From Marinoscillum furvescens DSM 4134 (GTDB lineage: Bacteria > Bacteroidota > Bacteroidia > Cytophagales > Cyclobacteriaceae), in the NCBI RefSeq assembly GCF_003386095.1, contig NZ_QREG01000010.1, positions 1 through 64,000 of the forward strand: 64,000 nucleotides of DNA, written 5' to 3'. Below are positions 1 to 64,000 of the stretch, piece after piece (the first letter of the stretch is position 1; the number at the start of each line of letters is the position of its first letter). The translations under genes were made by a program, and so were the position numbers. A model generated the notes under the pieces. The model worked only from the letters and a program-made list of their open reading frames with translations. It had not been told where the DNA came from and searched no databases.

Positions 1-256
1 GTGAAAGTGGCACAGTCTGAACCGCGCCGCGTAGGCCGAAATCAATGGCACAGATGCACCGATAAAAGTGGCATAGTTAGAACCGTAATATCCACCAGAT
101 ACCCATTACTACATTACATGGGATCATAGGTGGGTAAGACTCATAAAAAACGGTAAATCTAAACCACAATTATACGCAAAGGAAAGTGCTTGTGCGTTTC
201 GGTTTAGAACCTTCTAAGACATGAGAGCAAGTGAAAGTGCTGCTTTAGTCTAAACC
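1..256. repeat. Iterated degenerate repeats, possible IS21-type element end
   Basis: Five imperfect units share an A-rich AAAGTG-type head and a TCTGAACC/TTAGAACC/TCTAAACC tail, at about 1-23, 61-84, 145-165, 181-211 and 231-256. Multiple such repeats at the ends are a known feature of IS21-family elements, and Bacteroidota members often carry AAGTGGCAC...GAACC-like units (family knowledge from memory). No transposase gene is in the window, so only the end of an element, or its relic, would be present. Nothing coding was recognised before position 374. Confidence 0.45.
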
Positions 257-320
257 ATTCATTAAAGAGTGAAAGGGTGTCCTTGCTTCCTTAGAGCGTT
301 AAAGACTGAGAAATAACAAT

Positions 321-356
321 AAACAGCTCCTCAACTTATGAGTCGAGGAGCTGTTT
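321..356 (-). terminator. Strong stem-loop terminator after the first G8 gene
   Basis: A perfect 12-bp inverted repeat (AAACAGCTCCTC at 321-332 and its complement at 345-356) surrounds a 12-nt loop. It lies 17 bp downstream of the minus-strand gene ending at 374. The stem ends in A/T-rich sequence, so it could work in both directions and insulate the locus from the repeat region to the left. Confidence 0.75.
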
Positions 357-373
357 TAGAAGCGTTCAGCTTG

Positions 374-3300
374 TTACCTAACCTGCAGCTTTCGCTTGAT
401 GAATACTTTATCGTATGAGATGTATAACAAATAGAGGCCTGAGCGAAGGTCGCTGATGTTTAAGGTACCTCCGTTATTAACGATATCGTAAAGTACTCTA
501 GATCCCGCTGTATTGTAAATTTCCACATTGGCAGTTTCCCAAGAGTCATTGAAGGAGAGGTGTACAAATTCCTCTGCTGGGTTGGGATAGATCGTCACTT
601 TATCATTAAGGAGTAATTCCTCACTTAGGATTAACTCTTCAACTGTGATAGTTTTGGTTTTCGAAATTGTACCATTTGCTGATGTTGCTATAGCTTTTAA
701 TACATAGGTTCCAGTGTCTAGACCCAATAGTACTGAATCAATTTCCTGGTCGGAATTTGCGAACCCCCATTGGAACGGTGCCGTGTCATCTTTTCTGACC
801 AAAAGGTCATTTAAGTAAAGTTCAATATTGAAAACACTTCCTTCGGTCACAGCAACCTCCACATCTAAATCATCTCCTTCGACTAACACGTCGCCTGAAG
901 GTTTTTCGAAACTTAGCTCCAGGGACTCACAAAATGGTGTTTCGGCATTAGGCCCATGGATGTAGTCAATATAGGCATATCTAATATTCGAAGCGTCTCC
1001 GGGTAAGTCCAACCGAATTTTTGTAATGGTCTGGTCCATCCACGCATTGTCATCACTCATATCAAATACGAGCTCCTCAAAGACATTGGTTTCTTTTGGG
1101 TGTACCGTAACAACCCGGTCTGGTGAGAAACTATTAGCCTTGGAAGTACCCCAAAAGAATTGAAAGGGACCGTCTGCCTCGGACTTTGCCCTTATAACGA
1201 TTTGTGGAGCCTGCGATCCTTTGAAGTTGAGACCGTCTCTGGTAATATAAGGGTCATTTGATTTATCCACTATTACTTCCCAGTATGCTTCATTGTCCTC
1301 GTTACTTTCAGTGAAATTCACCTTTTCAAAACCTTCGTTTGAATGTTTAAAATCAAACCTAAGATCAGAGGCACTATTGATAAGTCCGCAAGTTTCTGGC
1401 TCATGTATATCAGGTCTTCCATCTCCATCACTATCTGTGAGCACATTGATACCATTTAGGTCATTTGAAGTACATGGCAGTGGATCAGGTTGAAAGGTTC
1501 CGTTGTGATCCCAATTGAAGAAAATATTTAACCTATTACTCCCACCTAAATTTCTCAATTTTAAATAGACGTCTCCATTACTTGGGTCAATAAAGTAGGC
1601 GTTATCGGTTGCGTCTTCCACCGCTGACTTAGAATTTAGTAGTGGAAGTTCAAATTGATGTCCTGTTACTCGAAAATTACCTAGCTTTCCTAATCCTTTA
1701 AAACATGTAAGAGCTAAATCTCCTGGTTCACCTCTGTTCCATATAAGGAGGATACTTTTATTTGCTGGAGCCTGATCCATATAATAGCTATACATAAAAC
1801 CCTCATTAACAATAAGGGGGAACTTATACGTTCCAGATGCTGGTGTTCCTGATTCGTAAAAACAGACGTCCTCTGTACTGGGTTTAGAACGAACAATAGA
1901 CATCCTAACCCCACTTGCATTTATGCCAGCAAGCCACAATCCTGCAAAGAAATAATCACTTCTCGCTGCGTTCTCCCAAGATTCGTGTCTATATTCATGA
2001 CCATCTATTAGAAATGGTATATCTCTGATCAGTGTTGTATTTGCTTTGCCGGTTAAACCTCCATCATAGTCCTTAAAAAATTGGCCAATCTTTCGGGTTC
2101 GAGTATCTTCTGTATGTGGCAAAGGTTTAAACCTAAATGGAAAAGGTTCTGAAAACCCCTTAGTGGTCCCTCTAAAAGAAGGGTTGAAATTCTCGGTGGC
2201 ACCCCCACCGGCAATTTGTTTAATCATTTCGGCATTAGACCGATTCCATCCCTCGAAATGACAATCAATATGTCTGCCCGGTCCGTCATAAAACCGAAAA
2301 AACTCACGTACGCCTTCAAACAAACCGAGTTCTGTATCTGCATTAAAAAGGCTGTTTTCAATGGTAAGATCCCCTGCGAGCATGGTGATGGTTTTATTGT
2401 CACTGAAAACGCAATCGTAGAAAACGACATTTTCGTTATCACTATTTCCTAACCCACAATAAAGTGCCTGGTCATTTCCATAAAACAAACCATTCTTAAT
2501 GAGCTGTCGAGTGCCTATATTCCATCCAAAATTTCTTTTTATCGAATGGTCGGCGTTAAGTTGATCAAAGACATCCCAGCCATTCATGCATGTATGAGCA
2601 ACAAATCCATCGAAAGAACCTAGAGGCTGAGTGGTTGGATTCAATCCTTGAAAATAAGGCAGCTGTCCTGTTGCAAACATTGGACTTTTAGGAAAAGCAA
2701 ACCAAAAGCCCGTACCTTCCGTTCCTGCGGCTACATTGTTTTCAAAGTAGTTATTGGGGTTGGTAATCCAGTAGGAGGCGGGTGTTCTGTTTTGTGGAGT
2801 GTCTCCAAGAGAGGGTTCATCTGAAAAATTATCAGAAGGGGTCGTTTGTTCCCCTTGTTTTGGTCTTCTTGTTACAAATACTACATTGTTTTTAATCGTA
2901 TTGAAACGCTCACCACCATCTTCGAGAAAGATACCGTGCCCGATGTGGTCATAGGCAAACACGCCATCTACCGTTACATAGTCTGTTCCATGTATGGTTA
3001 CGGCCCGGTTATAGGATTTATGGATGCTGCTGTTTTTTAGGTAGCTGCCTTTTGCTTTATCTTCATTCAGATGCCAGTGAAATGGATACCTGGCCAGAAT
3101 GCCTTTTTGCCCCATTTTGTACAGTTCCACATGTTCTACGTGGGAGGTAGATCCGCGCATAACCATAATATGCCCACCAAAACCTTGCATGTCGCTTGTT
3201 TCATCACCCTGGATTTTGATATAATGCGAGAGTAACCCAACTTCTCCGAATATGTCTACATCCCAGGTTTTTCCATCGGTATGTCTGGTGTAGGACTTTG

Positions 3301-4090
3301 ATCCGCCTATGTGCTTGTATTGAAGTGGCTGTGCCAGTGTAAGCGTTTTTTGATCTGCACTGATTGCACTAATTTCTACCTGATCTACTCTTTCCCATGC
3401 ATTGCTCTTGTGTATGGCCAGAGCTGTGGATGTGAGTGCAATAATATCTCCAACCTCCCAGTCAACAGGCTCTTTTAACGTGATCTGTGAATCTCCCGCT
3501 TCGGCTGTTGTGGCAATATTTGTCCAGCTTTTTCTTTGTTTACCATGAAGCTCCAAAGTACCTCCATCTAGAACCATTATGCCTTTATATGCAGCAGGAG
3601 CATTATTGATTTTGGCTCCCTTTAACGTAATCACACATCGATCCGATGCGTGATAAGGATTGGATTCCGATCCTATTTCCAGTTTTCCTCCTCCGGCAAC
3701 AAGTATACTTTCGGTTGCAAGTGCGATCCCGGCATCCGCTTCTTGACTGCTGAGTGCGTTGAGGGTTCCATGCACAGTGATGGATTTGGCTTTACAACTA
3801 CCAATGAGTGTGAGGGTGACACCTGCTGGTATGATTATGTCATCACTGGCAGATGGTTTATCTCCGTTTGGCCAGGTGCTTGCTGAAGACCATAATCCAG
3901 ATTGAATAGGCTCTATGGCCGATGACACAGCTGCAGACGTGCGACAAGTGGTTATGCCATCGTCTAGTTTATTACCCTCTTTAGGGTCCATCGGGACAAA
4001 GGCCATGCTTGCAGAATGAAGTGATATAAGCGCTATAATAGCTGACATTTTCATGGGTGCAGTATTGCGTAATATTTTAATAGCCTTCAT
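374..4090 (-). CDS. G8-domain / parallel beta-helix secreted protein (CEMIP/TMEM2-like), T9SS cargo
   Basis: A 1238-residue secreted protein. An N-terminal signal peptide is followed by a G8 domain at about residues 60-160 (SGLWSSASTWPNGDKPSASD start). A right-handed beta-helix region at about 170-620 carries the motifs RYPFHWHLNED, NRAVTIHGTD, HIGHGIFLEDGGE and WITNPNNYFENNVAAG. These match the shared core of animal CEMIP/TMEM2 proteins, which take part in hyaluronan depolymerization. The C-terminal part holds a jelly-roll CBM-like domain (about 880-1040), an Ig-like domain and a T9SS type A sorting domain (YPNPAEEF near 1160). I infer an extracellular polysaccharide-acting enzyme, perhaps the endo-acting one. 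It is a close paralogue of the 1374-residue protein at 13322. The ATG start fits the signal peptide. It appears monocistronic. Domain calls are firm; activity is unproven. Confidence 0.85.
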   Translation of the reverse strand: MKAIKILRNTAPMKMSAIIALISLHSASMAFVPMDPKEGNKLDDGITTCRTSAAVSSAIEPIQSGLWSSASTWPNGDKPSASDDIIIPAGVTLTLIGSCKAKSITVHGTLNALSSQEADAGIALATESILVAGGGKLEIGSESNPYHASDRCVITLKGAKINNAPAAYKGIMVLDGGTLELHGKQRKSWTNIATTAEAGDSQITLKEPVDWEVGDIIALTSTALAIHKSNAWERVDQVEISAISADQKTLTLAQPLQYKHIGGSKSYTRHTDGKTWDVDIFGEVGLLSHYIKIQGDETSDMQGFGGHIMVMRGSTSHVEHVELYKMGQKGILARYPFHWHLNEDKAKGSYLKNSSIHKSYNRAVTIHGTDYVTVDGVFAYDHIGHGIFLEDGGERFNTIKNNVVFVTRRPKQGEQTTPSDNFSDEPSLGDTPQNRTPASYWITNPNNYFENNVAAGTEGTGFWFAFPKSPMFATGQLPYFQGLNPTTQPLGSFDGFVAHTCMNGWDVFDQLNADHSIKRNFGWNIGTRQLIKNGLFYGNDQALYCGLGNSDNENVVFYDCVFSDNKTITMLAGDLTIENSLFNADTELGLFEGVREFFRFYDGPGRHIDCHFEGWNRSNAEMIKQIAGGGATENFNPSFRGTTKGFSEPFPFRFKPLPHTEDTRTRKIGQFFKDYDGGLTGKANTTLIRDIPFLIDGHEYRHESWENAARSDYFFAGLWLAGINASGVRMSIVRSKPSTEDVCFYESGTPASGTYKFPLIVNEGFMYSYYMDQAPANKSILLIWNRGEPGDLALTCFKGLGKLGNFRVTGHQFELPLLNSKSAVEDATDNAYFIDPSNGDVYLKLRNLGGSNRLNIFFNWDHNGTFQPDPLPCTSNDLNGINVLTDSDGDGRPDIHEPETCGLINSASDLRFDFKHSNEGFEKVNFTESNEDNEAYWEVIVDKSNDPYITRDGLNFKGSQAPQIVIRAKSEADGPFQFFWGTSKANSFSPDRVVTVHPKETNVFEELVFDMSDDNAWMDQTITKIRLDLPGDASNIRYAYIDYIHGPNAETPFCESLELSFEKPSGDVLVEGDDLDVEVAVTEGSVFNIELYLNDLLVRKDDTAPFQWGFANSDQEIDSVLLGLDTGTYVLKAIATSANGTISKTKTITVEELILSEELLLNDKVTIYPNPAEEFVHLSFNDSWETANVEIYNTAGSRVLYDIVNNGGTLNISDLRSGLYLLYISYDKVFIKRKLQVR

Positions 4091-4164
4091 AGCTGCTGGA
4101 TAATTTTTAGTTGTTCAAAATGAAAACTTGTTTTGCGAAAGGTAAGAATAAACCCTGTTGCTGT

Positions 4165-4179
4165 CATACTGTACCTTCC
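4165..4179 (-). promoter_or_regulatory. Copy of recurrent upstream element
   Basis: In gene sense the sequence is GGAAGGTACAGTATG, 13 of 15 positions matching the window consensus GGTAGGTACRGGATG. It lies about 75 bp before the ATG of the first G8 gene. The consensus was built by eye from the upstream regions in this window. Confidence 0.55.
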
Positions 4180-4263
4180 GGCTTTATGCTCTGTCAAGTA
4201 TCGTTCTAAAGGAGTCTGGCATAAATGTCAGACAGGTATATGAAATGAAGCGCAATGTAAAAG

Positions 4264-4293
4264 GCGTCATTTTGAAGGGGTTCAAAATGACGC
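4264..4293 (-). terminator. Stem-loop terminator after GH78
   Basis: A perfect 13-bp inverted repeat (GCGTCATTTTGAA at 4264-4276, complement at 4281-4293) has a 4-nt loop. On the minus strand it is followed by CTTTT. It sits 24 bp past the stop of the GH78 gene ending at 4317. Confidence 0.8.
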
Positions 4294-4316
4294 ACTTTTG
4301 ATTTATTCAGGAGTGC

Positions 4317-7145
4317 CTATAACACTGATTGGAAGGAGTATTTCCCAGACCCCACTTCAAATACCTGATAGATTCCATCTCGCCCCAGGACTTTAATTGA
4401 TTCATTATCTATGGTTTTTCCACCTTCTTTAATAGGAGTTCCTTCTTTGGATATTACATAGACCTTGGCTTTGGTGTTTACAGGTATTTCTACCTCTAGA
4501 GTGTATGCTGAACCATCAACTTTCCAAGATGACACTATTTTGCCATTAATAGACCCATATTTACCACGTGCATTAGTGAGTGCATTATTTCCAAGTTCTG
4601 GTTTAATAACGATATTCTTAAAACCAACTCCATTTTGGTCTATGCCTGCAATATTGCTAAACAAGTACTGTCCAAAAGCACCAAAGGCATAGTGATTGAA
4701 GGAATTCATTTTAGCATTCATGGCTCCATTATACCCATCTTCGGGTGTCCAGCTATTCCACCTTTCCCAGATGGTAGTTGCACCATGCTTTACCTGGAAT
4801 CCCCAGCTAGGGTAATCTTTATTGAGAAGAATTTTGAAAGCAATATCTGACCTTCCTATAGATGATAGAGCTGGAAGCAACTGTCGGATTCCCAGAATTC
4901 CAGAGGTTGGCAGGTTGTCGTTGGCAGTAATGAGGTCAATAAGGTGCTTACCGGCCTTTTTTTTCAGGTTGGTAGGGAGTACATCGAAATATATAGCTGT
5001 AGCATAGGCTGATTGAGTGTGTCCAGTAAAGCCCCGTTCGCCTTCAAAGTACCCCTTGCCATCTCCGTATTTCGACTCATCGACGTGAATTCGACCGTCC
5101 TTACTAAGATAGTGTTTGATGAAAGCATTTACTGATTCATCATAGATGCTCTTATACCGTTCGGCATTTTTCTTTTGTCCAATTGCAGTACTCATTTCAG
5201 ACATACACCGAAGTACATGTTGAAAGTATAATGAAGCCAAAATATCATGAGATGTGTGCTTTTCGGTCATTTCTAACCAATCTCCAAATCCTCCCCGCGG
5301 TTTAGCATCATCCCATGAATCTTCTGGATAGAATTTATGCTCAGCACTTTTTTGGATGTGATATTCGGTGAATTTGGTCATCGATTCATAGTGTTTTTCG
5401 ATGATTTTGGTGTCGCCATAAAACTTATAGGTATTGTAAGGTACCATTACACCCGCGTCCATCCACCCTGGAGAGTACCAAACTAGTTTTGGGTATGGCC
5501 GAGGGGCAAATACGGAGTAGGGGCCTAAGTCATATTGTGCATCCCTTAAGTCTGTGAACCACTTTTGATTAAAAGCACCCAAAGTGGCATTGTATAATGC
5601 CGTCCTGGAAAAGATCTGTACATCACCTAGCCACCCTAATCGCTCATCTCTTTGGGGGCTATCCGTGGGAACTTCCATGAAATTGGAGCGTTGAGTCCAG
5701 ATGATATTTTCATACATTTTGTTCAATACTTTGTCGGACGAACTGAATGTGCTCACCATGGGGATTGACGACCCAAAGGGAATACCCGTGATTGTACTAG
5801 ATTCCGGTTTAGATTTCAGGCCGCTTACCTCTACATATTGAAACCCATGATAGGTGAATTTTGGCTCCCATATTTCTACGCCATTTCCCTTAAGAATGTA
5901 AGTGTCTGTGGCTCTGGCAAATCGCAAATTTTCCGTCATCAAAGAGCCGTCATCATGGAGCCGCTCACCAAAACGCATAACGATGGTGTCTCCCTTGTTG
6001 CCCTTAACATTTAGCCTTGCATGACCGGCAAAGTTTTGACCAAGATTAAATATGTATTTACCATGCTGTGGTTCGGTAATTTCAATAGGGGTGATTTCAT
6101 TATAAACCTGGATGCTGTTGCCTGGGTAAGCTTGTAACTTACCTTCGGTTCCCTGGTGTAGGTAAGCGTTTGCCCATTTAGAGTCATCAAAGCCGGGCTT
6201 ATTCCAGCCGGAGGGTTCAAGATTGGCATTATAGGTTACACCCATCAACAAATCAGCTGATATAAAGGCGCCTTCACTGGCCTTCCAGCTTTCATCTGAT
6301 GCTACTGTAATTTTTTCGCCGTTTTCATATTCTACCTCGAGCTGACAAAAAAGTGCAGGATGCACACCGTACAATTCTCTGTTTCTTGGGTTTGACAATT
6401 CTTTGGGCCCAACATAGCCGGCATACCACCCATCTGCAATGATTGCTCCCAGAGCGTTTTCACCTGATCTCAGGTTGTCCGTCACATTGTAAGTCTTGTA
6501 ATAGATTCGTTTATTGTAGTCAGTCCAACCAGGTGTGAGCAGATCATTGCCAATTTTATTTCCATTGATAGACATTTCAAAAACACCCAGTGACGTTACA
6601 TACAGTGTGGCGTTTTTAATCTTACTATTTACGTTGAAGGATTTTCTTAAATACGGTGCAGGCGGAAGATGCAGTGGATCTGTTGGATTCTGGTCAGAGG
6701 TCTTATATCCGATCCACTTTGCTTCCCAGTCTTCCTTATCTAGCAATCCCATCGACCACATACCCACTTGGCTCCACTCTGAAGCCTGATTATTTTCATC
6801 CCAAACCCGAACCTGGAAAAAACAACTCTGTCCAGAGCTAAGCGGTTTGCCTGCATAGCGGACATTGGAGTTTTGGTTTGAATTTTGTTTACCTGTATTC
6901 CACAGAAGGCTTCTCTCAGATTCGAGATTTTTTTTAGAGGTGGCCACTTTAATTTGATAAGCCGTTTGAATTTTATTTCTCCCGGAAGAGGACATAACCC
7001 ATGTTAGGCTTGGCTCTGGGTCATCGATACCCAACGGATTCTCGAAATAATTCACGGTGATTTTTTCTATGGAAATCGGATCGTTCGTATTTGTACAAGC
7101 AATGAGTACTAACCCTAGCAGAATTAGATATAACGTATTTTTCAT
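4317..7145 (-). CDS. Alpha-L-rhamnosidase, GH78, lipoprotein
   Basis: A 942-residue exo-alpha-L-rhamnosidase expected to release terminal L-rhamnose at the cell surface or in the periplasm. It begins with a lipoprotein signal (MKNTLYLILLGLVLIAC). GH78 domains follow in usual order: N-terminal Ig-like domain, beta-sandwich Bac_rhamnosid_N (about 160-330), alpha-L-rhamnosidase domain (about 340-450), (alpha/alpha)6 catalytic barrel (about 460-820) and a C-terminal beta domain. The general-acid motif PQRDERLGWLGD places the key Glu near residue 501, and the base motif TTIWERWNSW places it near 794. The frame stays open to a TTG at 7184, but the ATG at 7145 directly precedes the lipoprotein signal and is preferred. 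It appears monocistronic, divergent from the operon at 7422. The paralogue at 10038 has the same architecture. Confidence 0.93.
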   Translation of the reverse strand: MKNTLYLILLGLVLIACTNTNDPISIEKITVNYFENPLGIDDPEPSLTWVMSSSGRNKIQTAYQIKVATSKKNLESERSLLWNTGKQNSNQNSNVRYAGKPLSSGQSCFFQVRVWDENNQASEWSQVGMWSMGLLDKEDWEAKWIGYKTSDQNPTDPLHLPPAPYLRKSFNVNSKIKNATLYVTSLGVFEMSINGNKIGNDLLTPGWTDYNKRIYYKTYNVTDNLRSGENALGAIIADGWYAGYVGPKELSNPRNRELYGVHPALFCQLEVEYENGEKITVASDESWKASEGAFISADLLMGVTYNANLEPSGWNKPGFDDSKWANAYLHQGTEGKLQAYPGNSIQVYNEITPIEITEPQHGKYIFNLGQNFAGHARLNVKGNKGDTIVMRFGERLHDDGSLMTENLRFARATDTYILKGNGVEIWEPKFTYHGFQYVEVSGLKSKPESSTITGIPFGSSIPMVSTFSSSDKVLNKMYENIIWTQRSNFMEVPTDSPQRDERLGWLGDVQIFSRTALYNATLGAFNQKWFTDLRDAQYDLGPYSVFAPRPYPKLVWYSPGWMDAGVMVPYNTYKFYGDTKIIEKHYESMTKFTEYHIQKSAEHKFYPEDSWDDAKPRGGFGDWLEMTEKHTSHDILASLYFQHVLRCMSEMSTAIGQKKNAERYKSIYDESVNAFIKHYLSKDGRIHVDESKYGDGKGYFEGERGFTGHTQSAYATAIYFDVLPTNLKKKAGKHLIDLITANDNLPTSGILGIRQLLPALSSIGRSDIAFKILLNKDYPSWGFQVKHGATTIWERWNSWTPEDGYNGAMNAKMNSFNHYAFGAFGQYLFSNIAGIDQNGVGFKNIVIKPELGNNALTNARGKYGSINGKIVSSWKVDGSAYTLEVEIPVNTKAKVYVISKEGTPIKEGGKTIDNESIKVLGRDGIYQVFEVGSGKYSFQSVL

Positions 7146-7230
7146 GTTTGACTGTATTGATTTAATTCTAAAGCCTGAGTCCAAAAATCAGTTTGAACGT
7201 GCTAAAGATGCCTTAATATGTCAGGCTTTA

Positions 7231-7245
7231 CATCCCGTGCATTCC
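7231..7245 (-). promoter_or_regulatory. Copy of recurrent upstream element
   Basis: Gene-sense sequence GGAATGCACGGGATG (12 of 15 to consensus), about 85 bp upstream of the GH78 ATG at 7145. It lies in the divergent intergenic region that also serves the operon at 7422. Confidence 0.5.
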
Positions 7246-7293
7246 TGCTCTTTCTGAAATTTTTATTACATAATTAACGGAATTATATGGGCA

Positions 7294-7308
7294 TGCATCT
7301 GCAGGATG
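7294..7308 (+). promoter_or_regulatory. Weaker copy of recurrent upstream element
   Basis: Plus-strand TGCATCTGCAGGATG matches the consensus at 10 of 15 positions, best in the TGCAGGATG half shared with the copies at 25702 and 17662. It is about 115 bp before the ATG at 7422. Confidence 0.35.
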
Positions 7309-7421
7309 CCATCTCTGCAATCATTAAATAGTTTTGAGATAGTTTGCCTCAATCAGCTAGTTTATACTAGTCAGAAAACTCGAAGTTTGGATTTTAAATA
7401 AATGCTCACGCAATTTTTAAC

Positions 7422-9083
7422 ATGAAAAGGATTTATCTGATAGTGATTTTTGTATTCTCTACCTTTTTGCTTTGTGCACAATCAAAGCCTTTGTACGCAT
7501 TTGATTTCAAAATGGAGCATATTCCTCTGCCAGAAAGGACTGCTCTGCTGGTAGAGGAGGGGTACTCAGGTGTTACGTTCGCTATGAAAAATGACGACCA
7601 GATTAAGAAGTACAATGACTACCTAAGTACAGTTGAAGCGAAAGCGGGTGCATTTTCAGTGCCGGTGGTTTACTTCCCGTATCATTTTCATCAAAGTGCC
7701 GAGGTTCAGCAAAGGCAGTGGGAAAAGGTTTTGGATGTGCCTTCATTAAAAAATGTCTGGGTCATTTTTGTAGATAGAGATTCTACTGCTACACAAAAGG
7801 AAATAAAAGAAAAGCTGCGCTATATGGCCCAAAGTGCTATGAGTGAAGGTAAGAACCTTATCATATACCCGCACGATAAAACCCTAATTGAATCTACGGA
7901 AGAGGCACTACCATACATTCAAGAATTAGGTATGTCAAATCTATATGTAACTATGCATTCATGCCATGAGATTCGAGCTGGAAACGGGAGTCGCATGCTA
8001 GAGGTAGCGATTAAGGCGGCTCCATATCTAAAGTTTGCATCTGTAGCTGGTAGTGATGTGACTATGCATTCCACGGGATCAGCCAACTGGGCGGATGCTA
8101 TCCAACCTTTGGATGCGGGGGATTATGATATAGCTCAGTTTGTCTATGCGCTAGACAAGATCAGGTACGATGGAGAAGTATTCCTGCACACCTTTGGGTT
8201 AGAAGAAGAGCCGAGAGAACATCTGAGCAGGTCCATGAAGAAATGGAATGAAATCAACCGAACACTACCATCATCGTCTAAAAACATTTCGGATATTCTG
8301 GACGCTCCTGAAAATGCCTACTTTGATCAGGGCTCACAGTCTTGGTTTATCTCTAGTCTGGGCGGGGGTAAAGTGACTATTGAAAAAGACGGTTATGGTT
8401 GGATAACCAGACTAAACAATAATTTGGAGGTGGTTGCTTCAAGGTGGGTGGATGGTTTAGATGCCCCTACAGGCATGACATCCCACGAAGGATATCTGTA
8501 TGTTACAGACAGAGGAGTACTGGTGAAAATCAGCATAGCTACTGGTGAGATCCTGGAAAAGATTGAGTTACCCGGCGCTCGATTTCCCAATGACGCAGTT
8601 GTAGCAGCAAATGGAGATATCTACGTTTCTGAAACTTATGACAACACCATTTATAAAATCGGGAGTTCTGGAAAAGCAGAGGTTTGGTTAAAACTTAGAG
8701 CTTTAGAATGCCCCAATGGATTGTGTGTAGATGGCAACCAGTTAATTGTAGCGACCTGGGGACCAATGACCAATGAGGCAACTTTCGAAACAAGTAGAAA
8801 GGGGACCCTGAAGAGCATTAACCTTAAGACGAAGGAGATCAATAACATTGGCAAAGGCCCCATTGCTAATTTCGACGGAGTAATTAAGTTCAAAAAACAT
8901 TATTATGCTACCGATTGGGTAGGGGGGCGACTATTAAAAATCACCAAATCTGGAGCAGTTACGGAGGTTTTGACAGGATTCAATCAGTTTGCTGATTTGG
9001 GAATTGACCTGGAGCGCGGAATCATTGTCGTACCTGAGATGAGTAAAAATAGATTCATTAAACTAAATCTGGAGGGCTTATAA
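7422..9083 (+). CDS. Secreted TIM-barrel / SMP-30-like beta-propeller fusion
   Basis: A 553-residue protein with a signal peptide (MKRIYLIVIFVFSTFLLCAQ). Residues about 25-285 resemble sugar-phosphate isomerase/epimerase-type TIM barrels. Residues about 290-553 form an SMP-30/gluconolactonase or NHL-like beta-propeller, with repeated blades such as FPNDAVVAANGDIYVSETYD and ECPNGLCVDGNQLIVATWG. SMP-30 relatives hydrolyse sugar lactones, and xylose-isomerase-like barrels act on sugars; no activity can be fixed here. It is the first gene of a plus-strand operon with a DUF1080 protein (20-bp gap) and a GH78. A role in processing released sugars or oxidised sugars outside the cytoplasm is inference. 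Confidence 0.65.
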   Translation: MKRIYLIVIFVFSTFLLCAQSKPLYAFDFKMEHIPLPERTALLVEEGYSGVTFAMKNDDQIKKYNDYLSTVEAKAGAFSVPVVYFPYHFHQSAEVQQRQWEKVLDVPSLKNVWVIFVDRDSTATQKEIKEKLRYMAQSAMSEGKNLIIYPHDKTLIESTEEALPYIQELGMSNLYVTMHSCHEIRAGNGSRMLEVAIKAAPYLKFASVAGSDVTMHSTGSANWADAIQPLDAGDYDIAQFVYALDKIRYDGEVFLHTFGLEEEPREHLSRSMKKWNEINRTLPSSSKNISDILDAPENAYFDQGSQSWFISSLGGGKVTIEKDGYGWITRLNNNLEVVASRWVDGLDAPTGMTSHEGYLYVTDRGVLVKISIATGEILEKIELPGARFPNDAVVAANGDIYVSETYDNTIYKIGSSGKAEVWLKLRALECPNGLCVDGNQLIVATWGPMTNEATFETSRKGTLKSINLKTKEINNIGKGPIANFDGVIKFKKHYYATDWVGGRLLKITKSGAVTEVLTGFNQFADLGIDLERGIIVVPEMSKNRFIKLNLEGL

Positions 9084-9103
9084 CTCAGGATAAACCAAAC
9101 ACA

Positions 9104-9973
9104 ATGAAACGACTATCAATAGTTACACTGGTAATTTTCATGTTCTTCTCAGGGGGTGGGTATGCGCAAAAGGTCGGCAAATCAATCCAGCTTTTGGATC
9201 GTAAACTCCGGAAATTTGAAACATGGATGTGTGTTCCTCATGCTTCGGTGTCAGGACTACCTGAGGGTACATATCAATCTGAAAACGTTCATGATGGGGA
9301 GCCCATGGGGCTTAACAATGATGTGAAGGATGTTTTTTCTGTCATAAGAGAAGATGGGGAGCTAGTGCTGAAAGTGTCGGGAGAGATATATGGTGGCCTT
9401 ACGACCAAGGCAGAGTATGCCAACTATCATCTGAGCATGTGGCAAAAATGGGGTGACAAGAAGTGGCCACCGCGTGAAAACGCACTGCGCGATAGTGGGA
9501 TTCTCTACCACTGCTATGGACCTCACGCTGCATTTTGGGAAGTATGGAAATATTGCCTTGAATTTCAGGTGCAAGAAACTGATTTAGCAGATTTTATTGG
9601 TTTGGGGAGCGAAGCAGATGTTAAGGGAATAGTGAAAGAGGAAAATGGAAAAAACAGAAAGTGGTATGACCCTACTGCTGATTCATACCTCAAGCCAGGT
9701 GGGCTTATTCAAGCATCAAAGGAGTTAGATGCTCCGCACGGCGAATGGAATCACCTGGAACTATATGTAGTAGGGGATAGGGCCATTCATGTTGTAAATG
9801 GACAAATTGTAAATGTACTTGAAAATACCCGTAAGCCCGATGGTACTACGCTTAGATCAGGTCAAATACAAATTCAGTCCGAGGCAGCAGAGGTGTATTA
9901 CAAGGAGATTGTATTGACACCAATTAGTGAATTTCCAGTAGAAATCATTAGTCAAGTAAGGTTCGAAAATTGA
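9104..9973 (+). CDS. DUF1080 (3-keto-disaccharide hydrolase-like) secreted protein
   Basis: A 289-residue protein with a signal peptide ending near GGGYAQ. The body has the concanavalin-like fold of the DUF1080 family: a GILYHCYGPHAAFWEVWKYC stretch matches the family's conserved 'seen in a complex' strand, and HGEWNHLELYVVGDRAIHVV matches its C-terminal strands. Some DUF1080 members hydrolyse 3-keto-glycosides, while others may only bind carbohydrate. It lies between the TIM-barrel/SMP-30 fusion and GH78 in one operon. A second DUF1080 gene lies at 25794 but is only distantly similar. Family call good, activity unknown. Confidence 0.75.
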   Translation: MKRLSIVTLVIFMFFSGGGYAQKVGKSIQLLDRKLRKFETWMCVPHASVSGLPEGTYQSENVHDGEPMGLNNDVKDVFSVIREDGELVLKVSGEIYGGLTTKAEYANYHLSMWQKWGDKKWPPRENALRDSGILYHCYGPHAAFWEVWKYCLEFQVQETDLADFIGLGSEADVKGIVKEENGKNRKWYDPTADSYLKPGGLIQASKELDAPHGEWNHLELYVVGDRAIHVVNGQIVNVLENTRKPDGTTLRSGQIQIQSEAAEVYYKEIVLTPISEFPVEIISQVRFEN

Positions 9974-10037
9974 AGCACGATTGGTTCGAGAGGGCTTTTG
10001 GTGTTCTAGTTTATTAAAATTTAAAGTGATTACAAAT

Positions 10038-12830
10038 ATGGGGTTTTCAATTGTTCAGAGAGATACGACAAAGCGATCCGTTTTCTTCATTTATCTGGTA
10101 ATATTTTCATTTCTGAGTGTGGCAAACACTACGGAAAATCCATTAACTGCCTACGACCTCAAGGTTGAATATTTAGAAAATCCTTCTGCGATTGATGTGG
10201 AGCACCCCAGATTTAGCTGGAAAGTTAGGGGAGAAGGAAGAAATAGGGTTCAGTCTGCATATCAGATCGTTGTTGCTACTACCCGGGAGAAACTGGCTGC
10301 TGGAGACTGGGATGTATGGGATACAGGTAAGGCTGTGACCAACCAGACAAACCAAATCGAGTATAACGGAGCTTTGCTGGAATCCAAAGCTGAATATCAC
10401 TGGAAAGTTCGGGTTTGGGATGAAGGTGATATTCGATCAGAGTGGAGTGTTCCCGCAAAGTGGTCTATGGGAGTACTACACTTCTCAGACTGGGAAGGTT
10501 TGTTCATCGGTTTAGATGTAGGTCAATTTGAAGGTAACAAATATGATAGTCTATACCTACCACCTGCACGCTATTTGCGCAAGTCCTTTTCGGTGGATAA
10601 GAAAGTAAAAAGAGCAACAGCCTACACTACGGCTTTGGGGGTTTATGAATTTCGGTTAAATGGGGCTAAAGTTGGAGATTATTACCTCTTACCTGGATGG
10701 ACCGATTATAACAAGAGAGTTTATTATCAGTCGTTTGATGTTACCGATATGATTACCACAGGCGAAAATGTTGTCGGCGCAGTGGTGGCTGATGGCTGGT
10801 ACAGTGGGTATATAGGCTATGCCCTCCTGGTAAGGCTTGATAAGGTTCGTGGTTTTTACGGGGAAAACCCATCTTTTATGGGGCAAATAGTTATCGAATA
10901 TGAAGACGGTAGCGAGGAAGTAATAGCATCAAACAAATCATGGAAGGCAAGTCAGGGGGGCATTCGGGAAGCGGATATTCTGATGGGGGAGACCTATGAT
11001 GCCACTCAGCAAAATGAAGGGTGGGATGCCCCCGGGTTTGAGGATAGCCTATGGATGAGTCCTAAAGTCTACACGTATCCAAATGGCAGACTGCAGGCCT
11101 ATCCAGGCGAACTAATCGAGGAGCGAGAACGGCTGACCCCTCTTTCGGTCAAAGAGCCTAAACCCGGCACCTATGTTTTTGATTTGGGTAAGAACATTGC
11201 AGGGATCGCAGAACTTAAAGTAAGGGGGCAGAAAGGTACGAAAGTGAAAATTAAGTATGGTGAAATCCTCAATTCAGACGGTACCGTCCTTACGGAAAAT
11301 CTAAGAATGGCGCGAGCTACAGATACCTATATTCTCAGCGGTCAGGGGGAGGAATTGTGGCAGCCGAAGTTTACTTATCATGGGTTTCAATATGTGCAGG
11401 TAACAGGATACCCCGGTGAGCCAGACGCGGATGCCATCACTGGAATTGCCTTGAGTTCTATAGCCACGGACGCTAGTACTTTCAAGAGCTCCAATGGGAT
11501 GAACAACCAGCTTTATAGTAATATCCTCACTACACAAAGCGCGAATTTCTTTGAAGTACCAACCGACTGTCCACAGCGGGACGAGCGTCTCGGCTGGACT
11601 GGGGATGCACAGACCTATTGTCGCTCTGCAAGTTACAACGCTGATGTTTCGGCTTTTTTCACCAAATTTCTTGTGGATTTGGATGATGCACAGCGTTGGT
11701 ATGGGGCGTATCCGAATTTCGCTCCATTTCCATATTCCAGGCCTGATCAATATGCTCCGGCCTGGATGGATGCCGGTGTGATTATCCCCTGGAATATGTA
11801 CAAGGTTTACGGGGATACCCGAATCGTGGAACGGATGTATCCAGGCATGAAAAAATTCATGGATTTTCAGGCAGATGCCAGTACGGATTATTTGCGGCCA
11901 GGAGGAGGTAATAACTGGGGCGACTGGCTGGCAGTGGATGAGCAGACCAGTCATGATTTCATAGGCAGCTCTTATTATGGATATGATGCTAAGCTCATGG
12001 CAGAAATGGCCGAAGCTATTGGTGAAAATGAGGATGCGGTTTCTTATATGAATTTGTTTAATAACATCAAAAAAGCATTTGCTAAAAAGTATATTCTTGA
12101 AAATGGATACACAACAGAAGACACGCAGACGTCTTATGCGCTGGCACTGTACTTCGGGCTATATCCGCATGACCTGGCACAAAAAGGAGCCGACCGACTG
12201 GCCGAAAAAGTCATAAATAATGGGAATAAGTTTTCAACAGGGTTTTTAGGGACAAAGCATGTGATGCTCGCTTTGGCACAATATGGATATGCTGATTTAT
12301 GTTTTAAACTGTTTCAGCAGACTGAGTACCCAAGCTGGGGGTATTCAGTGGTAAACGGCAGTACTTCTATATGGGAGCGATGGAACAGCTACACCAAAAA
12401 CCCTGATGAAAATTCATCACTCAATGCTGCCATGAACTCATTCAGCCACTATGCCTTTGGTTCCGTTGCGGAGTGGATGTTTATCCATGGCCTGGGGATT
12501 GATACAAATGATGAGGGATTTAGGAATATCATCATCAAACCAGCCATCAGTAAGGAAATGGGGAGCATGGTAGGCAGTTACGAGAGCATCAATGGACTTA
12601 TTGAATCAGGTTGGGAGATGAAAGGCAACAGACTTACCCTCAATGTTACCGTTCCTGCCAACACCAGGGCAGAAGTGTACATCCCCACATCCAAAATTGC
12701 GTCAATTAAGGAAGGTAAGACCAAACTCAATAAGCACGAAGGCCTTAAGATTTTGGAAGTGATTGAAGATGAGGCCGTGGTTGAAATAGGTTCGGGTAAG
12801 TATTCTTTTTCATGCACTTGGAAACAATAG
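10038..12830 (+). CDS. Alpha-L-rhamnosidase, GH78
   Basis: A 930-residue secreted alpha-L-rhamnosidase and paralogue of the gene at 4317. After a signal peptide (SVFFIYLVIFSFLSVANT) come the Ig-like, N-terminal beta-sandwich, rhamnosidase, (alpha/alpha)6 barrel and C-terminal beta domains of GH78. The general-acid motif DCPQRDERLGWTGD (Glu near residue 516) and base motif STSIWERWNSY are intact. Unlike the copy at 4317 it lacks a clear lipobox. The frame opens at a TTG at 9981, but the ATG at 10038 is closer to the signal peptide and is chosen. It is the last gene of the 7422 operon, 64 bp after the DUF1080 gene, and is followed by a terminator. Two GH78 copies plus a GH106 suggest several rhamnose linkages in the substrate. 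Confidence 0.92.
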   Translation: MGFSIVQRDTTKRSVFFIYLVIFSFLSVANTTENPLTAYDLKVEYLENPSAIDVEHPRFSWKVRGEGRNRVQSAYQIVVATTREKLAAGDWDVWDTGKAVTNQTNQIEYNGALLESKAEYHWKVRVWDEGDIRSEWSVPAKWSMGVLHFSDWEGLFIGLDVGQFEGNKYDSLYLPPARYLRKSFSVDKKVKRATAYTTALGVYEFRLNGAKVGDYYLLPGWTDYNKRVYYQSFDVTDMITTGENVVGAVVADGWYSGYIGYALLVRLDKVRGFYGENPSFMGQIVIEYEDGSEEVIASNKSWKASQGGIREADILMGETYDATQQNEGWDAPGFEDSLWMSPKVYTYPNGRLQAYPGELIEERERLTPLSVKEPKPGTYVFDLGKNIAGIAELKVRGQKGTKVKIKYGEILNSDGTVLTENLRMARATDTYILSGQGEELWQPKFTYHGFQYVQVTGYPGEPDADAITGIALSSIATDASTFKSSNGMNNQLYSNILTTQSANFFEVPTDCPQRDERLGWTGDAQTYCRSASYNADVSAFFTKFLVDLDDAQRWYGAYPNFAPFPYSRPDQYAPAWMDAGVIIPWNMYKVYGDTRIVERMYPGMKKFMDFQADASTDYLRPGGGNNWGDWLAVDEQTSHDFIGSSYYGYDAKLMAEMAEAIGENEDAVSYMNLFNNIKKAFAKKYILENGYTTEDTQTSYALALYFGLYPHDLAQKGADRLAEKVINNGNKFSTGFLGTKHVMLALAQYGYADLCFKLFQQTEYPSWGYSVVNGSTSIWERWNSYTKNPDENSSLNAAMNSFSHYAFGSVAEWMFIHGLGIDTNDEGFRNIIIKPAISKEMGSMVGSYESINGLIESGWEMKGNRLTLNVTVPANTRAEVYIPTSKIASIKEGKTKLNKHEGLKILEVIEDEAVVEIGSGKYSFSCTWKQ

Positions 12831-12919
12831 CGTCGAAGTATTTTTAGTATTGTTCATGGCTTTAAATTTTAGCACTGATTTGAAAGAATGGATTATTGAA
12901 AGTCAGTCTTAGTGAGAAT

Positions 12920-12957
12920 AAAGCCCGAACTATGACTAAAGTCGACCTTCGGGTTTT
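12920..12957 (+). terminator. Terminator hairpin with GACTAAAGTC core, copy 1
   Basis: AAAGCCCGAA (12920-12929) pairs with TTCGGGTTTT (12948-12957), with one G-T pair. An inner GACT-AA-AGTC hairpin sits at 12934-12943 in the loop. It follows the GH78 stop by 90 bp and ends in TTTTATT, fitting a plus-strand terminator. Confidence 0.75.
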
Positions 12958-13252
12958 ATTTGAATATATGAAGAGTAAACAATGACCTGAGTGTACCCAC
13001 CCCGTACCAGAATGGCTCTCAATAACTATGCTCTTTTGCTATGTTTGTGTATGACTACTATCTACTCAGTGCGGCAGCAGCACCCTGATCGATAGATGAA
13101 AAAACAAAAGTGTTTTACTCAATCCAGTTATTATTTCGTCCACTAGGCTTATGATGAAAAACAATTGTGATTAAACTTGGGCTTGCAGGACAATCAAGGA
13201 GTCTATTCAATCCTGTTGCCGGTTTCCATAATATAATCGTGCATCCTAAAAC
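12958..13252. other. Convergent intergenic spacer with an orphan copy of the upstream element
   Basis: No gene is supported in this 295-bp stretch between two related terminators. At 12998-13012 the minus-strand sequence TTCTGGTACGGGGTG contains the core GGTACGGG plus TG of the recurrent upstream element, with no gene in the right place downstream. The spacer may be a relic of a lost gene. Confidence 0.4.
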
Positions 13253-13292
13253 AAAAACCCCGAAAGCGACTAAAGTCACTTTCGGGGTTTTT
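13253..13292 (-). terminator. Terminator hairpin with GACTAAAGTC core, copy 2
   Basis: A perfect 14-bp stem (AAAAACCCCGAAAG at 13253-13266, complement at 13279-13292) encloses the same GACTAAAGTC inner hairpin (13268-13277) as the copy at 12920. It lies 29 bp past the stop of the minus-strand G8 gene and is A/T flanked on both sides, so it is probably bidirectional. Confidence 0.85.
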
Positions 13293-13321
13293 CTATGTGA
13301 TTATATGCCGAAGGTTATTTC

Positions 13322-16300
13322 CTAGTTCTTGATAAACCTCTCTACATGCGTTTTGTTATTATGAACTAATTTGAGCAAATAGGTACCCGTTTTTAATGAC
13401 TTGATATTGATTGTTTTCGAGTCATTAAGTATTTGGGAATGAACCATTTTGCCACTCAGGTCAAAAATATTGACCTCTGCATTTTTCATCTCATCATTCG
13501 CAAAGGCAACATTAAGGAAGTCTTTTGCTGGATTCGGGAAAAGTATGAACTGTTCGTTGAGTATGACTTCATCTTCAGAATTAGCATTTGCTGTTCTGCT
13601 GCCCGAGCAGGCATCTTCCACAAAATCCTGAGCCCTTACGTAATCGATCCATGTATGATAAGAACCAGACGCATCTACCGGAAGGTCGATTCTCAGCTTG
13701 GTGATGGTCTCATTCTGCCATTCTGAATGGCTTCCAACATCAAAAGTGAAATCCTGTAAGCTGCCAGTAACCGTTCCCGATGTTATTGATTTGTTTGCGG
13801 AGAAATTTGGGCTGCTGGCAGTGGCCCAGAACAGTTGAAACTGACCGCCGGTTACCTGGGTTTTTCCTCTAATCACAATGGATGAAACCTCATCAGCATC
13901 GAAGTTCAGGCTATCTTTCACTATGTAAGGATCGTTGAGATTGTCCACTCTCATCAGGTACTCGCCTGCTACAGTAAAGGCATAGGCACTGATGTGGTGT
14001 GTGTCCAAAAATCCCTGGTTGGAACTGGTGAAATCATAGCTAAAATCCCCAGCATCACTGTCTGACATACAAACACTAGATTCCTCGGTCTGAGTAAGTC
14101 CGTCTCCATCAACATCCGCATCTGAGTTAGCTATTGTAATATTTATCGTTGCAGATTCTGTGAAGGCTCCATCATTATCCGTTGCTTTGGCTTTGAGGTT
14201 GTAGCTTCCCTGGCTCGCAAAACTGGTAGTAATCGAATAAGGGCTCTCTGTATCCGTAGAAATTAAGTTGCCATTTGAGTAAAAGTCAACTTTGGTAATC
14301 CACCCGTCACTATCGTCAGAATTGGCCGTAATGGTCACATTTTGACCAACTGTAAAAGTTGCTCCATTGCCAGGTGAAGTGACACTTACCGACGGTGATT
14401 GGTTAGGACAAGGACCGTCTGAGGCATTGGGGCCATGAATGTAATCAATGTAGGTATGTACATTGGATGAGGCATCTGGGGGAAAATCCAGTCTTATTTT
14501 CGTGATGGTTTCCCCCGTCCAGCTAGAGAAACTGCTCATGTCAAATGTCAGTTCCTCATACACATTGGTCTGTGCCGGGGCTACTGTCACTGATCTTGCA
14601 GCCGAAAAACCCGTTTGGGTAGTTGTAGCCCAATAAACCGTAAAAGCCCCTGCTGCTTGAGATTTTGCCCGAATGTTTAGCTCAGTCACCTGGCTTCCAC
14701 TGAAGTAAAGCCCATCCCTTACGATGTATGGATCATTTGCATTGTCCGCTCTGAGTAGCCAGTCTGTACCACTATTTACATTATGTGCAGCGATTTGATT
14801 CATGGTAAAAGATTCTGTACTTCCATTGAAACCAAAATTTAGATCAGAAGCATTATTGACAAGCCCACAATTTTCCTGTTCGAAAACATCAGACCTGCTA
14901 TCTCCATCAGTATCCAGAGCTGTGACACCTTCCAGTTCACTCGAAGTGCATGATAGACCAGGGTTTGTGTAGGTGCCATTGTTATCCCAGTTGAAGAATA
15001 TGTTTACTCGGGTGTCTCCTCCATCGGCTACCAATTTCAAAAAGACATCACCACTGGAGGGGTTTATGTAGTATGCATTATCGGAAGCGTCCCTTACTCC
15101 CTGTTCAGTGCTTGGGTTTAATATGGTGAACTGATGTCCATTTACCCTGAAATTGCCCAGTTTTCCAAGCCCTTTAAACCTCACGAGTGTTTCATCGTCA
15201 ACATCTCCTCTGTACCATATCAATTGCACTTTTTTGGTGTCAGGGGCTTTACTGAATCTGTAGGTGTATTCAAAATCTTCATTTACTATCAGTGGAAACT
15301 TCGTGGTGCCGCTGGTCGCAGCTGCTGGTTCAAAGAAGCAAACATCAGAAGTGCCTGATTTGCTTCTGGTAACAGACATGTCCACGTCATTACCTATGGC
15401 ATGTAGCCAAAGCCCTGCAAAGTAATAATCAGATCGGGCAGCATTTCTCCACGAAGGATGCCTGTACTCATGGCCATCGGTTAAGAATGGAATATCCCTG
15501 ATGATGGTGGTGTGGGCTTTACCAGTCAGACCACCGTCATAATCTTTGAAAAATTGCCCGACTTTTCGTGCTTCAGCATTGCTGGGCAAGGGTACATACC
15601 TGAAATTGAATGGTTCATAAAAACCTTTGGTTGTTCCTGTGAAAGAAGGGTTAAAGTTTTCTGTGGCTCCTCCACCTACATTTTGTCGCACCATGTAAGT
15701 GTAAGAGCGGTTCCATGCTTCGAAGTGGCAGTCGATATGCTGGCCTGGGCCATCATAGAAACGAAAGAACTCACGATCCCCTGTAAATACGCCTAAATCA
15801 GAGTCACCGACAAAGAGCGAGTTCTGGATTTTTAGGTCTGCAGCCAGCATGGTTGTGATCTGATTATCGCTAAAGACACAGTTTCTATAGACAACTTTGG
15901 AAGGATCACCACCATTGCCTAGTCCACAATAAAGAGCTGTTTCATTGCCGTAAAACAAGCCATCATCAAAGTATTGATCCGTATTAATATTCCAACCAAA
16001 GTTTTTCTTGATCGAGTGATCTGGATTAAGTTGATCAAAAACATCCCACCCATTCATGCAGGTGTGCGCTACAAATCCTTCAAATTTTCCCAATGGTTCT
16101 GTTGTTGGGTTTATCCCATCAAAGTGACTGATACTTCCACTTGGCCCCATGGGGCTGGTAGGTAGTGCTATCCAAAAGCCCGTTCCTTCTGTTCCCGCTG
16201 CTACATTATTTTCAAAGTAGTTGTTCGGATTGGTGATCCAAAAGGAAGCCGGAGTTCGGTTTTGTGCTTGATTTAACTCATTGTCTGAATCTGTAAGTTC

Positions 16301-17446
16301 ATCTCCGGCATTCGGTCTTCGTGTAACAAAAACAACGTTGTTCTTTATTGTATTGAAACGTTCTCCTCCATCTTCCAAAAATATGCCATGTCCAATGTGG
16401 TCATAAGCAAAAATACCATCTACTGTCACAGAGTCCGTGCCGTGAATGGTTACTGCTCTATTGAATGACCTATGCACGCTACTGTTTTTGAAGTAACTTC
16501 CATAAGCCATATCCTCATTCAAATGCCAGTGGAAAGGATACCGACCCAATTCCCCTTTTTGTCCCATTTTGTAAAGTTCTACATGCTCCACGTGTGCCAT
16601 AGAGCCGGGCATCAGCATGATATGACCACCAAAACCATCGGCTTCATTTGTGCCGCTCATATCTCCCTGGATTTTTATGTAGTGAGAAAGCAGTCCTACT
16701 TCCCCTTCAATAGCTACGTCCCAGGTTTTACTATCTGAAGCCCTGGAATAGGTCTTGGATTCTCCCAGGTGCTTATACTGTAGTGGACTCTGCAGCGTAA
16801 GGGTTTTGCTATCTCCACTGATGCTGGTGATTTCCACCTCATCCACGTGCTCCCATTCATCGCCTCCTGCACTGGCCAGGTCAGTGGAGGTCAGTGCTAT
16901 GATATCTCCCACTTCCCAGTCTACGGCTTCCTTTAGGGTGATCTGTGTTGCTCCTGCATTAGCCGTAGCGCCAAGGTTTGTCCAGCTTTTTCTGACCTTT
17001 CCATGCAGCTCCAGGTCGCCTCCTGACTTAACCATGATTCCCTTGTAGGATCCTCCAGGAGAGGTTGTTTTATTGCCTGTCAATGTTATGACACATCTGT
17101 CAGTGGCGTGATAGGGTTGAGCTTCCGTTCCGATTTCCATTAACCCTCCATTTTCCACCACAATGCCATGAGCTCTTAAATCAATCCAGGCACCTCCTGG
17201 TTGCCAATTGACCCCTTTCAATGTACCATGCACTGTGATGGTCTTCGCTCGACAAATTCCGGCCATGGTTAGGGTCATGCCTGAAGGGACAATGACATCA
17301 TCATTTTCTGTGGGCAGACTCCCGCCGGGCCAGGTGGAAGTCTGGTACCATAGGCCAGAGCTGGAAATGGTAATTGTAGCAGCTTTTAATGCTGCCGGTA
17401 GCGTGAGTATTACCAGTAGTAACACTAGTTGTAAGGTTCTAAACAT
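13322..17446 (-). CDS. G8-domain / parallel beta-helix secreted protein (CEMIP/TMEM2-like), T9SS cargo
   Basis: A 1374-residue paralogue of the protein at 374. Signal peptide (MFRTLQLVLLLVILTLPAAL), then a G8 domain at about residues 25-140 (SGLWYQTSTWPGGSLPTEND). The beta-helix core at about 150-590 carries RYPFHWHLNED, NRAVTIHGTD, DHIGHGIFLEDGGE and WITNPNNYFENNVAAG, the CEMIP/TMEM2-like signature. Then come a CBM-like jelly roll (about 890-1035), a bacterial Ig domain (about 1040-1135), a second jelly roll (about 1150-1285) and a T9SS type A sorting domain (FPNPAKDFLNVAF). It differs from the 374 copy mainly by the extra jelly roll. Endo-acting depolymerase is the inferred role. Own promoter region upstream and terminator downstream suggest it is monocistronic. 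Confidence 0.85.
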   Translation of the reverse strand: MFRTLQLVLLLVILTLPAALKAATITISSSGLWYQTSTWPGGSLPTENDDVIVPSGMTLTMAGICRAKTITVHGTLKGVNWQPGGAWIDLRAHGIVVENGGLMEIGTEAQPYHATDRCVITLTGNKTTSPGGSYKGIMVKSGGDLELHGKVRKSWTNLGATANAGATQITLKEAVDWEVGDIIALTSTDLASAGGDEWEHVDEVEITSISGDSKTLTLQSPLQYKHLGESKTYSRASDSKTWDVAIEGEVGLLSHYIKIQGDMSGTNEADGFGGHIMLMPGSMAHVEHVELYKMGQKGELGRYPFHWHLNEDMAYGSYFKNSSVHRSFNRAVTIHGTDSVTVDGIFAYDHIGHGIFLEDGGERFNTIKNNVVFVTRRPNAGDELTDSDNELNQAQNRTPASFWITNPNNYFENNVAAGTEGTGFWIALPTSPMGPSGSISHFDGINPTTEPLGKFEGFVAHTCMNGWDVFDQLNPDHSIKKNFGWNINTDQYFDDGLFYGNETALYCGLGNGGDPSKVVYRNCVFSDNQITTMLAADLKIQNSLFVGDSDLGVFTGDREFFRFYDGPGQHIDCHFEAWNRSYTYMVRQNVGGGATENFNPSFTGTTKGFYEPFNFRYVPLPSNAEARKVGQFFKDYDGGLTGKAHTTIIRDIPFLTDGHEYRHPSWRNAARSDYYFAGLWLHAIGNDVDMSVTRSKSGTSDVCFFEPAAATSGTTKFPLIVNEDFEYTYRFSKAPDTKKVQLIWYRGDVDDETLVRFKGLGKLGNFRVNGHQFTILNPSTEQGVRDASDNAYYINPSSGDVFLKLVADGGDTRVNIFFNWDNNGTYTNPGLSCTSSELEGVTALDTDGDSRSDVFEQENCGLVNNASDLNFGFNGSTESFTMNQIAAHNVNSGTDWLLRADNANDPYIVRDGLYFSGSQVTELNIRAKSQAAGAFTVYWATTTQTGFSAARSVTVAPAQTNVYEELTFDMSSFSSWTGETITKIRLDFPPDASSNVHTYIDYIHGPNASDGPCPNQSPSVSVTSPGNGATFTVGQNVTITANSDDSDGWITKVDFYSNGNLISTDTESPYSITTSFASQGSYNLKAKATDNDGAFTESATINITIANSDADVDGDGLTQTEESSVCMSDSDAGDFSYDFTSSNQGFLDTHHISAYAFTVAGEYLMRVDNLNDPYIVKDSLNFDADEVSSIVIRGKTQVTGGQFQLFWATASSPNFSANKSITSGTVTGSLQDFTFDVGSHSEWQNETITKLRIDLPVDASGSYHTWIDYVRAQDFVEDACSGSRTANANSEDEVILNEQFILFPNPAKDFLNVAFANDEMKNAEVNIFDLSGKMVHSQILNDSKTINIKSLKTGTYLLKLVHNNKTHVERFIKN

Positions 17447-17498
17447 ATTGATAGTGTTTTAGTTAGCCTGCAATGAAACTTATAAAATGATAAATTCT

Positions 17499-17513
17499 CA
17501 TCCCGTACCCACC
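17499..17513 (-). promoter_or_regulatory. Copy of recurrent upstream element
   Basis: Gene-sense GGTGGGTACGGGATG, 14 of 15 to consensus, 53 bp before the ATG of the second G8 gene. The divergent spacer 17447-17726 holds this copy and the one at 17662. Confidence 0.6.
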
Positions 17514-17661
17514 CGTTGATTGTGTTTTTATCAAATTTTCAGTTTTATAAGTTTTTGATTGATTATTTATAAAATCGTCATGCCAAGTGCATGTCTTTGA
17601 GGAGTCGCCAATTTGGAATGGGCAGTTGAGTGTAATAGCCTGATGGTTTATTTGGTACACC

Positions 17662-17676
17662 TGTATGTGCAGGAAG
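17662..17676 (+). promoter_or_regulatory. Copy of recurrent upstream element
   Basis: Plus-strand TGTATGTGCAGGAAG, 11 of 15 to consensus, about 50 bp before the GH105 ATG at 17727. Confidence 0.42.
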
Positions 17677-17726
17677 GCTGAACTCATGGTTTTGGCTAGA
17701 ATTGTGTCCAAATAAATAATTACTAG

Positions 17727-18836
17727 ATGAAATTAAATTCAAAGATTATTATGCTTTGGGTGGCGGTTTTGTTGTACAACGGAAGTTATGCTCAAACTGT
17801 CTTTGATCAGAAAAAAATAGAGAATGCGATGGTCAGAGCCATGGAATGGCAGGAGGCGCATCCGATATTTGAAATGGACACCAGGGATTGGACATGTGGG
17901 GCGTACTATACTGGTGTGTCCAGAGCGCATAAGTCTACACGCAATCAAGTGTTTCTGGCAGCACTGAAGATGGCAGGTCACTACAACAACTGGGAGCCGT
18001 ATAAGCGGCTTCATCACGCAGATGATATCATTATCTCATACTCCTATTTATATGCCAATACGATAAGAAAACGCATCGTAGACTTAAAACCTACTCACGA
18101 GTTTATTCAGCATCACTTATATGAGCCCAACGCCTTTACCAATGGGTCAGATACCACACTTATGAAAATTCTTTGGTGGTGGTGTGATGCGCTTTTTATG
18201 GCACCACCGGTCATCGCTTATTATGCCGAGCAAACGAATGATAACTCTTTACTGGACGCTATGCACGAGCAATATAAGCAGACATATGACCTCCTTTATG
18301 ATCAGGAAGAGCACTTGTTCGCGAGGGACACACGGTTCTTGTGGGATGGCGTAGATGATATAAAGGAGGAAAATGGTAAAAAGGTGTTTTGGGGAAGGGG
18401 TAATGGTTGGGTGCTTGGCGGCCTTGCTTTGGTTCTTGATCACATGCCAAAGGACTATGAGCATCGGGAGTTTTATGAGCAGTTGTATAGAGAGATGGTA
18501 GCCAAACTCAAAGAATTACAACACAAGGATGGTCTTTGGAGGCCTAGTTTGTTATCGCCAGAGTCATACAGTTTTGGTGAGGTAAGTGGGAGTGGTTTTT
18601 ATACTTTCGCTATTGCCTGGGGAATTAATAATGGACTTTTGGAAAAGGATGAGTACCTGCGTGTGGCTATTGACGCCTGGAAGGGGCTTCAGAAATGTCA
18701 GCAGAAAAGTGGAAAGGTTGGCTGGGTTCAGAATATTGGTGCTGAGCCAAACAACGCTACCAGTGAAAGCTGGCAAAATTTTGGAACCGGAGCTTTTCTA
18801 TTGGCAGGAAGCGAAGTGATTAAGCTGAAGAAGTAA
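17727..18836 (+). CDS. Unsaturated uronyl hydrolase, GH105
   Basis: A 369-residue (alpha/alpha)6-barrel enzyme of the GH105 family. These enzymes remove the 4,5-unsaturated uronic acid left at the non-reducing end of oligosaccharides by a polysaccharide lyase. The motif WWCDALFMAPPV places the catalytic Asp near residue 154 (equivalent to Asp143 of YteR), and GRGNGWVLGGLA matches the conserved active-site segment. A signal peptide ends near SYAQ, so it is exported, probably periplasmic. GH105 members act on rhamnogalacturonan or ulvan products. Its presence implies that a lyase feeds this pathway, yet none is recognisable in the window. It appears monocistronic, with its own upstream element and a convergent terminator. 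Confidence 0.9.
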   Translation: MKLNSKIIMLWVAVLLYNGSYAQTVFDQKKIENAMVRAMEWQEAHPIFEMDTRDWTCGAYYTGVSRAHKSTRNQVFLAALKMAGHYNNWEPYKRLHHADDIIISYSYLYANTIRKRIVDLKPTHEFIQHHLYEPNAFTNGSDTTLMKILWWWCDALFMAPPVIAYYAEQTNDNSLLDAMHEQYKQTYDLLYDQEEHLFARDTRFLWDGVDDIKEENGKKVFWGRGNGWVLGGLALVLDHMPKDYEHREFYEQLYREMVAKLKELQHKDGLWRPSLLSPESYSFGEVSGSGFYTFAIAWGINNGLLEKDEYLRVAIDAWKGLQKCQQKSGKVGWVQNIGAEPNNATSESWQNFGTGAFLLAGSEVIKLKK

Positions 18837-18874
18837 GCTTCGCTTTGACATAGCTAATCAACAGGGGGGCTCTT

Positions 18875-18901
18875 ACTCACCGCAATATGATTGCGGTGAG
18901 T
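18875..18901. terminator. Convergent bidirectional terminator
   Basis: A perfect 12-bp stem (ACTCACCGCAAT at 18875-18886, complement at 18890-18901) with a 3-nt loop lies between the stops of GH105 (plus strand) and the DUF3291 gene (minus strand). Confidence 0.75.
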
Positions 18902-18906
18902 GCTCC

Positions 18907-19356
18907 TTAGCTTGTCCGAAGAGGATCATGATATTTGATGTCTTTAAATCCGAATGCCTCCGCTGAAGGTCCCTTATCTCTTAAAAATGTTAATTTATTT
19001 AACGCCTCACTGGTTTTTGGGTAGTTTCCTTCTTCAATCCACCACAATGCAGTATAGACTTCCTTCAGGTGGACAAACCATTCTTTTCTTCTTCTCAGTA
19101 ATTTTCCATGAAGATTGCTGAACGTGAAGTTTTTGAGAGATTCCACATTTTCCCAAACGGTGATATTGATCAGGGTTTTGTCGTCAGCCTCAGGAGCATC
19201 GGGATCTTCCTCTAATCTCCACACATATCCTGGGCTGGTTTCAGCCTCCTGATAAACGCTTTCAAGGTTATCCATGAACTCTTTCATGACAGGGTCATTC
19301 ATGTTTTCTCCTTTGATAACTGCTACATTGATTTGCGCTAGCTGATATCGGCTCAT
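18907..19356 (-). CDS. DUF3291 family protein
   Basis: A 149-residue cytoplasmic protein with no signal peptide. The start MSRYQLAQINVA, the central PGYVWRLEEDPD and NITVWENVESLKNF, and RRRKEWFVHLKEVYTALWWI follow the DUF3291 family pattern, a dimeric alpha/beta-barrel fold related to antibiotic-biosynthesis monooxygenases. No biochemical role is established. It lies 48 bp after the GH71/99-like gene at 19405, apparently in the same transcript. Its presence inside a PUL is unusual; it could act on a sugar or aldehyde intermediate, but that is a guess. Confidence 0.82.
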   Translation of the reverse strand: MSRYQLAQINVAVIKGENMNDPVMKEFMDNLESVYQEAETSPGYVWRLEEDPDAPEADDKTLINITVWENVESLKNFTFSNLHGKLLRRRKEWFVHLKEVYTALWWIEEGNYPKTSEALNKLTFLRDKGPSAEAFGFKDIKYHDPLRTS

Positions 19357-19404
19357 TTGTTAGTACAATTAATCTTTTAGTCTTACTGGTTGAGTACCTA
19401 CACC

Positions 19405-21168
19405 TTAGTAGTCAAAGTCAAATCTACGATCCGGCGCAGAATCTCCATCTAAAAAGAATGCGTCGATATCGGTTAATTGCTGCGGGTTATCAGACCAGTG
19501 AAAGTAAAACGAAGGTTTTGCTTCCAATTCGAGCTTTGCAAGCGGAATGGATAGTTCAAGCTCCGAACCTGAGTAACTGAGTTTCGTTTCTCCGATCGTT
19601 GACCAACCATTTTCTGTCCATTTTTGAATGCTAGAGGTGTTTTCGTCCACGGATTGGTTGATTAAGAAGTCATAGCCTTCCCAGCCCGTACTTTTATTTT
19701 TGTCAGTATCTAAAAACAAAAGCATCCAGTTAGGGTCTTTTGAAGATGTCAGCACGTTGGAGGTTTTGGCATAGGCATAAAGCGCCTGTTCATCGTAGGA
19801 GACTCTGCTCTCAATGATGTCGTTTCTACCCGTAGTGTTCGTCAACCTAAGGCTGGGATCATAACCGGCATGGTCTCGATGGGTGATATCATTTACCGGA
19901 TCCTGGTAAACAGGTAGTACGTCGGCCCAATCAGAGAACTGGCCATCAATTTTTATTGGGGCATTGCTGTACTCGTTAGGAGGGGGAGTTATGCCTTTGT
20001 ATCTTCTGATGTTGGAGATGAGCTGGTAATAGTAGTTATCCGTGTAGCCACCTTTCATAGGGGCTATATCCCGGTTAAATTCTTTGGTAAATACGTCAAC
20101 GAACATTGGGACGTGTTCTGAAATTGGCTTGCCTGCAAATTCGGTTTTTCCGGCCCGGTGGTCAAACCTCTGGGCAAGCCATTCATTCCATTGTGTGACC
20201 ATGACCACTTGTGGATCCACTTCCAAAGCTCTGTCCCATTGCTCCTGAAACTGGAGTCCCATATCTGTAAAATCCGTGTTGTAGTCATCATTGACTAGTG
20301 GTTGTTTGCCATTTTGGTAGCTCTTGCCTAAAGGGTTTCCCGGGTGATGAGCCACTGATACAGTGATTTGTTCAGGTACATTAGGATCCTCTTTCCAGCC
20401 ATAGTCCTGAGGGTACTTGTCCAGCCATTGCCAGTGGTTAGGCTCTTCTTTGGTTTTGGTCCATGCCCAGCTGTATTTGATAGTAAAGAAGTCCTTCACC
20501 TCAGGTCTGAGTACTGTGTCTTCCGGGTGTCCCAATACCAATGGCTTTCCGTCCCACCTAAACCATAAGTCTTCATGCAATCCCTTAGAATAAAATTCAT
20601 CGTAGAGCTCGTTCATTACTCGGCCGCTTTTTGTGTTGGACAGAAAACATATTTCGGGGGTTGATATGCCCTGCTGTCTCATTTCCGTTGAAATTTCACA
20701 TAGCAGTTTGACTGTTTTGAGATAGGTGCGATTGTTCGTTACATCAAAGAAAATAAAATCAACATCGGCATTAGAAAGCATTTGAAGATCCTTTCTGATT
20801 ACCCAGGGATCATCAGATCGGTAATATCCATACTCAGGTTCACCCCAAAAATGAAATTTACCTTTCGGCCCCCAATGGCGGTCACTTTCAGGCTGTTTCA
20901 GTATCTGGGTGATATCATAGATTTTGTTACCATGATAGCCATGCCAGATGTAATAGAAAACCCCTACAAACTTGTCCTCTTTTTTTTGACCAACATCCTC
21001 ATAGCTGGGAAGCGTACGCCCTAATGCGTCCGTAGCTACCCAATGGTGCGTGCTAAACATCGGACTACCCGTGGTGCTTGATTCAGAGACGGGCTGATTT
21101 TGATGTGTGATGCACGAATTACACAGTAGGATGACCGCACACTGAATGCTGAGATTTGATAATGTCAT
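19405..21168 (-). CDS. GH71/GH99-like protein with CBM9-like domain, lipoprotein (copy 1)
   Basis: A 587-residue exported protein with a lipobox-like start (ILLCNSC19). Residues about 45-395 form a TIM-barrel domain of the GH71/GH99/WbsX-like superfamily. Signature segments are GVFYYIWHGYHG, WGEPEYGYY, NADVDFIFFDVTNN, CFLSNTKSGRVMNELYDEFY and VDPQVVMVTQWNEW, whose Glu329 is a catalytic candidate because GH99 uses a W-x-E-W-type loop. Residues about 400-587 are a CBM9-like beta-sandwich (IKIDGQFSDWADVLPV, ending DGDSAPDRRF). Known relatives cleave alpha-mannans or alpha-glucans, but the substrate here is unknown. Close paralogues lie at 22601, 29625 and 38036. It heads a transcript with DUF3291. 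Confidence 0.75.
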   Translation of the reverse strand: MTLSNLSIQCAVILLCNSCITHQNQPVSESSTTGSPMFSTHHWVATDALGRTLPSYEDVGQKKEDKFVGVFYYIWHGYHGNKIYDITQILKQPESDRHWGPKGKFHFWGEPEYGYYRSDDPWVIRKDLQMLSNADVDFIFFDVTNNRTYLKTVKLLCEISTEMRQQGISTPEICFLSNTKSGRVMNELYDEFYSKGLHEDLWFRWDGKPLVLGHPEDTVLRPEVKDFFTIKYSWAWTKTKEEPNHWQWLDKYPQDYGWKEDPNVPEQITVSVAHHPGNPLGKSYQNGKQPLVNDDYNTDFTDMGLQFQEQWDRALEVDPQVVMVTQWNEWLAQRFDHRAGKTEFAGKPISEHVPMFVDVFTKEFNRDIAPMKGGYTDNYYYQLISNIRRYKGITPPPNEYSNAPIKIDGQFSDWADVLPVYQDPVNDITHRDHAGYDPSLRLTNTTGRNDIIESRVSYDEQALYAYAKTSNVLTSSKDPNWMLLFLDTDKNKSTGWEGYDFLINQSVDENTSSIQKWTENGWSTIGETKLSYSGSELELSIPLAKLELEAKPSFYFHWSDNPQQLTDIDAFFLDGDSAPDRRFDFDY

Positions 21169-21218
21169 TTATTTCAATTTTTTAGTCGAGTGAAATAACA
21201 AACTTGGTTTCAAATATC

Positions 21219-21233
21219 CATACAGTACCCACA
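21219..21233 (-). promoter_or_regulatory. Copy of recurrent upstream element
   Basis: Gene-sense TGTGGGTACTGTATG, 11 of 15 to consensus, about 51 bp before the ATG at 21168. The 421-bp spacer 21169-21589 holds this element and the terminator at 21420; no gene is supported there. Confidence 0.5.
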
Positions 21234-21419
21234 TGCTATGTAGCCTGTGATCACACCAAAAAAATGGAGCTACAGGTCTTAAGGTCGATATGAACAGTAA
21301 GGAGAAGGAGCACATGATCAGCACGGTGAAATAATGCTGTCTTAAGTGAATTTTTGACCATAAATAATGAGAAAGCTAATACTAATGGTTTTGTCGTGCA
21401 CGGTGTTCCAATGCACAGA

Positions 21420-21454
21420 AAAGGAAAGAATTGTTTAAAACAATTCTTTCCTTT
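21420..21454 (-). terminator. Long near-perfect palindrome, terminator
   Basis: A 35-bp palindrome (AAAGGAAAGAATTGTTT at 21420-21436, complement at 21438-21454) lies 136 bp after the stop of the gene ending at 21590. In practice this gives a stem of about 15 bp with a short A/T loop. Its T-rich arm favours termination of the minus-strand transcript. Confidence 0.65.
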
Positions 21455-21589
21455 CGATAGTGAGTAAGTAACCTGGATATGCAAATATTCGGTCTGGAGC
21501 TTTGACTTCACGGTGCGTTCAAATGTCTCTTGATGCGCTCGATACCGAAAAGGTAGTTAAAGGTTCATAGCTTTCTCGAAATGGTACTA

Positions 21590-22570
21590 CTACTTTCCAT
21601 CTTCCAATTCCTTTATCAACCATTTAGCAAACCCAAGGTAGGAGTAGGGGTCAGATTCGGGCCCTACTGGTCTTTGAGATCCGCATGAATGAGGAAAGGC
21701 ATTCAGGTAGTAGTACATGTTTTTGTGATGCTTGGGTAGTCCTCTTTCCCAGAAAGCCCTGAGCCAGTCTCTTTCCAGAAAGTCTGTGTAAGTCTCACAC
21801 TCTTTGTATTGGTAAGGGCCATAGTAAAAGATGTAGTCTTTACCCTGATCTAATACCCACTTGGCTCCTCTGGCTATTTCCTCCGGGTTGGAGATTTCAT
21901 TTCCCAATGGCCAGTAGCGGTTAAACTGATGTGACTCTACACAGATCCCGTCCATGGTACTGATAATGGCTCTAGCTTTAGGGTCATCCAGGAAAACTGC
22001 CGGATGCACGACCATTTGGATCAGTTTGTAGTTATCGTGCCTGATGAGCCCCAGGGCATGGGCATCTTTAAATACTTTTCGGGTATCATCCACGTCTCTT
22101 TGATGCAGTATTCTTGGGTCTCCCTCTATGGGGCCAGTATCGCCATTTTCTTTATCGTATAGCCATCCTTCACGACAGATGATGATATGTTTCACTTCAT
22201 TACCTTCCTGTTCGTGCAGACGAATGGTTTGAACTAGCTTGTTGGTTTTCGGATTGGTGTCTACCCAATCTTTCCCTTGCTGGTGTATATAATGTTCAAA
22301 AAAACGCTCTTTGGTTTTGAATGCGCCATTGTAGCCCTTCACCACATCCATGTGTTTGGCTGTATAGTTGTTTGGTTTTAGCACGTCATCATAGTTGCCA
22401 ATACCGGGTTTCCAATGGGCCACAGTTCCGCCACCGGTGGCTTCATGCGCACTGTCCCGTGGGTATGGCCTTATGCCCACTTTAGAACGGTTGCTTTGAG
22501 CCTGGGCACTTATATTTGAGATCAGACAGAAGAGAATAAGAAGCTTTGGAAGGCTATTCATATAGTTCAT
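21590..22570 (-). CDS. Secreted protein of unknown function
   Basis: A 326-residue exported protein (signal peptide MNSLPKLLILFCLISNISAQ; an upstream ATG at 22570 adds three residues). I do not recognise a family. Alternating hydrophobic strands (VKHIIICREGWLYD, NYKLIQMVVHPAVF, DYIFYYGPYQYKEC) and a run of aromatic and acidic residues look like a TIM-barrel glycoside hydrolase or sugar-binding fold. Candidate acidic residues include those in GICVESHQFN and CETYTDFLERDW. It follows the split GH71/99-like gene by 30 bp and likely shares its transcript, so a role in the same degradation step is inferred. Confidence 0.7.
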   Translation of the reverse strand: MNYMNSLPKLLILFCLISNISAQAQSNRSKVGIRPYPRDSAHEATGGGTVAHWKPGIGNYDDVLKPNNYTAKHMDVVKGYNGAFKTKERFFEHYIHQQGKDWVDTNPKTNKLVQTIRLHEQEGNEVKHIIICREGWLYDKENGDTGPIEGDPRILHQRDVDDTRKVFKDAHALGLIRHDNYKLIQMVVHPAVFLDDPKARAIISTMDGICVESHQFNRYWPLGNEISNPEEIARGAKWVLDQGKDYIFYYGPYQYKECETYTDFLERDWLRAFWERGLPKHHKNMYYYLNAFPHSCGSQRPVGPESDPYSYLGFAKWLIKELEDGK

Positions 22571-22600
22571 GAGGGTGTTATTTATTGATTAAGGTTTTTA

Positions 22601-25042
22601 TTATTCTACTATGATTTTTTCAGTAATGACCGTGTTGGATTGACCTCTTGCTTGAATAACATAGGTTCCCTTTTTCCATCCATCCACATTAATTTCGAAT
22701 ACCTTGTTGGGTTTCTCGCTTTTGTAAATAATCTGCCCGGTCAGGTTGTAGATTATGAGATAGGATTTTGAGGTAAGGGTCACCTGTAGTTTGTCATCTG
22801 CCGGATTCGGATAAGCGTTGATCCAACTTTGATTGAGTTTCTCGTTACCCGTAATGAGACTTTGCCCCTTATAGTGATACCTGAACCTCCGATCAGGAGC
22901 CGCATCCCCGTTGAGAAAAAAAGTGGTTTCATCGTTCAATTCTCCCGGATTATCAGCCCATTTGAAATGAAAATTGAGTGAGGAATTTTCAAGCCCCATC
23001 GCCACCCTCGGAATAGCCAACTCTATTTCGCGATCGCTAATAGATATGGATAGTTGCTGCGCATTTCCCCATTCTGTTCCGCTCCATTCCTTGATAGTGG
23101 TTTCCATAGCAGAGTTGAGGCTATGGTTGACCACAAAATCGTAACCTTCCCAACCTGTTTTTAAATCCCTGTCCACATCGATAAATAGAAGCATCCAGAA
23201 ATTATCTGTTGAGGAGGTAAGTGCTTGATTCGTTCTAACATAGAAGTATAGGTTTTCATCATCTGACATGACTTTAGACTCAACAATATCATTACGGCCA
23301 GTTGTGTTCGTGTACTGAACGCTTTTATCGTATCCCATAAAGTCCCGGTGCTCAACATCGCCAGCAGGATCCCCAAAAGAAGGTGTGACATCTTGCCAAT
23401 CGGAATAATCATTATCCAGTGTGATGGTTTTTGGAGGAGAGGCAGCTTCAGGTTCGTCCATCCCTTTGTATCTTAGAATGTTAGACATCATCTGATAATA
23501 GTAACTGTCCGTATAGCCTCCTTTCATTGGCGCAATGTCGCGATTGAACTCGACGTTGAGTACATCTACAAAGTAGGTGTCTCCATGGCTGATCGGCCTT
23601 CCTCCATAATGCGTTTTGGACGGATTGTCCCAAAGCTTACGCTGGGCTAACCATTCGTTCCATTGGGTGATCATAACTACCTGCGGATCCACCTCCAGGG
23701 CTCTTTTCCATTGCTCCTCAAATCCTTTTCCTTCGTGGGTTATGCTGGACGTATAGTCAGCATTGACAGTGGGTTGGCTTCCGTTATGATAACTTTTCCC
23801 ATAAGGGCTTTCTGGATGGTGGGCTGTTGATACGGTAATTTGTTCTGGTATGTTAGGGTCATTGACCCACCCCCAATCTTGAGGAAACTTGTCAAGCCAC
23901 TGCCAGTGGAATGGTTCATTAACCGTGTTGGTATGGGCCCAGCTTCGTCTGATTTTGAAAAAATTCCTAACCTCTGGTCTAAGGTCAGGGTCACTCTCTA
24001 TGCCCAATATCAATGGTTTGAATTGCCAGTAGAACCACAAATCTTTGTATAAATCTTTCGAGTAAAATTCATCATACAGTTCGTTCATAATCTGACCGCT
24101 TCTCGCATTGGTCAGAAAACATATGTCTGGTGTGGGGATCCCCTCTAGTCGCATTTGCAGCGAAACCTTGCAGAGCTCCTTGACTGTTTCCAGATAGGTA
24201 ACAGCATTGGTTACGTCGAAGAAAATGAAATCAACACGAGCATTGCTTAGCATTTGTAAATCCCTTCGAATGACCCAGGGATCTTCGGACCTGAAATACC
24301 CGTACTCCGATTCACCCCACCAGTGAAACTGGTTCACAGCACCCCAGGCAGGATTGTCTGATGATAATGGATGTGACGGATTGCTTTCCATTATTTTAGA
24401 AATATCATAGACTTCATCCCCATGATAGCCTGCCCATAGATAGTAGAAAACGCCAACTGTGCGATTGTCTCTTACTGGTCCTACCTCATCAAAAGTGGGC
24501 ATTTCCCTTCCCAGTGCATCTGTCACCACCCAGTTGCTCATATAATCGTGATTTGCGACCGGCGTATTTCCTGAGTCCACTTCACCTACATAAAAAGTCA
24601 GTTTAGCACTTGCAGCGGCGTACTGAGTGTTGCCTTCCTGAGTGGCCAGCACCTCAACTAGACCAATTTGCCCTGTGAGAGATATGATGTTACCCTCTAT
24701 TTGGGCGGGCCCGGAAACAATGCTATAGGTGACAGGTAAACCTGATGAGGCGGTTGCATTGATTTCGAAAGGAGGATCCTCTACGTTTTTTGAATCTACA
24801 GGATCGAAACTTATGGATTGCTCTAGCAACTCAGAATTTGAAACCTTCGCATTGAACAACCTGAGGGTAGCATTTCGTTGACATATGGCTACTTTACCGT
24901 TTTCTTTGACTTCTCTTTCGGCAAAAGACCCGAGTGCGTCCATTTCAGAATCGTAAACGCTTCCTGAAGTGTAAGTAAGGTTTTCCTTGTCTGAGAGCTG
25001 GATGAGAAAATGTGGTTCATCATTGACAAATACATATATCAC
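22601..25042 (-). CDS. GH71/GH99-like protein, C-terminal fragment of an interrupted gene (copy 2)
   Basis: An 813-codon open stretch that starts inside a concanavalin-like domain with no signal peptide. It is in the same frame as the fragment at 25055, separated only by a TAA and four sense codons (Asp-Asn-Asp-Asn), so it is the downstream part of one 1008-codon gene. The first available start is a GTG at 25042. Domains in this fragment: end of the ConA-like domain (1-65), Ig-like domain (about 70-155), GH71/99-like barrel (about 165-530, with VDPQVVMITQWNEW), CBM9-like domain (about 540-735, ending DGDAAPDRRFRYHY) and a T9SS sorting domain (YPNPADDKLQVTL). If made alone it would lack an export signal. 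Confidence 0.72.
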   Translation of the reverse strand: MIYVFVNDEPHFLIQLSDKENLTYTSGSVYDSEMDALGSFAEREVKENGKVAICQRNATLRLFNAKVSNSELLEQSISFDPVDSKNVEDPPFEINATASSGLPVTYSIVSGPAQIEGNIISLTGQIGLVEVLATQEGNTQYAAASAKLTFYVGEVDSGNTPVANHDYMSNWVVTDALGREMPTFDEVGPVRDNRTVGVFYYLWAGYHGDEVYDISKIMESNPSHPLSSDNPAWGAVNQFHWWGESEYGYFRSEDPWVIRRDLQMLSNARVDFIFFDVTNAVTYLETVKELCKVSLQMRLEGIPTPDICFLTNARSGQIMNELYDEFYSKDLYKDLWFYWQFKPLILGIESDPDLRPEVRNFFKIRRSWAHTNTVNEPFHWQWLDKFPQDWGWVNDPNIPEQITVSTAHHPESPYGKSYHNGSQPTVNADYTSSITHEGKGFEEQWKRALEVDPQVVMITQWNEWLAQRKLWDNPSKTHYGGRPISHGDTYFVDVLNVEFNRDIAPMKGGYTDSYYYQMMSNILRYKGMDEPEAASPPKTITLDNDYSDWQDVTPSFGDPAGDVEHRDFMGYDKSVQYTNTTGRNDIVESKVMSDDENLYFYVRTNQALTSSTDNFWMLLFIDVDRDLKTGWEGYDFVVNHSLNSAMETTIKEWSGTEWGNAQQLSISISDREIELAIPRVAMGLENSSLNFHFKWADNPGELNDETTFFLNGDAAPDRRFRYHYKGQSLITGNEKLNQSWINAYPNPADDKLQVTLTSKSYLIIYNLTGQIIYKSEKPNKVFEINVDGWKKGTYVIQARGQSNTVITEKIIVE

Positions 25043-25054
25043 ATTATCATTGTC

Positions 25055-25627
25055 TTAAATTCTGAATGTATTTTGATGCTTCAAGCTTGCAATACCGGCT
25101 GGTTTCGGGACTTCAATCCTGGTCACCGGTGTATTATTTGTTTCATAAGCCCCAGTAAACTGAACGATCAATGATTCCCCGTTTTCTGTTGGGTACAAGG
25201 CAATCCCTTCAGAATTAAAGCCCGGATCACCCTCGGCCGGTTCTTGTACCCTTTCGCCTTGGTTGTTGTCCACTCTAATGACGATACCCCCTCGATGGCT
25301 ACCGTTTCCATAGCCAATTTCTGCTACTAGAATGTATGGTGGAACAAGTGTGTTTTTGGATCGAATAATACGTTTAGAGATCCACTGAAACTGTAAGTAA
25401 CCATTTTCAATGTCTGATGCTGAAAAGATATTGGGGTCAACAGTTTCCCAATAATTGTAAAAGAAAGTTTCATCCCACTGATTGGTCGTGAAATCCTGGT
25501 CATAGACTGTGTTTAGTGTCTGAGTAGGTCGGTCATCCCAGGTTTGAGCCCAAAGGCTACTGTGCCCAATACTAAAAATCAACAGTCCTAGTATGTATTT
25601 TTTCATTTGAACTTTTGTCCTAATCAT
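25055..25627 (-). CDS. N-terminal fragment of the interrupted GH71/99-like gene: signal peptide and ConA-like domain
   Basis: 190 codons starting MIRTKVQMKKYILGLLIFSI; the second Met (25606) may be the true start of the signal peptide, which ends near SLWAQ. The rest is most of a concanavalin/LamG-like domain with YLQFQWISKRIIRSKN and HRGGIVIRVDNN strands. The frame ends at a TAA at 25055-25057 in mid-domain, and the same frame continues with VIYVFVNDEPHFLI, which completes the fold. The fragment is therefore not an independent gene. Without the downstream part it would be a short secreted binding-like fragment. Confidence 0.7.
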   Translation of the reverse strand: MIRTKVQMKKYILGLLIFSIGHSSLWAQTWDDRPTQTLNTVYDQDFTTNQWDETFFYNYWETVDPNIFSASDIENGYLQFQWISKRIIRSKNTLVPPYILVAEIGYGNGSHRGGIVIRVDNNQGERVQEPAEGDPGFNSEGIALYPTENGESLIVQFTGAYETNNTPVTRIEVPKPAGIASLKHQNTFRI

Positions 25628-25701
25628 TTGTCCAACTCCAGAAATTGAGTCAGGGAAAGAAGAATCCTAATTACTAATTTATATTTTGGGTTTGCGAAGT
25701 T

Positions 25702-25716
25702 TATCCTGCACGTACC
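25702..25716 (-). promoter_or_regulatory. Copy of recurrent upstream element
   Basis: Gene-sense GGTACGTGCAGGATA, 12 of 15 to consensus, 75-95 bp before the possible starts at 25627 and 25606. The 166-bp gap after the DUF1080 gene at 25794 supports a separate promoter here. Confidence 0.5.
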
Positions 25717-25793
25717 TGAACGGCCATATCCAGTTGAAGTAATAATACATACTCGGATGGCAGGCTAGCTCCAGTTTGTACCACTGAGAAGAA

Positions 25794-26516
25794 CTAATTC
25801 ACTTTAATTCTTACATTTCTGTATTCAATTTTCATTGGAGGGCCGACATGTACCTGAACCCCAAGAAAGCCCCCTGTAGATCTGTTTTCGTCATCATCAT
25901 CTATGATCACACACATAAGCTGCCCATTTATTAGATGAGAAATTGTGTTGCCCCTGACCAGAATATGGTATTCATTCCAATCGTTAGATTTGATGAGTTT
26001 TGACAGGTCTGTTTTATCGCCCGAGGAACCGATTTCTAGTGGTTTTGACTTTTCTGATATTTGAGTAACCTGCCCTCTTAAAGCGAGAAATGTACGCCCT
26101 CTTTCTTCATAGTTTTGGCCCGTCCATTGGTTAGCTCCATCAATGTCCGCCTGATACCCTTTTAGCGCGTAGGGCTTGTTAGCAACCTTTTGACTATGAT
26201 AATTGATTCCGCTATTGCCATTTGGTGATATTCTAAACTCAGCCTTTAATTCCAGGTTACCTACAAGTGAGTCTTTATATATCAAAAAGGAATTTTCTTC
26301 AAGAAGGTTGTCTTCGGTGACGATACCAACAATACAGCTATCTTGAACGGACCAATATTCTGGATCCCCAAACCAGCCTTGCAACGAGTATCCATTAAAG
26401 ATCTGCTTGAAGCCTTCCTCGCTATCTGCTCGCACTGGAAATTGTGCGCTTGACAGGAATAATAAGTGGCAGAATAAAAGACTCAACAGTGTTTTAATAC
26501 AGATGGATTTGGTCAT
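25794..26516 (-). CDS. DUF1080 (3-keto-disaccharide hydrolase-like) secreted protein
   Basis: A 240-residue protein with a signal peptide (TLLSLLFCHLLFLSSAQ). The classic DUF1080 pattern is present: FKQIFNGYSLQGWFGDPEYW at the start, FRISPNGNSGINYHSQ in the middle, then SNDWNEYHILVRGNTISHLI and GFLGVQVHVGPPMKIEYRNV at the end. The fold is a ConA-like beta-sandwich; characterised relatives cleave 3-keto-glycosides and others bind carbohydrate. It lies 184 bp after a sulfatase gene on the same strand, possibly still in its transcript. More typical of the family than the protein at 9104. Confidence 0.88.
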   Translation of the reverse strand: MTKSICIKTLLSLLFCHLLFLSSAQFPVRADSEEGFKQIFNGYSLQGWFGDPEYWSVQDSCIVGIVTEDNLLEENSFLIYKDSLVGNLELKAEFRISPNGNSGINYHSQKVANKPYALKGYQADIDGANQWTGQNYEERGRTFLALRGQVTQISEKSKPLEIGSSGDKTDLSKLIKSNDWNEYHILVRGNTISHLINGQLMCVIIDDDDENRSTGGFLGVQVHVGPPMKIEYRNVRIKVN

Positions 26517-26700
26517 ACTCTTATGTTTATATGGTCGATCAGGTGGCTACAAGACGCTGAGGCGAACGGCCTATTTTACCTTTGTTGGGTAGTTGTACAT
26601 TTATATTACTTCAGTTCGTTTCATACTGATTTACATGATTGGTTAGATGTTTAAGGGGAGCATTTTTTGTTTCCCTTTTTTATGAACTGATTATTGCATT

Positions 26701-28167
26701 CTAGTTTGACAGAGCGTTCAACTTCTCAATTATATTAGAAGTGTATTCAGAACGTATTTGGGATGCAGATTCCTTGTTGTATAAATCTTTCCATTCGTTT
26801 GGATCATCCTGCAAATCGTACAACTCGCCTCCCTTTATATCAGATTCACTATAGTCTGCATTGTTTTCTTTTCTATTCATAATCAGAATCAGCTTATACC
26901 TTTTGGTACGCCACATAAAGGAGGCTTCATCGGGGCGTTCATGAAGTGCCGTGAATGCTCCTTCTCTTTGATTGGGTGCTAATAAATTGTATCCGGGGTG
27001 TTGGTCTGAATACGAAACGCCAGCTGACTGCAATAGGGTAGGGAGCACATCCACCAAATCTACGGGGCGGGAATCTGTAACGTTCTTGGGGATGACTGTT
27101 CCTGACAATATCAGAGGAACTCTCACACTTCCGTCATATAGACAATATTTGTTAAATCGGTAATATCTTTCTCCAAGCATCTCTCCATGATCAGACGTAT
27201 AAATGATAATGGAATTTTCCAGAAGACCCCTGGTTTTGAGTGCGCGAATCGCGCGCCCCATCATATCATCCATCCAGGTGACATTCGCATAGTATCTCAT
27301 GGTCATGAGTTTCCATTCTTGCTCGGTGGCATCTTTCCAATAGTCCACGTACATGTCTCGTCTATTTACTCCTGCGGCATGAGGGGAATAGTCTTTATCC
27401 CATGGAGGCTGTTGTGCGTAATCAATGGAATCAACTTCGTAGAGATCTTCATAGCCTTTGGGTACATTGTGTCCGGCATGTGGCTTCATGAAGGATAAGT
27501 ACAGAAACAAGGGACGATCATCGTCTCTTTCCTCAATATACTCCAAGCATTTCTTAGATATCCAACCATCTCGATGATCTTCTTCTGGAACTTTACTTGT
27601 AAAACCTAAATAACCGATGTTATTTTCTTCTCCAGGACCCATAGATGCTATTTCCGCGTCGTACCTAGCTTTTGCAGCAGAATCAAGTTCGGCCATGGAT
27701 TTGGCACCTTCTTCTGGGATTTCTGAAACGTATCTGGTTTCAAAACCTCTGGTGGATGTTTTGTGCTTACCCCAGTGGGTCTTTCCAAATCCAGCGGTTT
27801 CATAACCTGCATCACGAAGGTACTCCGCTAAAGTTTTAGTGGGTAGCTCTTCATCTTTCAGTCCATCAGGATTTCTTAAAACCCCAGTTTGGTTAGGGTA
27901 TAATCCAAGCATGATAGAATTTCTACTTGGTACACACATAGGTGCCTGACAAACTGCTTGATCGAAGTGAATACCAGACCTAGCGAGACTATCCAGAGTA
28001 GGGGTTTTGATTTGCTGATTTATTATCCCAAGAGCATCCCAGCGATGCTGATCATCCATCAAAAAAATAATATTTGGCTTTTTCGTTTCAACAATACTTT
28101 GTGAATCTTTTATCTGACAAGCTGTCAGAATAACCATTATTAGTAGGAAATAACTTTGTTTATTCAT
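26701..28167 (-). CDS. S1-family sulfatase, lipoprotein
   Basis: A 488-residue formylglycine-dependent sulfatase. The lipoprotein signal ends at ILTAC17. The nucleophile motif MCVPSRNSIMLG has the CxPxR pattern with Cys78 as the residue converted to formylglycine. Metal-binding segments PNIIFLMDDQHRWDALG near the N-terminus and IIIYTSDHGEMLGE near residue 325 are present. The C-terminal part has the usual YDLQDDPNEWKDLYN segment. Expected to remove sulfate esters from oligosaccharides at the surface or periplasm. It lies 19 bp after the rhamnose mutarotase gene. Which sulfate position it acts on cannot be read from the sequence. The activating enzyme is not in the window. Confidence 0.92.
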   Translation of the reverse strand: MNKQSYFLLIMVILTACQIKDSQSIVETKKPNIIFLMDDQHRWDALGIINQQIKTPTLDSLARSGIHFDQAVCQAPMCVPSRNSIMLGLYPNQTGVLRNPDGLKDEELPTKTLAEYLRDAGYETAGFGKTHWGKHKTSTRGFETRYVSEIPEEGAKSMAELDSAAKARYDAEIASMGPGEENNIGYLGFTSKVPEEDHRDGWISKKCLEYIEERDDDRPLFLYLSFMKPHAGHNVPKGYEDLYEVDSIDYAQQPPWDKDYSPHAAGVNRRDMYVDYWKDATEQEWKLMTMRYYANVTWMDDMMGRAIRALKTRGLLENSIIIYTSDHGEMLGERYYRFNKYCLYDGSVRVPLILSGTVIPKNVTDSRPVDLVDVLPTLLQSAGVSYSDQHPGYNLLAPNQREGAFTALHERPDEASFMWRTKRYKLILIMNRKENNADYSESDIKGGELYDLQDDPNEWKDLYNKESASQIRSEYTSNIIEKLNALSN

Positions 28168-28186
28168 TGGTCTGAATTATTAAATA

Positions 28187-28501
28187 TTATTTTAAGTAAA
28201 AAACTTCTGTCAGCTCCTGAGCTATTGGGCTATTGTCTTCGTTTGTTTCCATAATATCCGCCATGTACTCCCACCAATCACGACAAACTGTTGTGTTTGC
28301 TATGTTTTTCCAACGCTCCTCACATTCGATATTGACATACCCGAACAATGTATTGGTGTCTTCATCATAAAATATGCTGTAATCGTGTGCACCCTGCTCT
28401 TTTAATGTGATTTCAAGCGTTTCCCAAATAGGGTTGTGACGATTGGTATACTCCTCCAGGGCCCCCGGATGTAATTTCATTTTAAAGGCTTTTCTTATCA
28501 T
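28187..28501 (-). CDS. rhaM: L-rhamnose mutarotase
   Basis: A 104-residue cytoplasmic enzyme that interconverts alpha- and beta-L-rhamnopyranose before isomerisation. Full-length match to the RhaM family: MIRKAFKMKLHPGALEEYTN start, IWETLEITLKEQGAHDYSIF with the conserved His, LFGYVNIE and CRDWWEYMADIM. Its position between a sulfatase and a CBM9-PKD protein ties the locus directly to L-rhamnose release. The other rhamnose catabolic genes (isomerase, kinase, aldolase) are not in the window. Confidence 0.95.
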   Translation of the reverse strand: MIRKAFKMKLHPGALEEYTNRHNPIWETLEITLKEQGAHDYSIFYDEDTNTLFGYVNIECEERWKNIANTTVCRDWWEYMADIMETNEDNSPIAQELTEVFYLK

Positions 28502-28528
28502 GTGATGTGTCTATTTTCCATTAATATT

Positions 28529-29614
28529 TTATTGAGTCACAACATCCCAGACCTTAGACCTGATGGATTTTCCTGCTGGCCCTTCTACGGTTAGGGTCAC
28601 GGTCCATGTGCCTCCCTGCTTATATATGTGCTTGGGGTGTTGTTCTGTAGAGTTAGTGTTGTCACCAAAATCCCAATGCCATTTTTCTATCTTCCCCTGC
28701 GATTCATCTTTGAACTGAATCCACCTACTAGATCGGTCCACCTCTAAAAATGACCAGTTAGCTGCTATGGGTTTTTGCCATTCTGGCTCCAATGGCATTA
28801 GTCGGAATGCACATAGATACGAGGCGTCATAAATCATTTTGGTGTCATGGGCGATATTCATGAAGGCCTCACACTTGCCTTTTCCATCAAAATCTAAAAT
28901 ACACCATGCCAGGCCAATAAAATCGTCTTCTTTTAGTTGGGAAACTGATGATTTACTGAAACCATCAAAGGCTGCATGATCGAAAGGAGTGATGTAAAAC
29001 TCCATCTGTAACCTACCACTTTCACCATGTTCAAAATCAAAGGCAGAAGCTGAGTTATAATGCGGAAATTCTTTGATCCATGGTGTGTTTCCCCAGACCA
29101 TTGCCCAGTCCTTGTTTTGAACGGGCGTAAAAATGTGATAGTTCTGGGCGTGGGATCCATGTCCTTTGTAATGAAGCTCGTTTTTAGATAGCAGGTTTTT
29201 GTTCCCATTGTGCTGATTGATAAACGTTCCTCCTGACAGGTCACCATCCACCACCAATTCAAAAATATCCTGACCAAGTGCATGGTGATCAAAATCCCAA
29301 TAATCGTCATAAGCGTCTATATAAAAATAGAGTCTGTTGAGTCCTTTGACCCAGGCTACCTTTACGTCTATGTCATAGTCCGACGGATCCAGATTCGTAC
29401 CGTTTCCAAACCGAGTATCGTTTAGTTCTTCCAGGCCGATAGTATAGGTGTCTGGTATTTTCTCCCAATCGCTAAATTGTCCATCTATACGAGGTATTTG
29501 ATTGATAGGGAATTGATAAATTTTAAATACCCGATCTGGACGTGCAGTCGAATATGAAGTCACTGAGATACAAAACATCAGGAGTATACCCAATATGGTT
29601 TTACTTATAGTCAT
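28529..29614 (-). CDS. Secreted CBM9-like protein with PKD domain
   Basis: A 361-residue exported protein (signal peptide from MTISKTILGILLMFCISVTS; chosen over an ATG at 29677 inside the upstream gene because it leaves a 10-bp gap and directly precedes the signal). Residues about 40-285 are a CBM9/DOMON-like beta-sandwich, beginning INQIPRIDGQFSDWEKIPD. A PKD domain follows at the C-terminus (KWHWDFGDNTNSTEQHPKHI). The opening resembles the C-terminal domains of the GH71/99-like proteins, here without a catalytic domain. Probably a carbohydrate-binding accessory protein. It sits between the GH71/99-like gene at 29625 and rhaM. Confidence 0.75.
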   Translation of the reverse strand: MTISKTILGILLMFCISVTSYSTARPDRVFKIYQFPINQIPRIDGQFSDWEKIPDTYTIGLEELNDTRFGNGTNLDPSDYDIDVKVAWVKGLNRLYFYIDAYDDYWDFDHHALGQDIFELVVDGDLSGGTFINQHNGNKNLLSKNELHYKGHGSHAQNYHIFTPVQNKDWAMVWGNTPWIKEFPHYNSASAFDFEHGESGRLQMEFYITPFDHAAFDGFSKSSVSQLKEDDFIGLAWCILDFDGKGKCEAFMNIAHDTKMIYDASYLCAFRLMPLEPEWQKPIAANWSFLEVDRSSRWIQFKDESQGKIEKWHWDFGDNTNSTEQHPKHIYKQGGTWTVTLTVEGPAGKSIRSKVWDVVTQ

Positions 29615-29624
29615 AACCTTAGGT

Positions 29625-31379
29625 TTAATTGGGTTGAAAGTGATAGTTAAAACGTCTGTCAGGAGCAGAGTCACCATCCAGAAAGAAGCCGGAAATGTCC
29701 TTTAACTGCCCTGGGTTGTCCGCCCAATGGAAATCAAAAGATGTGCTACCCAGTGTTTTCCAAGGAATACTGAATTCCAATTGATTGTTTGCAACAGCTA
29801 ATTTCAATTTTTTCACTTTTATCCATTCATTCCCACTCCATTTTTTGAGTGATGTGCTGTTTTTTGTGACTTCTCCATGGTTAATTACAAAATCATAACC
29901 CTCCCAACCTGTTGATTTATTTTGATCGATATCAATGAAAAGCAGCATCCAGTTTTTATCTGAAGTAGGACTTAGGTCGTTGTTTGTTTTAGCATAAAAG
30001 CATACTTGATCATCTTCCATGTTTACTCGACATTCTATAATGTCATTCCTGCCTGTCTTATTGGTGTATTGAGTGGTTTTGTCGTAGCCCAGGAAGTCTC
30101 TATGCAAGGTATCCCCAACATGGTCATAATAAACAGGTAAGACATCATTCCAGTCATCGAATTCACGATCGATTCTGATACTTGATGTGGAGTATGTTGG
30201 GGGTTTGTCCATTCCTTTGAATTTGCGAATGTTGCTGATCAGTTGATAATAGTAGTTGTCTGAGTGTCCACCTTTCATAGGAGCAATATCCCTATTAAAC
30301 TCTTGAGTAAAAGCATCTACGAAGAAGGTGTCGCCTTCCTTGATTGGCCTGCCCCCATATTGTTTTCTTTTATCATCGTTGATGAATCGCTGGGCGACCC
30401 ATTCGTTCCATTGGGTTATCATAATAACCTGCGGGTCTACTTCTAATGCACGTTCCCATTGCTCTGCAAAATACAAGCCCTGGTCTGTATACCCGGTCAT
30501 GTAGTATTTGTCTACTTCGGGTTGCTCACCATTGTTGAAACTTTTACCCATCGGTTGTAGGGGATGGTTTGCTGTAGTTACTACGATTTGCTCGGGAATT
30601 TGGCGCGATTTGCTCCAGCCATAATCTTGAGGATGTGTATCTAGCCACTGCCAGTGATTAGGCTCTTTCGGAGTGTCTGTCCAGGCCCAGCTGTATTTTA
30701 TTGTAAAGAAGTCTTTTACCTCAGACCTCAATACCGGATCGTTTTCATGCCCAAGTATCAGCGGCTTTCCATCCCAGTAAAACCAAAGCTCTTTAAAGAG
30801 TGCTTTTGAGTAGAACTCATCATAAAGTTCGTTGAGTACTCGACCACTTTTTGTGTTTGAAAGAAAACAGATTTCGGGCGTATTGATTCCTTGTTTTCTC
30901 ATCTCGAGGGAGATTTCACAAAGCACTTTTACTGTACTCAGGTAAGTGAAGTTATTGGTGACATCAAAGAAGATGAAGTCGATATCCGCATTGGCAAACA
31001 TTTGCAAATCATGCCTGATTACCCACGGATCGTCAGGAAGGTAATATCCGTATTCTGGTTCACCCCAAAAATGAAACTTCCCTTTTGGACCGTATTCTGG
31101 GTTTTCGGGATTCTCTTTTAAAATCTTCGTGATGTCATATACAGTATTGTCATGGTAACCATGCCAGATGTAATAGAACATCCCCACCAGTTTGCCGGGC
31201 CGCTTATCCCCAACCTCTTCATGAGTAGGAAGGGACCTGCCCAGCGCATCTGTGCCCACCCAATCATCTGTAGAAAATTTTGGCCCCTTAAAAACTTGAG
31301 ACTCTAAACTTTGAGCATTTGACCTGTAAAATATGGTCAAGAGTAGTAATGAATATAACGGTATAAATAACTTATTCAT
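29625..31379 (-). CDS. GH71/GH99-like protein with CBM9-like domain (copy 3)
   Basis: A 584-residue secreted protein with a signal peptide ending near YRSNAQ. It is the closest paralogue of the 587-residue copy at 19405. Shared segments include GMFYYIWHGYHDN, WGEPEYGYYLPDDPW, NADIDFIFFDVTNN, CFLSNTKSGRVLNELYDEFY, and VDPQVIMITQWNEW with the candidate catalytic Glu. The CBM9-like tail starts IRIDREFDDWNDVLPVYYD and ends DGDSAPDRRFNYHF. Second gene of an inferred operon led by the 694-residue protein, with a 3-bp gap. No T9SS domain or lipobox, so it is probably periplasmic. Confidence 0.75.
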   Translation of the reverse strand: MNKLFIPLYSLLLLTIFYRSNAQSLESQVFKGPKFSTDDWVGTDALGRSLPTHEEVGDKRPGKLVGMFYYIWHGYHDNTVYDITKILKENPENPEYGPKGKFHFWGEPEYGYYLPDDPWVIRHDLQMFANADIDFIFFDVTNNFTYLSTVKVLCEISLEMRKQGINTPEICFLSNTKSGRVLNELYDEFYSKALFKELWFYWDGKPLILGHENDPVLRSEVKDFFTIKYSWAWTDTPKEPNHWQWLDTHPQDYGWSKSRQIPEQIVVTTANHPLQPMGKSFNNGEQPEVDKYYMTGYTDQGLYFAEQWERALEVDPQVIMITQWNEWVAQRFINDDKRKQYGGRPIKEGDTFFVDAFTQEFNRDIAPMKGGHSDNYYYQLISNIRKFKGMDKPPTYSTSSIRIDREFDDWNDVLPVYYDHVGDTLHRDFLGYDKTTQYTNKTGRNDIIECRVNMEDDQVCFYAKTNNDLSPTSDKNWMLLFIDIDQNKSTGWEGYDFVINHGEVTKNSTSLKKWSGNEWIKVKKLKLAVANNQLEFSIPWKTLGSTSFDFHWADNPGQLKDISGFFLDGDSAPDRRFNYHFQPN

Positions 31380-31382
31380 GAG

Positions 31383-33467
31383 TTATTTCTTTTGTCTGTC
31401 CAGTAGATAGTAAATGTTGTTGGCCACTCCAGCAGGCATAATCATCATTCCTCCATAATTTCCGGTGACGCTATTGTGCGTGTCAGGGTAGGCATATTCG
31501 TACTCACCGTTCAGATATCGCTCATAAGTTTCAGGCAAGTTGTGTGGCAACCATTTTCTTTCGGCGCTTACATTGAGCCAACGGATAATAGCATGTGTGA
31601 TCCCTTTTTGATATTTGATCCAGTCTATTTCAGGGTCAATTTCATCCCATTTCAAATTGTTGCTGGCAACATCTGAAAATACAGCCAGTACTTCCCATTG
31701 GACATGATCCCGCACCCAATTTGCGAAATACCAATCGCTGGAACTGAGTACAGGTTTGGTGTTGTATAACATCTCTATATTTTTTGGCTCCCACAGATGG
31801 GTAAATACCAGAAGAGTTCTCATCCAGTAAATAGCCTTATTTTTATACTTTTCGTCATTGAATTGTTCGTACGCTAAGTAATTGCCAACTGCTGCATGGC
31901 CTGCTGCCAACAGGTTGGCAGCATGTAGTGGGGTTTCCCAAAAGTCTCCAGCTTCCGGGCGTCTCATTTCCAGACAGAAATCAAAGGCTTTTCTGGCTGC
32001 ATCTAAAAAACGCTTATCACCTGTAGCTGTACCAATCTTCAACAAGGTAGTGGCTGGTCTGATGGTTATATCCAGAGCAGTTTCTCCTCTAAGCCCCATG
32101 GGCTCTATAAATGAGGTTGCTACTTTAAAGTCGTCCTTTCCAATGTCATTGGGGTTAAAAGGGAAGGATCCATCTTCGTTTTGCTCGGAGAGAAGGGCTT
32201 CACCTCTTTTGATTTGGTCATCCTGGCTGTTTCTTTCATTGTTGATTTGATTTTTGGACCATTTTAATTTTGTTTTCAGCTCTTTGGCTAAAGGTGTCCT
32301 CTTGTTTTCGCTTACATACCGCTCCAGAAAACTCGGGACATTTGGTTTGATAGTTTTTTCGGGACGTTGGATCAGGCCAAAACCTTTACCCTCATGCCAA
32401 AAGTTGGTGTTGTAAGCATTGGCAATTCTGTCGAGGGTTTCTTTGTATGACCACCGGAGGGCCGATGGTTCAGGTAAGCCTTGTCTTTTGACATAATCGA
32501 CCATCACATCTACACTGTTGCCTTCGGTGAGCCAAATCTCAGCATCGAAATTGATCATTTGACCAATTTTTAGTTCTAAGGGAATTTGAGCGTATATTTC
32601 GTTTTCATGTCCCTCAATGGATGCATCTGGCACCATAAGGCCCATTAGGTGATTGCTTTTGCGATCGACAAAGTTAGGAGAGGCGAAAACGGGCTGAGGG
32701 TTGTGCTCTCGGTAATTGAACCAGCGCGTAGCGGTCTGATTTGGGTTCCAGGATAAGCCAATGCCATAGCCCTGATGACTGATCGCCATGAGTGGAACGG
32801 AGACTTTATTGGGATGAGGGGCTACTCTCATAGCCCATGGGTCTTTAAAAAAGTCCGTTCCGCTTGTCCACTCATCGCCTATCGCCCAATCTACACCAGG
32901 AAGGATAGCGTCTTCCTTAGTAGAACCAAATGAAGATTCCCCCACCTTTAGCCATGGCCCTCGGATGTAGCGAACGTTATAATTCCCTGAGGCAACTAGT
33001 TCATAACTGGCTTTGATCACTGGGGAATCATTTTTTAGGGTGAAACTCACACGCCCGGTAAGCACGGGCTCGGTGAATGGGTAAACCATCCAATTGTCAA
33101 ATGAAGTCCCGTCCAGAACATCCCGTACTACCACCGATTGCACTTCGAAGGTCAACGTTTTACCATCGACAGATTGACTTTTTTCATAGGATTTAGCTAC
33201 CAGCCGCATGGGGATATCCTGATCATGTAACATGACCTCCCCGAGATGTTCTATGATCGCCATCAACTTCCCCGAAGGTGTCAAAAGTTCTCCCCAACCC
33301 CAACCAAGGTATCTTTGGTAGAGATTCAGTGTCAGTGTGCTGTTTTCTAAGGAGACTGACTTTCCTGCATAGCTAGATTTTTTAAAAATGGGCTCCTGGG
33401 CTTGAGAAACAAGTGCCTGGGTAAATAAGGCCACTAATAAGAATATGTTTTTCTTTATTGAGTGCAT
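31383..33467 (-). CDS. Unrecognised secreted protein with probable alpha/alpha toroid domain
   Basis: A 694-residue exported protein (signal peptide MHSIKKNIFLLVALFTQALV; the TTG at 33479 was rejected). Residues about 30-330 look like a beta-sandwich rich in strands (YLGWGWGELLTPSGKLMAII). Residues about 340-694 look helical and repeat-like, with FWETPLHAANLLAAGHAAVG and SSDWYFANWVRDHVQWEVLA. A beta-sandwich plus alpha/alpha barrel is found in several glycoside hydrolase and polysaccharide lyase families, but I cannot assign this one. It heads an inferred operon continuing into the GH71/99-like gene at 29625, CBM9-PKD, rhaM and a sulfatase. A candidate for a missing lyase or a new glycosidase. 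Confidence 0.65.
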   Translation of the reverse strand: MHSIKKNIFLLVALFTQALVSQAQEPIFKKSSYAGKSVSLENSTLTLNLYQRYLGWGWGELLTPSGKLMAIIEHLGEVMLHDQDIPMRLVAKSYEKSQSVDGKTLTFEVQSVVVRDVLDGTSFDNWMVYPFTEPVLTGRVSFTLKNDSPVIKASYELVASGNYNVRYIRGPWLKVGESSFGSTKEDAILPGVDWAIGDEWTSGTDFFKDPWAMRVAPHPNKVSVPLMAISHQGYGIGLSWNPNQTATRWFNYREHNPQPVFASPNFVDRKSNHLMGLMVPDASIEGHENEIYAQIPLELKIGQMINFDAEIWLTEGNSVDVMVDYVKRQGLPEPSALRWSYKETLDRIANAYNTNFWHEGKGFGLIQRPEKTIKPNVPSFLERYVSENKRTPLAKELKTKLKWSKNQINNERNSQDDQIKRGEALLSEQNEDGSFPFNPNDIGKDDFKVATSFIEPMGLRGETALDITIRPATTLLKIGTATGDKRFLDAARKAFDFCLEMRRPEAGDFWETPLHAANLLAAGHAAVGNYLAYEQFNDEKYKNKAIYWMRTLLVFTHLWEPKNIEMLYNTKPVLSSSDWYFANWVRDHVQWEVLAVFSDVASNNLKWDEIDPEIDWIKYQKGITHAIIRWLNVSAERKWLPHNLPETYERYLNGEYEYAYPDTHNSVTGNYGGMMIMPAGVANNIYYLLDRQKK

Positions 33468-33541
33468 TGCTAGAGACAATTTGTTTTTGAAGGCGACTAA
33501 TGTGGCCCAACTGCTAATTAATGCAGGCTATTTCTAATAAC

Positions 33542-33556
33542 CATCCCGTAGATTCC
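33542..33556 (-). promoter_or_regulatory. Copy of recurrent upstream element
   Basis: Gene-sense GGAATCTACGGGATG, 12 of 15 to consensus, about 75 bp before the ATG at 33467. The gene remnant described next stops where this element begins. Confidence 0.5.
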
Positions 33557-33891
33557 CGGTTGGGAAAAGCGTAAAAGCATTGAGACGATATTTTTCCATT
33601 CTCTCATTGCACACACAAACTCTGCATTATTTCGTTGCGCATCCCAATGATTTGTATCGTGATACGCAAACTGTTCTGCCGATTCTGGGTTGAGGTCATC
33701 GAAGACTCCTTGCACCAATTGGGAGTTGATAGGCAATCCTTCTATTTTATAGCTTTTCCAGTTCCTGCCTTCATAGGTTGGTTTGCCATTGATAAGAAAT
33801 TGTTTTCCCTTAATGCTCACTTTTGATTGGGCAGAGAGGTGCATCCAGGGATGTGATAGAAGGGTTAAAATGATGCAATTTTTTTCATCAT
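33557..33891 (-). pseudogene. N-terminal remnant of a secreted glycosidase-like gene
   Basis: About 100 codons of a protein start. The text KVSIKGKQFLINGKPTYEG followed by VQGVFDDLNPESAEQFAYHD and NHWDAQRNNAEFV looks like the N-terminus of a TIM-barrel glycosidase-like family (from memory, low precision). Two ATGs (33891 and 33888) precede a run of seven A; the frame that would give a signal peptide needs one more A, suggesting a slip in the homopolymer. At the other end the sequence loses its frame and runs into the regulatory element of the next gene. The longer open frame to 33976 starts with TTG and is not believed. No catalytic residues remain. Confidence 0.6.
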
Positions 33892-33968
33892 TGTATGCTT
33901 TTGTACAAGATATTGACGATACTCTTTCTGCCAGTTGACTCAATGAAAAGGTGACTATCTGAGGTAAC

Positions 33969-34008
33969 CCCTGCAAGCACCAGAACGAACGATGGGATAC
34001 TTGCAGGG
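33969..34008. other. Inverted repeat of unclear role
   Basis: CCCTGCAAG (33969-33977) and its complement (34000-34008) are separated by 22 nt. A T-run follows on the plus strand, whereas the neighbouring gene runs on the minus strand. It could be a weak hairpin after the gene ending at 34021. Confidence 0.35.
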
Positions 34009-34020
34009 ATATTTTTTTCG

Positions 34021-34956
34021 CTATTTTATCATCAGTTTTTGGACGTATTCACCTTCAGAATGTATTGCTTTCAGAATATACATTCCTGTTTTAACGCTGC
34101 TAACATTTATTTCACTGTTGGTGTCGGACTCCAGAACAAGGTTTCCGTAGATATCAAAAATTCTAACCTTTACAATGTTGTTGTTTTCAGAGAAGTTAAT
34201 GATGTCTACTGCCGGATTAGGGTAAAGCTTAAAATCATTTTCGATTTGTTTGAGTCCGGCTTCTTGATTCACAGAAGAGAGTCTACTGCCAGAAACGTTG
34301 CTGGCTGTGTAGCCTAAGGCGTGAATGCTAAAATTACTTCCAGGTTCATAGAGATACTCCTCCTGGGTTGGGAATGTGTAGCTAGTAGAGCCGTTTCTTA
34401 GAAATATTTTACCAGTGGTGGTGTCTCTTAAGGAAATGTCTACATAACCATCATTGTCATAATCATCTATCGCAGGCTGATAGTTGCTACCAGATACCCA
34501 CGTGTATGAGTCTTGGTCTATGAAGTTATAACTTCCATTGTTGTGACGGAAATAGAAGGTTCCGGTAGTTGCGTTTCGCATTCCAATGTCATAGTAGTTA
34601 TCACCATCAAAATCAGCAACATAAGGTTGATATTGGCTGCCACTTGACCAGGTATATGTGTGCTGGGTAGGATAGGTGTAGGTGGTACCGCTTTTTAGGC
34701 GGAAATACCAGATACCATTATTCGGATCTCTAAGTCCAATATCTGTTTTGTTATCACCATTAAAGTCACCAACAATCGGTTGATAATGACTTCCTGAAAC
34801 CCAGGTCAGGTTTGCTGTGTTATTGAAGGCGAAGGTGGATGTGTTGCGAAAAGCGAAGTGCCATGTACCTGTACTAGTATTTCTTAGTGCGATATCCGTA
34901 TAACCATCGTCATTGAAGTCAGCTACAATCGACTGGTAATGGGAGCCTGATGCCCA
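34021..34956 (-). CDS. C-terminal fragment of frameshifted GH71/99-like gene: FG-GAP/VCBS repeats and T9SS domain (copy 4)
   Basis: The frame is open without a stop from about 34956 to 34021; the first ATG in it is at 34581, which hides the upstream half. It encodes four repeats of about 50 residues, each with a calcium-binding-type loop (DFNDDGYTD, DFNGDNKTD, DFDGDNYYD, DYDNDGYVD) and a WxSGSxYQ start. A T9SS sorting domain follows (YPNPAVDIINFSENN). The repeats continue directly from the end of the GH71/99-like domain encoded in the other frame at 34923-36125. A single missing base near 34956-34960 would rejoin them into a protein of about 701 residues. Alone it lacks a start and an export signal. 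Confidence 0.72.
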   Translation of the reverse strand, partial: WASGSHYQSIVADFNDDGYTDIALRNTSTGTWHFAFRNTSTFAFNNTANLTWVSGSHYQPIVGDFNGDNKTDIGLRDPNNGIWYFRLKSGTTYTYPTQHTYTWSSGSQYQPYVADFDGDNYYDIGMRNATTGTFYFRHNNGSYNFIDQDSYTWVSGSNYQPAIDDYDNDGYVDISLRDTTTGKIFLRNGSTSYTFPTQEEYLYEPGSNFSIHALGYTASNVSGSRLSSVNQEAGLKQIENDFKLYPNPAVDIINFSENNNIVKVRIFDIYGNLVLESDTNSEINVSSVKTGMYILKAIHSEGEYVQKLMIK

Positions 34957-36125
34957 CTAAAGGTATTGGTAAAATTCTTTTTCAGGTGGTCATTACTTCC
35001 TGAAACCTCTTCATCGTAAAACTTAAAGTACCATTTTCCATTTAATTCATCTCTTAAAATCATGTTAGGAACGTTCCTTTTGTATTTTGCCACTTTGTCA
35101 ATTAATGACAGGTACAAAGCGTTACCGGCTTGATCACTTGGCTCTATATCGGCACTATAGGCATCACCATAGATGTCCGTGAATCTTCCTTGAGCAGATG
35201 ATCCGGTGTTTTGAGAAATCCATTCATTCCATGCCCATATAAAGACAAAGGAGGGGTTGGTCTTATTGACGAAATGCCACTGCTGGTCCCAATAAGTTCC
35301 GCCGGTATATCCAGTTTGGTATCTTCCTATCCTTCCAGCCTGCTCACTTGGGTTAGCATCATTGAGCATCACTTGCTTTTGTGTGGCGGCACATACAGAC
35401 ATTTCTTCAGGCCAATCATTGGCTTCAAAAAAATCTTGAGTGGTACCACTGCCTACATTTTGCTTGTAAGACCACATATTTTCTATGTCCGTGCTATTGA
35501 GAAGACCCCACATCTTCACCACATTAAGGTTGGTGTATATTCCCGTGGTTGGTATAGGGTTGAGTTGTTTAGTTACATGTACGAGTGGTTTGCCTTCATA
35601 TTCGAAAAAGATATTCTGGTTGTATGTGGCCGTGTTCGTATATACTTCGTTGTAGAATTTCTGAACCCCTGCATCCTTTTGCACAAAAAACACAATCTGG
35701 GGTGAGTAGTAACCCAATGCCAGCCTTTGAGTATAGCGGAGACACACGGCTTTGGCACCATCCCAAATTTTCGATTGCTCACCGTTGGTCAAATCTAAGG
35801 CGATATAGTCTACACCAGCATCGTAAAGCAGGTCAGCGTGATTATCAATAACTGTATTGTTGGGGGTACTCGGGTTGTCGCTGATCATCATGGTGTAGTC
35901 ATTCAATGAGCCTACTACCGACGGGTCACCCCACCAATGATCCACTGGATAGGGGCCAAATTGGTTGCCGGGATTTCTGGACTTATCATGGTAATAGAAT
36001 CCTCCCCCTTTAAAATAGTCATGCCATACGCTATAGCCTATACCGACTATTTTGTTTTTCTGCTGTGCACTACAGTGCACAATAATTGCCATGACTAGCA
36101 TGGTGAAAATGCTGTAATTTTTCAT
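34923..36125 (-). CDS. GH71/GH99-like protein, N-terminal part of a frameshifted gene (copy 4)
   Basis: A 400-residue frame with a signal peptide (MKNYSIFTMLVMAIIVHCSA). Residues about 25-345 are a GH71/99-like barrel, more divergent than the other copies: GIGYSVWHDYFKGGG, AGVDYIALDLTNGE, and FVFIWAWNEWISQN, which keeps the WNEW motif. It lacks the CBM9-like tail and was instead built to continue into FG-GAP/VCBS-type repeats. Its last residues after NTFSG are out of frame with the repeats, which resume in another frame at about 34956. It lies 53 bp after a sulfatase gene in the operon that starts at 41884. The catalytic domain is complete, but secretion by T9SS would be lost. Confidence 0.72.
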   Translation of the reverse strand: MKNYSIFTMLVMAIIVHCSAQQKNKIVGIGYSVWHDYFKGGGFYYHDKSRNPGNQFGPYPVDHWWGDPSVVGSLNDYTMMISDNPSTPNNTVIDNHADLLYDAGVDYIALDLTNGEQSKIWDGAKAVCLRYTQRLALGYYSPQIVFFVQKDAGVQKFYNEVYTNTATYNQNIFFEYEGKPLVHVTKQLNPIPTTGIYTNLNVVKMWGLLNSTDIENMWSYKQNVGSGTTQDFFEANDWPEEMSVCAATQKQVMLNDANPSEQAGRIGRYQTGYTGGTYWDQQWHFVNKTNPSFVFIWAWNEWISQNTGSSAQGRFTDIYGDAYSADIEPSDQAGNALYLSLIDKVAKYKRNVPNMILRDELNGKWYFKFYDEEVSGSNDHLKKNFTNTFSGHQAPITSRL

Positions 36126-36178
36126 GTTTGTAGTTAATTATTGGATTGAATTAAAATTCTGGTTCGGTCAATAAGGGT

Positions 36179-38011
36179 TTAGTTAATCGGCCAGTCTCGA
36201 ATGTAGTAGCCATCCATTGTGGTTAGCTCTATGTTGCGAATGGCGATATTTCCTTTAGACGAAGAAGGAGTGATTCTTAGCCTGTCCAGATTGCTTTTCG
36301 GCGATAATTCAACTGAATATGCATGCCAAGATTCATCATGAATCGGAGCAAATGCTGATACGTTTTCAGAGATGTATTCTTTGTCTCCACGAGCTTTCCA
36401 AGCTACTTTCCCTTGTCCTGAGCTGGAAGATTTCATCTCAAACGTCAACTTGTATTGACCTGATACATTGGGGGTATATACCGTTTCGATGGATGGGTTT
36501 GAGCCTTTTGAGGCGATGAGAATGGATCCATCACCTACGGCTATTTCTGTATCTTCTGAACCTATCCAGGCATCAGCGACATTCCCGCCATAGTTTTCGT
36601 TTTTTTGTGGAAGTAAGATGCCTGCCTCAGCTGTATGTTCGTCGAGTAGTCTGGCCATTTCCTTCACCTTATCGTGCATTTCTTCGGCAAGATTATTCTT
36701 TTCACTTATGTCATTATCAAGATTGTATAGCTCATAGCGATGCTCCTGATTGGGTCCATCGAAGTAAAATTTGTAAAACCTCCAGGGACCCTGTCGCATG
36801 GAGACGTTCGCTCTGTTGCCGGTAGCAACCACATTGTGGCAAAAGGTGGAGTAAATCGGTGCTCTTTCGTAGGTTTCTCCTTTTAGTGCGGGCACGAAAC
36901 TTTGACCATCAGTAACCAGACCTTGTGGAAATGGGAGGTTTACCAATTCCAATACGGTAGCATAATGGTCTACGGTAGAAGTGATTACATCTGAAGTGGT
37001 ACCTGCTTTAGTCATACCAGGCACGTTTACGATCAGTGGTACCCGAACACCACCTTCATAGTTGTTTCCTTTTCCTGCCCGAAGTGGATAATTGTTAGTC
37101 GGTATGGTTCCCTCAGGGCCGTCATACATATTGCCACCATTATCTGAGGTAAATACGATGATCGTGTTTTCGTCTAAACCTAATTCTTCCAATTTGGAAG
37201 TAAGTCGGCCTATGTTGGTGTCCATGGTCTCGATCATAGCACCCATAATGGCCGACCGCTGAACATGGGTGTCACTGAGTTTGTTTTTGTACTTTTCGAT
37301 AAGCTCTTCCTTGGCTTGAAATGGAGCATGTACATCATAGTACCATAGACAAAGCAGGAATGGTTCTTCTCGCTTATTTTCTACAAATTTTAGAGCTTCA
37401 TCAGTGAGTACGTCCGATACGTGTGTGCCTTCCGGAACTACTGGTAGTGTTTCGCAATTCCATGGAGAAAAGAATCCTCCAGGGCCGGGAGGACCTGGAT
37501 GTTCTCTGCCTCCTACTACCAGGTCAAATCCTTGATTTTCAGGTAGGTATGGATCTCTTCCCAGATGCCATTTGCCCATAAAAGCGGTAGCGTAGCCATC
37601 CTCCTTCATTACTTCTGCAAATGTCAGGTAGTCATTGGGTAGCCTGGTTCTTGTCTGAGGCGTGGCTGTCTTATGAATAGGTGAAGACTTTGATGTTTCC
37701 TTCGGGTTCAGTTCTACTTTCTTCAAGTGTCCTGTGGGAGTTGTAAAACGCAATCTCCCGGGCTCTTGTCCGGTTAGGATACTCGCTCGGGTAGGTGAGC
37801 ATAGTGGGCTGGCCGTGTAGGCATTTGTGAATTTTACTCCTTTGGCGGCTAGCGCATCGATGTTGGGGGTTTCGTAAAAGTCAGAACCCATACAGGACAA
37901 ATCCATCCAACCCAAGTCATCTGCCAGGATAAAAATGACATTTGGCTTTTTCTTTTCTTTACAGCTTACAAGCGTAGATATGATACAGATAAACAGCAGT
38001 ACTTTTTTCAT
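36179..38011 (-). CDS. S1-family sulfatase with C-terminal beta-sandwich domain, lipoprotein
   Basis: A 610-residue sulfatase with a lipobox (STLVSC17). Motifs: PNVIFILADDLGWMDLSCMG (metal binding), PLCSPTRASILTG with Cys71 as the formylglycine site, GYATAFMGKWHLG, and IIVFTSDNGGNM. The last 150 residues form an extra beta-sandwich (VSGQYKLTFEMKSSSSGQGK, IRNIELTTMDGYYI), possibly carbohydrate binding and longer than usual for the family. It lies 24 bp after the DUF5722-GH71/99 fusion, in the same operon. Acts on sulfated oligosaccharides; the position is unknown. Confidence 0.92.
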   Translation of the reverse strand: MKKVLLFICIISTLVSCKEKKKPNVIFILADDLGWMDLSCMGSDFYETPNIDALAAKGVKFTNAYTASPLCSPTRASILTGQEPGRLRFTTPTGHLKKVELNPKETSKSSPIHKTATPQTRTRLPNDYLTFAEVMKEDGYATAFMGKWHLGRDPYLPENQGFDLVVGGREHPGPPGPGGFFSPWNCETLPVVPEGTHVSDVLTDEALKFVENKREEPFLLCLWYYDVHAPFQAKEELIEKYKNKLSDTHVQRSAIMGAMIETMDTNIGRLTSKLEELGLDENTIIVFTSDNGGNMYDGPEGTIPTNNYPLRAGKGNNYEGGVRVPLIVNVPGMTKAGTTSDVITSTVDHYATVLELVNLPFPQGLVTDGQSFVPALKGETYERAPIYSTFCHNVVATGNRANVSMRQGPWRFYKFYFDGPNQEHRYELYNLDNDISEKNNLAEEMHDKVKEMARLLDEHTAEAGILLPQKNENYGGNVADAWIGSEDTEIAVGDGSILIASKGSNPSIETVYTPNVSGQYKLTFEMKSSSSGQGKVAWKARGDKEYISENVSAFAPIHDESWHAYSVELSPKSNLDRLRITPSSSKGNIAIRNIELTTMDGYYIRDWPIN

Positions 38012-38035
38012 TGTTCTAATGCTTTTTTTTGATTT

Positions 38036-41000
38036 TTATTCTGTGAAACGGTAGTTGAATCTTCTGTCAGGAGCACTGTCTCCATCGTTGAAGAAAGAAG
38101 AAATGTTTTTGAGATTTTGAGGGTTGTCTACCCAATGAAAGTCAAAGGATGCGCTCTCATTTCCAATGAGATTTCTCGGCACCTTTATCATCAATTGATT
38201 AGAATCTGACCGGTAGTCCAGCTCTCCGATAGTCTTCCACTTTCCTTTGTGGTATTTCTTGATGGTTGTTTTCGAATCGTTAACCAGGGAATGATTGATC
38301 AGTAAATCATACCCTTCCCAGCCCGTTTTGCTATCCTGATCTGAGTCGATGAAGAGTAGCATCCAGTTGTTGTCAGTATAGTTGGTCAACGCGATGCTGG
38401 TTTCTGCATAGAAATAGATGGCGTCCATATCTCTTGCTACCTTCAATTTCGTAATGTCATTGCGACCTGAAGTCATAGTATAGGGGCCTGAGCTGCCCAC
38501 ACCAGGACTGTTACGGTGCTCTGTATCGTGGATGTGGTCATAGTACGTGCAAGACACTTCATCCCACTGTGCAAAACCACCATCCAGGTCTATAGACTTC
38601 ATTTTTCCGGCTTCAACAGATGGAGATACCCCTTTGTACTTGCGAATGTTATTGACGAGCTGATAGTAGTAATTGTCTGTATGTCCACCTTTCATGGGTT
38701 CGATATCACGACTAAACTCCTGATTATACTGATCTATGAAGTAATTGTCACCAACCTTTAGCGGTTTGCCTGCCTTTCCAAGATGAGCTCCGGGGTAGAA
38801 ATTCCATTTGAGTAGGTTCTCGTTGACAGGTTCTTTCAATTGCTGTTTTCCGGCAGACCATTCGTTCCACCCTGTAACGAAGACAAACTCAGGGTCTACC
38901 TCGATTGCATGGTCCCACTGCTCCTGAAAGAAGAGCCCCCGGTCCGTAACCGGGGTGAGGTCGTATTTATTGGTTTCAGGTTGATGAAATTGATAAAAAC
39001 TCCTTCCAATGTTGGAAAGAGGGTGTTGGGCGGCTGCCACCGGAACGTGCTCTGGACTGCCAATGCTGTCTGTCCACCCAATGGTTTGTGGGTAATGGTC
39101 AATCCACGGCCATTCGTCTTTTCCGTCATCATACCATGGCAGGGAAGTCCAGGCCCAACTTTGTTTTAATGTGAAGAATTTCTGAATATCCTCTGAAAAG
39201 ACCACATCATTGATTTTATTTCGGCTGGGTTGCTCATGCCACCCGTAGAGTAGGAGGGGTTTGCCTTTCCACATAAACCACAAGTCCGGATACATACCCT
39301 TTTCGTAAAACTCTGTCCAAAGCGTATTCACCGAGATTTCACTTCCCAAAAATGCAATATCAGGTGTTTTTTCTCCTGCAGCTCTCATCTCTCGCCACGC
39401 TTCACATAAGGGGATATAAGCCTCAGGGTATGTCTTGTTATTGGTAGCGTCTATGATGATCACATCTACTCCTGCATCTGAGAGCATTCTGGCATGTTTT
39501 TTATGAACCCATTTTTCCGAGTTTAGGTAGTAGCCAAGCTCAGGCTCCCCCCAAAAATGACTTCCATTTCCCCATTGCGGGTTATCTGGGTTTGCAGCTT
39601 TGATCTTGGTAACATCATATGGGCCCGAACCTCCTGTTTTTGTATGAGTGAGAAAATAGAACATGCCCACATAGCGGTCTTTAGCGGTTTTTTCTTGTGG
39701 GTCTGTTGTGAGCGTTCTTCCTAGTGCATCCGTAGCTACCCAAGTGTCGGGTTTCAAGGTCCTGTAAGTTTGGGACTCCTCGCTAGGGTCTATTTCCCCA
39801 ATAAAATTCACCTGGTCCCAGTGATCAATGCCAAGCAGGGGCTTGTACTGATCAAAAACCGCATCTTCGTTTTTACGATCTGCGGCCTGAAATACGTACC
39901 ATACAGGTTTAACACCACCCGGATCTTCTTCATCGTCTGGAAATCTTCTTAATCCGATTCTGAGCCCTCCCTCGCGTCTGTTATCGAACCAGTTGTGCCA
40001 CTGAAAACCATCGATTCCGTCAAGGTTTTTTAGCTTCTTCCAGGTATATGCAAAACCGGCAGCTTGTTCTTTTAGGTCTTGTTCCGAATAGGTTCTTGAA
40101 TTGGTTCCATTTTCCGAAAGCCACAGAGTTCGCTTATGCTTGCCCTTGTACAGGGCACGCGGCTGCTTGATCCAGGCATCAATGACCTCAATGTTTTTAA
40201 ACGTGATAAGAGGGGTGTTAAACGTAAAGTCCACTTTTTGATCTAGCCAGGTCTTCGGTTCAAATAAGGATTCTGGGTAGGGGTGATGCGCCAGCGCCCA
40301 TTCAAAATCTCCTTCAGCCTCCGTGTAGTCCAAAAGAATTTCCATCAGGTTTTTGGATGGGTAGAACTTCTCATCAATGGTCCAGGCCCAATAATGTGTG
40401 AGGGTGATAAAGACTTCTGAATGTGGATTGTATGTACGGGCAATGTTGTAGCACATGCGCATAGATTTTATATAAGTGTCCATGAAGATCAACTCTGTTT
40501 TTTCTCCCATATTGGTCCAAACCCAACCTGCATCCACCTCATTGTGCATTATCCAGTGATTGATTCGTCCATACTTTTTGTCTTCACGACTATATCTGTT
40601 TGCTAAAAAATCGAGTGCGGCTGCATAGCATTCCACACTTTCCGGAGTAGTCATATTAGGCATGCTGTAAATCCCCGATGGGTGCATGTCAGGATGTTGG
40701 AGTAGTTTCCCAATTTTAGGATCAGGGCAATCTTCAGCACTGGAAACGAGGAGTATGGCTGCAGTGATAATATTTTTTTCGGCTGTTAACCGAAATGTGT
40801 GGTCCATTTTCTCTACTTGTTTGGTGTCAAAGTACCAGCTTTTACCTTGATAAGTATGTTTGATCCTGTCAGCTGCAGGTTCGGTAAACATGAAGCGGGT
40901 AAACCAGATATTCACTGTCGCACTAGTAATGTCCAGTTTTTCAAGGTCTTCGGTATGTCCACGGCCTATGCTAAATCCACCCAATCCTTTCTTGCTTGTG

Positions 41001-41884
41001 GCCTTTTCCTTTGGAAGGTTATATTTCGATACTATTTTATCCGCATATCGGGCATGAGATGCGATCACCAAAGAGTCGCCTGATTTTTCAAAAACTGCCC
41101 ATTTGGAAAGCAGCCGATCATAATTTGTCAATTCGGATTTACTGAAACGATCTAGGGTAATTTCAAATTCTCCATTTTTAATAGGGGTCCATGAACGAAA
41201 TTCGGAGGTTTCGGTAATATCCATGGATGGAGAAATCTCACATAAAAATGTTGGATTCACTGAAGTGACCTTACCACTTATAGCAATGGTCTTTGACCTA
41301 ACACTGACAAAGCTAACCTCCGATTCATAGTCGGACGAGAGGTAGTTCTTAATATGCAGTTCCATTCGAGCCTCCTTTCTTCTTTTCTCTTCTCTGGTTC
41401 GAGCTATATCCTTTTCACGTTCAGACATCACTCGTAGCCTTAAATTTCTAATCTGAAGGTTGATGTCTTTTTTCCTTCCAAAATCCAACCTTAAAAAGTC
41501 ACCAGCCTGCCCCCAGTCTTTTATGGCATCAGTCAAATCGATCGAATGACTTACCCACCCTTCGGTTGCACTGATTTTACCTGAAGACATAGTTCTACCT
41601 TCACCAATATCAGGCCCGAAATATATTTGTATATGATCCAGACCTTTAGGGCAGAAGTACTCAAAAGCCAAGACCGTCTCCTGGTTCTGGCGGGTGCTTC
41701 GTAATGGTTGAGTTAGAACATAAGGGTCATACCCAGTAGTAAGGACTTGATAGACTCCCTGATTCAATTCTATCTGTAGTTGATTAGTATTTTGCAGATC
41801 GAAGCTCATGTCCGTTTGAGCGAAGACTAGTCTAGATGTAAACAAAATTGCAAATAACGTGAACCAAAAAATTATAATTTTCAT
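38036..41884 (-). CDS. DUF5722 - GH71/99-like - CBM9-like multidomain protein (copy 5)
   Basis: A 1282-residue secreted protein combining two putative catalytic domains. A signal peptide (ends LVFAQ) is followed by a jelly-roll domain (about 25-150). A DUF5722-type domain covers about 185-690: WIMHNEVDAGWVW (Glu449) and LWLSENGTNS (Glu591) look like the acid/base and nucleophile of a clan-A-type TIM barrel. A GH71/99-like barrel follows at about 710-1085, with FVFVTGWNEW (Glu1008), and a CBM9-like tail at about 1095-1282 ending DGDSAPDRRFNYRF. DUF5722 is a family of uncharacterised putative glycosidases. The fusion suggests that the two activities work on one substrate. It heads the operon with the sulfatase at 36179 and the gene at 34021-36125. 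Confidence 0.72.
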   Translation of the reverse strand: MKIIIFWFTLFAILFTSRLVFAQTDMSFDLQNTNQLQIELNQGVYQVLTTGYDPYVLTQPLRSTRQNQETVLAFEYFCPKGLDHIQIYFGPDIGEGRTMSSGKISATEGWVSHSIDLTDAIKDWGQAGDFLRLDFGRKKDINLQIRNLRLRVMSEREKDIARTREEKRRKEARMELHIKNYLSSDYESEVSFVSVRSKTIAISGKVTSVNPTFLCEISPSMDITETSEFRSWTPIKNGEFEITLDRFSKSELTNYDRLLSKWAVFEKSGDSLVIASHARYADKIVSKYNLPKEKATSKKGLGGFSIGRGHTEDLEKLDITSATVNIWFTRFMFTEPAADRIKHTYQGKSWYFDTKQVEKMDHTFRLTAEKNIITAAILLVSSAEDCPDPKIGKLLQHPDMHPSGIYSMPNMTTPESVECYAAALDFLANRYSREDKKYGRINHWIMHNEVDAGWVWTNMGEKTELIFMDTYIKSMRMCYNIARTYNPHSEVFITLTHYWAWTIDEKFYPSKNLMEILLDYTEAEGDFEWALAHHPYPESLFEPKTWLDQKVDFTFNTPLITFKNIEVIDAWIKQPRALYKGKHKRTLWLSENGTNSRTYSEQDLKEQAAGFAYTWKKLKNLDGIDGFQWHNWFDNRREGGLRIGLRRFPDDEEDPGGVKPVWYVFQAADRKNEDAVFDQYKPLLGIDHWDQVNFIGEIDPSEESQTYRTLKPDTWVATDALGRTLTTDPQEKTAKDRYVGMFYFLTHTKTGGSGPYDVTKIKAANPDNPQWGNGSHFWGEPELGYYLNSEKWVHKKHARMLSDAGVDVIIIDATNNKTYPEAYIPLCEAWREMRAAGEKTPDIAFLGSEISVNTLWTEFYEKGMYPDLWFMWKGKPLLLYGWHEQPSRNKINDVVFSEDIQKFFTLKQSWAWTSLPWYDDGKDEWPWIDHYPQTIGWTDSIGSPEHVPVAAAQHPLSNIGRSFYQFHQPETNKYDLTPVTDRGLFFQEQWDHAIEVDPEFVFVTGWNEWSAGKQQLKEPVNENLLKWNFYPGAHLGKAGKPLKVGDNYFIDQYNQEFSRDIEPMKGGHTDNYYYQLVNNIRKYKGVSPSVEAGKMKSIDLDGGFAQWDEVSCTYYDHIHDTEHRNSPGVGSSGPYTMTSGRNDITKLKVARDMDAIYFYAETSIALTNYTDNNWMLLFIDSDQDSKTGWEGYDLLINHSLVNDSKTTIKKYHKGKWKTIGELDYRSDSNQLMIKVPRNLIGNESASFDFHWVDNPQNLKNISSFFNDGDSAPDRRFNYRFTE

Positions 41885-42369
41885 CTATGTAGGTATTATT
41901 CTTAAACTGTTTTTTTGATATGAAGTAAAAATGGCGGATCTAAATAGTTTTCGCATCCCGTACCTACCTAACAGGAGTTTAAGCACGAATAGGAGAAGTT
42001 TTGGTCAAGGGGATAAGATCTGCCCACAAATAGAAGTAAGAACCCTTATCTGAAACGCAAGAATTTGATGCGTCTAAGTCGCACTGGTGATAACTTGATT
42101 GGCGTGTTTATTAGTAATCTTTTGATAAATAATAGCCAATTGATTTTATTTCAATTTATGACGCTATCAATTCAACCTGCTGTTTGGTGATAATTATTTC
42201 AATAAACAGAAGTAAAACCGTGTATATTTATAATTATGTCATCATCCGGCAGGTAGGGGCAGGATGAAAACGTTTGGGCCCTTCACTAGAATTAAGCTTG
42301 ATTTTAACCCGGGCAATTGGCTGGGTGTCTCAAAGATGTACTATTAACTACCAACTTAAATTTTAAATC
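41885..42369. promoter_or_regulatory. Divergent promoter region between the DUF5722 fusion and susC
   Basis: 485 bp with no supported gene. It holds two copies of the recurrent element, one facing each way. Minus strand, 41954-41968: GGTAGGTACGGGATG, an exact match to the consensus, 69 bp before the ATG at 41884. Plus strand, 42252-42266: GGTAGGGGCAGGATG (13 of 15), 103 bp before the susC ATG at 42370. No clear TAnnTTTG Bacteroidota promoter was found consistently at either side. Confidence 0.55.
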
Positions 42370-45300
42370 ATGGGAAAAAATTACAGGATTTTATTCCTAC
42401 TTGGATTGATGCTGTGTCTGAAGGGATACAGTCAGGAGGTCCAGGTTAAAGGTAAAGTGACCTCTTCTTCTGGAGAGGAACTGCCCGGGGTTACTGTTAT
42501 CGTGGAAAACAAGACTGGGGATGGGGCCACATCAGGAACTATAACTGATATAAACGGTAGCTACAGCCTAAAGGCTGATGTAGGATCAATATTACAATTT
42601 TCATTTGTTGGCTTTCTATCAAAAAGTATTGAGGTTAAATCTCAAACAAACATTGATGTAACACTAGAAGAAGATTTACAGCAATTGAATGAAGTAGTGG
42701 TTGTGGGCTATGGCGAACAGAAGAAGAAAACAGTTGTCGGTGCTATTGAGTCTATTTCTACGGATAAAATAGTTACATCTCCTACCAGCAACTTACAATC
42801 GGGTTTGGCTGGGAAGATTCCGGGAATGACTATCCAAATTAAGGATGGCGAACTCGGGTCTGAAAATGTACAGATGCTCATCAGGGGGCAGGCGACATTG
42901 AATAATTCAGCGCCCCTTGTTCTCGTAGATAACGTAGAGCGTAGCATGAACAATTTGGATCCTTATGAAATAGAGTCTATATCTGTTCTAAAAGATGCTT
43001 CTGCTACTGCCATTTTCGGGGTAAGAGGAGCCAACGGTGTAATTCTCATCACAACAAAGAAAGGGACGCCAGGTAAAGCGAAAGTGACGGCCAATGTAAA
43101 CTATTCGTTGCAAGCGCCTACAAGATTGCCTCAACCATTGGATGCGGTAAGCTATATGACTTTAAGAAATGAAGTTATTGAACAGCACAATGACGCAACC
43201 GGCCAATCCAATCCATTGGAATTTGGTGAGGACGTGTTTCAGGCTTATGAAAACAATATTCTTCCTGAGTACTATGTAGATCGTAACTTTTATGATGAGT
43301 TTTTACATGACTATGTACCAATGCTTCGTAGCAATGTGAACATAAGCGGGGGTAGTGATAAAGTAAAATACTTTACGAGTATTGGATACCTGAGTCAGGG
43401 AGGGCCATTTAAAACAGAAAAATGGGATGAGTACAATTATGACAATGAGCAACGTCTGAATCGCCTGACTTACCGTGCAAACATTGATTTTCAAGTTACA
43501 AAAGGCCTAAAAGCGTGGTTGAACTTATCCGGTTTCTTACAGGATAAAAATGATCCAATTGTTTTTGGAGCTAACCAATCAGCGGCTACTACTGCTTCTT
43601 TCTATTTTCTTCAAATGGCCTCATTTGCAGATATACCAGCTATTTCTTATCCGGACCTAAACAGTTTGGGGCAAGTGGTGAGTGTAGCGGGGCAGGATCG
43701 AACACCCTATGGTAACCTCAACAGAACCGGGTACAGAGTGACAACCACTAATTCATTAAATACTTCTATAGGTCTTGAACAAAACTTAAACGCCTTAACT
43801 AAAGGACTAAGTGCCAGGGTGCTTGTTTCCTATGATGCGAATGCTTCGCATATCAGAGGTTTCAGAAGAACTTACCTGACCTATAATGCTTCTATTGATG
43901 ACACTGGTGGAGAGTCTGTTGTTAATTACACTCCGGCGGCCGGAGCGGATATTGAGTTGGTTCCTGTTTTAACCCAGGGACATGGCTCAAACTTTGACAT
44001 GCAGTCTTCGCTAAACTATAAGCGTAGTTTCGGAATTCATGATGTGACGGGGCAATTCATGTATCTGCAGAGTCAGCGAACCACTAATATTCAGGTTCCT
44101 TTTAACTATGTAGGACTTGTGGGTAGGATGACCTATGGATACGATAGTAGGTATCTGGCTGAAATGAACTTTGGTATGAATGGATCTGAGCAATTTGCCA
44201 AGGGCAGACGCTTCGGGTTTTTCCCTTCAGTATCACTGGGATGGGTTCTCAGTGAGGAAGGTTTCATGAAGAACCAGTCGCTCGTCGAATTTCTTAAAGT
44301 ACGGGGATCTTATGGTATAGTAGGTAACGATAAAATATCAAATAGTCGATTTCTTTATGTAGGAGACTGGACACAAGGTCAAGGTAATTATTTCGCGGGT
44401 CTGGGAGGTGTTCCTGGTTTGCCAAATCCCGTATATCAAAGAACAATACCCAATGAATTGGTGACATGGGAAGAGGCTGCTAAAACTAATATTGGATTAG
44501 ATCTCAATCTTAGAGGTGGCATTCGGTTAGATGCAGATGTTTTCTATGAGAAAAGAAATTCCATTCTTATTAATAATAGCCCAATTCCCTCAGGAATGTT
44601 TGGTCAGCAGGGACTTCCTCCATTAAACGAAGGGGTAATGGAGAACAAAGGTTTTGAAGTTGCCTTAGGTTATGATTCCAAATTAGGTCAGAACGGAAGA
44701 TTCTCAACCACATTCACAACCTCCTTTGCGCGTAACAAGGTAATCAACTACAATGAGGTGGCATTGGATGCAGACTTTGCATATCGATATCGTGTTGAAG
44801 GGTATTCAAGAGGTACGGCGTTTGGTTACCACAACCTTGGTTACTTTGAAAGTCAGGAAGAGATTGATGGCTGGGCCGATCAGTCAGGCCTAGGAGGAGT
44901 TGTTCGCCCCGGAGATTTGAAATATGAAGATTTAAATGGCGATGGCATCATAGATGTACGTGATCAGAAGCCTATGGATTATCCTAATGTTCCAGAGTTG
45001 AACCTGTCCTATAGTTTGTCGGCTAACTATAAGGGTTTTGATATGAGCCTTTTATTCCACGGAGTGACTAATTACTCCTTTGATATATCAGGTAGAGGGG
45101 TTTACGATTGGAATGGAAATGCGTATGGTAACTACAAAAACTATTTTGAACACCACCAACAAGCATGGTCAGAAGAGCGAAGAGCCAATGGAGAGAAAAT
45201 TGTATATCCAAGGTTGCACTTCGATGGTGTCTCGGTGAGTAAGCAGCCGAGCGACTACTGGATTCAGAATCTGTGGTTTGTTCGCTTACGAAACATTGAG

Positions 45301-45489
45301 TTTGGTTACACCATTTCTAAGCAATTCCTTTCACCAACAGGAATAGATCAAGTGAGAGTTTTCTTCAATGGACAGAACCTTTTCCTATGGGATAATATGA
45401 AGTACGATGTAATGGATCCGGAAGTGTCTAACTCACTAAGTCACCCGATTTTCAAAACTTTCAATATCGGAGCTAACATCACCTTTTAA
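42370..45489 (+). CDS. susC: SusC-like TonB-dependent outer membrane transporter (pair 1)
   Basis: A 1039-residue outer membrane transporter for oligosaccharide import. Signal peptide, then a CarboxypepD_reg-like domain (about 22-105, VKGKVTSSSGEELPGVTVIV), a plug domain (GVRGANGVILITTKKG near 220) and a 22-strand beta-barrel ending FNIGANITF. There is no N-terminal STN signalling domain, so direct control of an ECF sigma factor is unlikely. The susD gene follows 20 bp downstream; together they form the uptake complex. First gene of a five-gene plus-strand operon. The name indicates family membership only. Confidence 0.95.
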   Translation: MGKNYRILFLLGLMLCLKGYSQEVQVKGKVTSSSGEELPGVTVIVENKTGDGATSGTITDINGSYSLKADVGSILQFSFVGFLSKSIEVKSQTNIDVTLEEDLQQLNEVVVVGYGEQKKKTVVGAIESISTDKIVTSPTSNLQSGLAGKIPGMTIQIKDGELGSENVQMLIRGQATLNNSAPLVLVDNVERSMNNLDPYEIESISVLKDASATAIFGVRGANGVILITTKKGTPGKAKVTANVNYSLQAPTRLPQPLDAVSYMTLRNEVIEQHNDATGQSNPLEFGEDVFQAYENNILPEYYVDRNFYDEFLHDYVPMLRSNVNISGGSDKVKYFTSIGYLSQGGPFKTEKWDEYNYDNEQRLNRLTYRANIDFQVTKGLKAWLNLSGFLQDKNDPIVFGANQSAATTASFYFLQMASFADIPAISYPDLNSLGQVVSVAGQDRTPYGNLNRTGYRVTTTNSLNTSIGLEQNLNALTKGLSARVLVSYDANASHIRGFRRTYLTYNASIDDTGGESVVNYTPAAGADIELVPVLTQGHGSNFDMQSSLNYKRSFGIHDVTGQFMYLQSQRTTNIQVPFNYVGLVGRMTYGYDSRYLAEMNFGMNGSEQFAKGRRFGFFPSVSLGWVLSEEGFMKNQSLVEFLKVRGSYGIVGNDKISNSRFLYVGDWTQGQGNYFAGLGGVPGLPNPVYQRTIPNELVTWEEAAKTNIGLDLNLRGGIRLDADVFYEKRNSILINNSPIPSGMFGQQGLPPLNEGVMENKGFEVALGYDSKLGQNGRFSTTFTTSFARNKVINYNEVALDADFAYRYRVEGYSRGTAFGYHNLGYFESQEEIDGWADQSGLGGVVRPGDLKYEDLNGDGIIDVRDQKPMDYPNVPELNLSYSLSANYKGFDMSLLFHGVTNYSFDISGRGVYDWNGNAYGNYKNYFEHHQQAWSEERRANGEKIVYPRLHFDGVSVSKQPSDYWIQNLWFVRLRNIEFGYTISKQFLSPTGIDQVRVFFNGQNLFLWDNMKYDVMDPEVSNSLSHPIFKTFNIGANITF

Positions 45490-45509
45490 TCAGTCTAAAG
45501 AGAAATAAA

Positions 45510-47366
45510 ATGAACAAATACATATATAAATCGATATTTCTTCTTGCTTCGGTTTTAATGCTTTCTACCGGATGTGAGGATACTTTTGATCAGGCTTTGG
45601 ATAGAGCAGATGATTCAAGAGAAACTTTGGATGGAGTACTGGGAGACCCTGATAAGGTAAGAGGAATGTTGACGGCCGTGTACATGGGTATGCAGCAGGA
45701 TAGAACCGACCTCTATTTTTGGTCAACACAGGAAGCTTTGACTGACAATGCTTTTGACTCACAAGGTCAGAGTATAGAAAATTGGAGAACAGGTCAATTG
45801 TCTCCTCAAAATGCAGCAGCTTGGGTAAGTAAGAATGCTGGTAATTCTTACTCCAATCCTAACTGGTCATGGTGGGGCAGATACTGGGGAGCTATACGTC
45901 ATTGTAATACATTCATTGAGAATTTTGATGCTATTACTGTTCCTGAGGATGATTTGCCGATGAGCGAAAGAGAGTTGATGTTGGATGAGGCTATTGCGAT
46001 GAGGGCATATTTCCATTTTATGCTCATTAGTTACTACGGGCCATTGCCATTTCTTGATGAGAATCCATCCGTGAATTTTGGTGGGTGGTCTGAAATGACG
46101 CGACCGACTTTTCAGGAGATTACAGATAAAATTGTGGCTGAACTCGACGAGGTTATAAGCAGAGGTAACATACCCATGAGAAGGGACCCTAATTCAAATG
46201 ACGCTTACCGAATACCTATGGGCTTTATTCATGGGCTTAAAACCAGAGTACTCCTGTATAATGCGAGCCCACTAAACAATCCATCGAATGACCCGACAAA
46301 GTATCAGGCAGCAGCAGATGCAGCCAAAGCATTTTTAGATTTGGGACAATATTCGTTGGTGGATTTTGAAGACCTTCCTTCACTTTACAGGTCTCCGTTT
46401 GCTCAGGTCATGGGTTCAACTGAGGTTATTTGGGCAAGTAGAAGTCGTGCCAATCAGTTGACAAATGTTCACGGTATGGATGGAAGTACGGCAGTACCTA
46501 AGTTCAGCAACTTCCCGGCGTTTAAAGCTGGAGAAACACCCACACAGGAAGCTGTAGATGCTTATGAATTGAGCACAGGTGAACTTGTAATAGAGCAATA
46601 TGACCCCACTCATGCCAACCCGACTTTTACAGCTGAAGCACTGGCGGCCGGGTATGATGATGTAAATGCACCTTATGCCAACAGAGACGCCAGATTCTAT
46701 AAGGATATTATTTTCAACACAAGTGATCATTTTGGCGAGTCGTTCGGTCTCGGGACTATTCAGGTATATACCTACTTTGGTGCTCCGGGTACAGGAACAA
46801 ACGGCAACGCCGTGACCGGTGACAGGAAAAAGACCTACACCGGATACTATTTTGGCAAGGATAGAAACCCAATTTGGTATGGCGAAGGTAGTGGGTCAGG
46901 ATCAGGAAATGGTAGAGCCTATTCGCACCAGCTCTATATGAGGATAGCTGAGGTATACCTCAACTATGCAGAAGCGCTTTGCGGAGCAGGAGAGTTGGAG
47001 CTGGCTGCAGATGCTCTTGACATGACAAGGGTCAGGGCTGGTCAGCCGCCTATCCGTACGGTGCCAGGGTATCAAGCTACTCAGGACTATTTGATGATGC
47101 GAATACGAAATGAGCGACGCGTGGAGTTAATGGTGGAGGACAGCAGATTCTTTGATGTGAGAAGATGGGATGTCATTAGCGACGATCAGGTAAACACCAT
47201 CAGCGGAATGTTGGTTGAGCAGGTTTCACCAGGTGTATATACGCACACCCGTTATCAGATGCCATGGCTATGGTTATGTCACAACGAGAAGTACAAAGTC
47301 TTGCCAATACCTCAGCAAGATAAAATATTACTTCCTGCAATTGATCAGCCCGAAGCGTGGCAATAA
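45510..47366 (+). CDS. susD: SusD-like glycan-binding lipoprotein (pair 1)
   Basis: A 618-residue surface lipoprotein (MLSTGC lipobox at about 17-22) of the RagB/SusD family. It caps the SusC barrel and binds glycan. Typical features: early EALTDNAFDSQGQSIENW, TPR-like helices with EAIAMRAYFHFMLISYYGPL, and the C-terminal YMRIAEVYLNYAEALCGAGE and RNERRVELMVEDSRFFDVRRW segments. It overlaps the TTG/GTG-extended frame of the next susC but not its likely ATG start at 47393. Confidence 0.95.
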   Translation: MNKYIYKSIFLLASVLMLSTGCEDTFDQALDRADDSRETLDGVLGDPDKVRGMLTAVYMGMQQDRTDLYFWSTQEALTDNAFDSQGQSIENWRTGQLSPQNAAAWVSKNAGNSYSNPNWSWWGRYWGAIRHCNTFIENFDAITVPEDDLPMSERELMLDEAIAMRAYFHFMLISYYGPLPFLDENPSVNFGGWSEMTRPTFQEITDKIVAELDEVISRGNIPMRRDPNSNDAYRIPMGFIHGLKTRVLLYNASPLNNPSNDPTKYQAAADAAKAFLDLGQYSLVDFEDLPSLYRSPFAQVMGSTEVIWASRSRANQLTNVHGMDGSTAVPKFSNFPAFKAGETPTQEAVDAYELSTGELVIEQYDPTHANPTFTAEALAAGYDDVNAPYANRDARFYKDIIFNTSDHFGESFGLGTIQVYTYFGAPGTGTNGNAVTGDRKKTYTGYYFGKDRNPIWYGEGSGSGSGNGRAYSHQLYMRIAEVYLNYAEALCGAGELELAADALDMTRVRAGQPPIRTVPGYQATQDYLMMRIRNERRVELMVEDSRFFDVRRWDVISDDQVNTISGMLVEQVSPGVYTHTRYQMPWLWLCHNEKYKVLPIPQQDKILLPAIDQPEAWQ

Positions 47367-47392
47367 TCACTTACCAACAAAATCTTAACGAC

Positions 47393-50272
47393 ATGAATTC
47401 TAGTATTATACATAGAAATTTCGCTTTGGTGCTGGTTGCCATTATTACATTGCTGACCATTGAAAAGTCTGAAGCACAAACAATACAATTACCGGAGGCA
47501 GATACGGTATTTCTCATACCATCTCAAGAACAGAGCATTGGGTATGGTAAAATTCAAAAGGATTTGGTCTCATCATCAATCTACTCCATTTCAGGAGAGG
47601 AATTACTGAGAACCAGAGCAACCAGTTTTCTTATGGCATTACAAGGCAGGTTCCCGGGTGTCAACATACTTCAAATTGATGGAGAGCCAGGTAAAGAAAG
47701 CTTCAATTCGAATATCCGTGGAGTAGACTCTCAAAACAATTCCTCTATCTTATTCATGATTGATGGTATTGAGCGATCGCCCAATGCAATAGATCTAAAT
47801 GAGATAGAAAGGGTAACAGTTCTCAAGGATGGGGCAGCTACGGCTGTTTATGGAATGAGAGGAGCCGGAGGAGTTATTCTGATAGATACTAAACGGGGTT
47901 TTAGTGGGAAGTCCAAGATCAGTATTTCTTTGGATCAGTCTTTTCAAAGCCCAACCATGTTACCTGAGTTCGTATCTGCGTATGATTATGCTAATATGTA
48001 CAATCAGCGCGTCGCGAATGATACATTGTATGAAGATGCTCAAAGTCCGGTAGATCATTCTGCCACAGATTTTTATTCCGCCAGAGAGATTGAGAGATAT
48101 CGGTTGGCGGACTCTACAATGTACTACCCGGTGAGAGATATGGTAGATGAGTTTATGCGAGATTATTCAACATTGACTCGTTTTAATATCAATTTTCAAG
48201 GTGGGGGAGAAAACATGAAATACTTCACCTCGGTAGGTATTTTAAACCAAAGTGGATTGTTCGAAAACGATCCTTTTGACTTGTATAGCTATGATGCCGA
48301 ATCGAAAACCACAAGGTTTAACTTCAGATCAAACATAGACCTGGCTCTAGGGGAGTACCTGAGTGGATGGGTACAAATAGGAGGGTCGCTGGAAAAAACC
48401 AACGCTCCATTTATAGGTGCCGGTCAGAGTTGGGATTTTGTATTGGCTAAGTTGTACGAAACTCCAAACAACGCTCACAATGACCTGACTCCTGATGGAG
48501 AGGTCCTTGTAAAACGAGATAGACTTAATTTTCGAAACACAAACTCCGTCTACGGCTACTTGAACCGAACCGGATCATTGTTGGAAACCCGTACAAGACT
48601 GGGTAATACATTCGGACTAAAACGCGATTTGAGCCCATTAGTGAAAGGACTTTCTGTTTCGGGTCAGTTGGCATTTGATGTAAACTCATACAATGCGCTA
48701 ACAAGGAGTAGATCATATGAGGCATTTGAGGTTAGAACGTTGACAGCTAGTGATATGTCTGATTCTTTGGCCTTTGTTGGTGTTACGGGAACTTCTAACT
48801 CCACGCTGACAGATGGAGTTTCGAGGAACTACAGCTACAGTTATACATTCCAGGGTAGAGTCGATTACACCAGAACATTTGAAAGTAAGCATCAGATTAA
48901 TTCTATGCTTTTGGCCGAGCAACAGAGAACACAATCTCAAATATTGCTTCCTTCTAATTACGCTACTCTATCAGGAAGGTTAAACTATGCGCTTGACAAC
49001 AAATACCTTGCCGAGGTAAGCTTTGCCTATCAAGGGACAGAGCAATACGCGAAAAATAATAGGTTCGGCTTTTTCCCTGCTATCTCACTAGGATGGATAG
49101 CATCGAATGAATCCTTTTTGAATGTTGATGCCATTGACTATTTAAAAGTTAAGGCTTCAGTTGGTGCAGTTGGGAACAATGCCTATGGGTATGGTTCAGC
49201 CAATTCTTATCTCTTTTTGACAACCTGGAATGCCAATGGCACAGAGAACCAAATTGGAAATCCGAGATATCAGTGGGAGACCTTTGTCAAGTATAACATT
49301 GGGTTAGAAGCTCAACTAGTAGACGACTTCTTTGTGGCTTTCGATGCATTTTATCATGACAACAAGGATATCGTGATTGGTAGCATTGATGAGATTCCTA
49401 CAGGCTTTTTGGGGGTAACGGCAGGGGCGTTGCCTCCGGGCAACATCGGATTGCAGACCAACCAGGGCTTTGAGATAGCTGCGGGATATACTAAGTCTTT
49501 TGCAAATGATCTGTCTTTGAATATCACCGGAAATATTTCTCACGCAAGAAATGAGCGTGTAGATGTTGGAGAACTACCATTGGATAATTCATATGCATTT
49601 GCATATAGAAGAGAAGGATATGCGCTTGGTACCCACTTTGGCTACAAAACTGACGGATTGTTTAATACTCAGGCTGAAATAGACAATTGGGCTGATCAAA
49701 GCGCCCTGGGTGGCACGCCGATACCTGGAGATATTAAGTACGTGGATCTAAACGATGACAATTTAATCGATGAGCGGGATATCGCTCCTCTTGGCAATGG
49801 CAATGTTGCAGAAACAACGTTTGGTTTAAATCTGAATACGTCTTTTAAAGGATTCGATCTGAGTGTATTCTTTACGGGAGCATTGAACAGAAATGTTTAC
49901 CTACAGGGATTCGGTAGATGGTCCAACCGTGACAATTTCACTACACACATGAAGGATGCCTGGACTGAGGACAATCAAAACGCTTCTTTTCCAAGACTTG
50001 GGAACAGAGGTACAAACTTTATTAAGAGTGACTATTGGATTGAGGATGGTAGCTTCATTCGTATGAAAAACATAGAAATGGGTTACACGCTCCCATCGAG
50101 GTTGACTGATAAGATCAATGCCAGCAGCATCAGAGTATATGTAAATGGCTTAAACCTGTTGACATTCCACAATCTTCCGAATGATGATTTTGATCCTGAA
50201 ACAGCCAACTCGAGTAACATAGGATATCCCATTATAAAGGCGATCAATACTGGTATAAACATGAAGTTTTGA
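47393..50272 (+). CDS. susC: SusC-like TonB-dependent transporter lacking the N-terminal CarboxypepD_reg domain (pair 2)
   Basis: A 959-residue transporter. A signal peptide (MNSSIIHRNFALVLVAIITL) is followed by only about 60 residues before the plug domain (RFPGVNILQIDGEPGKESFN, GMRGAGGVILIDTKRG). The CarboxypepD_reg-like domain found in pair 1 is absent, which is unusual for SusC. The barrel and its end (NTGINMKF) are complete. The frame extends to a GTG at 47357 inside susD, but the ATG at 47393 directly precedes the signal peptide. Sequence identity to pair 1 is recognisable but modest. It overlaps the second susD start region. Confidence 0.92.
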   Translation: MNSSIIHRNFALVLVAIITLLTIEKSEAQTIQLPEADTVFLIPSQEQSIGYGKIQKDLVSSSIYSISGEELLRTRATSFLMALQGRFPGVNILQIDGEPGKESFNSNIRGVDSQNNSSILFMIDGIERSPNAIDLNEIERVTVLKDGAATAVYGMRGAGGVILIDTKRGFSGKSKISISLDQSFQSPTMLPEFVSAYDYANMYNQRVANDTLYEDAQSPVDHSATDFYSAREIERYRLADSTMYYPVRDMVDEFMRDYSTLTRFNINFQGGGENMKYFTSVGILNQSGLFENDPFDLYSYDAESKTTRFNFRSNIDLALGEYLSGWVQIGGSLEKTNAPFIGAGQSWDFVLAKLYETPNNAHNDLTPDGEVLVKRDRLNFRNTNSVYGYLNRTGSLLETRTRLGNTFGLKRDLSPLVKGLSVSGQLAFDVNSYNALTRSRSYEAFEVRTLTASDMSDSLAFVGVTGTSNSTLTDGVSRNYSYSYTFQGRVDYTRTFESKHQINSMLLAEQQRTQSQILLPSNYATLSGRLNYALDNKYLAEVSFAYQGTEQYAKNNRFGFFPAISLGWIASNESFLNVDAIDYLKVKASVGAVGNNAYGYGSANSYLFLTTWNANGTENQIGNPRYQWETFVKYNIGLEAQLVDDFFVAFDAFYHDNKDIVIGSIDEIPTGFLGVTAGALPPGNIGLQTNQGFEIAAGYTKSFANDLSLNITGNISHARNERVDVGELPLDNSYAFAYRREGYALGTHFGYKTDGLFNTQAEIDNWADQSALGGTPIPGDIKYVDLNDDNLIDERDIAPLGNGNVAETTFGLNLNTSFKGFDLSVFFTGALNRNVYLQGFGRWSNRDNFTTHMKDAWTEDNQNASFPRLGNRGTNFIKSDYWIEDGSFIRMKNIEMGYTLPSRLTDKINASSIRVYVNGLNLLTFHNLPNDDFDPETANSSNIGYPIIKAINTGINMKF

Positions 50273-50301
50273 TGGAAATCCTTGGAAACATATTAAAGAA
50301 A

Positions 50302-52101
50302 ATGATCATGAATAATATACAAAAAAGAGTGTTGAATATACTGGGAGGGGCTGCACTAGCATTATCTATTACGGGATGCTTGAGCGAACTGGATATTACT
50401 CCTCCAGATCAGGTAGGGATTGACAGAGTACTTAACAAGGTAACTGTAGAGAATCTGCGTGCACGTGTGTATGATCAGATGAACTCATCATTTATCAATC
50501 TTTATTCTGGACAGGTGCTGGAAGCTTATACAGATGATGCTTTTAGAGGAGGTTCTACAGTAGCATTTGACTGGCATAACGGGATTCTCTCTCCGGAGAT
50601 TCCATTATTTGGAAACTCTATTTGGAACAATTACTGGCAGGGGATTCGCAAATGTAACATTGCAATAGAGTATCTGCCCCAAGCTACAGTATCTGACATT
50701 CTGGTTTCAGAGGATCAGCTCAATCAATGGGTTGATGAAGCGCTGCTTATGAGGGCCTGGTATCATTTTGAGTTGCTTAGGTTTTTTGGACCTGTCCCTT
50801 TTGTGGAGGAGGCGCTAAGTGCTGATTTCTCAGATTGGGGAACTGTCACACGACCAACTGCTGATGATCTATTTTCCAAAATAATTGCGGATATCGATCA
50901 GGTCATTGCCAACGATAATTTGCCACTTAGGCATCAACTGGCCACAGATTATGATAGACTAAATATGGGCGTGGCACACGCCTTGAAGTCCAGAGTCTTA
51001 CTTTATGCAGCCAGCCCATTGTTCAATTCAGGTAACGATGCTGCGAAGTGGACCGCTGCTGCAACAGCTTCTCAGGATGCAATTAGTGCTATGGGTGGTG
51101 AATACTCACTAGTAGGAATTGCCAACTATGGAGACATGTTTTTGGAGGATCAAACTGTGCTTAACCAGGAGGTTATTTTAAGAGGGAACGCCAACAATGC
51201 GGGAGTTTTGAACACGAGCAATGGGGTGGATCTGTCTGTTTACGGTTCAAATATCCAAAGCAACAATGCCGGAGCTGTCCCTACTCAGGAACTGGTAGAT
51301 TGCTTTGAGTTGACTGATGGTACTTTACCTGTGTCAGCCTACAATGCCAATCATACCTCCGCTACCTTTAATGCGGGATACTCAGAAGGTACTGGTGATG
51401 ACCCTTACGCAAATAGAGATGCGCGTTTTTATGCCAGCATTGTGTTCAATGGAGCCGATTATGGTCGATACAAAGGGATGCCTGGAGGAGATCCCAATGT
51501 AGTTGTATATACTTTTGTAGGACAGCCCGGTTCCGGATTCAACGGTAATCCTTTGTCGGAAATAGAATCAGAAGTCAGAAGGAGTAGCACAGGCTACTAT
51601 ACAAGTAAATTCAGGACGGCCGGTTATTGGGGGTCTACAGCTGGAGGTACCAATTCGTTCAAAATCCACTTCAGGTTTGCGGAACTCTATTTGAACCTTG
51701 CCGAAGCTTCATGTGAAGCTAATGATTTGGCAGGGGCTTTGTCAGCCTTAAATATGGTTAGAAACAGAGCCGGACAACCAAACCTTGAAAACGTGCCTGA
51801 TTTTGCCAATACTCAGGAATTTATTCGTGAAAGAATCAGAAATGAGAAAAGGGTTGAATTTTGTTTCGAAAATCATCGATTTTTTGATCAACGCCGGTGG
51901 GATGTTTTGAGCACCAATGATGTGATTAGTGGCATGAGAATCACGAGTTCTGATGGAACCTCTTCAGGAGATTTTTCTTATCAACGGGTGAACCTATCCG
52001 TTCCTAGAGAAGCAACTTCAGATAAATACTTGCAGTTACCTGTGCCTATCGAGGAGGCCAGAAGGTTGCCTGGATTAGGACAGCCGGAAGCATGGAATTA
52101 A
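50302..52101 (+). CDS. susD: SusD-like glycan-binding lipoprotein (pair 2)
   Basis: A 599-residue RagB/SusD-family lipoprotein (lipobox LSITGC). The start is uncertain: ATGs at 50302 and 50308 fit the signal peptide best, while an ATG at 50272 overlaps the susC stop (TGATG) and would add ten residues. Conserved segments include LEAYTDDAFRGGS, DEALLMRAWYHFELLRFFGP, HFRFAELYLNLAEASCEAND and RNEKRVEFCFENHRFFDQRRW. Works with the transporter directly upstream. Two SusC/SusD pairs in tandem suggest the uptake of two different oligosaccharides. Confidence 0.93.
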   Translation: MIMNNIQKRVLNILGGAALALSITGCLSELDITPPDQVGIDRVLNKVTVENLRARVYDQMNSSFINLYSGQVLEAYTDDAFRGGSTVAFDWHNGILSPEIPLFGNSIWNNYWQGIRKCNIAIEYLPQATVSDILVSEDQLNQWVDEALLMRAWYHFELLRFFGPVPFVEEALSADFSDWGTVTRPTADDLFSKIIADIDQVIANDNLPLRHQLATDYDRLNMGVAHALKSRVLLYAASPLFNSGNDAAKWTAAATASQDAISAMGGEYSLVGIANYGDMFLEDQTVLNQEVILRGNANNAGVLNTSNGVDLSVYGSNIQSNNAGAVPTQELVDCFELTDGTLPVSAYNANHTSATFNAGYSEGTGDDPYANRDARFYASIVFNGADYGRYKGMPGGDPNVVVYTFVGQPGSGFNGNPLSEIESEVRRSSTGYYTSKFRTAGYWGSTAGGTNSFKIHFRFAELYLNLAEASCEANDLAGALSALNMVRNRAGQPNLENVPDFANTQEFIRERIRNEKRVEFCFENHRFFDQRRWDVLSTNDVISGMRITSSDGTSSGDFSYQRVNLSVPREATSDKYLQLPVPIEEARRLPGLGQPEAWN

Positions 52102-52142
52102 AGACAAGCTGTGGTTTTTTAGAACGATTTAGATCCAATAAA

Positions 52143-53885
52143 ATGAAAGAAATAACTAAAATAAATTTGCTTTTTGCACTCCTTATTTTGTTTGTCTGGA
52201 GCTGCAAAGATGAAGAGGTTAGTGCCATTGATCCCATGATTGACGGGATACTTACACAGGTAGAAGGCTCAGTAGATATCACTGTTGCAGGCTCAAGCTG
52301 GAATTCAGCCCTTGTTGGATTGAGGTCAGAAAGATTGAGACTGGTTACGGTAAAGGACCTAATTGAAAGTGGTGGATATGAGACTTCAACCTATAAGCTG
52401 GCCAAGTCAGATGAAGCACTGGCAAGTACCAACACTACTATTGCCTACGTGGAGTCAAAGATGGATTCTATTTGGGATACCAACATCACTCAACCATTCG
52501 AATCTGTAGATGATGAATCACTTGGAGTGATCAATTTTGGTAGCAAACAATATACCGCGACATCTCTCAAGGCAGATTCGATCGAGACCTGGCTTTATCT
52601 GGACTCAGATGTTGAATTTACTTCAATTGACATGGCATCCCTTCAATCTGACATTGCTGTACTGCAAGGACTGTCTGATTTGGATGGAACCGAGGTGCAA
52701 GCTTTTGTTGATAAAATCAATGCTGACTATGCACAATTGGAGCAAGATTATCCGACTATAGCCAATGAGGTGCAGACCGCCCCTGAATTCTCGAAAGCGC
52801 AAAAGGATCTGTACGCAGGACTGGACGCAAGAATCACAGCTGTGGGCAATACCATAGAAAATGAACTGTCTCTTGATACAAGAATAGAACTTGACGCAGT
52901 TTTGAGAGATATGTACGCCTTGACTTACTTCGTAGACAACAACTATACGTCACCGGCTCAGGAACCTGCTGTATTTGGTGAGATTTCAAGTATTACCGAA
53001 CTGCGTTGGTTCAGTGAAGAGGCTACTCAGGAGCAGCTGAACAACGATTGGGTACTTACCACAGACATAGATGCTGCAGAAACCGCACGATGGAACCTGG
53101 ATGATCCGGATGGTAGGTATGGCTTTCATGCAATTCTTGAAACGGTTTCCATTAATTTCGATGGCCAATTTCATATGATCTCCGGATTGCGTATGTCCAG
53201 GATGGCCGGTCCTCCGAACGAGCGAACTGGAGTGTTTAATAATATCGATGGTGGGTCAATACGTAACCTTGGTCTGATAAACTTTAGGATGGTAACGACC
53301 AAACAGCTGAATGGGGGACAAGGCGGTACATTGGTTGGTCAACTTAATAATTCAACTGTGTCAAAGTGTTTCGTGCAGGGCTCATTCGTGGACATGGGAA
53401 GTCAACAAGGTGGTTTTATCGGACGTCCGCAAAATGGAGCTGTTATTTCCGACTGCTTTGCGAAAGTGGAAATATCCGGGAAAAAAGCTAATCCGTTTGA
53501 ATCAAGCTTTATTGGACTGCCTGTTAGTGCGCTGACTGTACAGAACTGTTATAACCTTGGAGGAGGTACTCAAAAAGCAATATTCGGTCATGGAGCCAAT
53601 ATTATTTTGACGGCATCCGGCATATACTACGACTCAGATGCTGTTGGCACAACTGTGTTAGATCGTGGGGCCGGCGCCTACAACGGGGGAACCCCAGTGA
53701 TGCTTTCTGATGCAGGGGTGGTGACAGACTTACCAACCTCTGATTGGGGTAACCTTTCTAACTTCTCAGGTTGGAGTGCTGATACCTGGGAAATTAGAAC
53801 TGAGCCCCAGTTTGACCCGAACCCAAGACCTTATCTCAAAGGGTTTAACTATGAGGCTATAGCGGACTTTATCGACGTGCCATAA
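52143..53885 (+). CDS. Surface lipoprotein with GLUG-like repeats, in SusE/F position
   Basis: A 580-residue lipoprotein (signal MKEITKINLLFALLILFVWS followed by Cys). The frame opens at 52092, but this ATG directly precedes the signal. The middle (about 60-280) is helical, with coiled-coil-like stretches (VQAFVDKINADYAQLEQDYP). The second half holds GLUG-type repeats (GGTLVGQLNNSTVSKCFVQG, GGFIGRPQNGAVISDCFAKV) that build a beta-solenoid. I do not recognise it as SusE or SusF, but its place after susD and its lipid anchor suggest a glycan-binding partner of the transporter. Last gene of the susC operon; a terminator follows. Confidence 0.8.
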   Translation: MKEITKINLLFALLILFVWSCKDEEVSAIDPMIDGILTQVEGSVDITVAGSSWNSALVGLRSERLRLVTVKDLIESGGYETSTYKLAKSDEALASTNTTIAYVESKMDSIWDTNITQPFESVDDESLGVINFGSKQYTATSLKADSIETWLYLDSDVEFTSIDMASLQSDIAVLQGLSDLDGTEVQAFVDKINADYAQLEQDYPTIANEVQTAPEFSKAQKDLYAGLDARITAVGNTIENELSLDTRIELDAVLRDMYALTYFVDNNYTSPAQEPAVFGEISSITELRWFSEEATQEQLNNDWVLTTDIDAAETARWNLDDPDGRYGFHAILETVSINFDGQFHMISGLRMSRMAGPPNERTGVFNNIDGGSIRNLGLINFRMVTTKQLNGGQGGTLVGQLNNSTVSKCFVQGSFVDMGSQQGGFIGRPQNGAVISDCFAKVEISGKKANPFESSFIGLPVSALTVQNCYNLGGGTQKAIFGHGANIILTASGIYYDSDAVGTTVLDRGAGAYNGGTPVMLSDAGVVTDLPTSDWGNLSNFSGWSADTWEIRTEPQFDPNPRPYLKGFNYEAIADFIDVP

Positions 53886-53918
53886 GAATTTTAATCACAA
53901 ATGGTTAGATGTGAAATG

Positions 53919-53945
53919 GGCGGTCAATCTTGATCGCCTTTTTTT
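53919..53945 (+). terminator. Rho-independent terminator of the susC operon
   Basis: GGCGGTCA (53919-53926) pairs with TGATCGCC (53931-53938), with one G-T pair and a 4-nt loop, followed by seven T. It lies 33 bp after the GLUG lipoprotein stop. Confidence 0.9.
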
Positions 53946-54760
53946 GTTACTGCGATCCACAAAAGGTCTGAGGTTTGATTTACTTCAAACCAAAATAGAT
54001 ATAAAAGCTTTGAACAAGCAAAATGAGGTGTAGTACATTAAACAATACGACTATTCTTATCAATCATAGTGCCACACCTTTTATCATGTGACAAAGGTAC
54101 GTTTTGGATGCACTTGATGGGGTTTCTGGTATGTTGGAGATATAGTATTATTTATGGACTGATGCCTAGGTAACTGGCCTCTCCAAGCTATTATCAAAAA
54201 GTTCCTAACAAAAAAACGCTCAAAACCAGACAACCAACGCCGTAGGGATTCAGTTTAAGTGAAAACGCCCTTTCTAATTTCCCATGACCTTGTAAGGTCT
54301 ACAATGCATACAATCTCTGGACGCCATAGTCAATGTCCTGAGTTCTAAACTTACCTGTTTGATACACCCACTTTTTTCAACTAAAGAGGGCTTACCTGAT
54401 CGTTCAAAATTTGTTTGATCGCAGCGGCAAACCGTCCAAAAAGGAAGCAAAAAAAAATCAAGGCTGTGAAGAAAACAGCTGAATTTCGATCTTTGGGCCG
54501 GAAAAATATAATCTCGTCCTCCTTTGTGGAACATCAAACAATATGTTTTTCTAATCGATCCCGACATCAAAACTTTACGCTTTCTTCAATGTCAAATTCA
54601 GAACTTCGAATTCATTGGATCTATCCAATTTCGAGGTTTTCAATATCATTGTCACGAGCTATATGGTGCCTTGATAGCTTAGAAACTTATAGTTTCAATG
54701 CAAAACAAATATCAAGGGCACTCATAAACCGATATGAAGACTATTTTATAATGTCTGTGA
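53946..54760. other. 815-bp convergent region without a recognisable gene
   Basis: Open frames at 54415-54822 (plus, 135 codons) and 54274-54570 (minus, 98 codons) resemble nothing I know; one overlaps the sulfatase 3' end antisense. Base composition is A/T-rich in places and no repeat or transposase fragment was recognised. It may be a decayed gene or simple spacer. Confidence 0.5.
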
Positions 54761-56278
54761 TTATTGTCTTCTTGGGATGCTTCTTGGATCTCCGATATCA
54801 TTGGTTACTTGCATCCAATTAGTTAAAGCCGCTTTCATTTGATCCACCTTGAAGCTGAATTCAGGGTTTAATGACAGGTTTCTTGTTTCGTGAGGATCAT
54901 TTTCCAGATCATATAGCTCAAATTCTGTACGAAACATGCTGTTTTTTAATAGCTTATAGGCTAAGGGATACTCGTCCTTATGAAATATGATCTCTTCAAA
55001 GGCGTTGTTTTGCCATGCATCGCTAGGGGTGGCATCCCAGGGCATCCAGGCTAAAGCTCGTGGTTGTTTTCGAGCATTTTCAGCTGTGGCATATGAGTCA
55101 ATATCTACCTTGGGTACGTTTTGATAATTGATGTTCCACATCAAACGATACTTTCCATCTGTAATACTTCGGGTAGGGTAATATTCTTTGGGTGCCGGAC
55201 CATGTGCATTGTGCTCCGAAACCATATATTTTCTCCCAAGAGTTTTGCTTTTTCCTTCAAGTATTGGACGAAGGGACAAACCTTGTACCGTTTGAGGGAT
55301 GTCTAAACCAGCGAAATCCAGCACCGTGGGCATAATATCAACATGACCAATAAGGTCTTCCGAGATTTGGTTAGATAGTATGCCAGGCCCGGTGATGGAT
55401 AGAGGCACATGCACGCCCCAATCGTATGCCGTGGCTTTGGCCCGGTGATAACAAAAACCCTGGTCACTGGAATATATGAAAATGGTATTGTCCAGAAGTC
55501 CGGCATCTTTCACGGTTTGAATGATAGCTCCAATGACTGAATCGGCATGCTGAACCGTGGTGAGATACTCTGCATAATCCTGCCTTGTTTTAGGGGTGTT
55601 GGGCCAGTGGGGCGGGAGTTCCACAGAATCCGCATGAACACGAGGCAATTCCTTGTTTATTTTGATGTGTGACTGAAAAGGCCTGTGGGTGTTGTCCACA
55701 TTGGCTTGGATAAAAAATGGCTTTCCATTGGCAGCTGTGATAAAGTCTTTCATGGCCTGAGCACTTCCGGAAGGTTTTAAGTTGGCCTTGTCACGGAAGT
55801 CAAAAGGGAATTTCCAGACAGGACTCAAATGCCATTTTTCTGTTATACCTGTGAAATACCCATTTTGCTTGAGCACCTCAATCAAGGTCGGTATATCCTC
55901 GTGTACTCCCACTTTGTCGATCTTGGAGCCATTACGGGTAAAGTCTACATCCGGGGCATTTAGGCCAGGGGTTACGGTGTTCCGCCAATGTCCATTGGAA
56001 TGTGGGTACATCCCAGTCAGGATAGATCCCCTTGACGGGGCACATGATGCAGCTGAAGCATATGCCTTTGTGAAGAAGGTGCCTTTTTGAGCAAGCGCAT
56101 CTATATTCGGCGTTTTAAGGCCGGGTACTCCCAACATGCCAAGGTGGTAGGATTGGTCATCCGTAAGTAGCAGGACAAAATTTGGTTTACGGTTTTCAGG
56201 TTGCTGAGAGCAGCTGACCAGTTTCAGTATAAAGAATATGAATACGGTGAATATGATAGGTCTCTGAATTCTTTTCAT
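54761..56278 (-). CDS. S1-family sulfatase, lipoprotein
   Basis: A 505-residue sulfatase (lipobox KLVSC23). Motifs: PNFVLLLTDDQSYHLGMLG, SAASCAPSRGSILTGMYPHS with Cys79 as the formylglycine site, EKWHLSP and IFIYSSDQGF. The ending YDLENDPHETRNLSLNPEFS is typical of the family. Its ATG overlaps the TGA of the preceding sulfatase gene by 4 bp (ATGA), so the two are translationally coupled. CAPSR-type sulfatases include heparan- and ulvan-type desulfating enzymes (general knowledge). Position of sulfate removed unknown. Confidence 0.92.
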   Translation of the reverse strand: MKRIQRPIIFTVFIFFILKLVSCSQQPENRKPNFVLLLTDDQSYHLGMLGVPGLKTPNIDALAQKGTFFTKAYASAASCAPSRGSILTGMYPHSNGHWRNTVTPGLNAPDVDFTRNGSKIDKVGVHEDIPTLIEVLKQNGYFTGITEKWHLSPVWKFPFDFRDKANLKPSGSAQAMKDFITAANGKPFFIQANVDNTHRPFQSHIKINKELPRVHADSVELPPHWPNTPKTRQDYAEYLTTVQHADSVIGAIIQTVKDAGLLDNTIFIYSSDQGFCYHRAKATAYDWGVHVPLSITGPGILSNQISEDLIGHVDIMPTVLDFAGLDIPQTVQGLSLRPILEGKSKTLGRKYMVSEHNAHGPAPKEYYPTRSITDGKYRLMWNINYQNVPKVDIDSYATAENARKQPRALAWMPWDATPSDAWQNNAFEEIIFHKDEYPLAYKLLKNSMFRTEFELYDLENDPHETRNLSLNPEFSFKVDQMKAALTNWMQVTNDIGDPRSIPRRQ

Positions 56279-57750
56279 TTTTGACTGTTTGGAGTTTGAA
56301 CCACGTGTTGCTCTCCGGGTTTGAAATTGTATTTAATGTTGTTGCCGCCAGCATTCAGTATCAGGTTGAATTTATCCAGATAAAAGGAGCGATCCCTGAA
56401 GGGGAAGTCCCCGATATCTATTAATTGCGTTTGCAGCGCACTATGCAACTCCGCCTGCTTTTGTGCATAGGTTGCGGAGTTAACCAAATTATTAAGCTGA
56501 AATGGATCTGACTGGTTATCAAAGAGCATCAATGGCCCGTCCAGGCCCACTACGTATGTGAATCGTTTATTGCGCACCGCCCGATACTCTGGATCTTTCA
56601 TATTTATATCGAATGGGTGAATGTTCATAAACATAGCTGCACGATCTGCGTTAGGGTCACAAGTTTTAATGAGATCAGATATATCCTCTCCCTGAATACC
56701 CTCAGGACGGGCAACCCCCGCAAAACTCAGGAGTGTGGGCATGATATCTGGTGTGGTGATGCCTGCATAAAGCTTCTTGCCCTTGTTATTGTCGATAGCA
56801 GGGTAGTGAATGAGGAATGGAATGTTGCTTGACTCGTTCCAAGGGAGTTGTTTTCTGAATGGATACCGGCCATGCGCGCCCATCATTTCACCATGATCAG
56901 AGGTGAAGATGATGATTGAGTTGTCATACATATCAGCTTCCTTGAGTTGAGAAATGATATCTCCTACAGCTTTATCTGTAGCTGTGCAGTGTGCGTAATA
57001 TCCTGCAAGTTCCCTTCTCACTGTGTCGTACAGGTTTTTGGGAACATTTGGGTCAATTGAAAAATCTTTGCCTTGATAAAGCCGTCGGTATTCCTCTGGG
57101 GCAGAATGGTGTGGGAAATGAGGGGTCGCCAGTGAAATAAACATAAACTGCGGTTTATTGGCTTGCCTCTTGTTTTTTACATAGTCATTTACATCATTCG
57201 CTATCGCAAAAGGGGAATATCCAGTCCATATTTTTTGAGTAGGGTCGTCATTTTCATAATAGATCATTCTATTGTAGTTATGAGAACACTCAGCTCCTTT
57301 CCAATACTCAAAACCTTGCCTGCGTTTTGGGGCTACATTTACTTTCCTGCCATGTCCATCCAGGTGCCACTTTCCCCAAAATGCCGTCTGATAACCTTCA
57401 TCCTTTAGCACCTCCGCCATTGTGGTTTCATCATCCGGGAAGTGGAGGTCATTTAAAAACATGCCGGTCTCGGTTGGGAATTTTCCGGTGAGAAGAGATG
57501 CTCGAAAAGGCGTGCAAACCGGAGAGACGGAGACCGCATTAGGTAGGTTCACTGATTGCGCTGCAAATTCATCCAAATTTGGAGTTTTCACATCCTCATT
57601 GCCATTGTAACCTAAAGCCGAAGCTCTCCATTGATCAGTGAGAATAATGATCACGTTTGGCTGCTTAAGCTCCACTTTTTGACATGAAAGCAACAGCAGG
57701 ATACAGAACAAGATGATTGGTATATGAAGTGTGTTGATTTTGAGGCTCAT
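56275..57750 (-). CDS. S1-family sulfatase, lipoprotein
   Basis: A 491-residue sulfatase (lipobox LLLLSC23). Motifs: PNVIIILTDQWRASALGYNG, SPVCTPFRASLLTGKFPTET with Cys79 as the formylglycine site, GYQTAFWGKWHLDG and IIIFTSDHGEMMGAHGRYPF. A phenylalanine in the variable position of CxPxR and the TDQWR segment mark it as a different subfamily from its neighbours. First gene of a two-sulfatase unit with the gene at 54761. Confidence 0.92.
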   Translation of the reverse strand: MSLKINTLHIPIILFCILLLLSCQKVELKQPNVIIILTDQWRASALGYNGNEDVKTPNLDEFAAQSVNLPNAVSVSPVCTPFRASLLTGKFPTETGMFLNDLHFPDDETTMAEVLKDEGYQTAFWGKWHLDGHGRKVNVAPKRRQGFEYWKGAECSHNYNRMIYYENDDPTQKIWTGYSPFAIANDVNDYVKNKRQANKPQFMFISLATPHFPHHSAPEEYRRLYQGKDFSIDPNVPKNLYDTVRRELAGYYAHCTATDKAVGDIISQLKEADMYDNSIIIFTSDHGEMMGAHGRYPFRKQLPWNESSNIPFLIHYPAIDNNKGKKLYAGITTPDIMPTLLSFAGVARPEGIQGEDISDLIKTCDPNADRAAMFMNIHPFDINMKDPEYRAVRNKRFTYVVGLDGPLMLFDNQSDPFQLNNLVNSATYAQKQAELHSALQTQLIDIGDFPFRDRSFYLDKFNLILNAGGNNIKYNFKPGEQHVVQTPNSQK

Positions 57751-57796
57751 ATGCTAAAAAAGTAAGTCACAACTTATTTGTTCATACATTTATTTC

Positions 57797-57811
57797 CACC
57801 CTGTAGGTTCA
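57797..57811 (-). promoter_or_regulatory. Weak copy of recurrent upstream element
   Basis: Gene-sense TGAACCTACAGGGTG, 10 of 15 to consensus, strongest in TACAGG and most like the copy at 33542. It lies 46 bp before the sulfatase ATG at 57750, in a 218-bp gap after the GH78-like gene. Confidence 0.35.
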
Positions 57812-57968
57812 TGGCCAAAACGTGCTTTTACCCATAAGGCGCACAAAAAAGAACATGTAGTTATAACACATTAAACCTGATGTTTTTAAACTGGAGTTTA
57901 TTGATGTGATCATGAAGCATGATTCTAACTCCTATATTGATGTAATGCATTAATTGGTTTAGTTACTT

Positions 57969-59708
57969 TTAGTCCAGTACGTTCAAACCATTTGGAATAT
58001 CAATGTCGGATTTTACACTTCCATGGGGCTGCTTTTCATGTCTTACTTTCACCACACCATGTTTTGTAGGGTAGCTTCCTTCTACCCACTGAAGGTCACC
58101 AAGATTAGGAGCGATCTTCACTGCATTTCCATTGTTATGAATGGTAATACCCAGAACATGCTCAGATAACCAAGCCGTGGGACCGGAAGCCCAGCCATGG
58201 CAAAGGGAGTGTCTCAAACCCACATAGCAGTAATCACCATAGTCGGCGTGTATGTCTACTTTACCCGGAGCTGGTACTTCGTCGATACGGCCTGCATTTT
58301 CTGCCCACTCCATATTGAAGTCTTCCCAGAAGGTAGTAGCTCCCAAGTCAATCATGGCACCCCAATAATCCCTGATCACGTCCATCGCTCCTACATAATC
58401 TCCGGCAAGGGCTCTTGCTTGAAGTACGTAGTAACCGTAGAAGGTTGATACGCCCGACAATGGATCTTGCGAGAGCCATTTGTTATTTACTTTGTCTTTA
58501 TCTCTTAGTTCCGATATAGCCAATAATGCCGCAGCAGATTTATTTCCATTTGGATCAGGAACATGTTTTTGTAGTTTCTTGAGCGTTTTTTCATAGGTAG
58601 CCTTTTTTGATGGTTCATCGAGAATCGTGGTAAATTCCAGACCAGTCTTGAAAACCATCACCATAAGACTCTGCAAGCCCGCATGAACGGCTTCTTTATT
58701 CGGACTGGTAGGCCAGTCCAGGAAACGACCACCATCAAGGGTTTCTTTGCCTTTTTTATCAATGTTGGTACTTAGTTCGTCTAGCAAGCCGAAAATATAT
58801 GCTTTGTGTTTCTCCAGGTAAGCCAGGTCTCCGTATTGATTGTACCATTCATGCTGGATCAACAACCACCACATAGAATAGGAGCTGATGCCGTTCATCC
58901 AACCGGGTAAGTCAGTAATGCTCTGTATTAAATCGAGGCTTTTAGGCACTACTTCGTTGGGGCCAAAGACTGCCTGAATCGTTTTTACCTCCGGGTGCAT
59001 ATCTCCCACCCAGACCAATCGGTCCCTCTTTATACCGTCCCACAGGTAATCCTGCATATTTAGGTGCACCGTATACGCCCCGGTTTGCCAGATTTCATTC
59101 AGTCTTTCGTCGTTACTTTTAAAAGAGCCCAGGTATGGGATATCCCTGTAAATGGAAATGGCGCTGATTTCCTTCAGCTTTAGTATTCTGTCCGTGTCCA
59201 CCATCTCAATTTTGGCAAACCGGAAACCAGAATTCCCAATTTCAATTTTCCCCAGCCAGGGTAGCATCAATTCAAATTCCCGAATAGCATGGTCGTTGGT
59301 AGCCGTACATCCTGAATCACTGATTGAGTTCATCGCTTCGCTCACAGATTCACCGAGGGTTATTTTGATCTTAATCGGATTCTTTCCTTCGAACATTCCC
59401 GTGACTAGCTGGATCCCTCCATGAAGCTCTTTGCCAAAGTCAAGAACGAATGCCGGGTTTTTGGAACCATCCAAAGTGATCAGGTTTTTTCCTACCAAAT
59501 CAGCTTGACCATTTCCTGCTTTTAAAAGGTTTTCGAGGTTGGTAATACCTTCTTCACCGCTAGCCCACACGATTTTTTTTGCTGTAACAAACTCCCTCAC
59601 TCGGGTATCTTTATATCCTTCTGGCATTTGAGCCAAAGCTGAGATCGTGAGGGTGAGCATGAACAATGACAAGCATTGAACAAAGAGTTTTTGTGAGTTA
59701 AAATTCAT
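57969..59708 (-). CDS. GH78-like alpha-L-rhamnosidase-related protein (short form)
   Basis: A 579-residue secreted protein (signal peptide ending near SALAQ). A beta-sandwich (about 30-190) precedes an (alpha/alpha)6 barrel of the GH78 type (about 195-520). The acid motif reads WDGIKRDRLVWVGDMHPE, where Asp stands in the place of the Glu of the two large GH78s. The base motif is TTFWEDFNMEW. The extra N-terminal and C-terminal domains of classic GH78 are missing or reduced. KRDRL-type members are common among GH78 relatives, so it is probably active, perhaps on a different aglycone. It follows the GH106 gene by 35 bp. Confidence 0.8.
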   Translation of the reverse strand: MNFNSQKLFVQCLSLFMLTLTISALAQMPEGYKDTRVREFVTAKKIVWASGEEGITNLENLLKAGNGQADLVGKNLITLDGSKNPAFVLDFGKELHGGIQLVTGMFEGKNPIKIKITLGESVSEAMNSISDSGCTATNDHAIREFELMLPWLGKIEIGNSGFRFAKIEMVDTDRILKLKEISAISIYRDIPYLGSFKSNDERLNEIWQTGAYTVHLNMQDYLWDGIKRDRLVWVGDMHPEVKTIQAVFGPNEVVPKSLDLIQSITDLPGWMNGISSYSMWWLLIQHEWYNQYGDLAYLEKHKAYIFGLLDELSTNIDKKGKETLDGGRFLDWPTSPNKEAVHAGLQSLMVMVFKTGLEFTTILDEPSKKATYEKTLKKLQKHVPDPNGNKSAAALLAISELRDKDKVNNKWLSQDPLSGVSTFYGYYVLQARALAGDYVGAMDVIRDYWGAMIDLGATTFWEDFNMEWAENAGRIDEVPAPGKVDIHADYGDYCYVGLRHSLCHGWASGPTAWLSEHVLGITIHNNGNAVKIAPNLGDLQWVEGSYPTKHGVVKVRHEKQPHGSVKSDIDIPNGLNVLD

Positions 59709-59743
59709 TGGATTTTTCTTTTTAGAAGCAATGGAGTCTATTA

Positions 59744-62700
59744 TTATTGACGGGTTTTCGAGATGCTTTTTATCGAAACTGGCCCTAAAAGCCCCGCACT
59801 TGGCGGTTCTTCATTGGGTTTGATATCATCGACTATGTGCCAGGAGTACCTTTCATTTTCAGGAAGCATTTTGTCCTTGATGAGTCTGTTTCTCCAAAGG
59901 TTAGCCACTTTCACCACTAGTTCGTTTTTTCCTTGTTTCAGCTGATTTGTGACATCTAGTTGAAAAGGGTAAATCCAGGTCGTACCAACCTCTTGTCCAT
60001 TGAGTGTCACGGTCCCCATGACAGATACCTGTCCCAAATCAATCATGTAGATCTGGTTTGGACTGATCTCACCCATTTCGAAAGTGGTGGAGTAGTTGGC
60101 GGTCCCTGAGTAAAACTTTATCGCATCTGAATCAGATTGGTTCCAATCGCTCAGTGTATTGAAAGTGACAGGGCCTTTTGGTCCTATGTCTTTGTTTAAA
60201 AAGTCTACTTCCCAGCTGCCTTCTATACTTGTAGTAATTTGAGCTTCGGGGAAGTTTGAGTCATATTTAGAGTCGAGATCAGTTTCAGAAAATACGATGT
60301 AAAAGCTCTGGTCTTTTTCAAAAGATAATGGAACTGTGGTGTACCCATCGGTTTCTTTAAAAACTGGCAATGCTCGTATCTCACCTGTTACTGCATCCCA
60401 TAGCTGCGGCTTCATTCCTTGTACATTAAACGATGGAGATATGTTTAGAACATCATCGCTTTGATTGGTAATGAAATAGATGTCGCCATTGTCCGCTTCT
60501 CTATGTGTCCAGAGTATTTTGTAGTCGCCATCCAGCTTCAAGTCGCGTTTCAGGTCAATTTTTTCGAGTGCTTCTTTTAAGCTCATATTGTCGATGACAT
60601 GACCTTCGCCAAATGATCTGAAAAGTGGCTGATCAGTTTGTTCTCCCCACAATTCAGCAGCCATGGTCTGCACTTGAGCGTCAGATTCCGGGTAGTTTTC
60701 CAGGCTAGGGGAGGTAGTAGGTGGTGCTCCGTAGATGTTTGCGCCAGCTTGTACAAGCGATTTTATTTTCTCCAATACTGATGGACGCATATTGTCTACA
60801 GGTGGCAAGACGAGCAGTCCATAAGACATGCCATCAGGGAAAGTGAGTCTTCCATTTTTTACAGTAACCCGGTTTAGGAGTACTTCAGCATTTAGATAAT
60901 CGTAAGAATATCCCTGGGGCAATTCCGGATTGCGAGTACCAGTCATGATAGGTGTGTTTTCACCAATAAAGTAAGCAACATCTGCACTGTATTGTCCTTG
61001 TGTAAGCATGTGCTGGTTTCTTCTAAGGTAGGTCATCCATGCTTTCGATTGCTCAAACCACGTATTGTGACGGTTAAACTCGGTGCTAAACCAGGCGTTT
61101 ACACCAGGCTTTCTATTGTCATCAGGTTGGTGAATGTAGAGGTGTAGCACAAAGTGATTAATACCTTCTGTGAAGCTCCAGTCTCCACGTTTTTTCAGAA
61201 GCGCAGGGTGCCTTAGGTAGGATTGGTAAGCTGCGGTGAAAGCCTCTGCCGACACCCTGGGTTTGCCATAAATATGAGCCGCAGAAGATGCAGCCTTACA
61301 TTCAATATCACCAAGCGTTCCTTCATTCCAGAACTCACCGCTGACCAGGTCAGACTGCCCACCATACATCAAAAACTCGGATGGGAAACCCCAGTGACCA
61401 TAGTTTTCCAGCCACATTTGAAGGTTGTGTTCGTTGCTCACCTTACGTAAACCTCCCACATACTCGTAGGCCACCTCGTCAGCTACTAACCTTCTCACAT
61501 CCCACAGAAATCTATCTGAAGCATCTACACTCTGAACGATACGCCCGGAATATGTAGGTAAAAATGGTTTAGGATCGTAACTGTATTTGTCTTGAAATTT
61601 TTGCTGGAAATCATCACTCCAGTTTTGAGATCCCATTTCGTAGCTATCTGCAATCACATATTTAAAGGCAGACTTGCTTTCTTCAGGAAGACGCTTTAGA
61701 AATTCTCCTACAAACTGATCGAAATGAAAGCGAACGAGTTCTTCGCTCATCTTATCTATTTCGTATCCTTTTCCTTGTGGTGCTGCCGGTGCATTTTTTG
61801 TTCCTGTTGGGGTCATTCCATATCGTTGGATTGTCCATTCTCCTTCCGGTGCATCCCAGATTAGATTACCATCAGCATCCATTTTGTCACTCAGATCGAT
61901 AACCTCTTTAGAGGAGATACTTAAATCATTTTGAACTACATCTGGTTGGGTGTCCCACAGGTAGCTTACAAAGGATGGGAATGGAGTGGGGTGGAGTTTT
62001 GCCAAACTTTTTTCGGCGTAACTGTCAAGTCCGGCAGCCTCAGAAATGATGATCTCGGACAATTGCCACTTATCTACTTTGGCATTTGGATAGGTATTTG
62101 ACTTGAAAGTTCCTCCCAGAGCTTGAAATGCTAACCTGAAATTTTTCGCATCTGTTTCTGGTATTGCGATATGTACTGGAGCGTATTGATCGGCACCAAC
62201 ATTAGGGCTTAGTTTGCTCCGGTCAATGATCAGTGATTTTACTAGGTTGAAAGAATTGTCAACCTCCGCGTAGATATCGCATTTAACCTTGAATGCATCT
62301 TTAGAAGGTATAATTTTTACGCTTCTAGCTTTTATAGATACTTGGGATTTTATGTCTATTTGAAATTTTTCTACCGACTTTGGAAAGCCAGTGGCCGTCG
62401 AGTTATTTCCGTCAATCAATTTTTCACTGTTACCAACAGATGGCTGGATTCTAATGGTCGAATTGTCAGCAATGAGTCTTTTGCTTTCTGCTGCTATTGA
62501 TGGAAATGCCAATACATACGTGTCTTGAAATTCGGCGGTTGGTTTACTCAGTTGGAGTGTGATGTTCCGCCCGCCATTTATTTTAGTTTCTGAGTAGGTC
62601 AGGTAGCGCATAGCCATTTCTGGCTTCACCCACGGCCCACCGGACTGGCTCCACCCGGGACAGTTGAATATCCCGATATCTACTCCGAGCCGCTTGCCTT

Positions 62701-63025
62701 CGACCACCGCATGTACCATGATTTCCCACCATTTTTCACTAAAGAGTGGTACCTTACCATCCTTTTCATCAGGGTTGATATTGCCTATCAGGGCGGCACC
62801 AATACCTGCCTCCTTCATAGCTTCCAGGTCTTTTGTTAACCCTTCCTTAGATATGTCATCTCCAATCCAGTAGTAATAGCACCAGGGTTTTACACTGTCA
62901 GCAGGTGTTTGAAAGCCGTCCCTTAAGGTATTGTAATTAAGTCCAATTCCCTGACTTCCTGGTTTTTCGCAGGAGGTAGCGAAAATTGTTATTAGGCATG
63001 CAACGAAGAGTTTTAATTTTTTCAT
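59744..63025 (-). CDS. Alpha-L-rhamnosidase, GH106-like, lipoprotein
   Basis: A 1093-residue lipoprotein (lipobox IFATSC19). N-terminal TIM-barrel segments typical of GH106 (WCYYYWIGDDISKEGLTKD, GIGAALIGNI) lead to an inserted beta-domain. The catalytic segments are YVIADSYEMGSQNWSDDF and HIYGKPRVSAEAFTAAY, matching the conserved acidic positions of GH106. A C-terminal galactose-binding-like beta-sandwich covers about 950-1080 (NQIYMIDLGQVSVMGTVTLN). GH106 enzymes remove alpha-L-rhamnose by inversion, for example from rhamnogalacturonan. It sits between a sulfatase (7-bp gap) and the short GH78-like gene, in one transcript. Confidence 0.88.
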   Translation of the reverse strand: MKKLKLFVACLITIFATSCEKPGSQGIGLNYNTLRDGFQTPADSVKPWCYYYWIGDDISKEGLTKDLEAMKEAGIGAALIGNINPDEKDGKVPLFSEKWWEIMVHAVVEGKRLGVDIGIFNCPGWSQSGGPWVKPEMAMRYLTYSETKINGGRNITLQLSKPTAEFQDTYVLAFPSIAAESKRLIADNSTIRIQPSVGNSEKLIDGNNSTATGFPKSVEKFQIDIKSQVSIKARSVKIIPSKDAFKVKCDIYAEVDNSFNLVKSLIIDRSKLSPNVGADQYAPVHIAIPETDAKNFRLAFQALGGTFKSNTYPNAKVDKWQLSEIIISEAAGLDSYAEKSLAKLHPTPFPSFVSYLWDTQPDVVQNDLSISSKEVIDLSDKMDADGNLIWDAPEGEWTIQRYGMTPTGTKNAPAAPQGKGYEIDKMSEELVRFHFDQFVGEFLKRLPEESKSAFKYVIADSYEMGSQNWSDDFQQKFQDKYSYDPKPFLPTYSGRIVQSVDASDRFLWDVRRLVADEVAYEYVGGLRKVSNEHNLQMWLENYGHWGFPSEFLMYGGQSDLVSGEFWNEGTLGDIECKAASSAAHIYGKPRVSAEAFTAAYQSYLRHPALLKKRGDWSFTEGINHFVLHLYIHQPDDNRKPGVNAWFSTEFNRHNTWFEQSKAWMTYLRRNQHMLTQGQYSADVAYFIGENTPIMTGTRNPELPQGYSYDYLNAEVLLNRVTVKNGRLTFPDGMSYGLLVLPPVDNMRPSVLEKIKSLVQAGANIYGAPPTTSPSLENYPESDAQVQTMAAELWGEQTDQPLFRSFGEGHVIDNMSLKEALEKIDLKRDLKLDGDYKILWTHREADNGDIYFITNQSDDVLNISPSFNVQGMKPQLWDAVTGEIRALPVFKETDGYTTVPLSFEKDQSFYIVFSETDLDSKYDSNFPEAQITTSIEGSWEVDFLNKDIGPKGPVTFNTLSDWNQSDSDAIKFYSGTANYSTTFEMGEISPNQIYMIDLGQVSVMGTVTLNGQEVGTTWIYPFQLDVTNQLKQGKNELVVKVANLWRNRLIKDKMLPENERYSWHIVDDIKPNEEPPSAGLLGPVSIKSISKTRQ

Positions 63026-63032
63026 ATTATGG

Positions 63033-64000
63033 TCATTTCACTAAAGATTGTTGTTTCGCAAACTCAGCTCTGATTAATGATAATTGATTGGCATAGGCAG
63101 GGGCATCTGCCAGGTTTGTTGTTTCCAGTGGGTCATTTTTCAGGTCAAAAAGTTCTTCATAATTGTGCTCAGGGTATTGTAGGTATTTGAGACTATCTGT
63201 CACCAGCCCGTAGGTTTTTGGAATAGTGGGACTACCATTGAGTACGTGCTCGTAGTAAAAGGATGTTCTTGGGGGGTGGTGATCTTGCCTGAGCGCTTTG
63301 AGTAAGTCCCTACCTTGCATATTCGGGGGTGTCGGGATTTCAGCCAGACCTAAAATGGTTGGTGCGATATCCAGGTTTAATGCTGTGAGGTCAGGCTGGA
63401 GACCACTTACATTTTCGTCGCGTGGGTCAAAAATGATCAATGGAACACGAATGGACTCATTGTGACCAAACCACTTACCTGCCAATCCATGTTCACCTAA
63501 ATAAAACCCATTGTCGCTGGTAAATATGATTATGGTGTTATCTGCCAGGCCTTTATCCTCAAGAGTTGCCCTGATGTTGCCAAGAACCTGATCGATACCG
63601 TTAATGAGTCTGAAGTAGTTTTTAACACTTTGTTGGAAAAGAGAATCCGTTTCGAACCTCAATTTCCACCTTTTTCGAGCAATGCTTTGATCTGTTCTGA
63701 AAAATCCGGGTAGCCTGCGCCATGCTTCTTCAGTGGCTGTTGGTGCCTTAGGCACTTCCACGCCATAATATAGAGATAGGAATTCATCCTTAGGAATGAA
63801 TTGCCTGGGATCACCATCTTCAGAATGGGGTGATTTAAAACTCACTGAGAGACAAAAGGGACGTTCATCCGAGGAATCTAAAAAGCTTTGAATTGATTGG
63901 TTGACGATATCTGTATAATGGGTCATATTGCCTAAAGAGTCGTAGTTCTCATATTTCGGTTGATGCATGTTCGTACATTCCCAAAAGTCGAACCTATCTG
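63033..64000 (-). CDS. S1-family sulfatase, partial (5' end outside window)
   Basis: The frame stays open through the window edge; upstream of the first ATG at 63968 it reads DRFDFWECTN, so the real start lies beyond 64000. Visible parts are the C-terminal two-thirds: FCLSVSFKSPHSEDGDP, IIIFTSDNGFYLGEHGLAGK (metal site), and ELFDLKNDPLETTNLADAPA. The formylglycine motif is not in the window. The FYLGEHGLAGKW type is frequent in N-acetylglucosamine- and uronate-type sulfatases. Cotranscribed with the GH106 gene. Confidence 0.9.
   Translation of the reverse strand, partial: DRFDFWECTNMHQPKYENYDSLGNMTHYTDIVNQSIQSFLDSSDERPFCLSVSFKSPHSEDGDPRQFIPKDEFLSLYYGVEVPKAPTATEEAWRRLPGFFRTDQSIARKRWKLRFETDSLFQQSVKNYFRLINGIDQVLGNIRATLEDKGLADNTIIIFTSDNGFYLGEHGLAGKWFGHNESIRVPLIIFDPRDENVSGLQPDLTALNLDIAPTILGLAEIPTPPNMQGRDLLKALRQDHHPPRTSFYYEHVLNGSPTIPKTYGLVTDSLKYLQYPEHNYEELFDLKNDPLETTNLADAPAYANQLSLIRAEFAKQQSLVK

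Follow-up and report, generated by a model that had tools for sequence, protein, structure and literature searches.

A 17-bp direct repeat at a fixed distance from the promoter box as the predicted site of a rhamnose-linked GntR/LacI regulator in Marinoscillum furvescens DSM 4134

How far does the short element that recurs before the genes of a polysaccharide locus in M. furvescens DSM 4134 extend, and which protein reads it? The window analyzed here is the whole stretch of 64,000 nucleotides at the beginning of contig NZ_QREG01000010.1 (C10; assembly GCF_003386095.1), in which an earlier note had listed 11 copies of a 15-bp element. We computed the site, its spacing and orientation, its target genes, the domains of the regulator family, and the conservation of the site with the regulator. 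All 11 copies were present, the weakest four (7294, 17662, 21219, and 57797) with 10 to 11 of 15 matches, and their distances to the start codon, noted before as 45 to 115 bp, came to 46 to 113 bp when computed from ORF ends and first possible start codons. The element had been said to precede nearly every transcription unit, and this holds for most of them (Table 1); in the ORF list read by eye, no site faces the two units at 25794-26516 and 26701-28167. The locus probably serves to digest a rhamnose-rich sulfated polysaccharide.

Table 1. Predicted sites and target units in the window (N20, spacer of 20 bp)
Feature	Positions	Strand	Target or remark
Site (4165-4181), N20, -7 box	4137..4181	-	Before G8/CEMIP protein 374-4090
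Site, N20, -7 box	7203..7247	-	Before GH78-type rhamnosidase 4317-7184
Site, N20, perfect TAGTTTTG -7 box	7292..7336	+	Before unit 7422-12830 (including GH78-type rhamnosidase)
Site, N20, -7 box	17471..17515	-	Before G8/CEMIP protein 13322-17446
Site, N20, -7 box	17660..17704	+	Before GH88 protein 17727-18836
Weaker site, N20, weak box (3/6)	21191..21235	-	Before unit 18907-21168
Site, N20, -7 box	25674..25718	-	Before unit 21590-25627
Site, N20, -7 box	33514..33558	-	Before unit 28529-33479
Exact 15-mer, N20, -7 box	41926..41970	-	Before unit 34923-41884 (DUF5722 gene, sulfatase)
Site, N20, -7 box	42250..42294	+	Before SusC/SusD unit 42370-53885
Weaker site, N20, -7 box	57769..57813	-	Before two-gene unit 54761-57750 (54761 ORF, sulfatase by Pfam)
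Unit: rhamnosidase-like (57969), GH106 (59744), sulfatase	57969..64000	-	Site just outside the window, C10:64442-64486
SusC/SusD pair	42370..47366	+	One target unit of the predicted regulon

The recurrence of the 15-bp element was confirmed, on firmer grounds than noted before, but the element proved longer than described. In full, the site spans 17 bp as a direct repeat, CA[GT]G[TA]AG-GT[AG]-C[AG]GGATG, composed of two 7-bp halves (7-3-7) with a 10-bp period, and exactly 20 bp downstream of it stands TAnnTTTG, the -7 promoter box of Bacteroidota. A C two bases 5' of the 15-mer was found in 11 of 12 aligned sites and in 14 of the 15-site set described below, and apart from this C and its neighbor no column within 45 bp upstream of the 15-mer exceeded 0.6 bits, so that a second block is absent there. 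Direct-repeat agreement was 0.55 at period 10, and the best inverted symmetry was 0.42. The -7 box matched on average 4.36 of 6 positions at spacer 20 and at most 2.64 at all remaining spacers between 0 and 44; in 20,000 random intergenic sets this signal was never equaled, whatever spacer was allowed. In a flavobacterium, a box of the TAnnTTTG type, which is of the sigma-A type, lies at -12 to -5 (PMC9723704), so that the site would extend from roughly -49 to -33, near -41. The fixed spacer and fixed orientation, with the position near -41 relying on PMC9723704, are those of a class II activator and suggest activation from near -41. By eye, some copies in Flavobacteriaceae resemble both direct and inverted repeats.

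Within the window, the 15-mer with up to three mismatches gave 9 matches against a shuffle mean of 1.88, and 0 of 100 shuffles reached 9. Seven of the nine are sites of the original list; the matches at 2706 and 53190 lie inside ORFs and were dropped. A genome scan had been set beforehand as the refutation test, and with the 15-mer alone it gave no enrichment (250 matches versus 268 for the reversed control); the 15-mer, which would not have passed this test, is thus not diagnostic, and we discarded it as a genome scanner. A match with one mismatch at C11:29373, inside a 370-aa ORF, was likewise dropped. The bipartite pattern of site and box, in turn, gave 38 versus 13 control matches in the genome at up to three mismatches and 13 versus 0 at up to two, 11 of the 13 being on the window's contig. 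When the 196-kb contig was scored with a matrix of the 17-bp part alone, the top 15 places, each intergenic and directed at a gene, were the 11 listed sites and another 4 beyond the window; the matrix had been trained on those same 15 sites, and leave-one-out ranks were also computed. The weak listed sites are supported by evidence independent of the 15-mer, namely the upstream C and the box at spacer 20. Besides, one predicted site outside the window stands before rhaEW (rhamnulose-phosphate aldolase/dehydrogenase; above the TIGR02632 cut-off), next to a GntR gene, and a match on C20 stands before a sulfatase gene that clusters with one for a GH78-type rhamnosidase. Among the relatives listed, the bipartite pattern occurred 0 to 9 times per genome, counted irrespective of individual targets; these numbers are too small to be taken as regulon sizes. 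The spacing, the orientation, and the bipartite enrichment support the suggestion of a shared regulatory site.

A cognate regulator had been expected nearby, outside the window, and a GntR/LacI-type gene indeed lies 9.3 kb beyond the right end of the window, at C10:73270-74322, divergent from rhaEW. Searched alone, its product matched the N-terminal GntR winged helix-turn-helix and nothing more (PF00392, residues 18 to 81, 53.7 bits versus a cut-off of 27). A profile of 28 orthologues, which excludes the protein itself, matched 2qu7, 3tb6, and 3hs3 with its C-terminal part, a LacI/GalR periplasmic-binding-like effector domain, and its two ends matched the two parts of the PDB's arabinose repressor, the winged helix (4egy) and the effector domain (3tb6). 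The structure model, likewise of an orthologue and not of the protein itself (Maribacter stanieri; pLDDT 91.9), matched LacI-family structures. Judged by these domain matches, the protein, which is the likely reader of the site, joins a GntR winged helix to a sugar-binding domain of the LacI kind. A GntR paralogue in the same genome (C34; 33% identity) has no above-threshold site within its 20-kb stretch.

The site was then sought beside the orthologues of this gene. With the matrix trained on the window's contig alone and 730 bp upstream scanned, 23 of 80 named GntR loci reached threshold 16, versus 28 of 1580 control windows, which themselves contain real target sites, e.g., before SusC (Fisher p 1.3e-18). 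The other 57 of the 80 failed, and at threshold 22 there was no enrichment (1 of 80 loci versus 18 of 1580 control windows). No strong site was found beside some close orthologue genes (G032, 62% identity; G088, 49%). Many orthologues of Cytophagales and Flavobacteriaceae have a site nearby that precedes a rhaEW, SusC, or rhamnosidase gene. A search of 96 stretches around relatives with the 17-bp part alone, near-identical loci being counted individually, gave 42 matches; 33 of them were directed at a gene, and 25 of these 33 have the -7 box at spacer 20 (tied spacers being credited to 20); intergenic matches with a single possible target pointed toward the gene in 17 cases and away from it in 1. 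A matrix refitted on GntR-flanking DNA with the -7 box included, the counts of which are descriptive only, placed 102 of the 113 matches listed before a same-strand ORF and 8 inside ORFs.

The site was present at 26 of the best 30 rhaEW loci (20 genera); thus, it stands before rhamnose catabolic genes and is kept across genomes, as would be expected for a rhamnose regulator. At 12 of these 26 loci (8 genera) the GntR match of the genome lies beyond the 1.5-kb flank; no promoter of these 12 had fed the refitted matrix, although promoters of several of the 14 loci next to GntR had. Among the matches listed for several Flavobacteriaceae, the site adjoins the GntR gene though the neighbor is not rhaEW. 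Considering the above, it is quite probable that the element is the site of a rhamnose-linked GntR/LacI regulator that activates 15 promoters of the contig, a regulon for a rhamnose-rich sulfated polysaccharide. We infer that this regulator, presumably cytoplasmic, binds sigma-A promoters at the 17-bp repeat, which is centered near -41, always 20 bp from the -7 box, and has its halves one helical turn apart. As effector it would sense rhamnose or one of its catabolites released by degradation of the polymer, and it would switch on the 15 predicted promoters, whose targets include SusC/D import, rhamnosidases (GH78 and GH106), sulfatases, and rhamnulose-phosphate aldolase.

The same GntR protein could also act on the same sites as a repressor, covering the -33 region and leaving upon rhamnose binding, like AraR of Bacillus subtilis; we consider this unlikely. 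It would agree with the AraR-like domain architecture, with the usual mode of the family, and with the last bases of the site, which at spacer 20 reach into the expected -33 region, but repressor operators normally vary in position without fixed orientation, whereas here the distance is exactly 20 bp and the orientation is fixed. No TTG occurred at spacers 18 to 21 in the 15 sites, but none occurred in the control promoters either, of which the selection yielded only 8 generic ones, so that this carries little weight against repression. That the site is mere chance likeness of short words picked by eye is scarcely credible, even though the genome scan showed no enrichment of the 15-mer by itself: the spacing signal is independent, sites before sulfatase and rhaEW genes were found out of sample, and the site is conserved across genera. 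The fixed spacing to the downstream box would also allow the block to be read as the -35 element of a promoter for an ECF or another alternative sigma factor. This is very improbable, since ECF -35 elements do not resemble a 17-bp direct repeat and the site is found beside GntR genes. The downstream box is, moreover, of the sigma-A TAnnTTTG type, as described in PMC9723704.

An AraC-type or hybrid two-component (HTCS) regulator encoded elsewhere, as proposed in the earlier note, would make the GntR gene a bystander beside rhaEW. The genome offers candidates, with 28 matches to the Y_Y_Y domain, 16 of them in frames of more than 1,300 aa, an HTCS-like size, and an ORF at C10:101184-102041 that is AraC-like by eye; the sites of such regulators, as reported in PMC3878776, are direct repeats as well. 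However, HTCS and AraC-type rhamnose sites show a periodicity of about 21 bp (PMC3878776 and PMC3870299), whereas the period here is 10 bp, the linked protein is of the GntR/LacI type, and the site adjoins the GntR gene even where the neighbor is not rhaEW. Against an AraC-type reader, the site is missing from the three rhaEW loci that are flanked by an AraC gene, two of the three being from one genus; the AraC gene is divergent from rhaEW only in M. furvescens and tail-to-tail downstream in G049 and G113. Only four of the best 30 rhaEW loci are devoid of the site, and these represent two genera, which makes the contrast thin. We regard this explanation as improbable; GntR fits the data better than HTCS or AraC, and the HTCS, AraC, and ECF readings were rejected on the 10-bp period, the sigma-A box, and the GntR linkage.

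Inverted repeats are the usual binding sites of GntR regulators. AraR, the best-known member of the AraR type, is a repressor. AraR shares the architecture of GntR winged helix and LacI/GalR effector domain with the protein proposed here; it differs in its palindromic operator, in place of a direct repeat at a fixed promoter distance, and in governing arabinose genes instead of rhamnose and polysaccharide genes. AusR, which represses alginate use in Zobellia, belongs to another GntR subfamily and is similar, by description, in that a GntR protein controls the use of a marine polysaccharide. HTCS and SusR-like regulators are membrane-bound sensors, unlike the candidate protein, which carries no membrane-bound sensor. 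Those of Bacteroides also have direct repeats before polysaccharide utilization operons, with repeat distances of about 21 bp for HTCS and 67/77 bp for SusR (PMC3878776), in contrast to the 10-bp period found here.

Rhamnose regulators (RhaR/RhaS) described in PMC3870299 belong to the AraC, DeoR, and LacI families, GntR being mentioned nowhere in its main text. They likewise govern rhamnose catabolic genes, and sites of the DeoR-type RhaR are also direct repeats with a period of 10 to 11 bp (PMC3870299); unlike them, the regulator here is a GntR protein and its regulon includes a large polysaccharide locus. FucR (BT1272) and ManR (BT2103) are also GntR regulators of sugar pathways, for monosaccharides in Bacteroides (PMC3878776), and are set apart from this regulator by description, not by protein sequence. 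The reconstructed FucR regulon is one catabolic operon (PMC3878776), compared with the 15 predicted promoters here, which include SusC/D and sulfatase units. A literature search found no report of this system.

On a wider scale, we tentatively propose, as a possibility approaching an even chance, that a so far undescribed Bacteroidota branch of GntR/LacI chimeras moved from repression to class II activation. An asymmetric direct repeat would be bound head-to-tail at -41, intracellular sensing of a monosaccharide would govern a whole multi-operon sulfated-polysaccharide locus together with distant operons, and the site would have diversified by lineage (CAGTATAGTACAGGAYA, CTGGTAGGTACTGGTAG, and CAGGTAGGTACRGGATG) while retaining its 10-bp repeat and its spacer of 20 bp. 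If true, this branch does what in most cases falls to HTCS, SusR, or ECF systems. The analysis provides a regulator, a site, and a promoter grammar for the degradation of rhamnose polymers that are testable across several families of Bacteroidota, and it illustrates that a weak word noticed by eye can be tested via its promoter distance. Scattered polysaccharide genes, such as the C20 sulfatase and GH78 cluster, may in this way be assigned to one substrate by sequence alone.

According to the earlier note, almost all transcription units of the 64-kb locus are preceded by a 15-bp word resembling GGTAGGTACRGGATG, and all 11 copies were located as described. With three mismatches or fewer, the word matched at nine places in the window, compared with 1.88 expected (0 of 100 shuffles reached nine), and two of the nine fell within ORFs. 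Across the genome (5.96 Mb), the word alone was not commoner than its reversed control (250 and 268 matches, respectively). Alignment of 12 copies (the 11 listed and one at C10:64551, beyond the window on the same 196,160-bp contig) revealed a C two bases upstream of the word in 11 of them. Columns +36 (T), +37 (A), and +41 (T) were conserved as well and match TAnnTTTG, the Bacteroidota -7 box, at a distance of exactly 20 bp past the word. At this spacer, the 11 listed sites matched a mean of 4.36 of 6 box positions, compared with at most 2.64 at the other spacers from 0 to 44, and 20,000 random intergenic sets never equalled that match at any spacer (null maximum, 3.27). The two-part pattern occurred genome-wide at 38 places with ≤3 mismatches (reversed control, 13) and at 13 places with ≤2 mismatches (reversed control, 0). 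A shared regulatory site is supported, in the form of a two-part site with a fixed 20-bp spacer. Eleven of the 13 stricter matches lie on C10 between 4138 and 73052, and the other two lie within an ORF on contig C9 and upstream of a sulfatase gene on contig C20. The latter, the sole intergenic one outside C10 at ≤2 mismatches, precedes a sulfatase/GH78-type rhamnosidase cluster that is likely a distant regulon member.

The word is contained in a 17-bp direct repeat (the block) of two 7-bp halves with a 10-bp period, and its consensus over 15 C10 sites, 11 in the window and four outside, is C-A-[GT]-G-[TA]-A-G-G-T-[AG]-C-[AG]-G-G-A-T-G. The 7-mers at 10 bp distance agreed at a mean of 3.9 of 7 positions; per-base agreement was 0.55 at period 10 and 0.13 to 0.38 at periods 6 to 9 and 11, and inverted symmetry reached 0.42 at best. 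All 15 sites are intergenic, each pointing at a gene, and were exactly the top 15 places in a block-only scan of C10 with the matrix trained on them. In block-only leave-one-out scans, their ranks among about 392,000 positions ran from 3rd to 33rd, the other 14 sites being counted among the better-scoring places; when the -7 box was scored too, the weakest site (57797) came 25th. Because the -7 box has been mapped to -12 to -5 in Flavobacterium psychrophilum (PMC9723704), the block would span about -49 to -33, with its centre near -41, if that box position is taken here.

The regulator had been expected beyond the window, where we indeed found a candidate. One new site precedes rhaEW, encoding a bifunctional rhamnulose-1-phosphate aldolase/dehydrogenase (TIGR02632, 934.6 bits; cut-off, 567.75), and the divergent gene encodes a 350-aa protein whose winged helix is of the GntR type (PF00392). 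The profile built from 28 orthologues matched the PDB arabinose repressor at both ends (4egy and 3tb6), and the modelled structure of the orthologue from Maribacter stanieri (mean pLDDT, 91.9) matched LacI-family sugar-binding repressors, which suggests that the candidate reader is a GntR/LacI chimera, the C-terminal half of the protein itself being predicted from its orthologues.

Matches to the GntR protein at E ≤0.001 were found in 88 of 118 family genomes, a large part of them spanning the winged helix only. The named loci retrieved, the best 80 of 117, include Leeuwenhoekiella, Maribacter, Flavobacterium, Emticicia, Hymenobacter, Pontibacter, Dyadobacter, Fulvivirga, and a Saprospiraceae MAG. 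Using the matrix trained on C10 sites only, at threshold 16 (one of six tried), a site lay in the 730 bp upstream of the GntR gene at 23 of 80 loci, compared with 28 of 1,580 control windows from the same loci, real target sites included (p 1.3e-18). The counts were 28/80 and 35/1580 at threshold 12 and 13/80 and 19/1580 at threshold 20, and no difference was left at threshold 22 (1/80 and 18/1580, with real target sites among the controls). Part of the 57 of 80 loci failing at threshold 16 is accounted for by lineage-specific site forms seen after refitting, such as CAGTATAGTACAGGATA and CTGGTAGGTACTGGTAG. A block-only scan (threshold 15) of 96 stretches, the 80 named and 16 from further genomes, some near-identical, gave 42 matches: 33 pointing at a gene, 7 within ORFs, 1 pointing away, and 1 without a gene. 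A -7 box with at least 4 of 6 matches stood at spacer 20 in 25 of the 33 gene-facing matches, and 31 had such a box somewhere between spacers 10 and 30, which in 22 of these was best or equal best at spacer 20. Beside the relatives' GntR genes, BLASTP comparison with the proteins of the window labelled targets that included rhaEW, SusC, GH106, GH78, DUF5722, and one sulfatase. In several Flavobacteriaceae loci, the site adjoins GntR in the absence of rhaEW; these loci and the enrichment beside GntR genes are the weightier support for GntR as the putative reader. At four Flavobacteriaceae loci (L237, L246, L254, and L255), the GntR gene itself is faced by a site of CTAGTAGGGTCTAGTAG form that only the refit matrix detected, which suggests autoregulation there.

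Among the best 30 family rhaEW loci, 26 from 20 genera carried the site, 14 with GntR ≤1.5 kb away and 12 (eight genera) in which the GntR match of the genome lies at a greater distance or on another contig. The site was absent at four: the strain's own contig C1 copy, its orthologue in a genome of the same genus (G088), and those of two genomes of one other genus (G049 and G113). An AraC gene flanks three of these, divergent in the own genome and tail-to-tail downstream in G049 and G113, and neither AraC nor GntR occurs within the 20-kb G088 stretch. The full-length GntR matches in G049 and G113 show 32% identity only. This contrast, whose site-less loci come from two genera, is suggestive and fits GntR as the reader. 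Judging from the C1 set, the genome may hold two differently wired rhamnose pathways.

The best-supported reading is a regulator inside the cell that would sense rhamnose or a catabolite, freed by the locus's own rhamnosidases, and act from -41 at sigma-A promoters, its binding and effector both being predicted. AraR-like family regulators habitually repress, a habit that favours repression by the candidate; the fixed spacing and orientation of the site favour activation instead, and we regard activation as the probable sign of control and repression as the less likely one.

In Bacteroides, RhaR is AraC-type, whereas the candidate here is GntR-type; the repeats of HTCS sites are spaced by about 21 bp, whereas the block has period 10; and the GntR-type FucR controls one operon (PMC3878776). 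A rhamnose-regulon paper names AraC, DeoR, and LacI regulators, and "GntR" is absent from its main text (PMC3870299). GntR regulators serve other sugars in other bacteria (PMC5507952), and a carrageenan regulon is under an AraC-type regulator (PMC5698469). Searches of literature titles and abstracts, largely of open-access papers, yielded neither a GntR rhamnose regulator nor this site in Bacteroidota.

Features of the locus and of related loci (window coordinates unless a contig is named)
Feature	Location	Strand	Remark
Block sites outside window	C10:64470, 64549, 70728, 73036
rhaEW	C10:70860-73082
Candidate GntR gene	C10:73270-74322
Sulfatase and GH78-type rhamnosidase genes (L099)	C20:130497-136858		Downstream of C20 two-part site
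Second rhamnose-type set (L098)	C1:58034-64928		rhaEW, isomerase-like and kinase-like genes, below curated NCBIfam cut-offs; divergent AraC; without site
G8/CEMIP beta-helix proteins	374-4090, 13322-17446	-	Large; type IX sorting tails
GH78-type rhamnosidases	Window		Two
GH106 rhamnosidase and one more rhamnosidase-like protein	Window
GH88 protein	Window		One
Sulfatases	Window		Several
DUF5722 protein	Window
Proteins without Pfam match (E 0.001)	19405-21168, 21590-22570, 25055-25627, 29625-31379, 31383-33479	-	Five
Weaker site copy	26540-26584	+	Score 18.4; TACCTTTG box
ORF fragments	33518-33976, 34021-36125	-	Broken in appearance (by eye)

The window begins at the contig end and holds a Bacteroidota-style polysaccharide utilization locus with SusC/SusD, which, together with its rhamnosidases, GH88 protein, sulfatases, DUF5722 protein, and G8/CEMIP proteins, suggests that the substrate is probably a rhamnose-rich sulfated polysaccharide. 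The G8/CEMIP proteins are relatives, by domain, of human CEMIP, which depolymerizes hyaluronan. The five proteins without a Pfam match are candidates for new carbohydrate-active functions. The weaker site copy points rightward, against its neighbours 25794-26516 and 26701-28167, neither of which is faced by a site. One of the broken-looking ORF fragments spans the 33542 site, and the ORF 34021-34581 (-), with a type IX secretion-like tail, is separated from 34923-36125.
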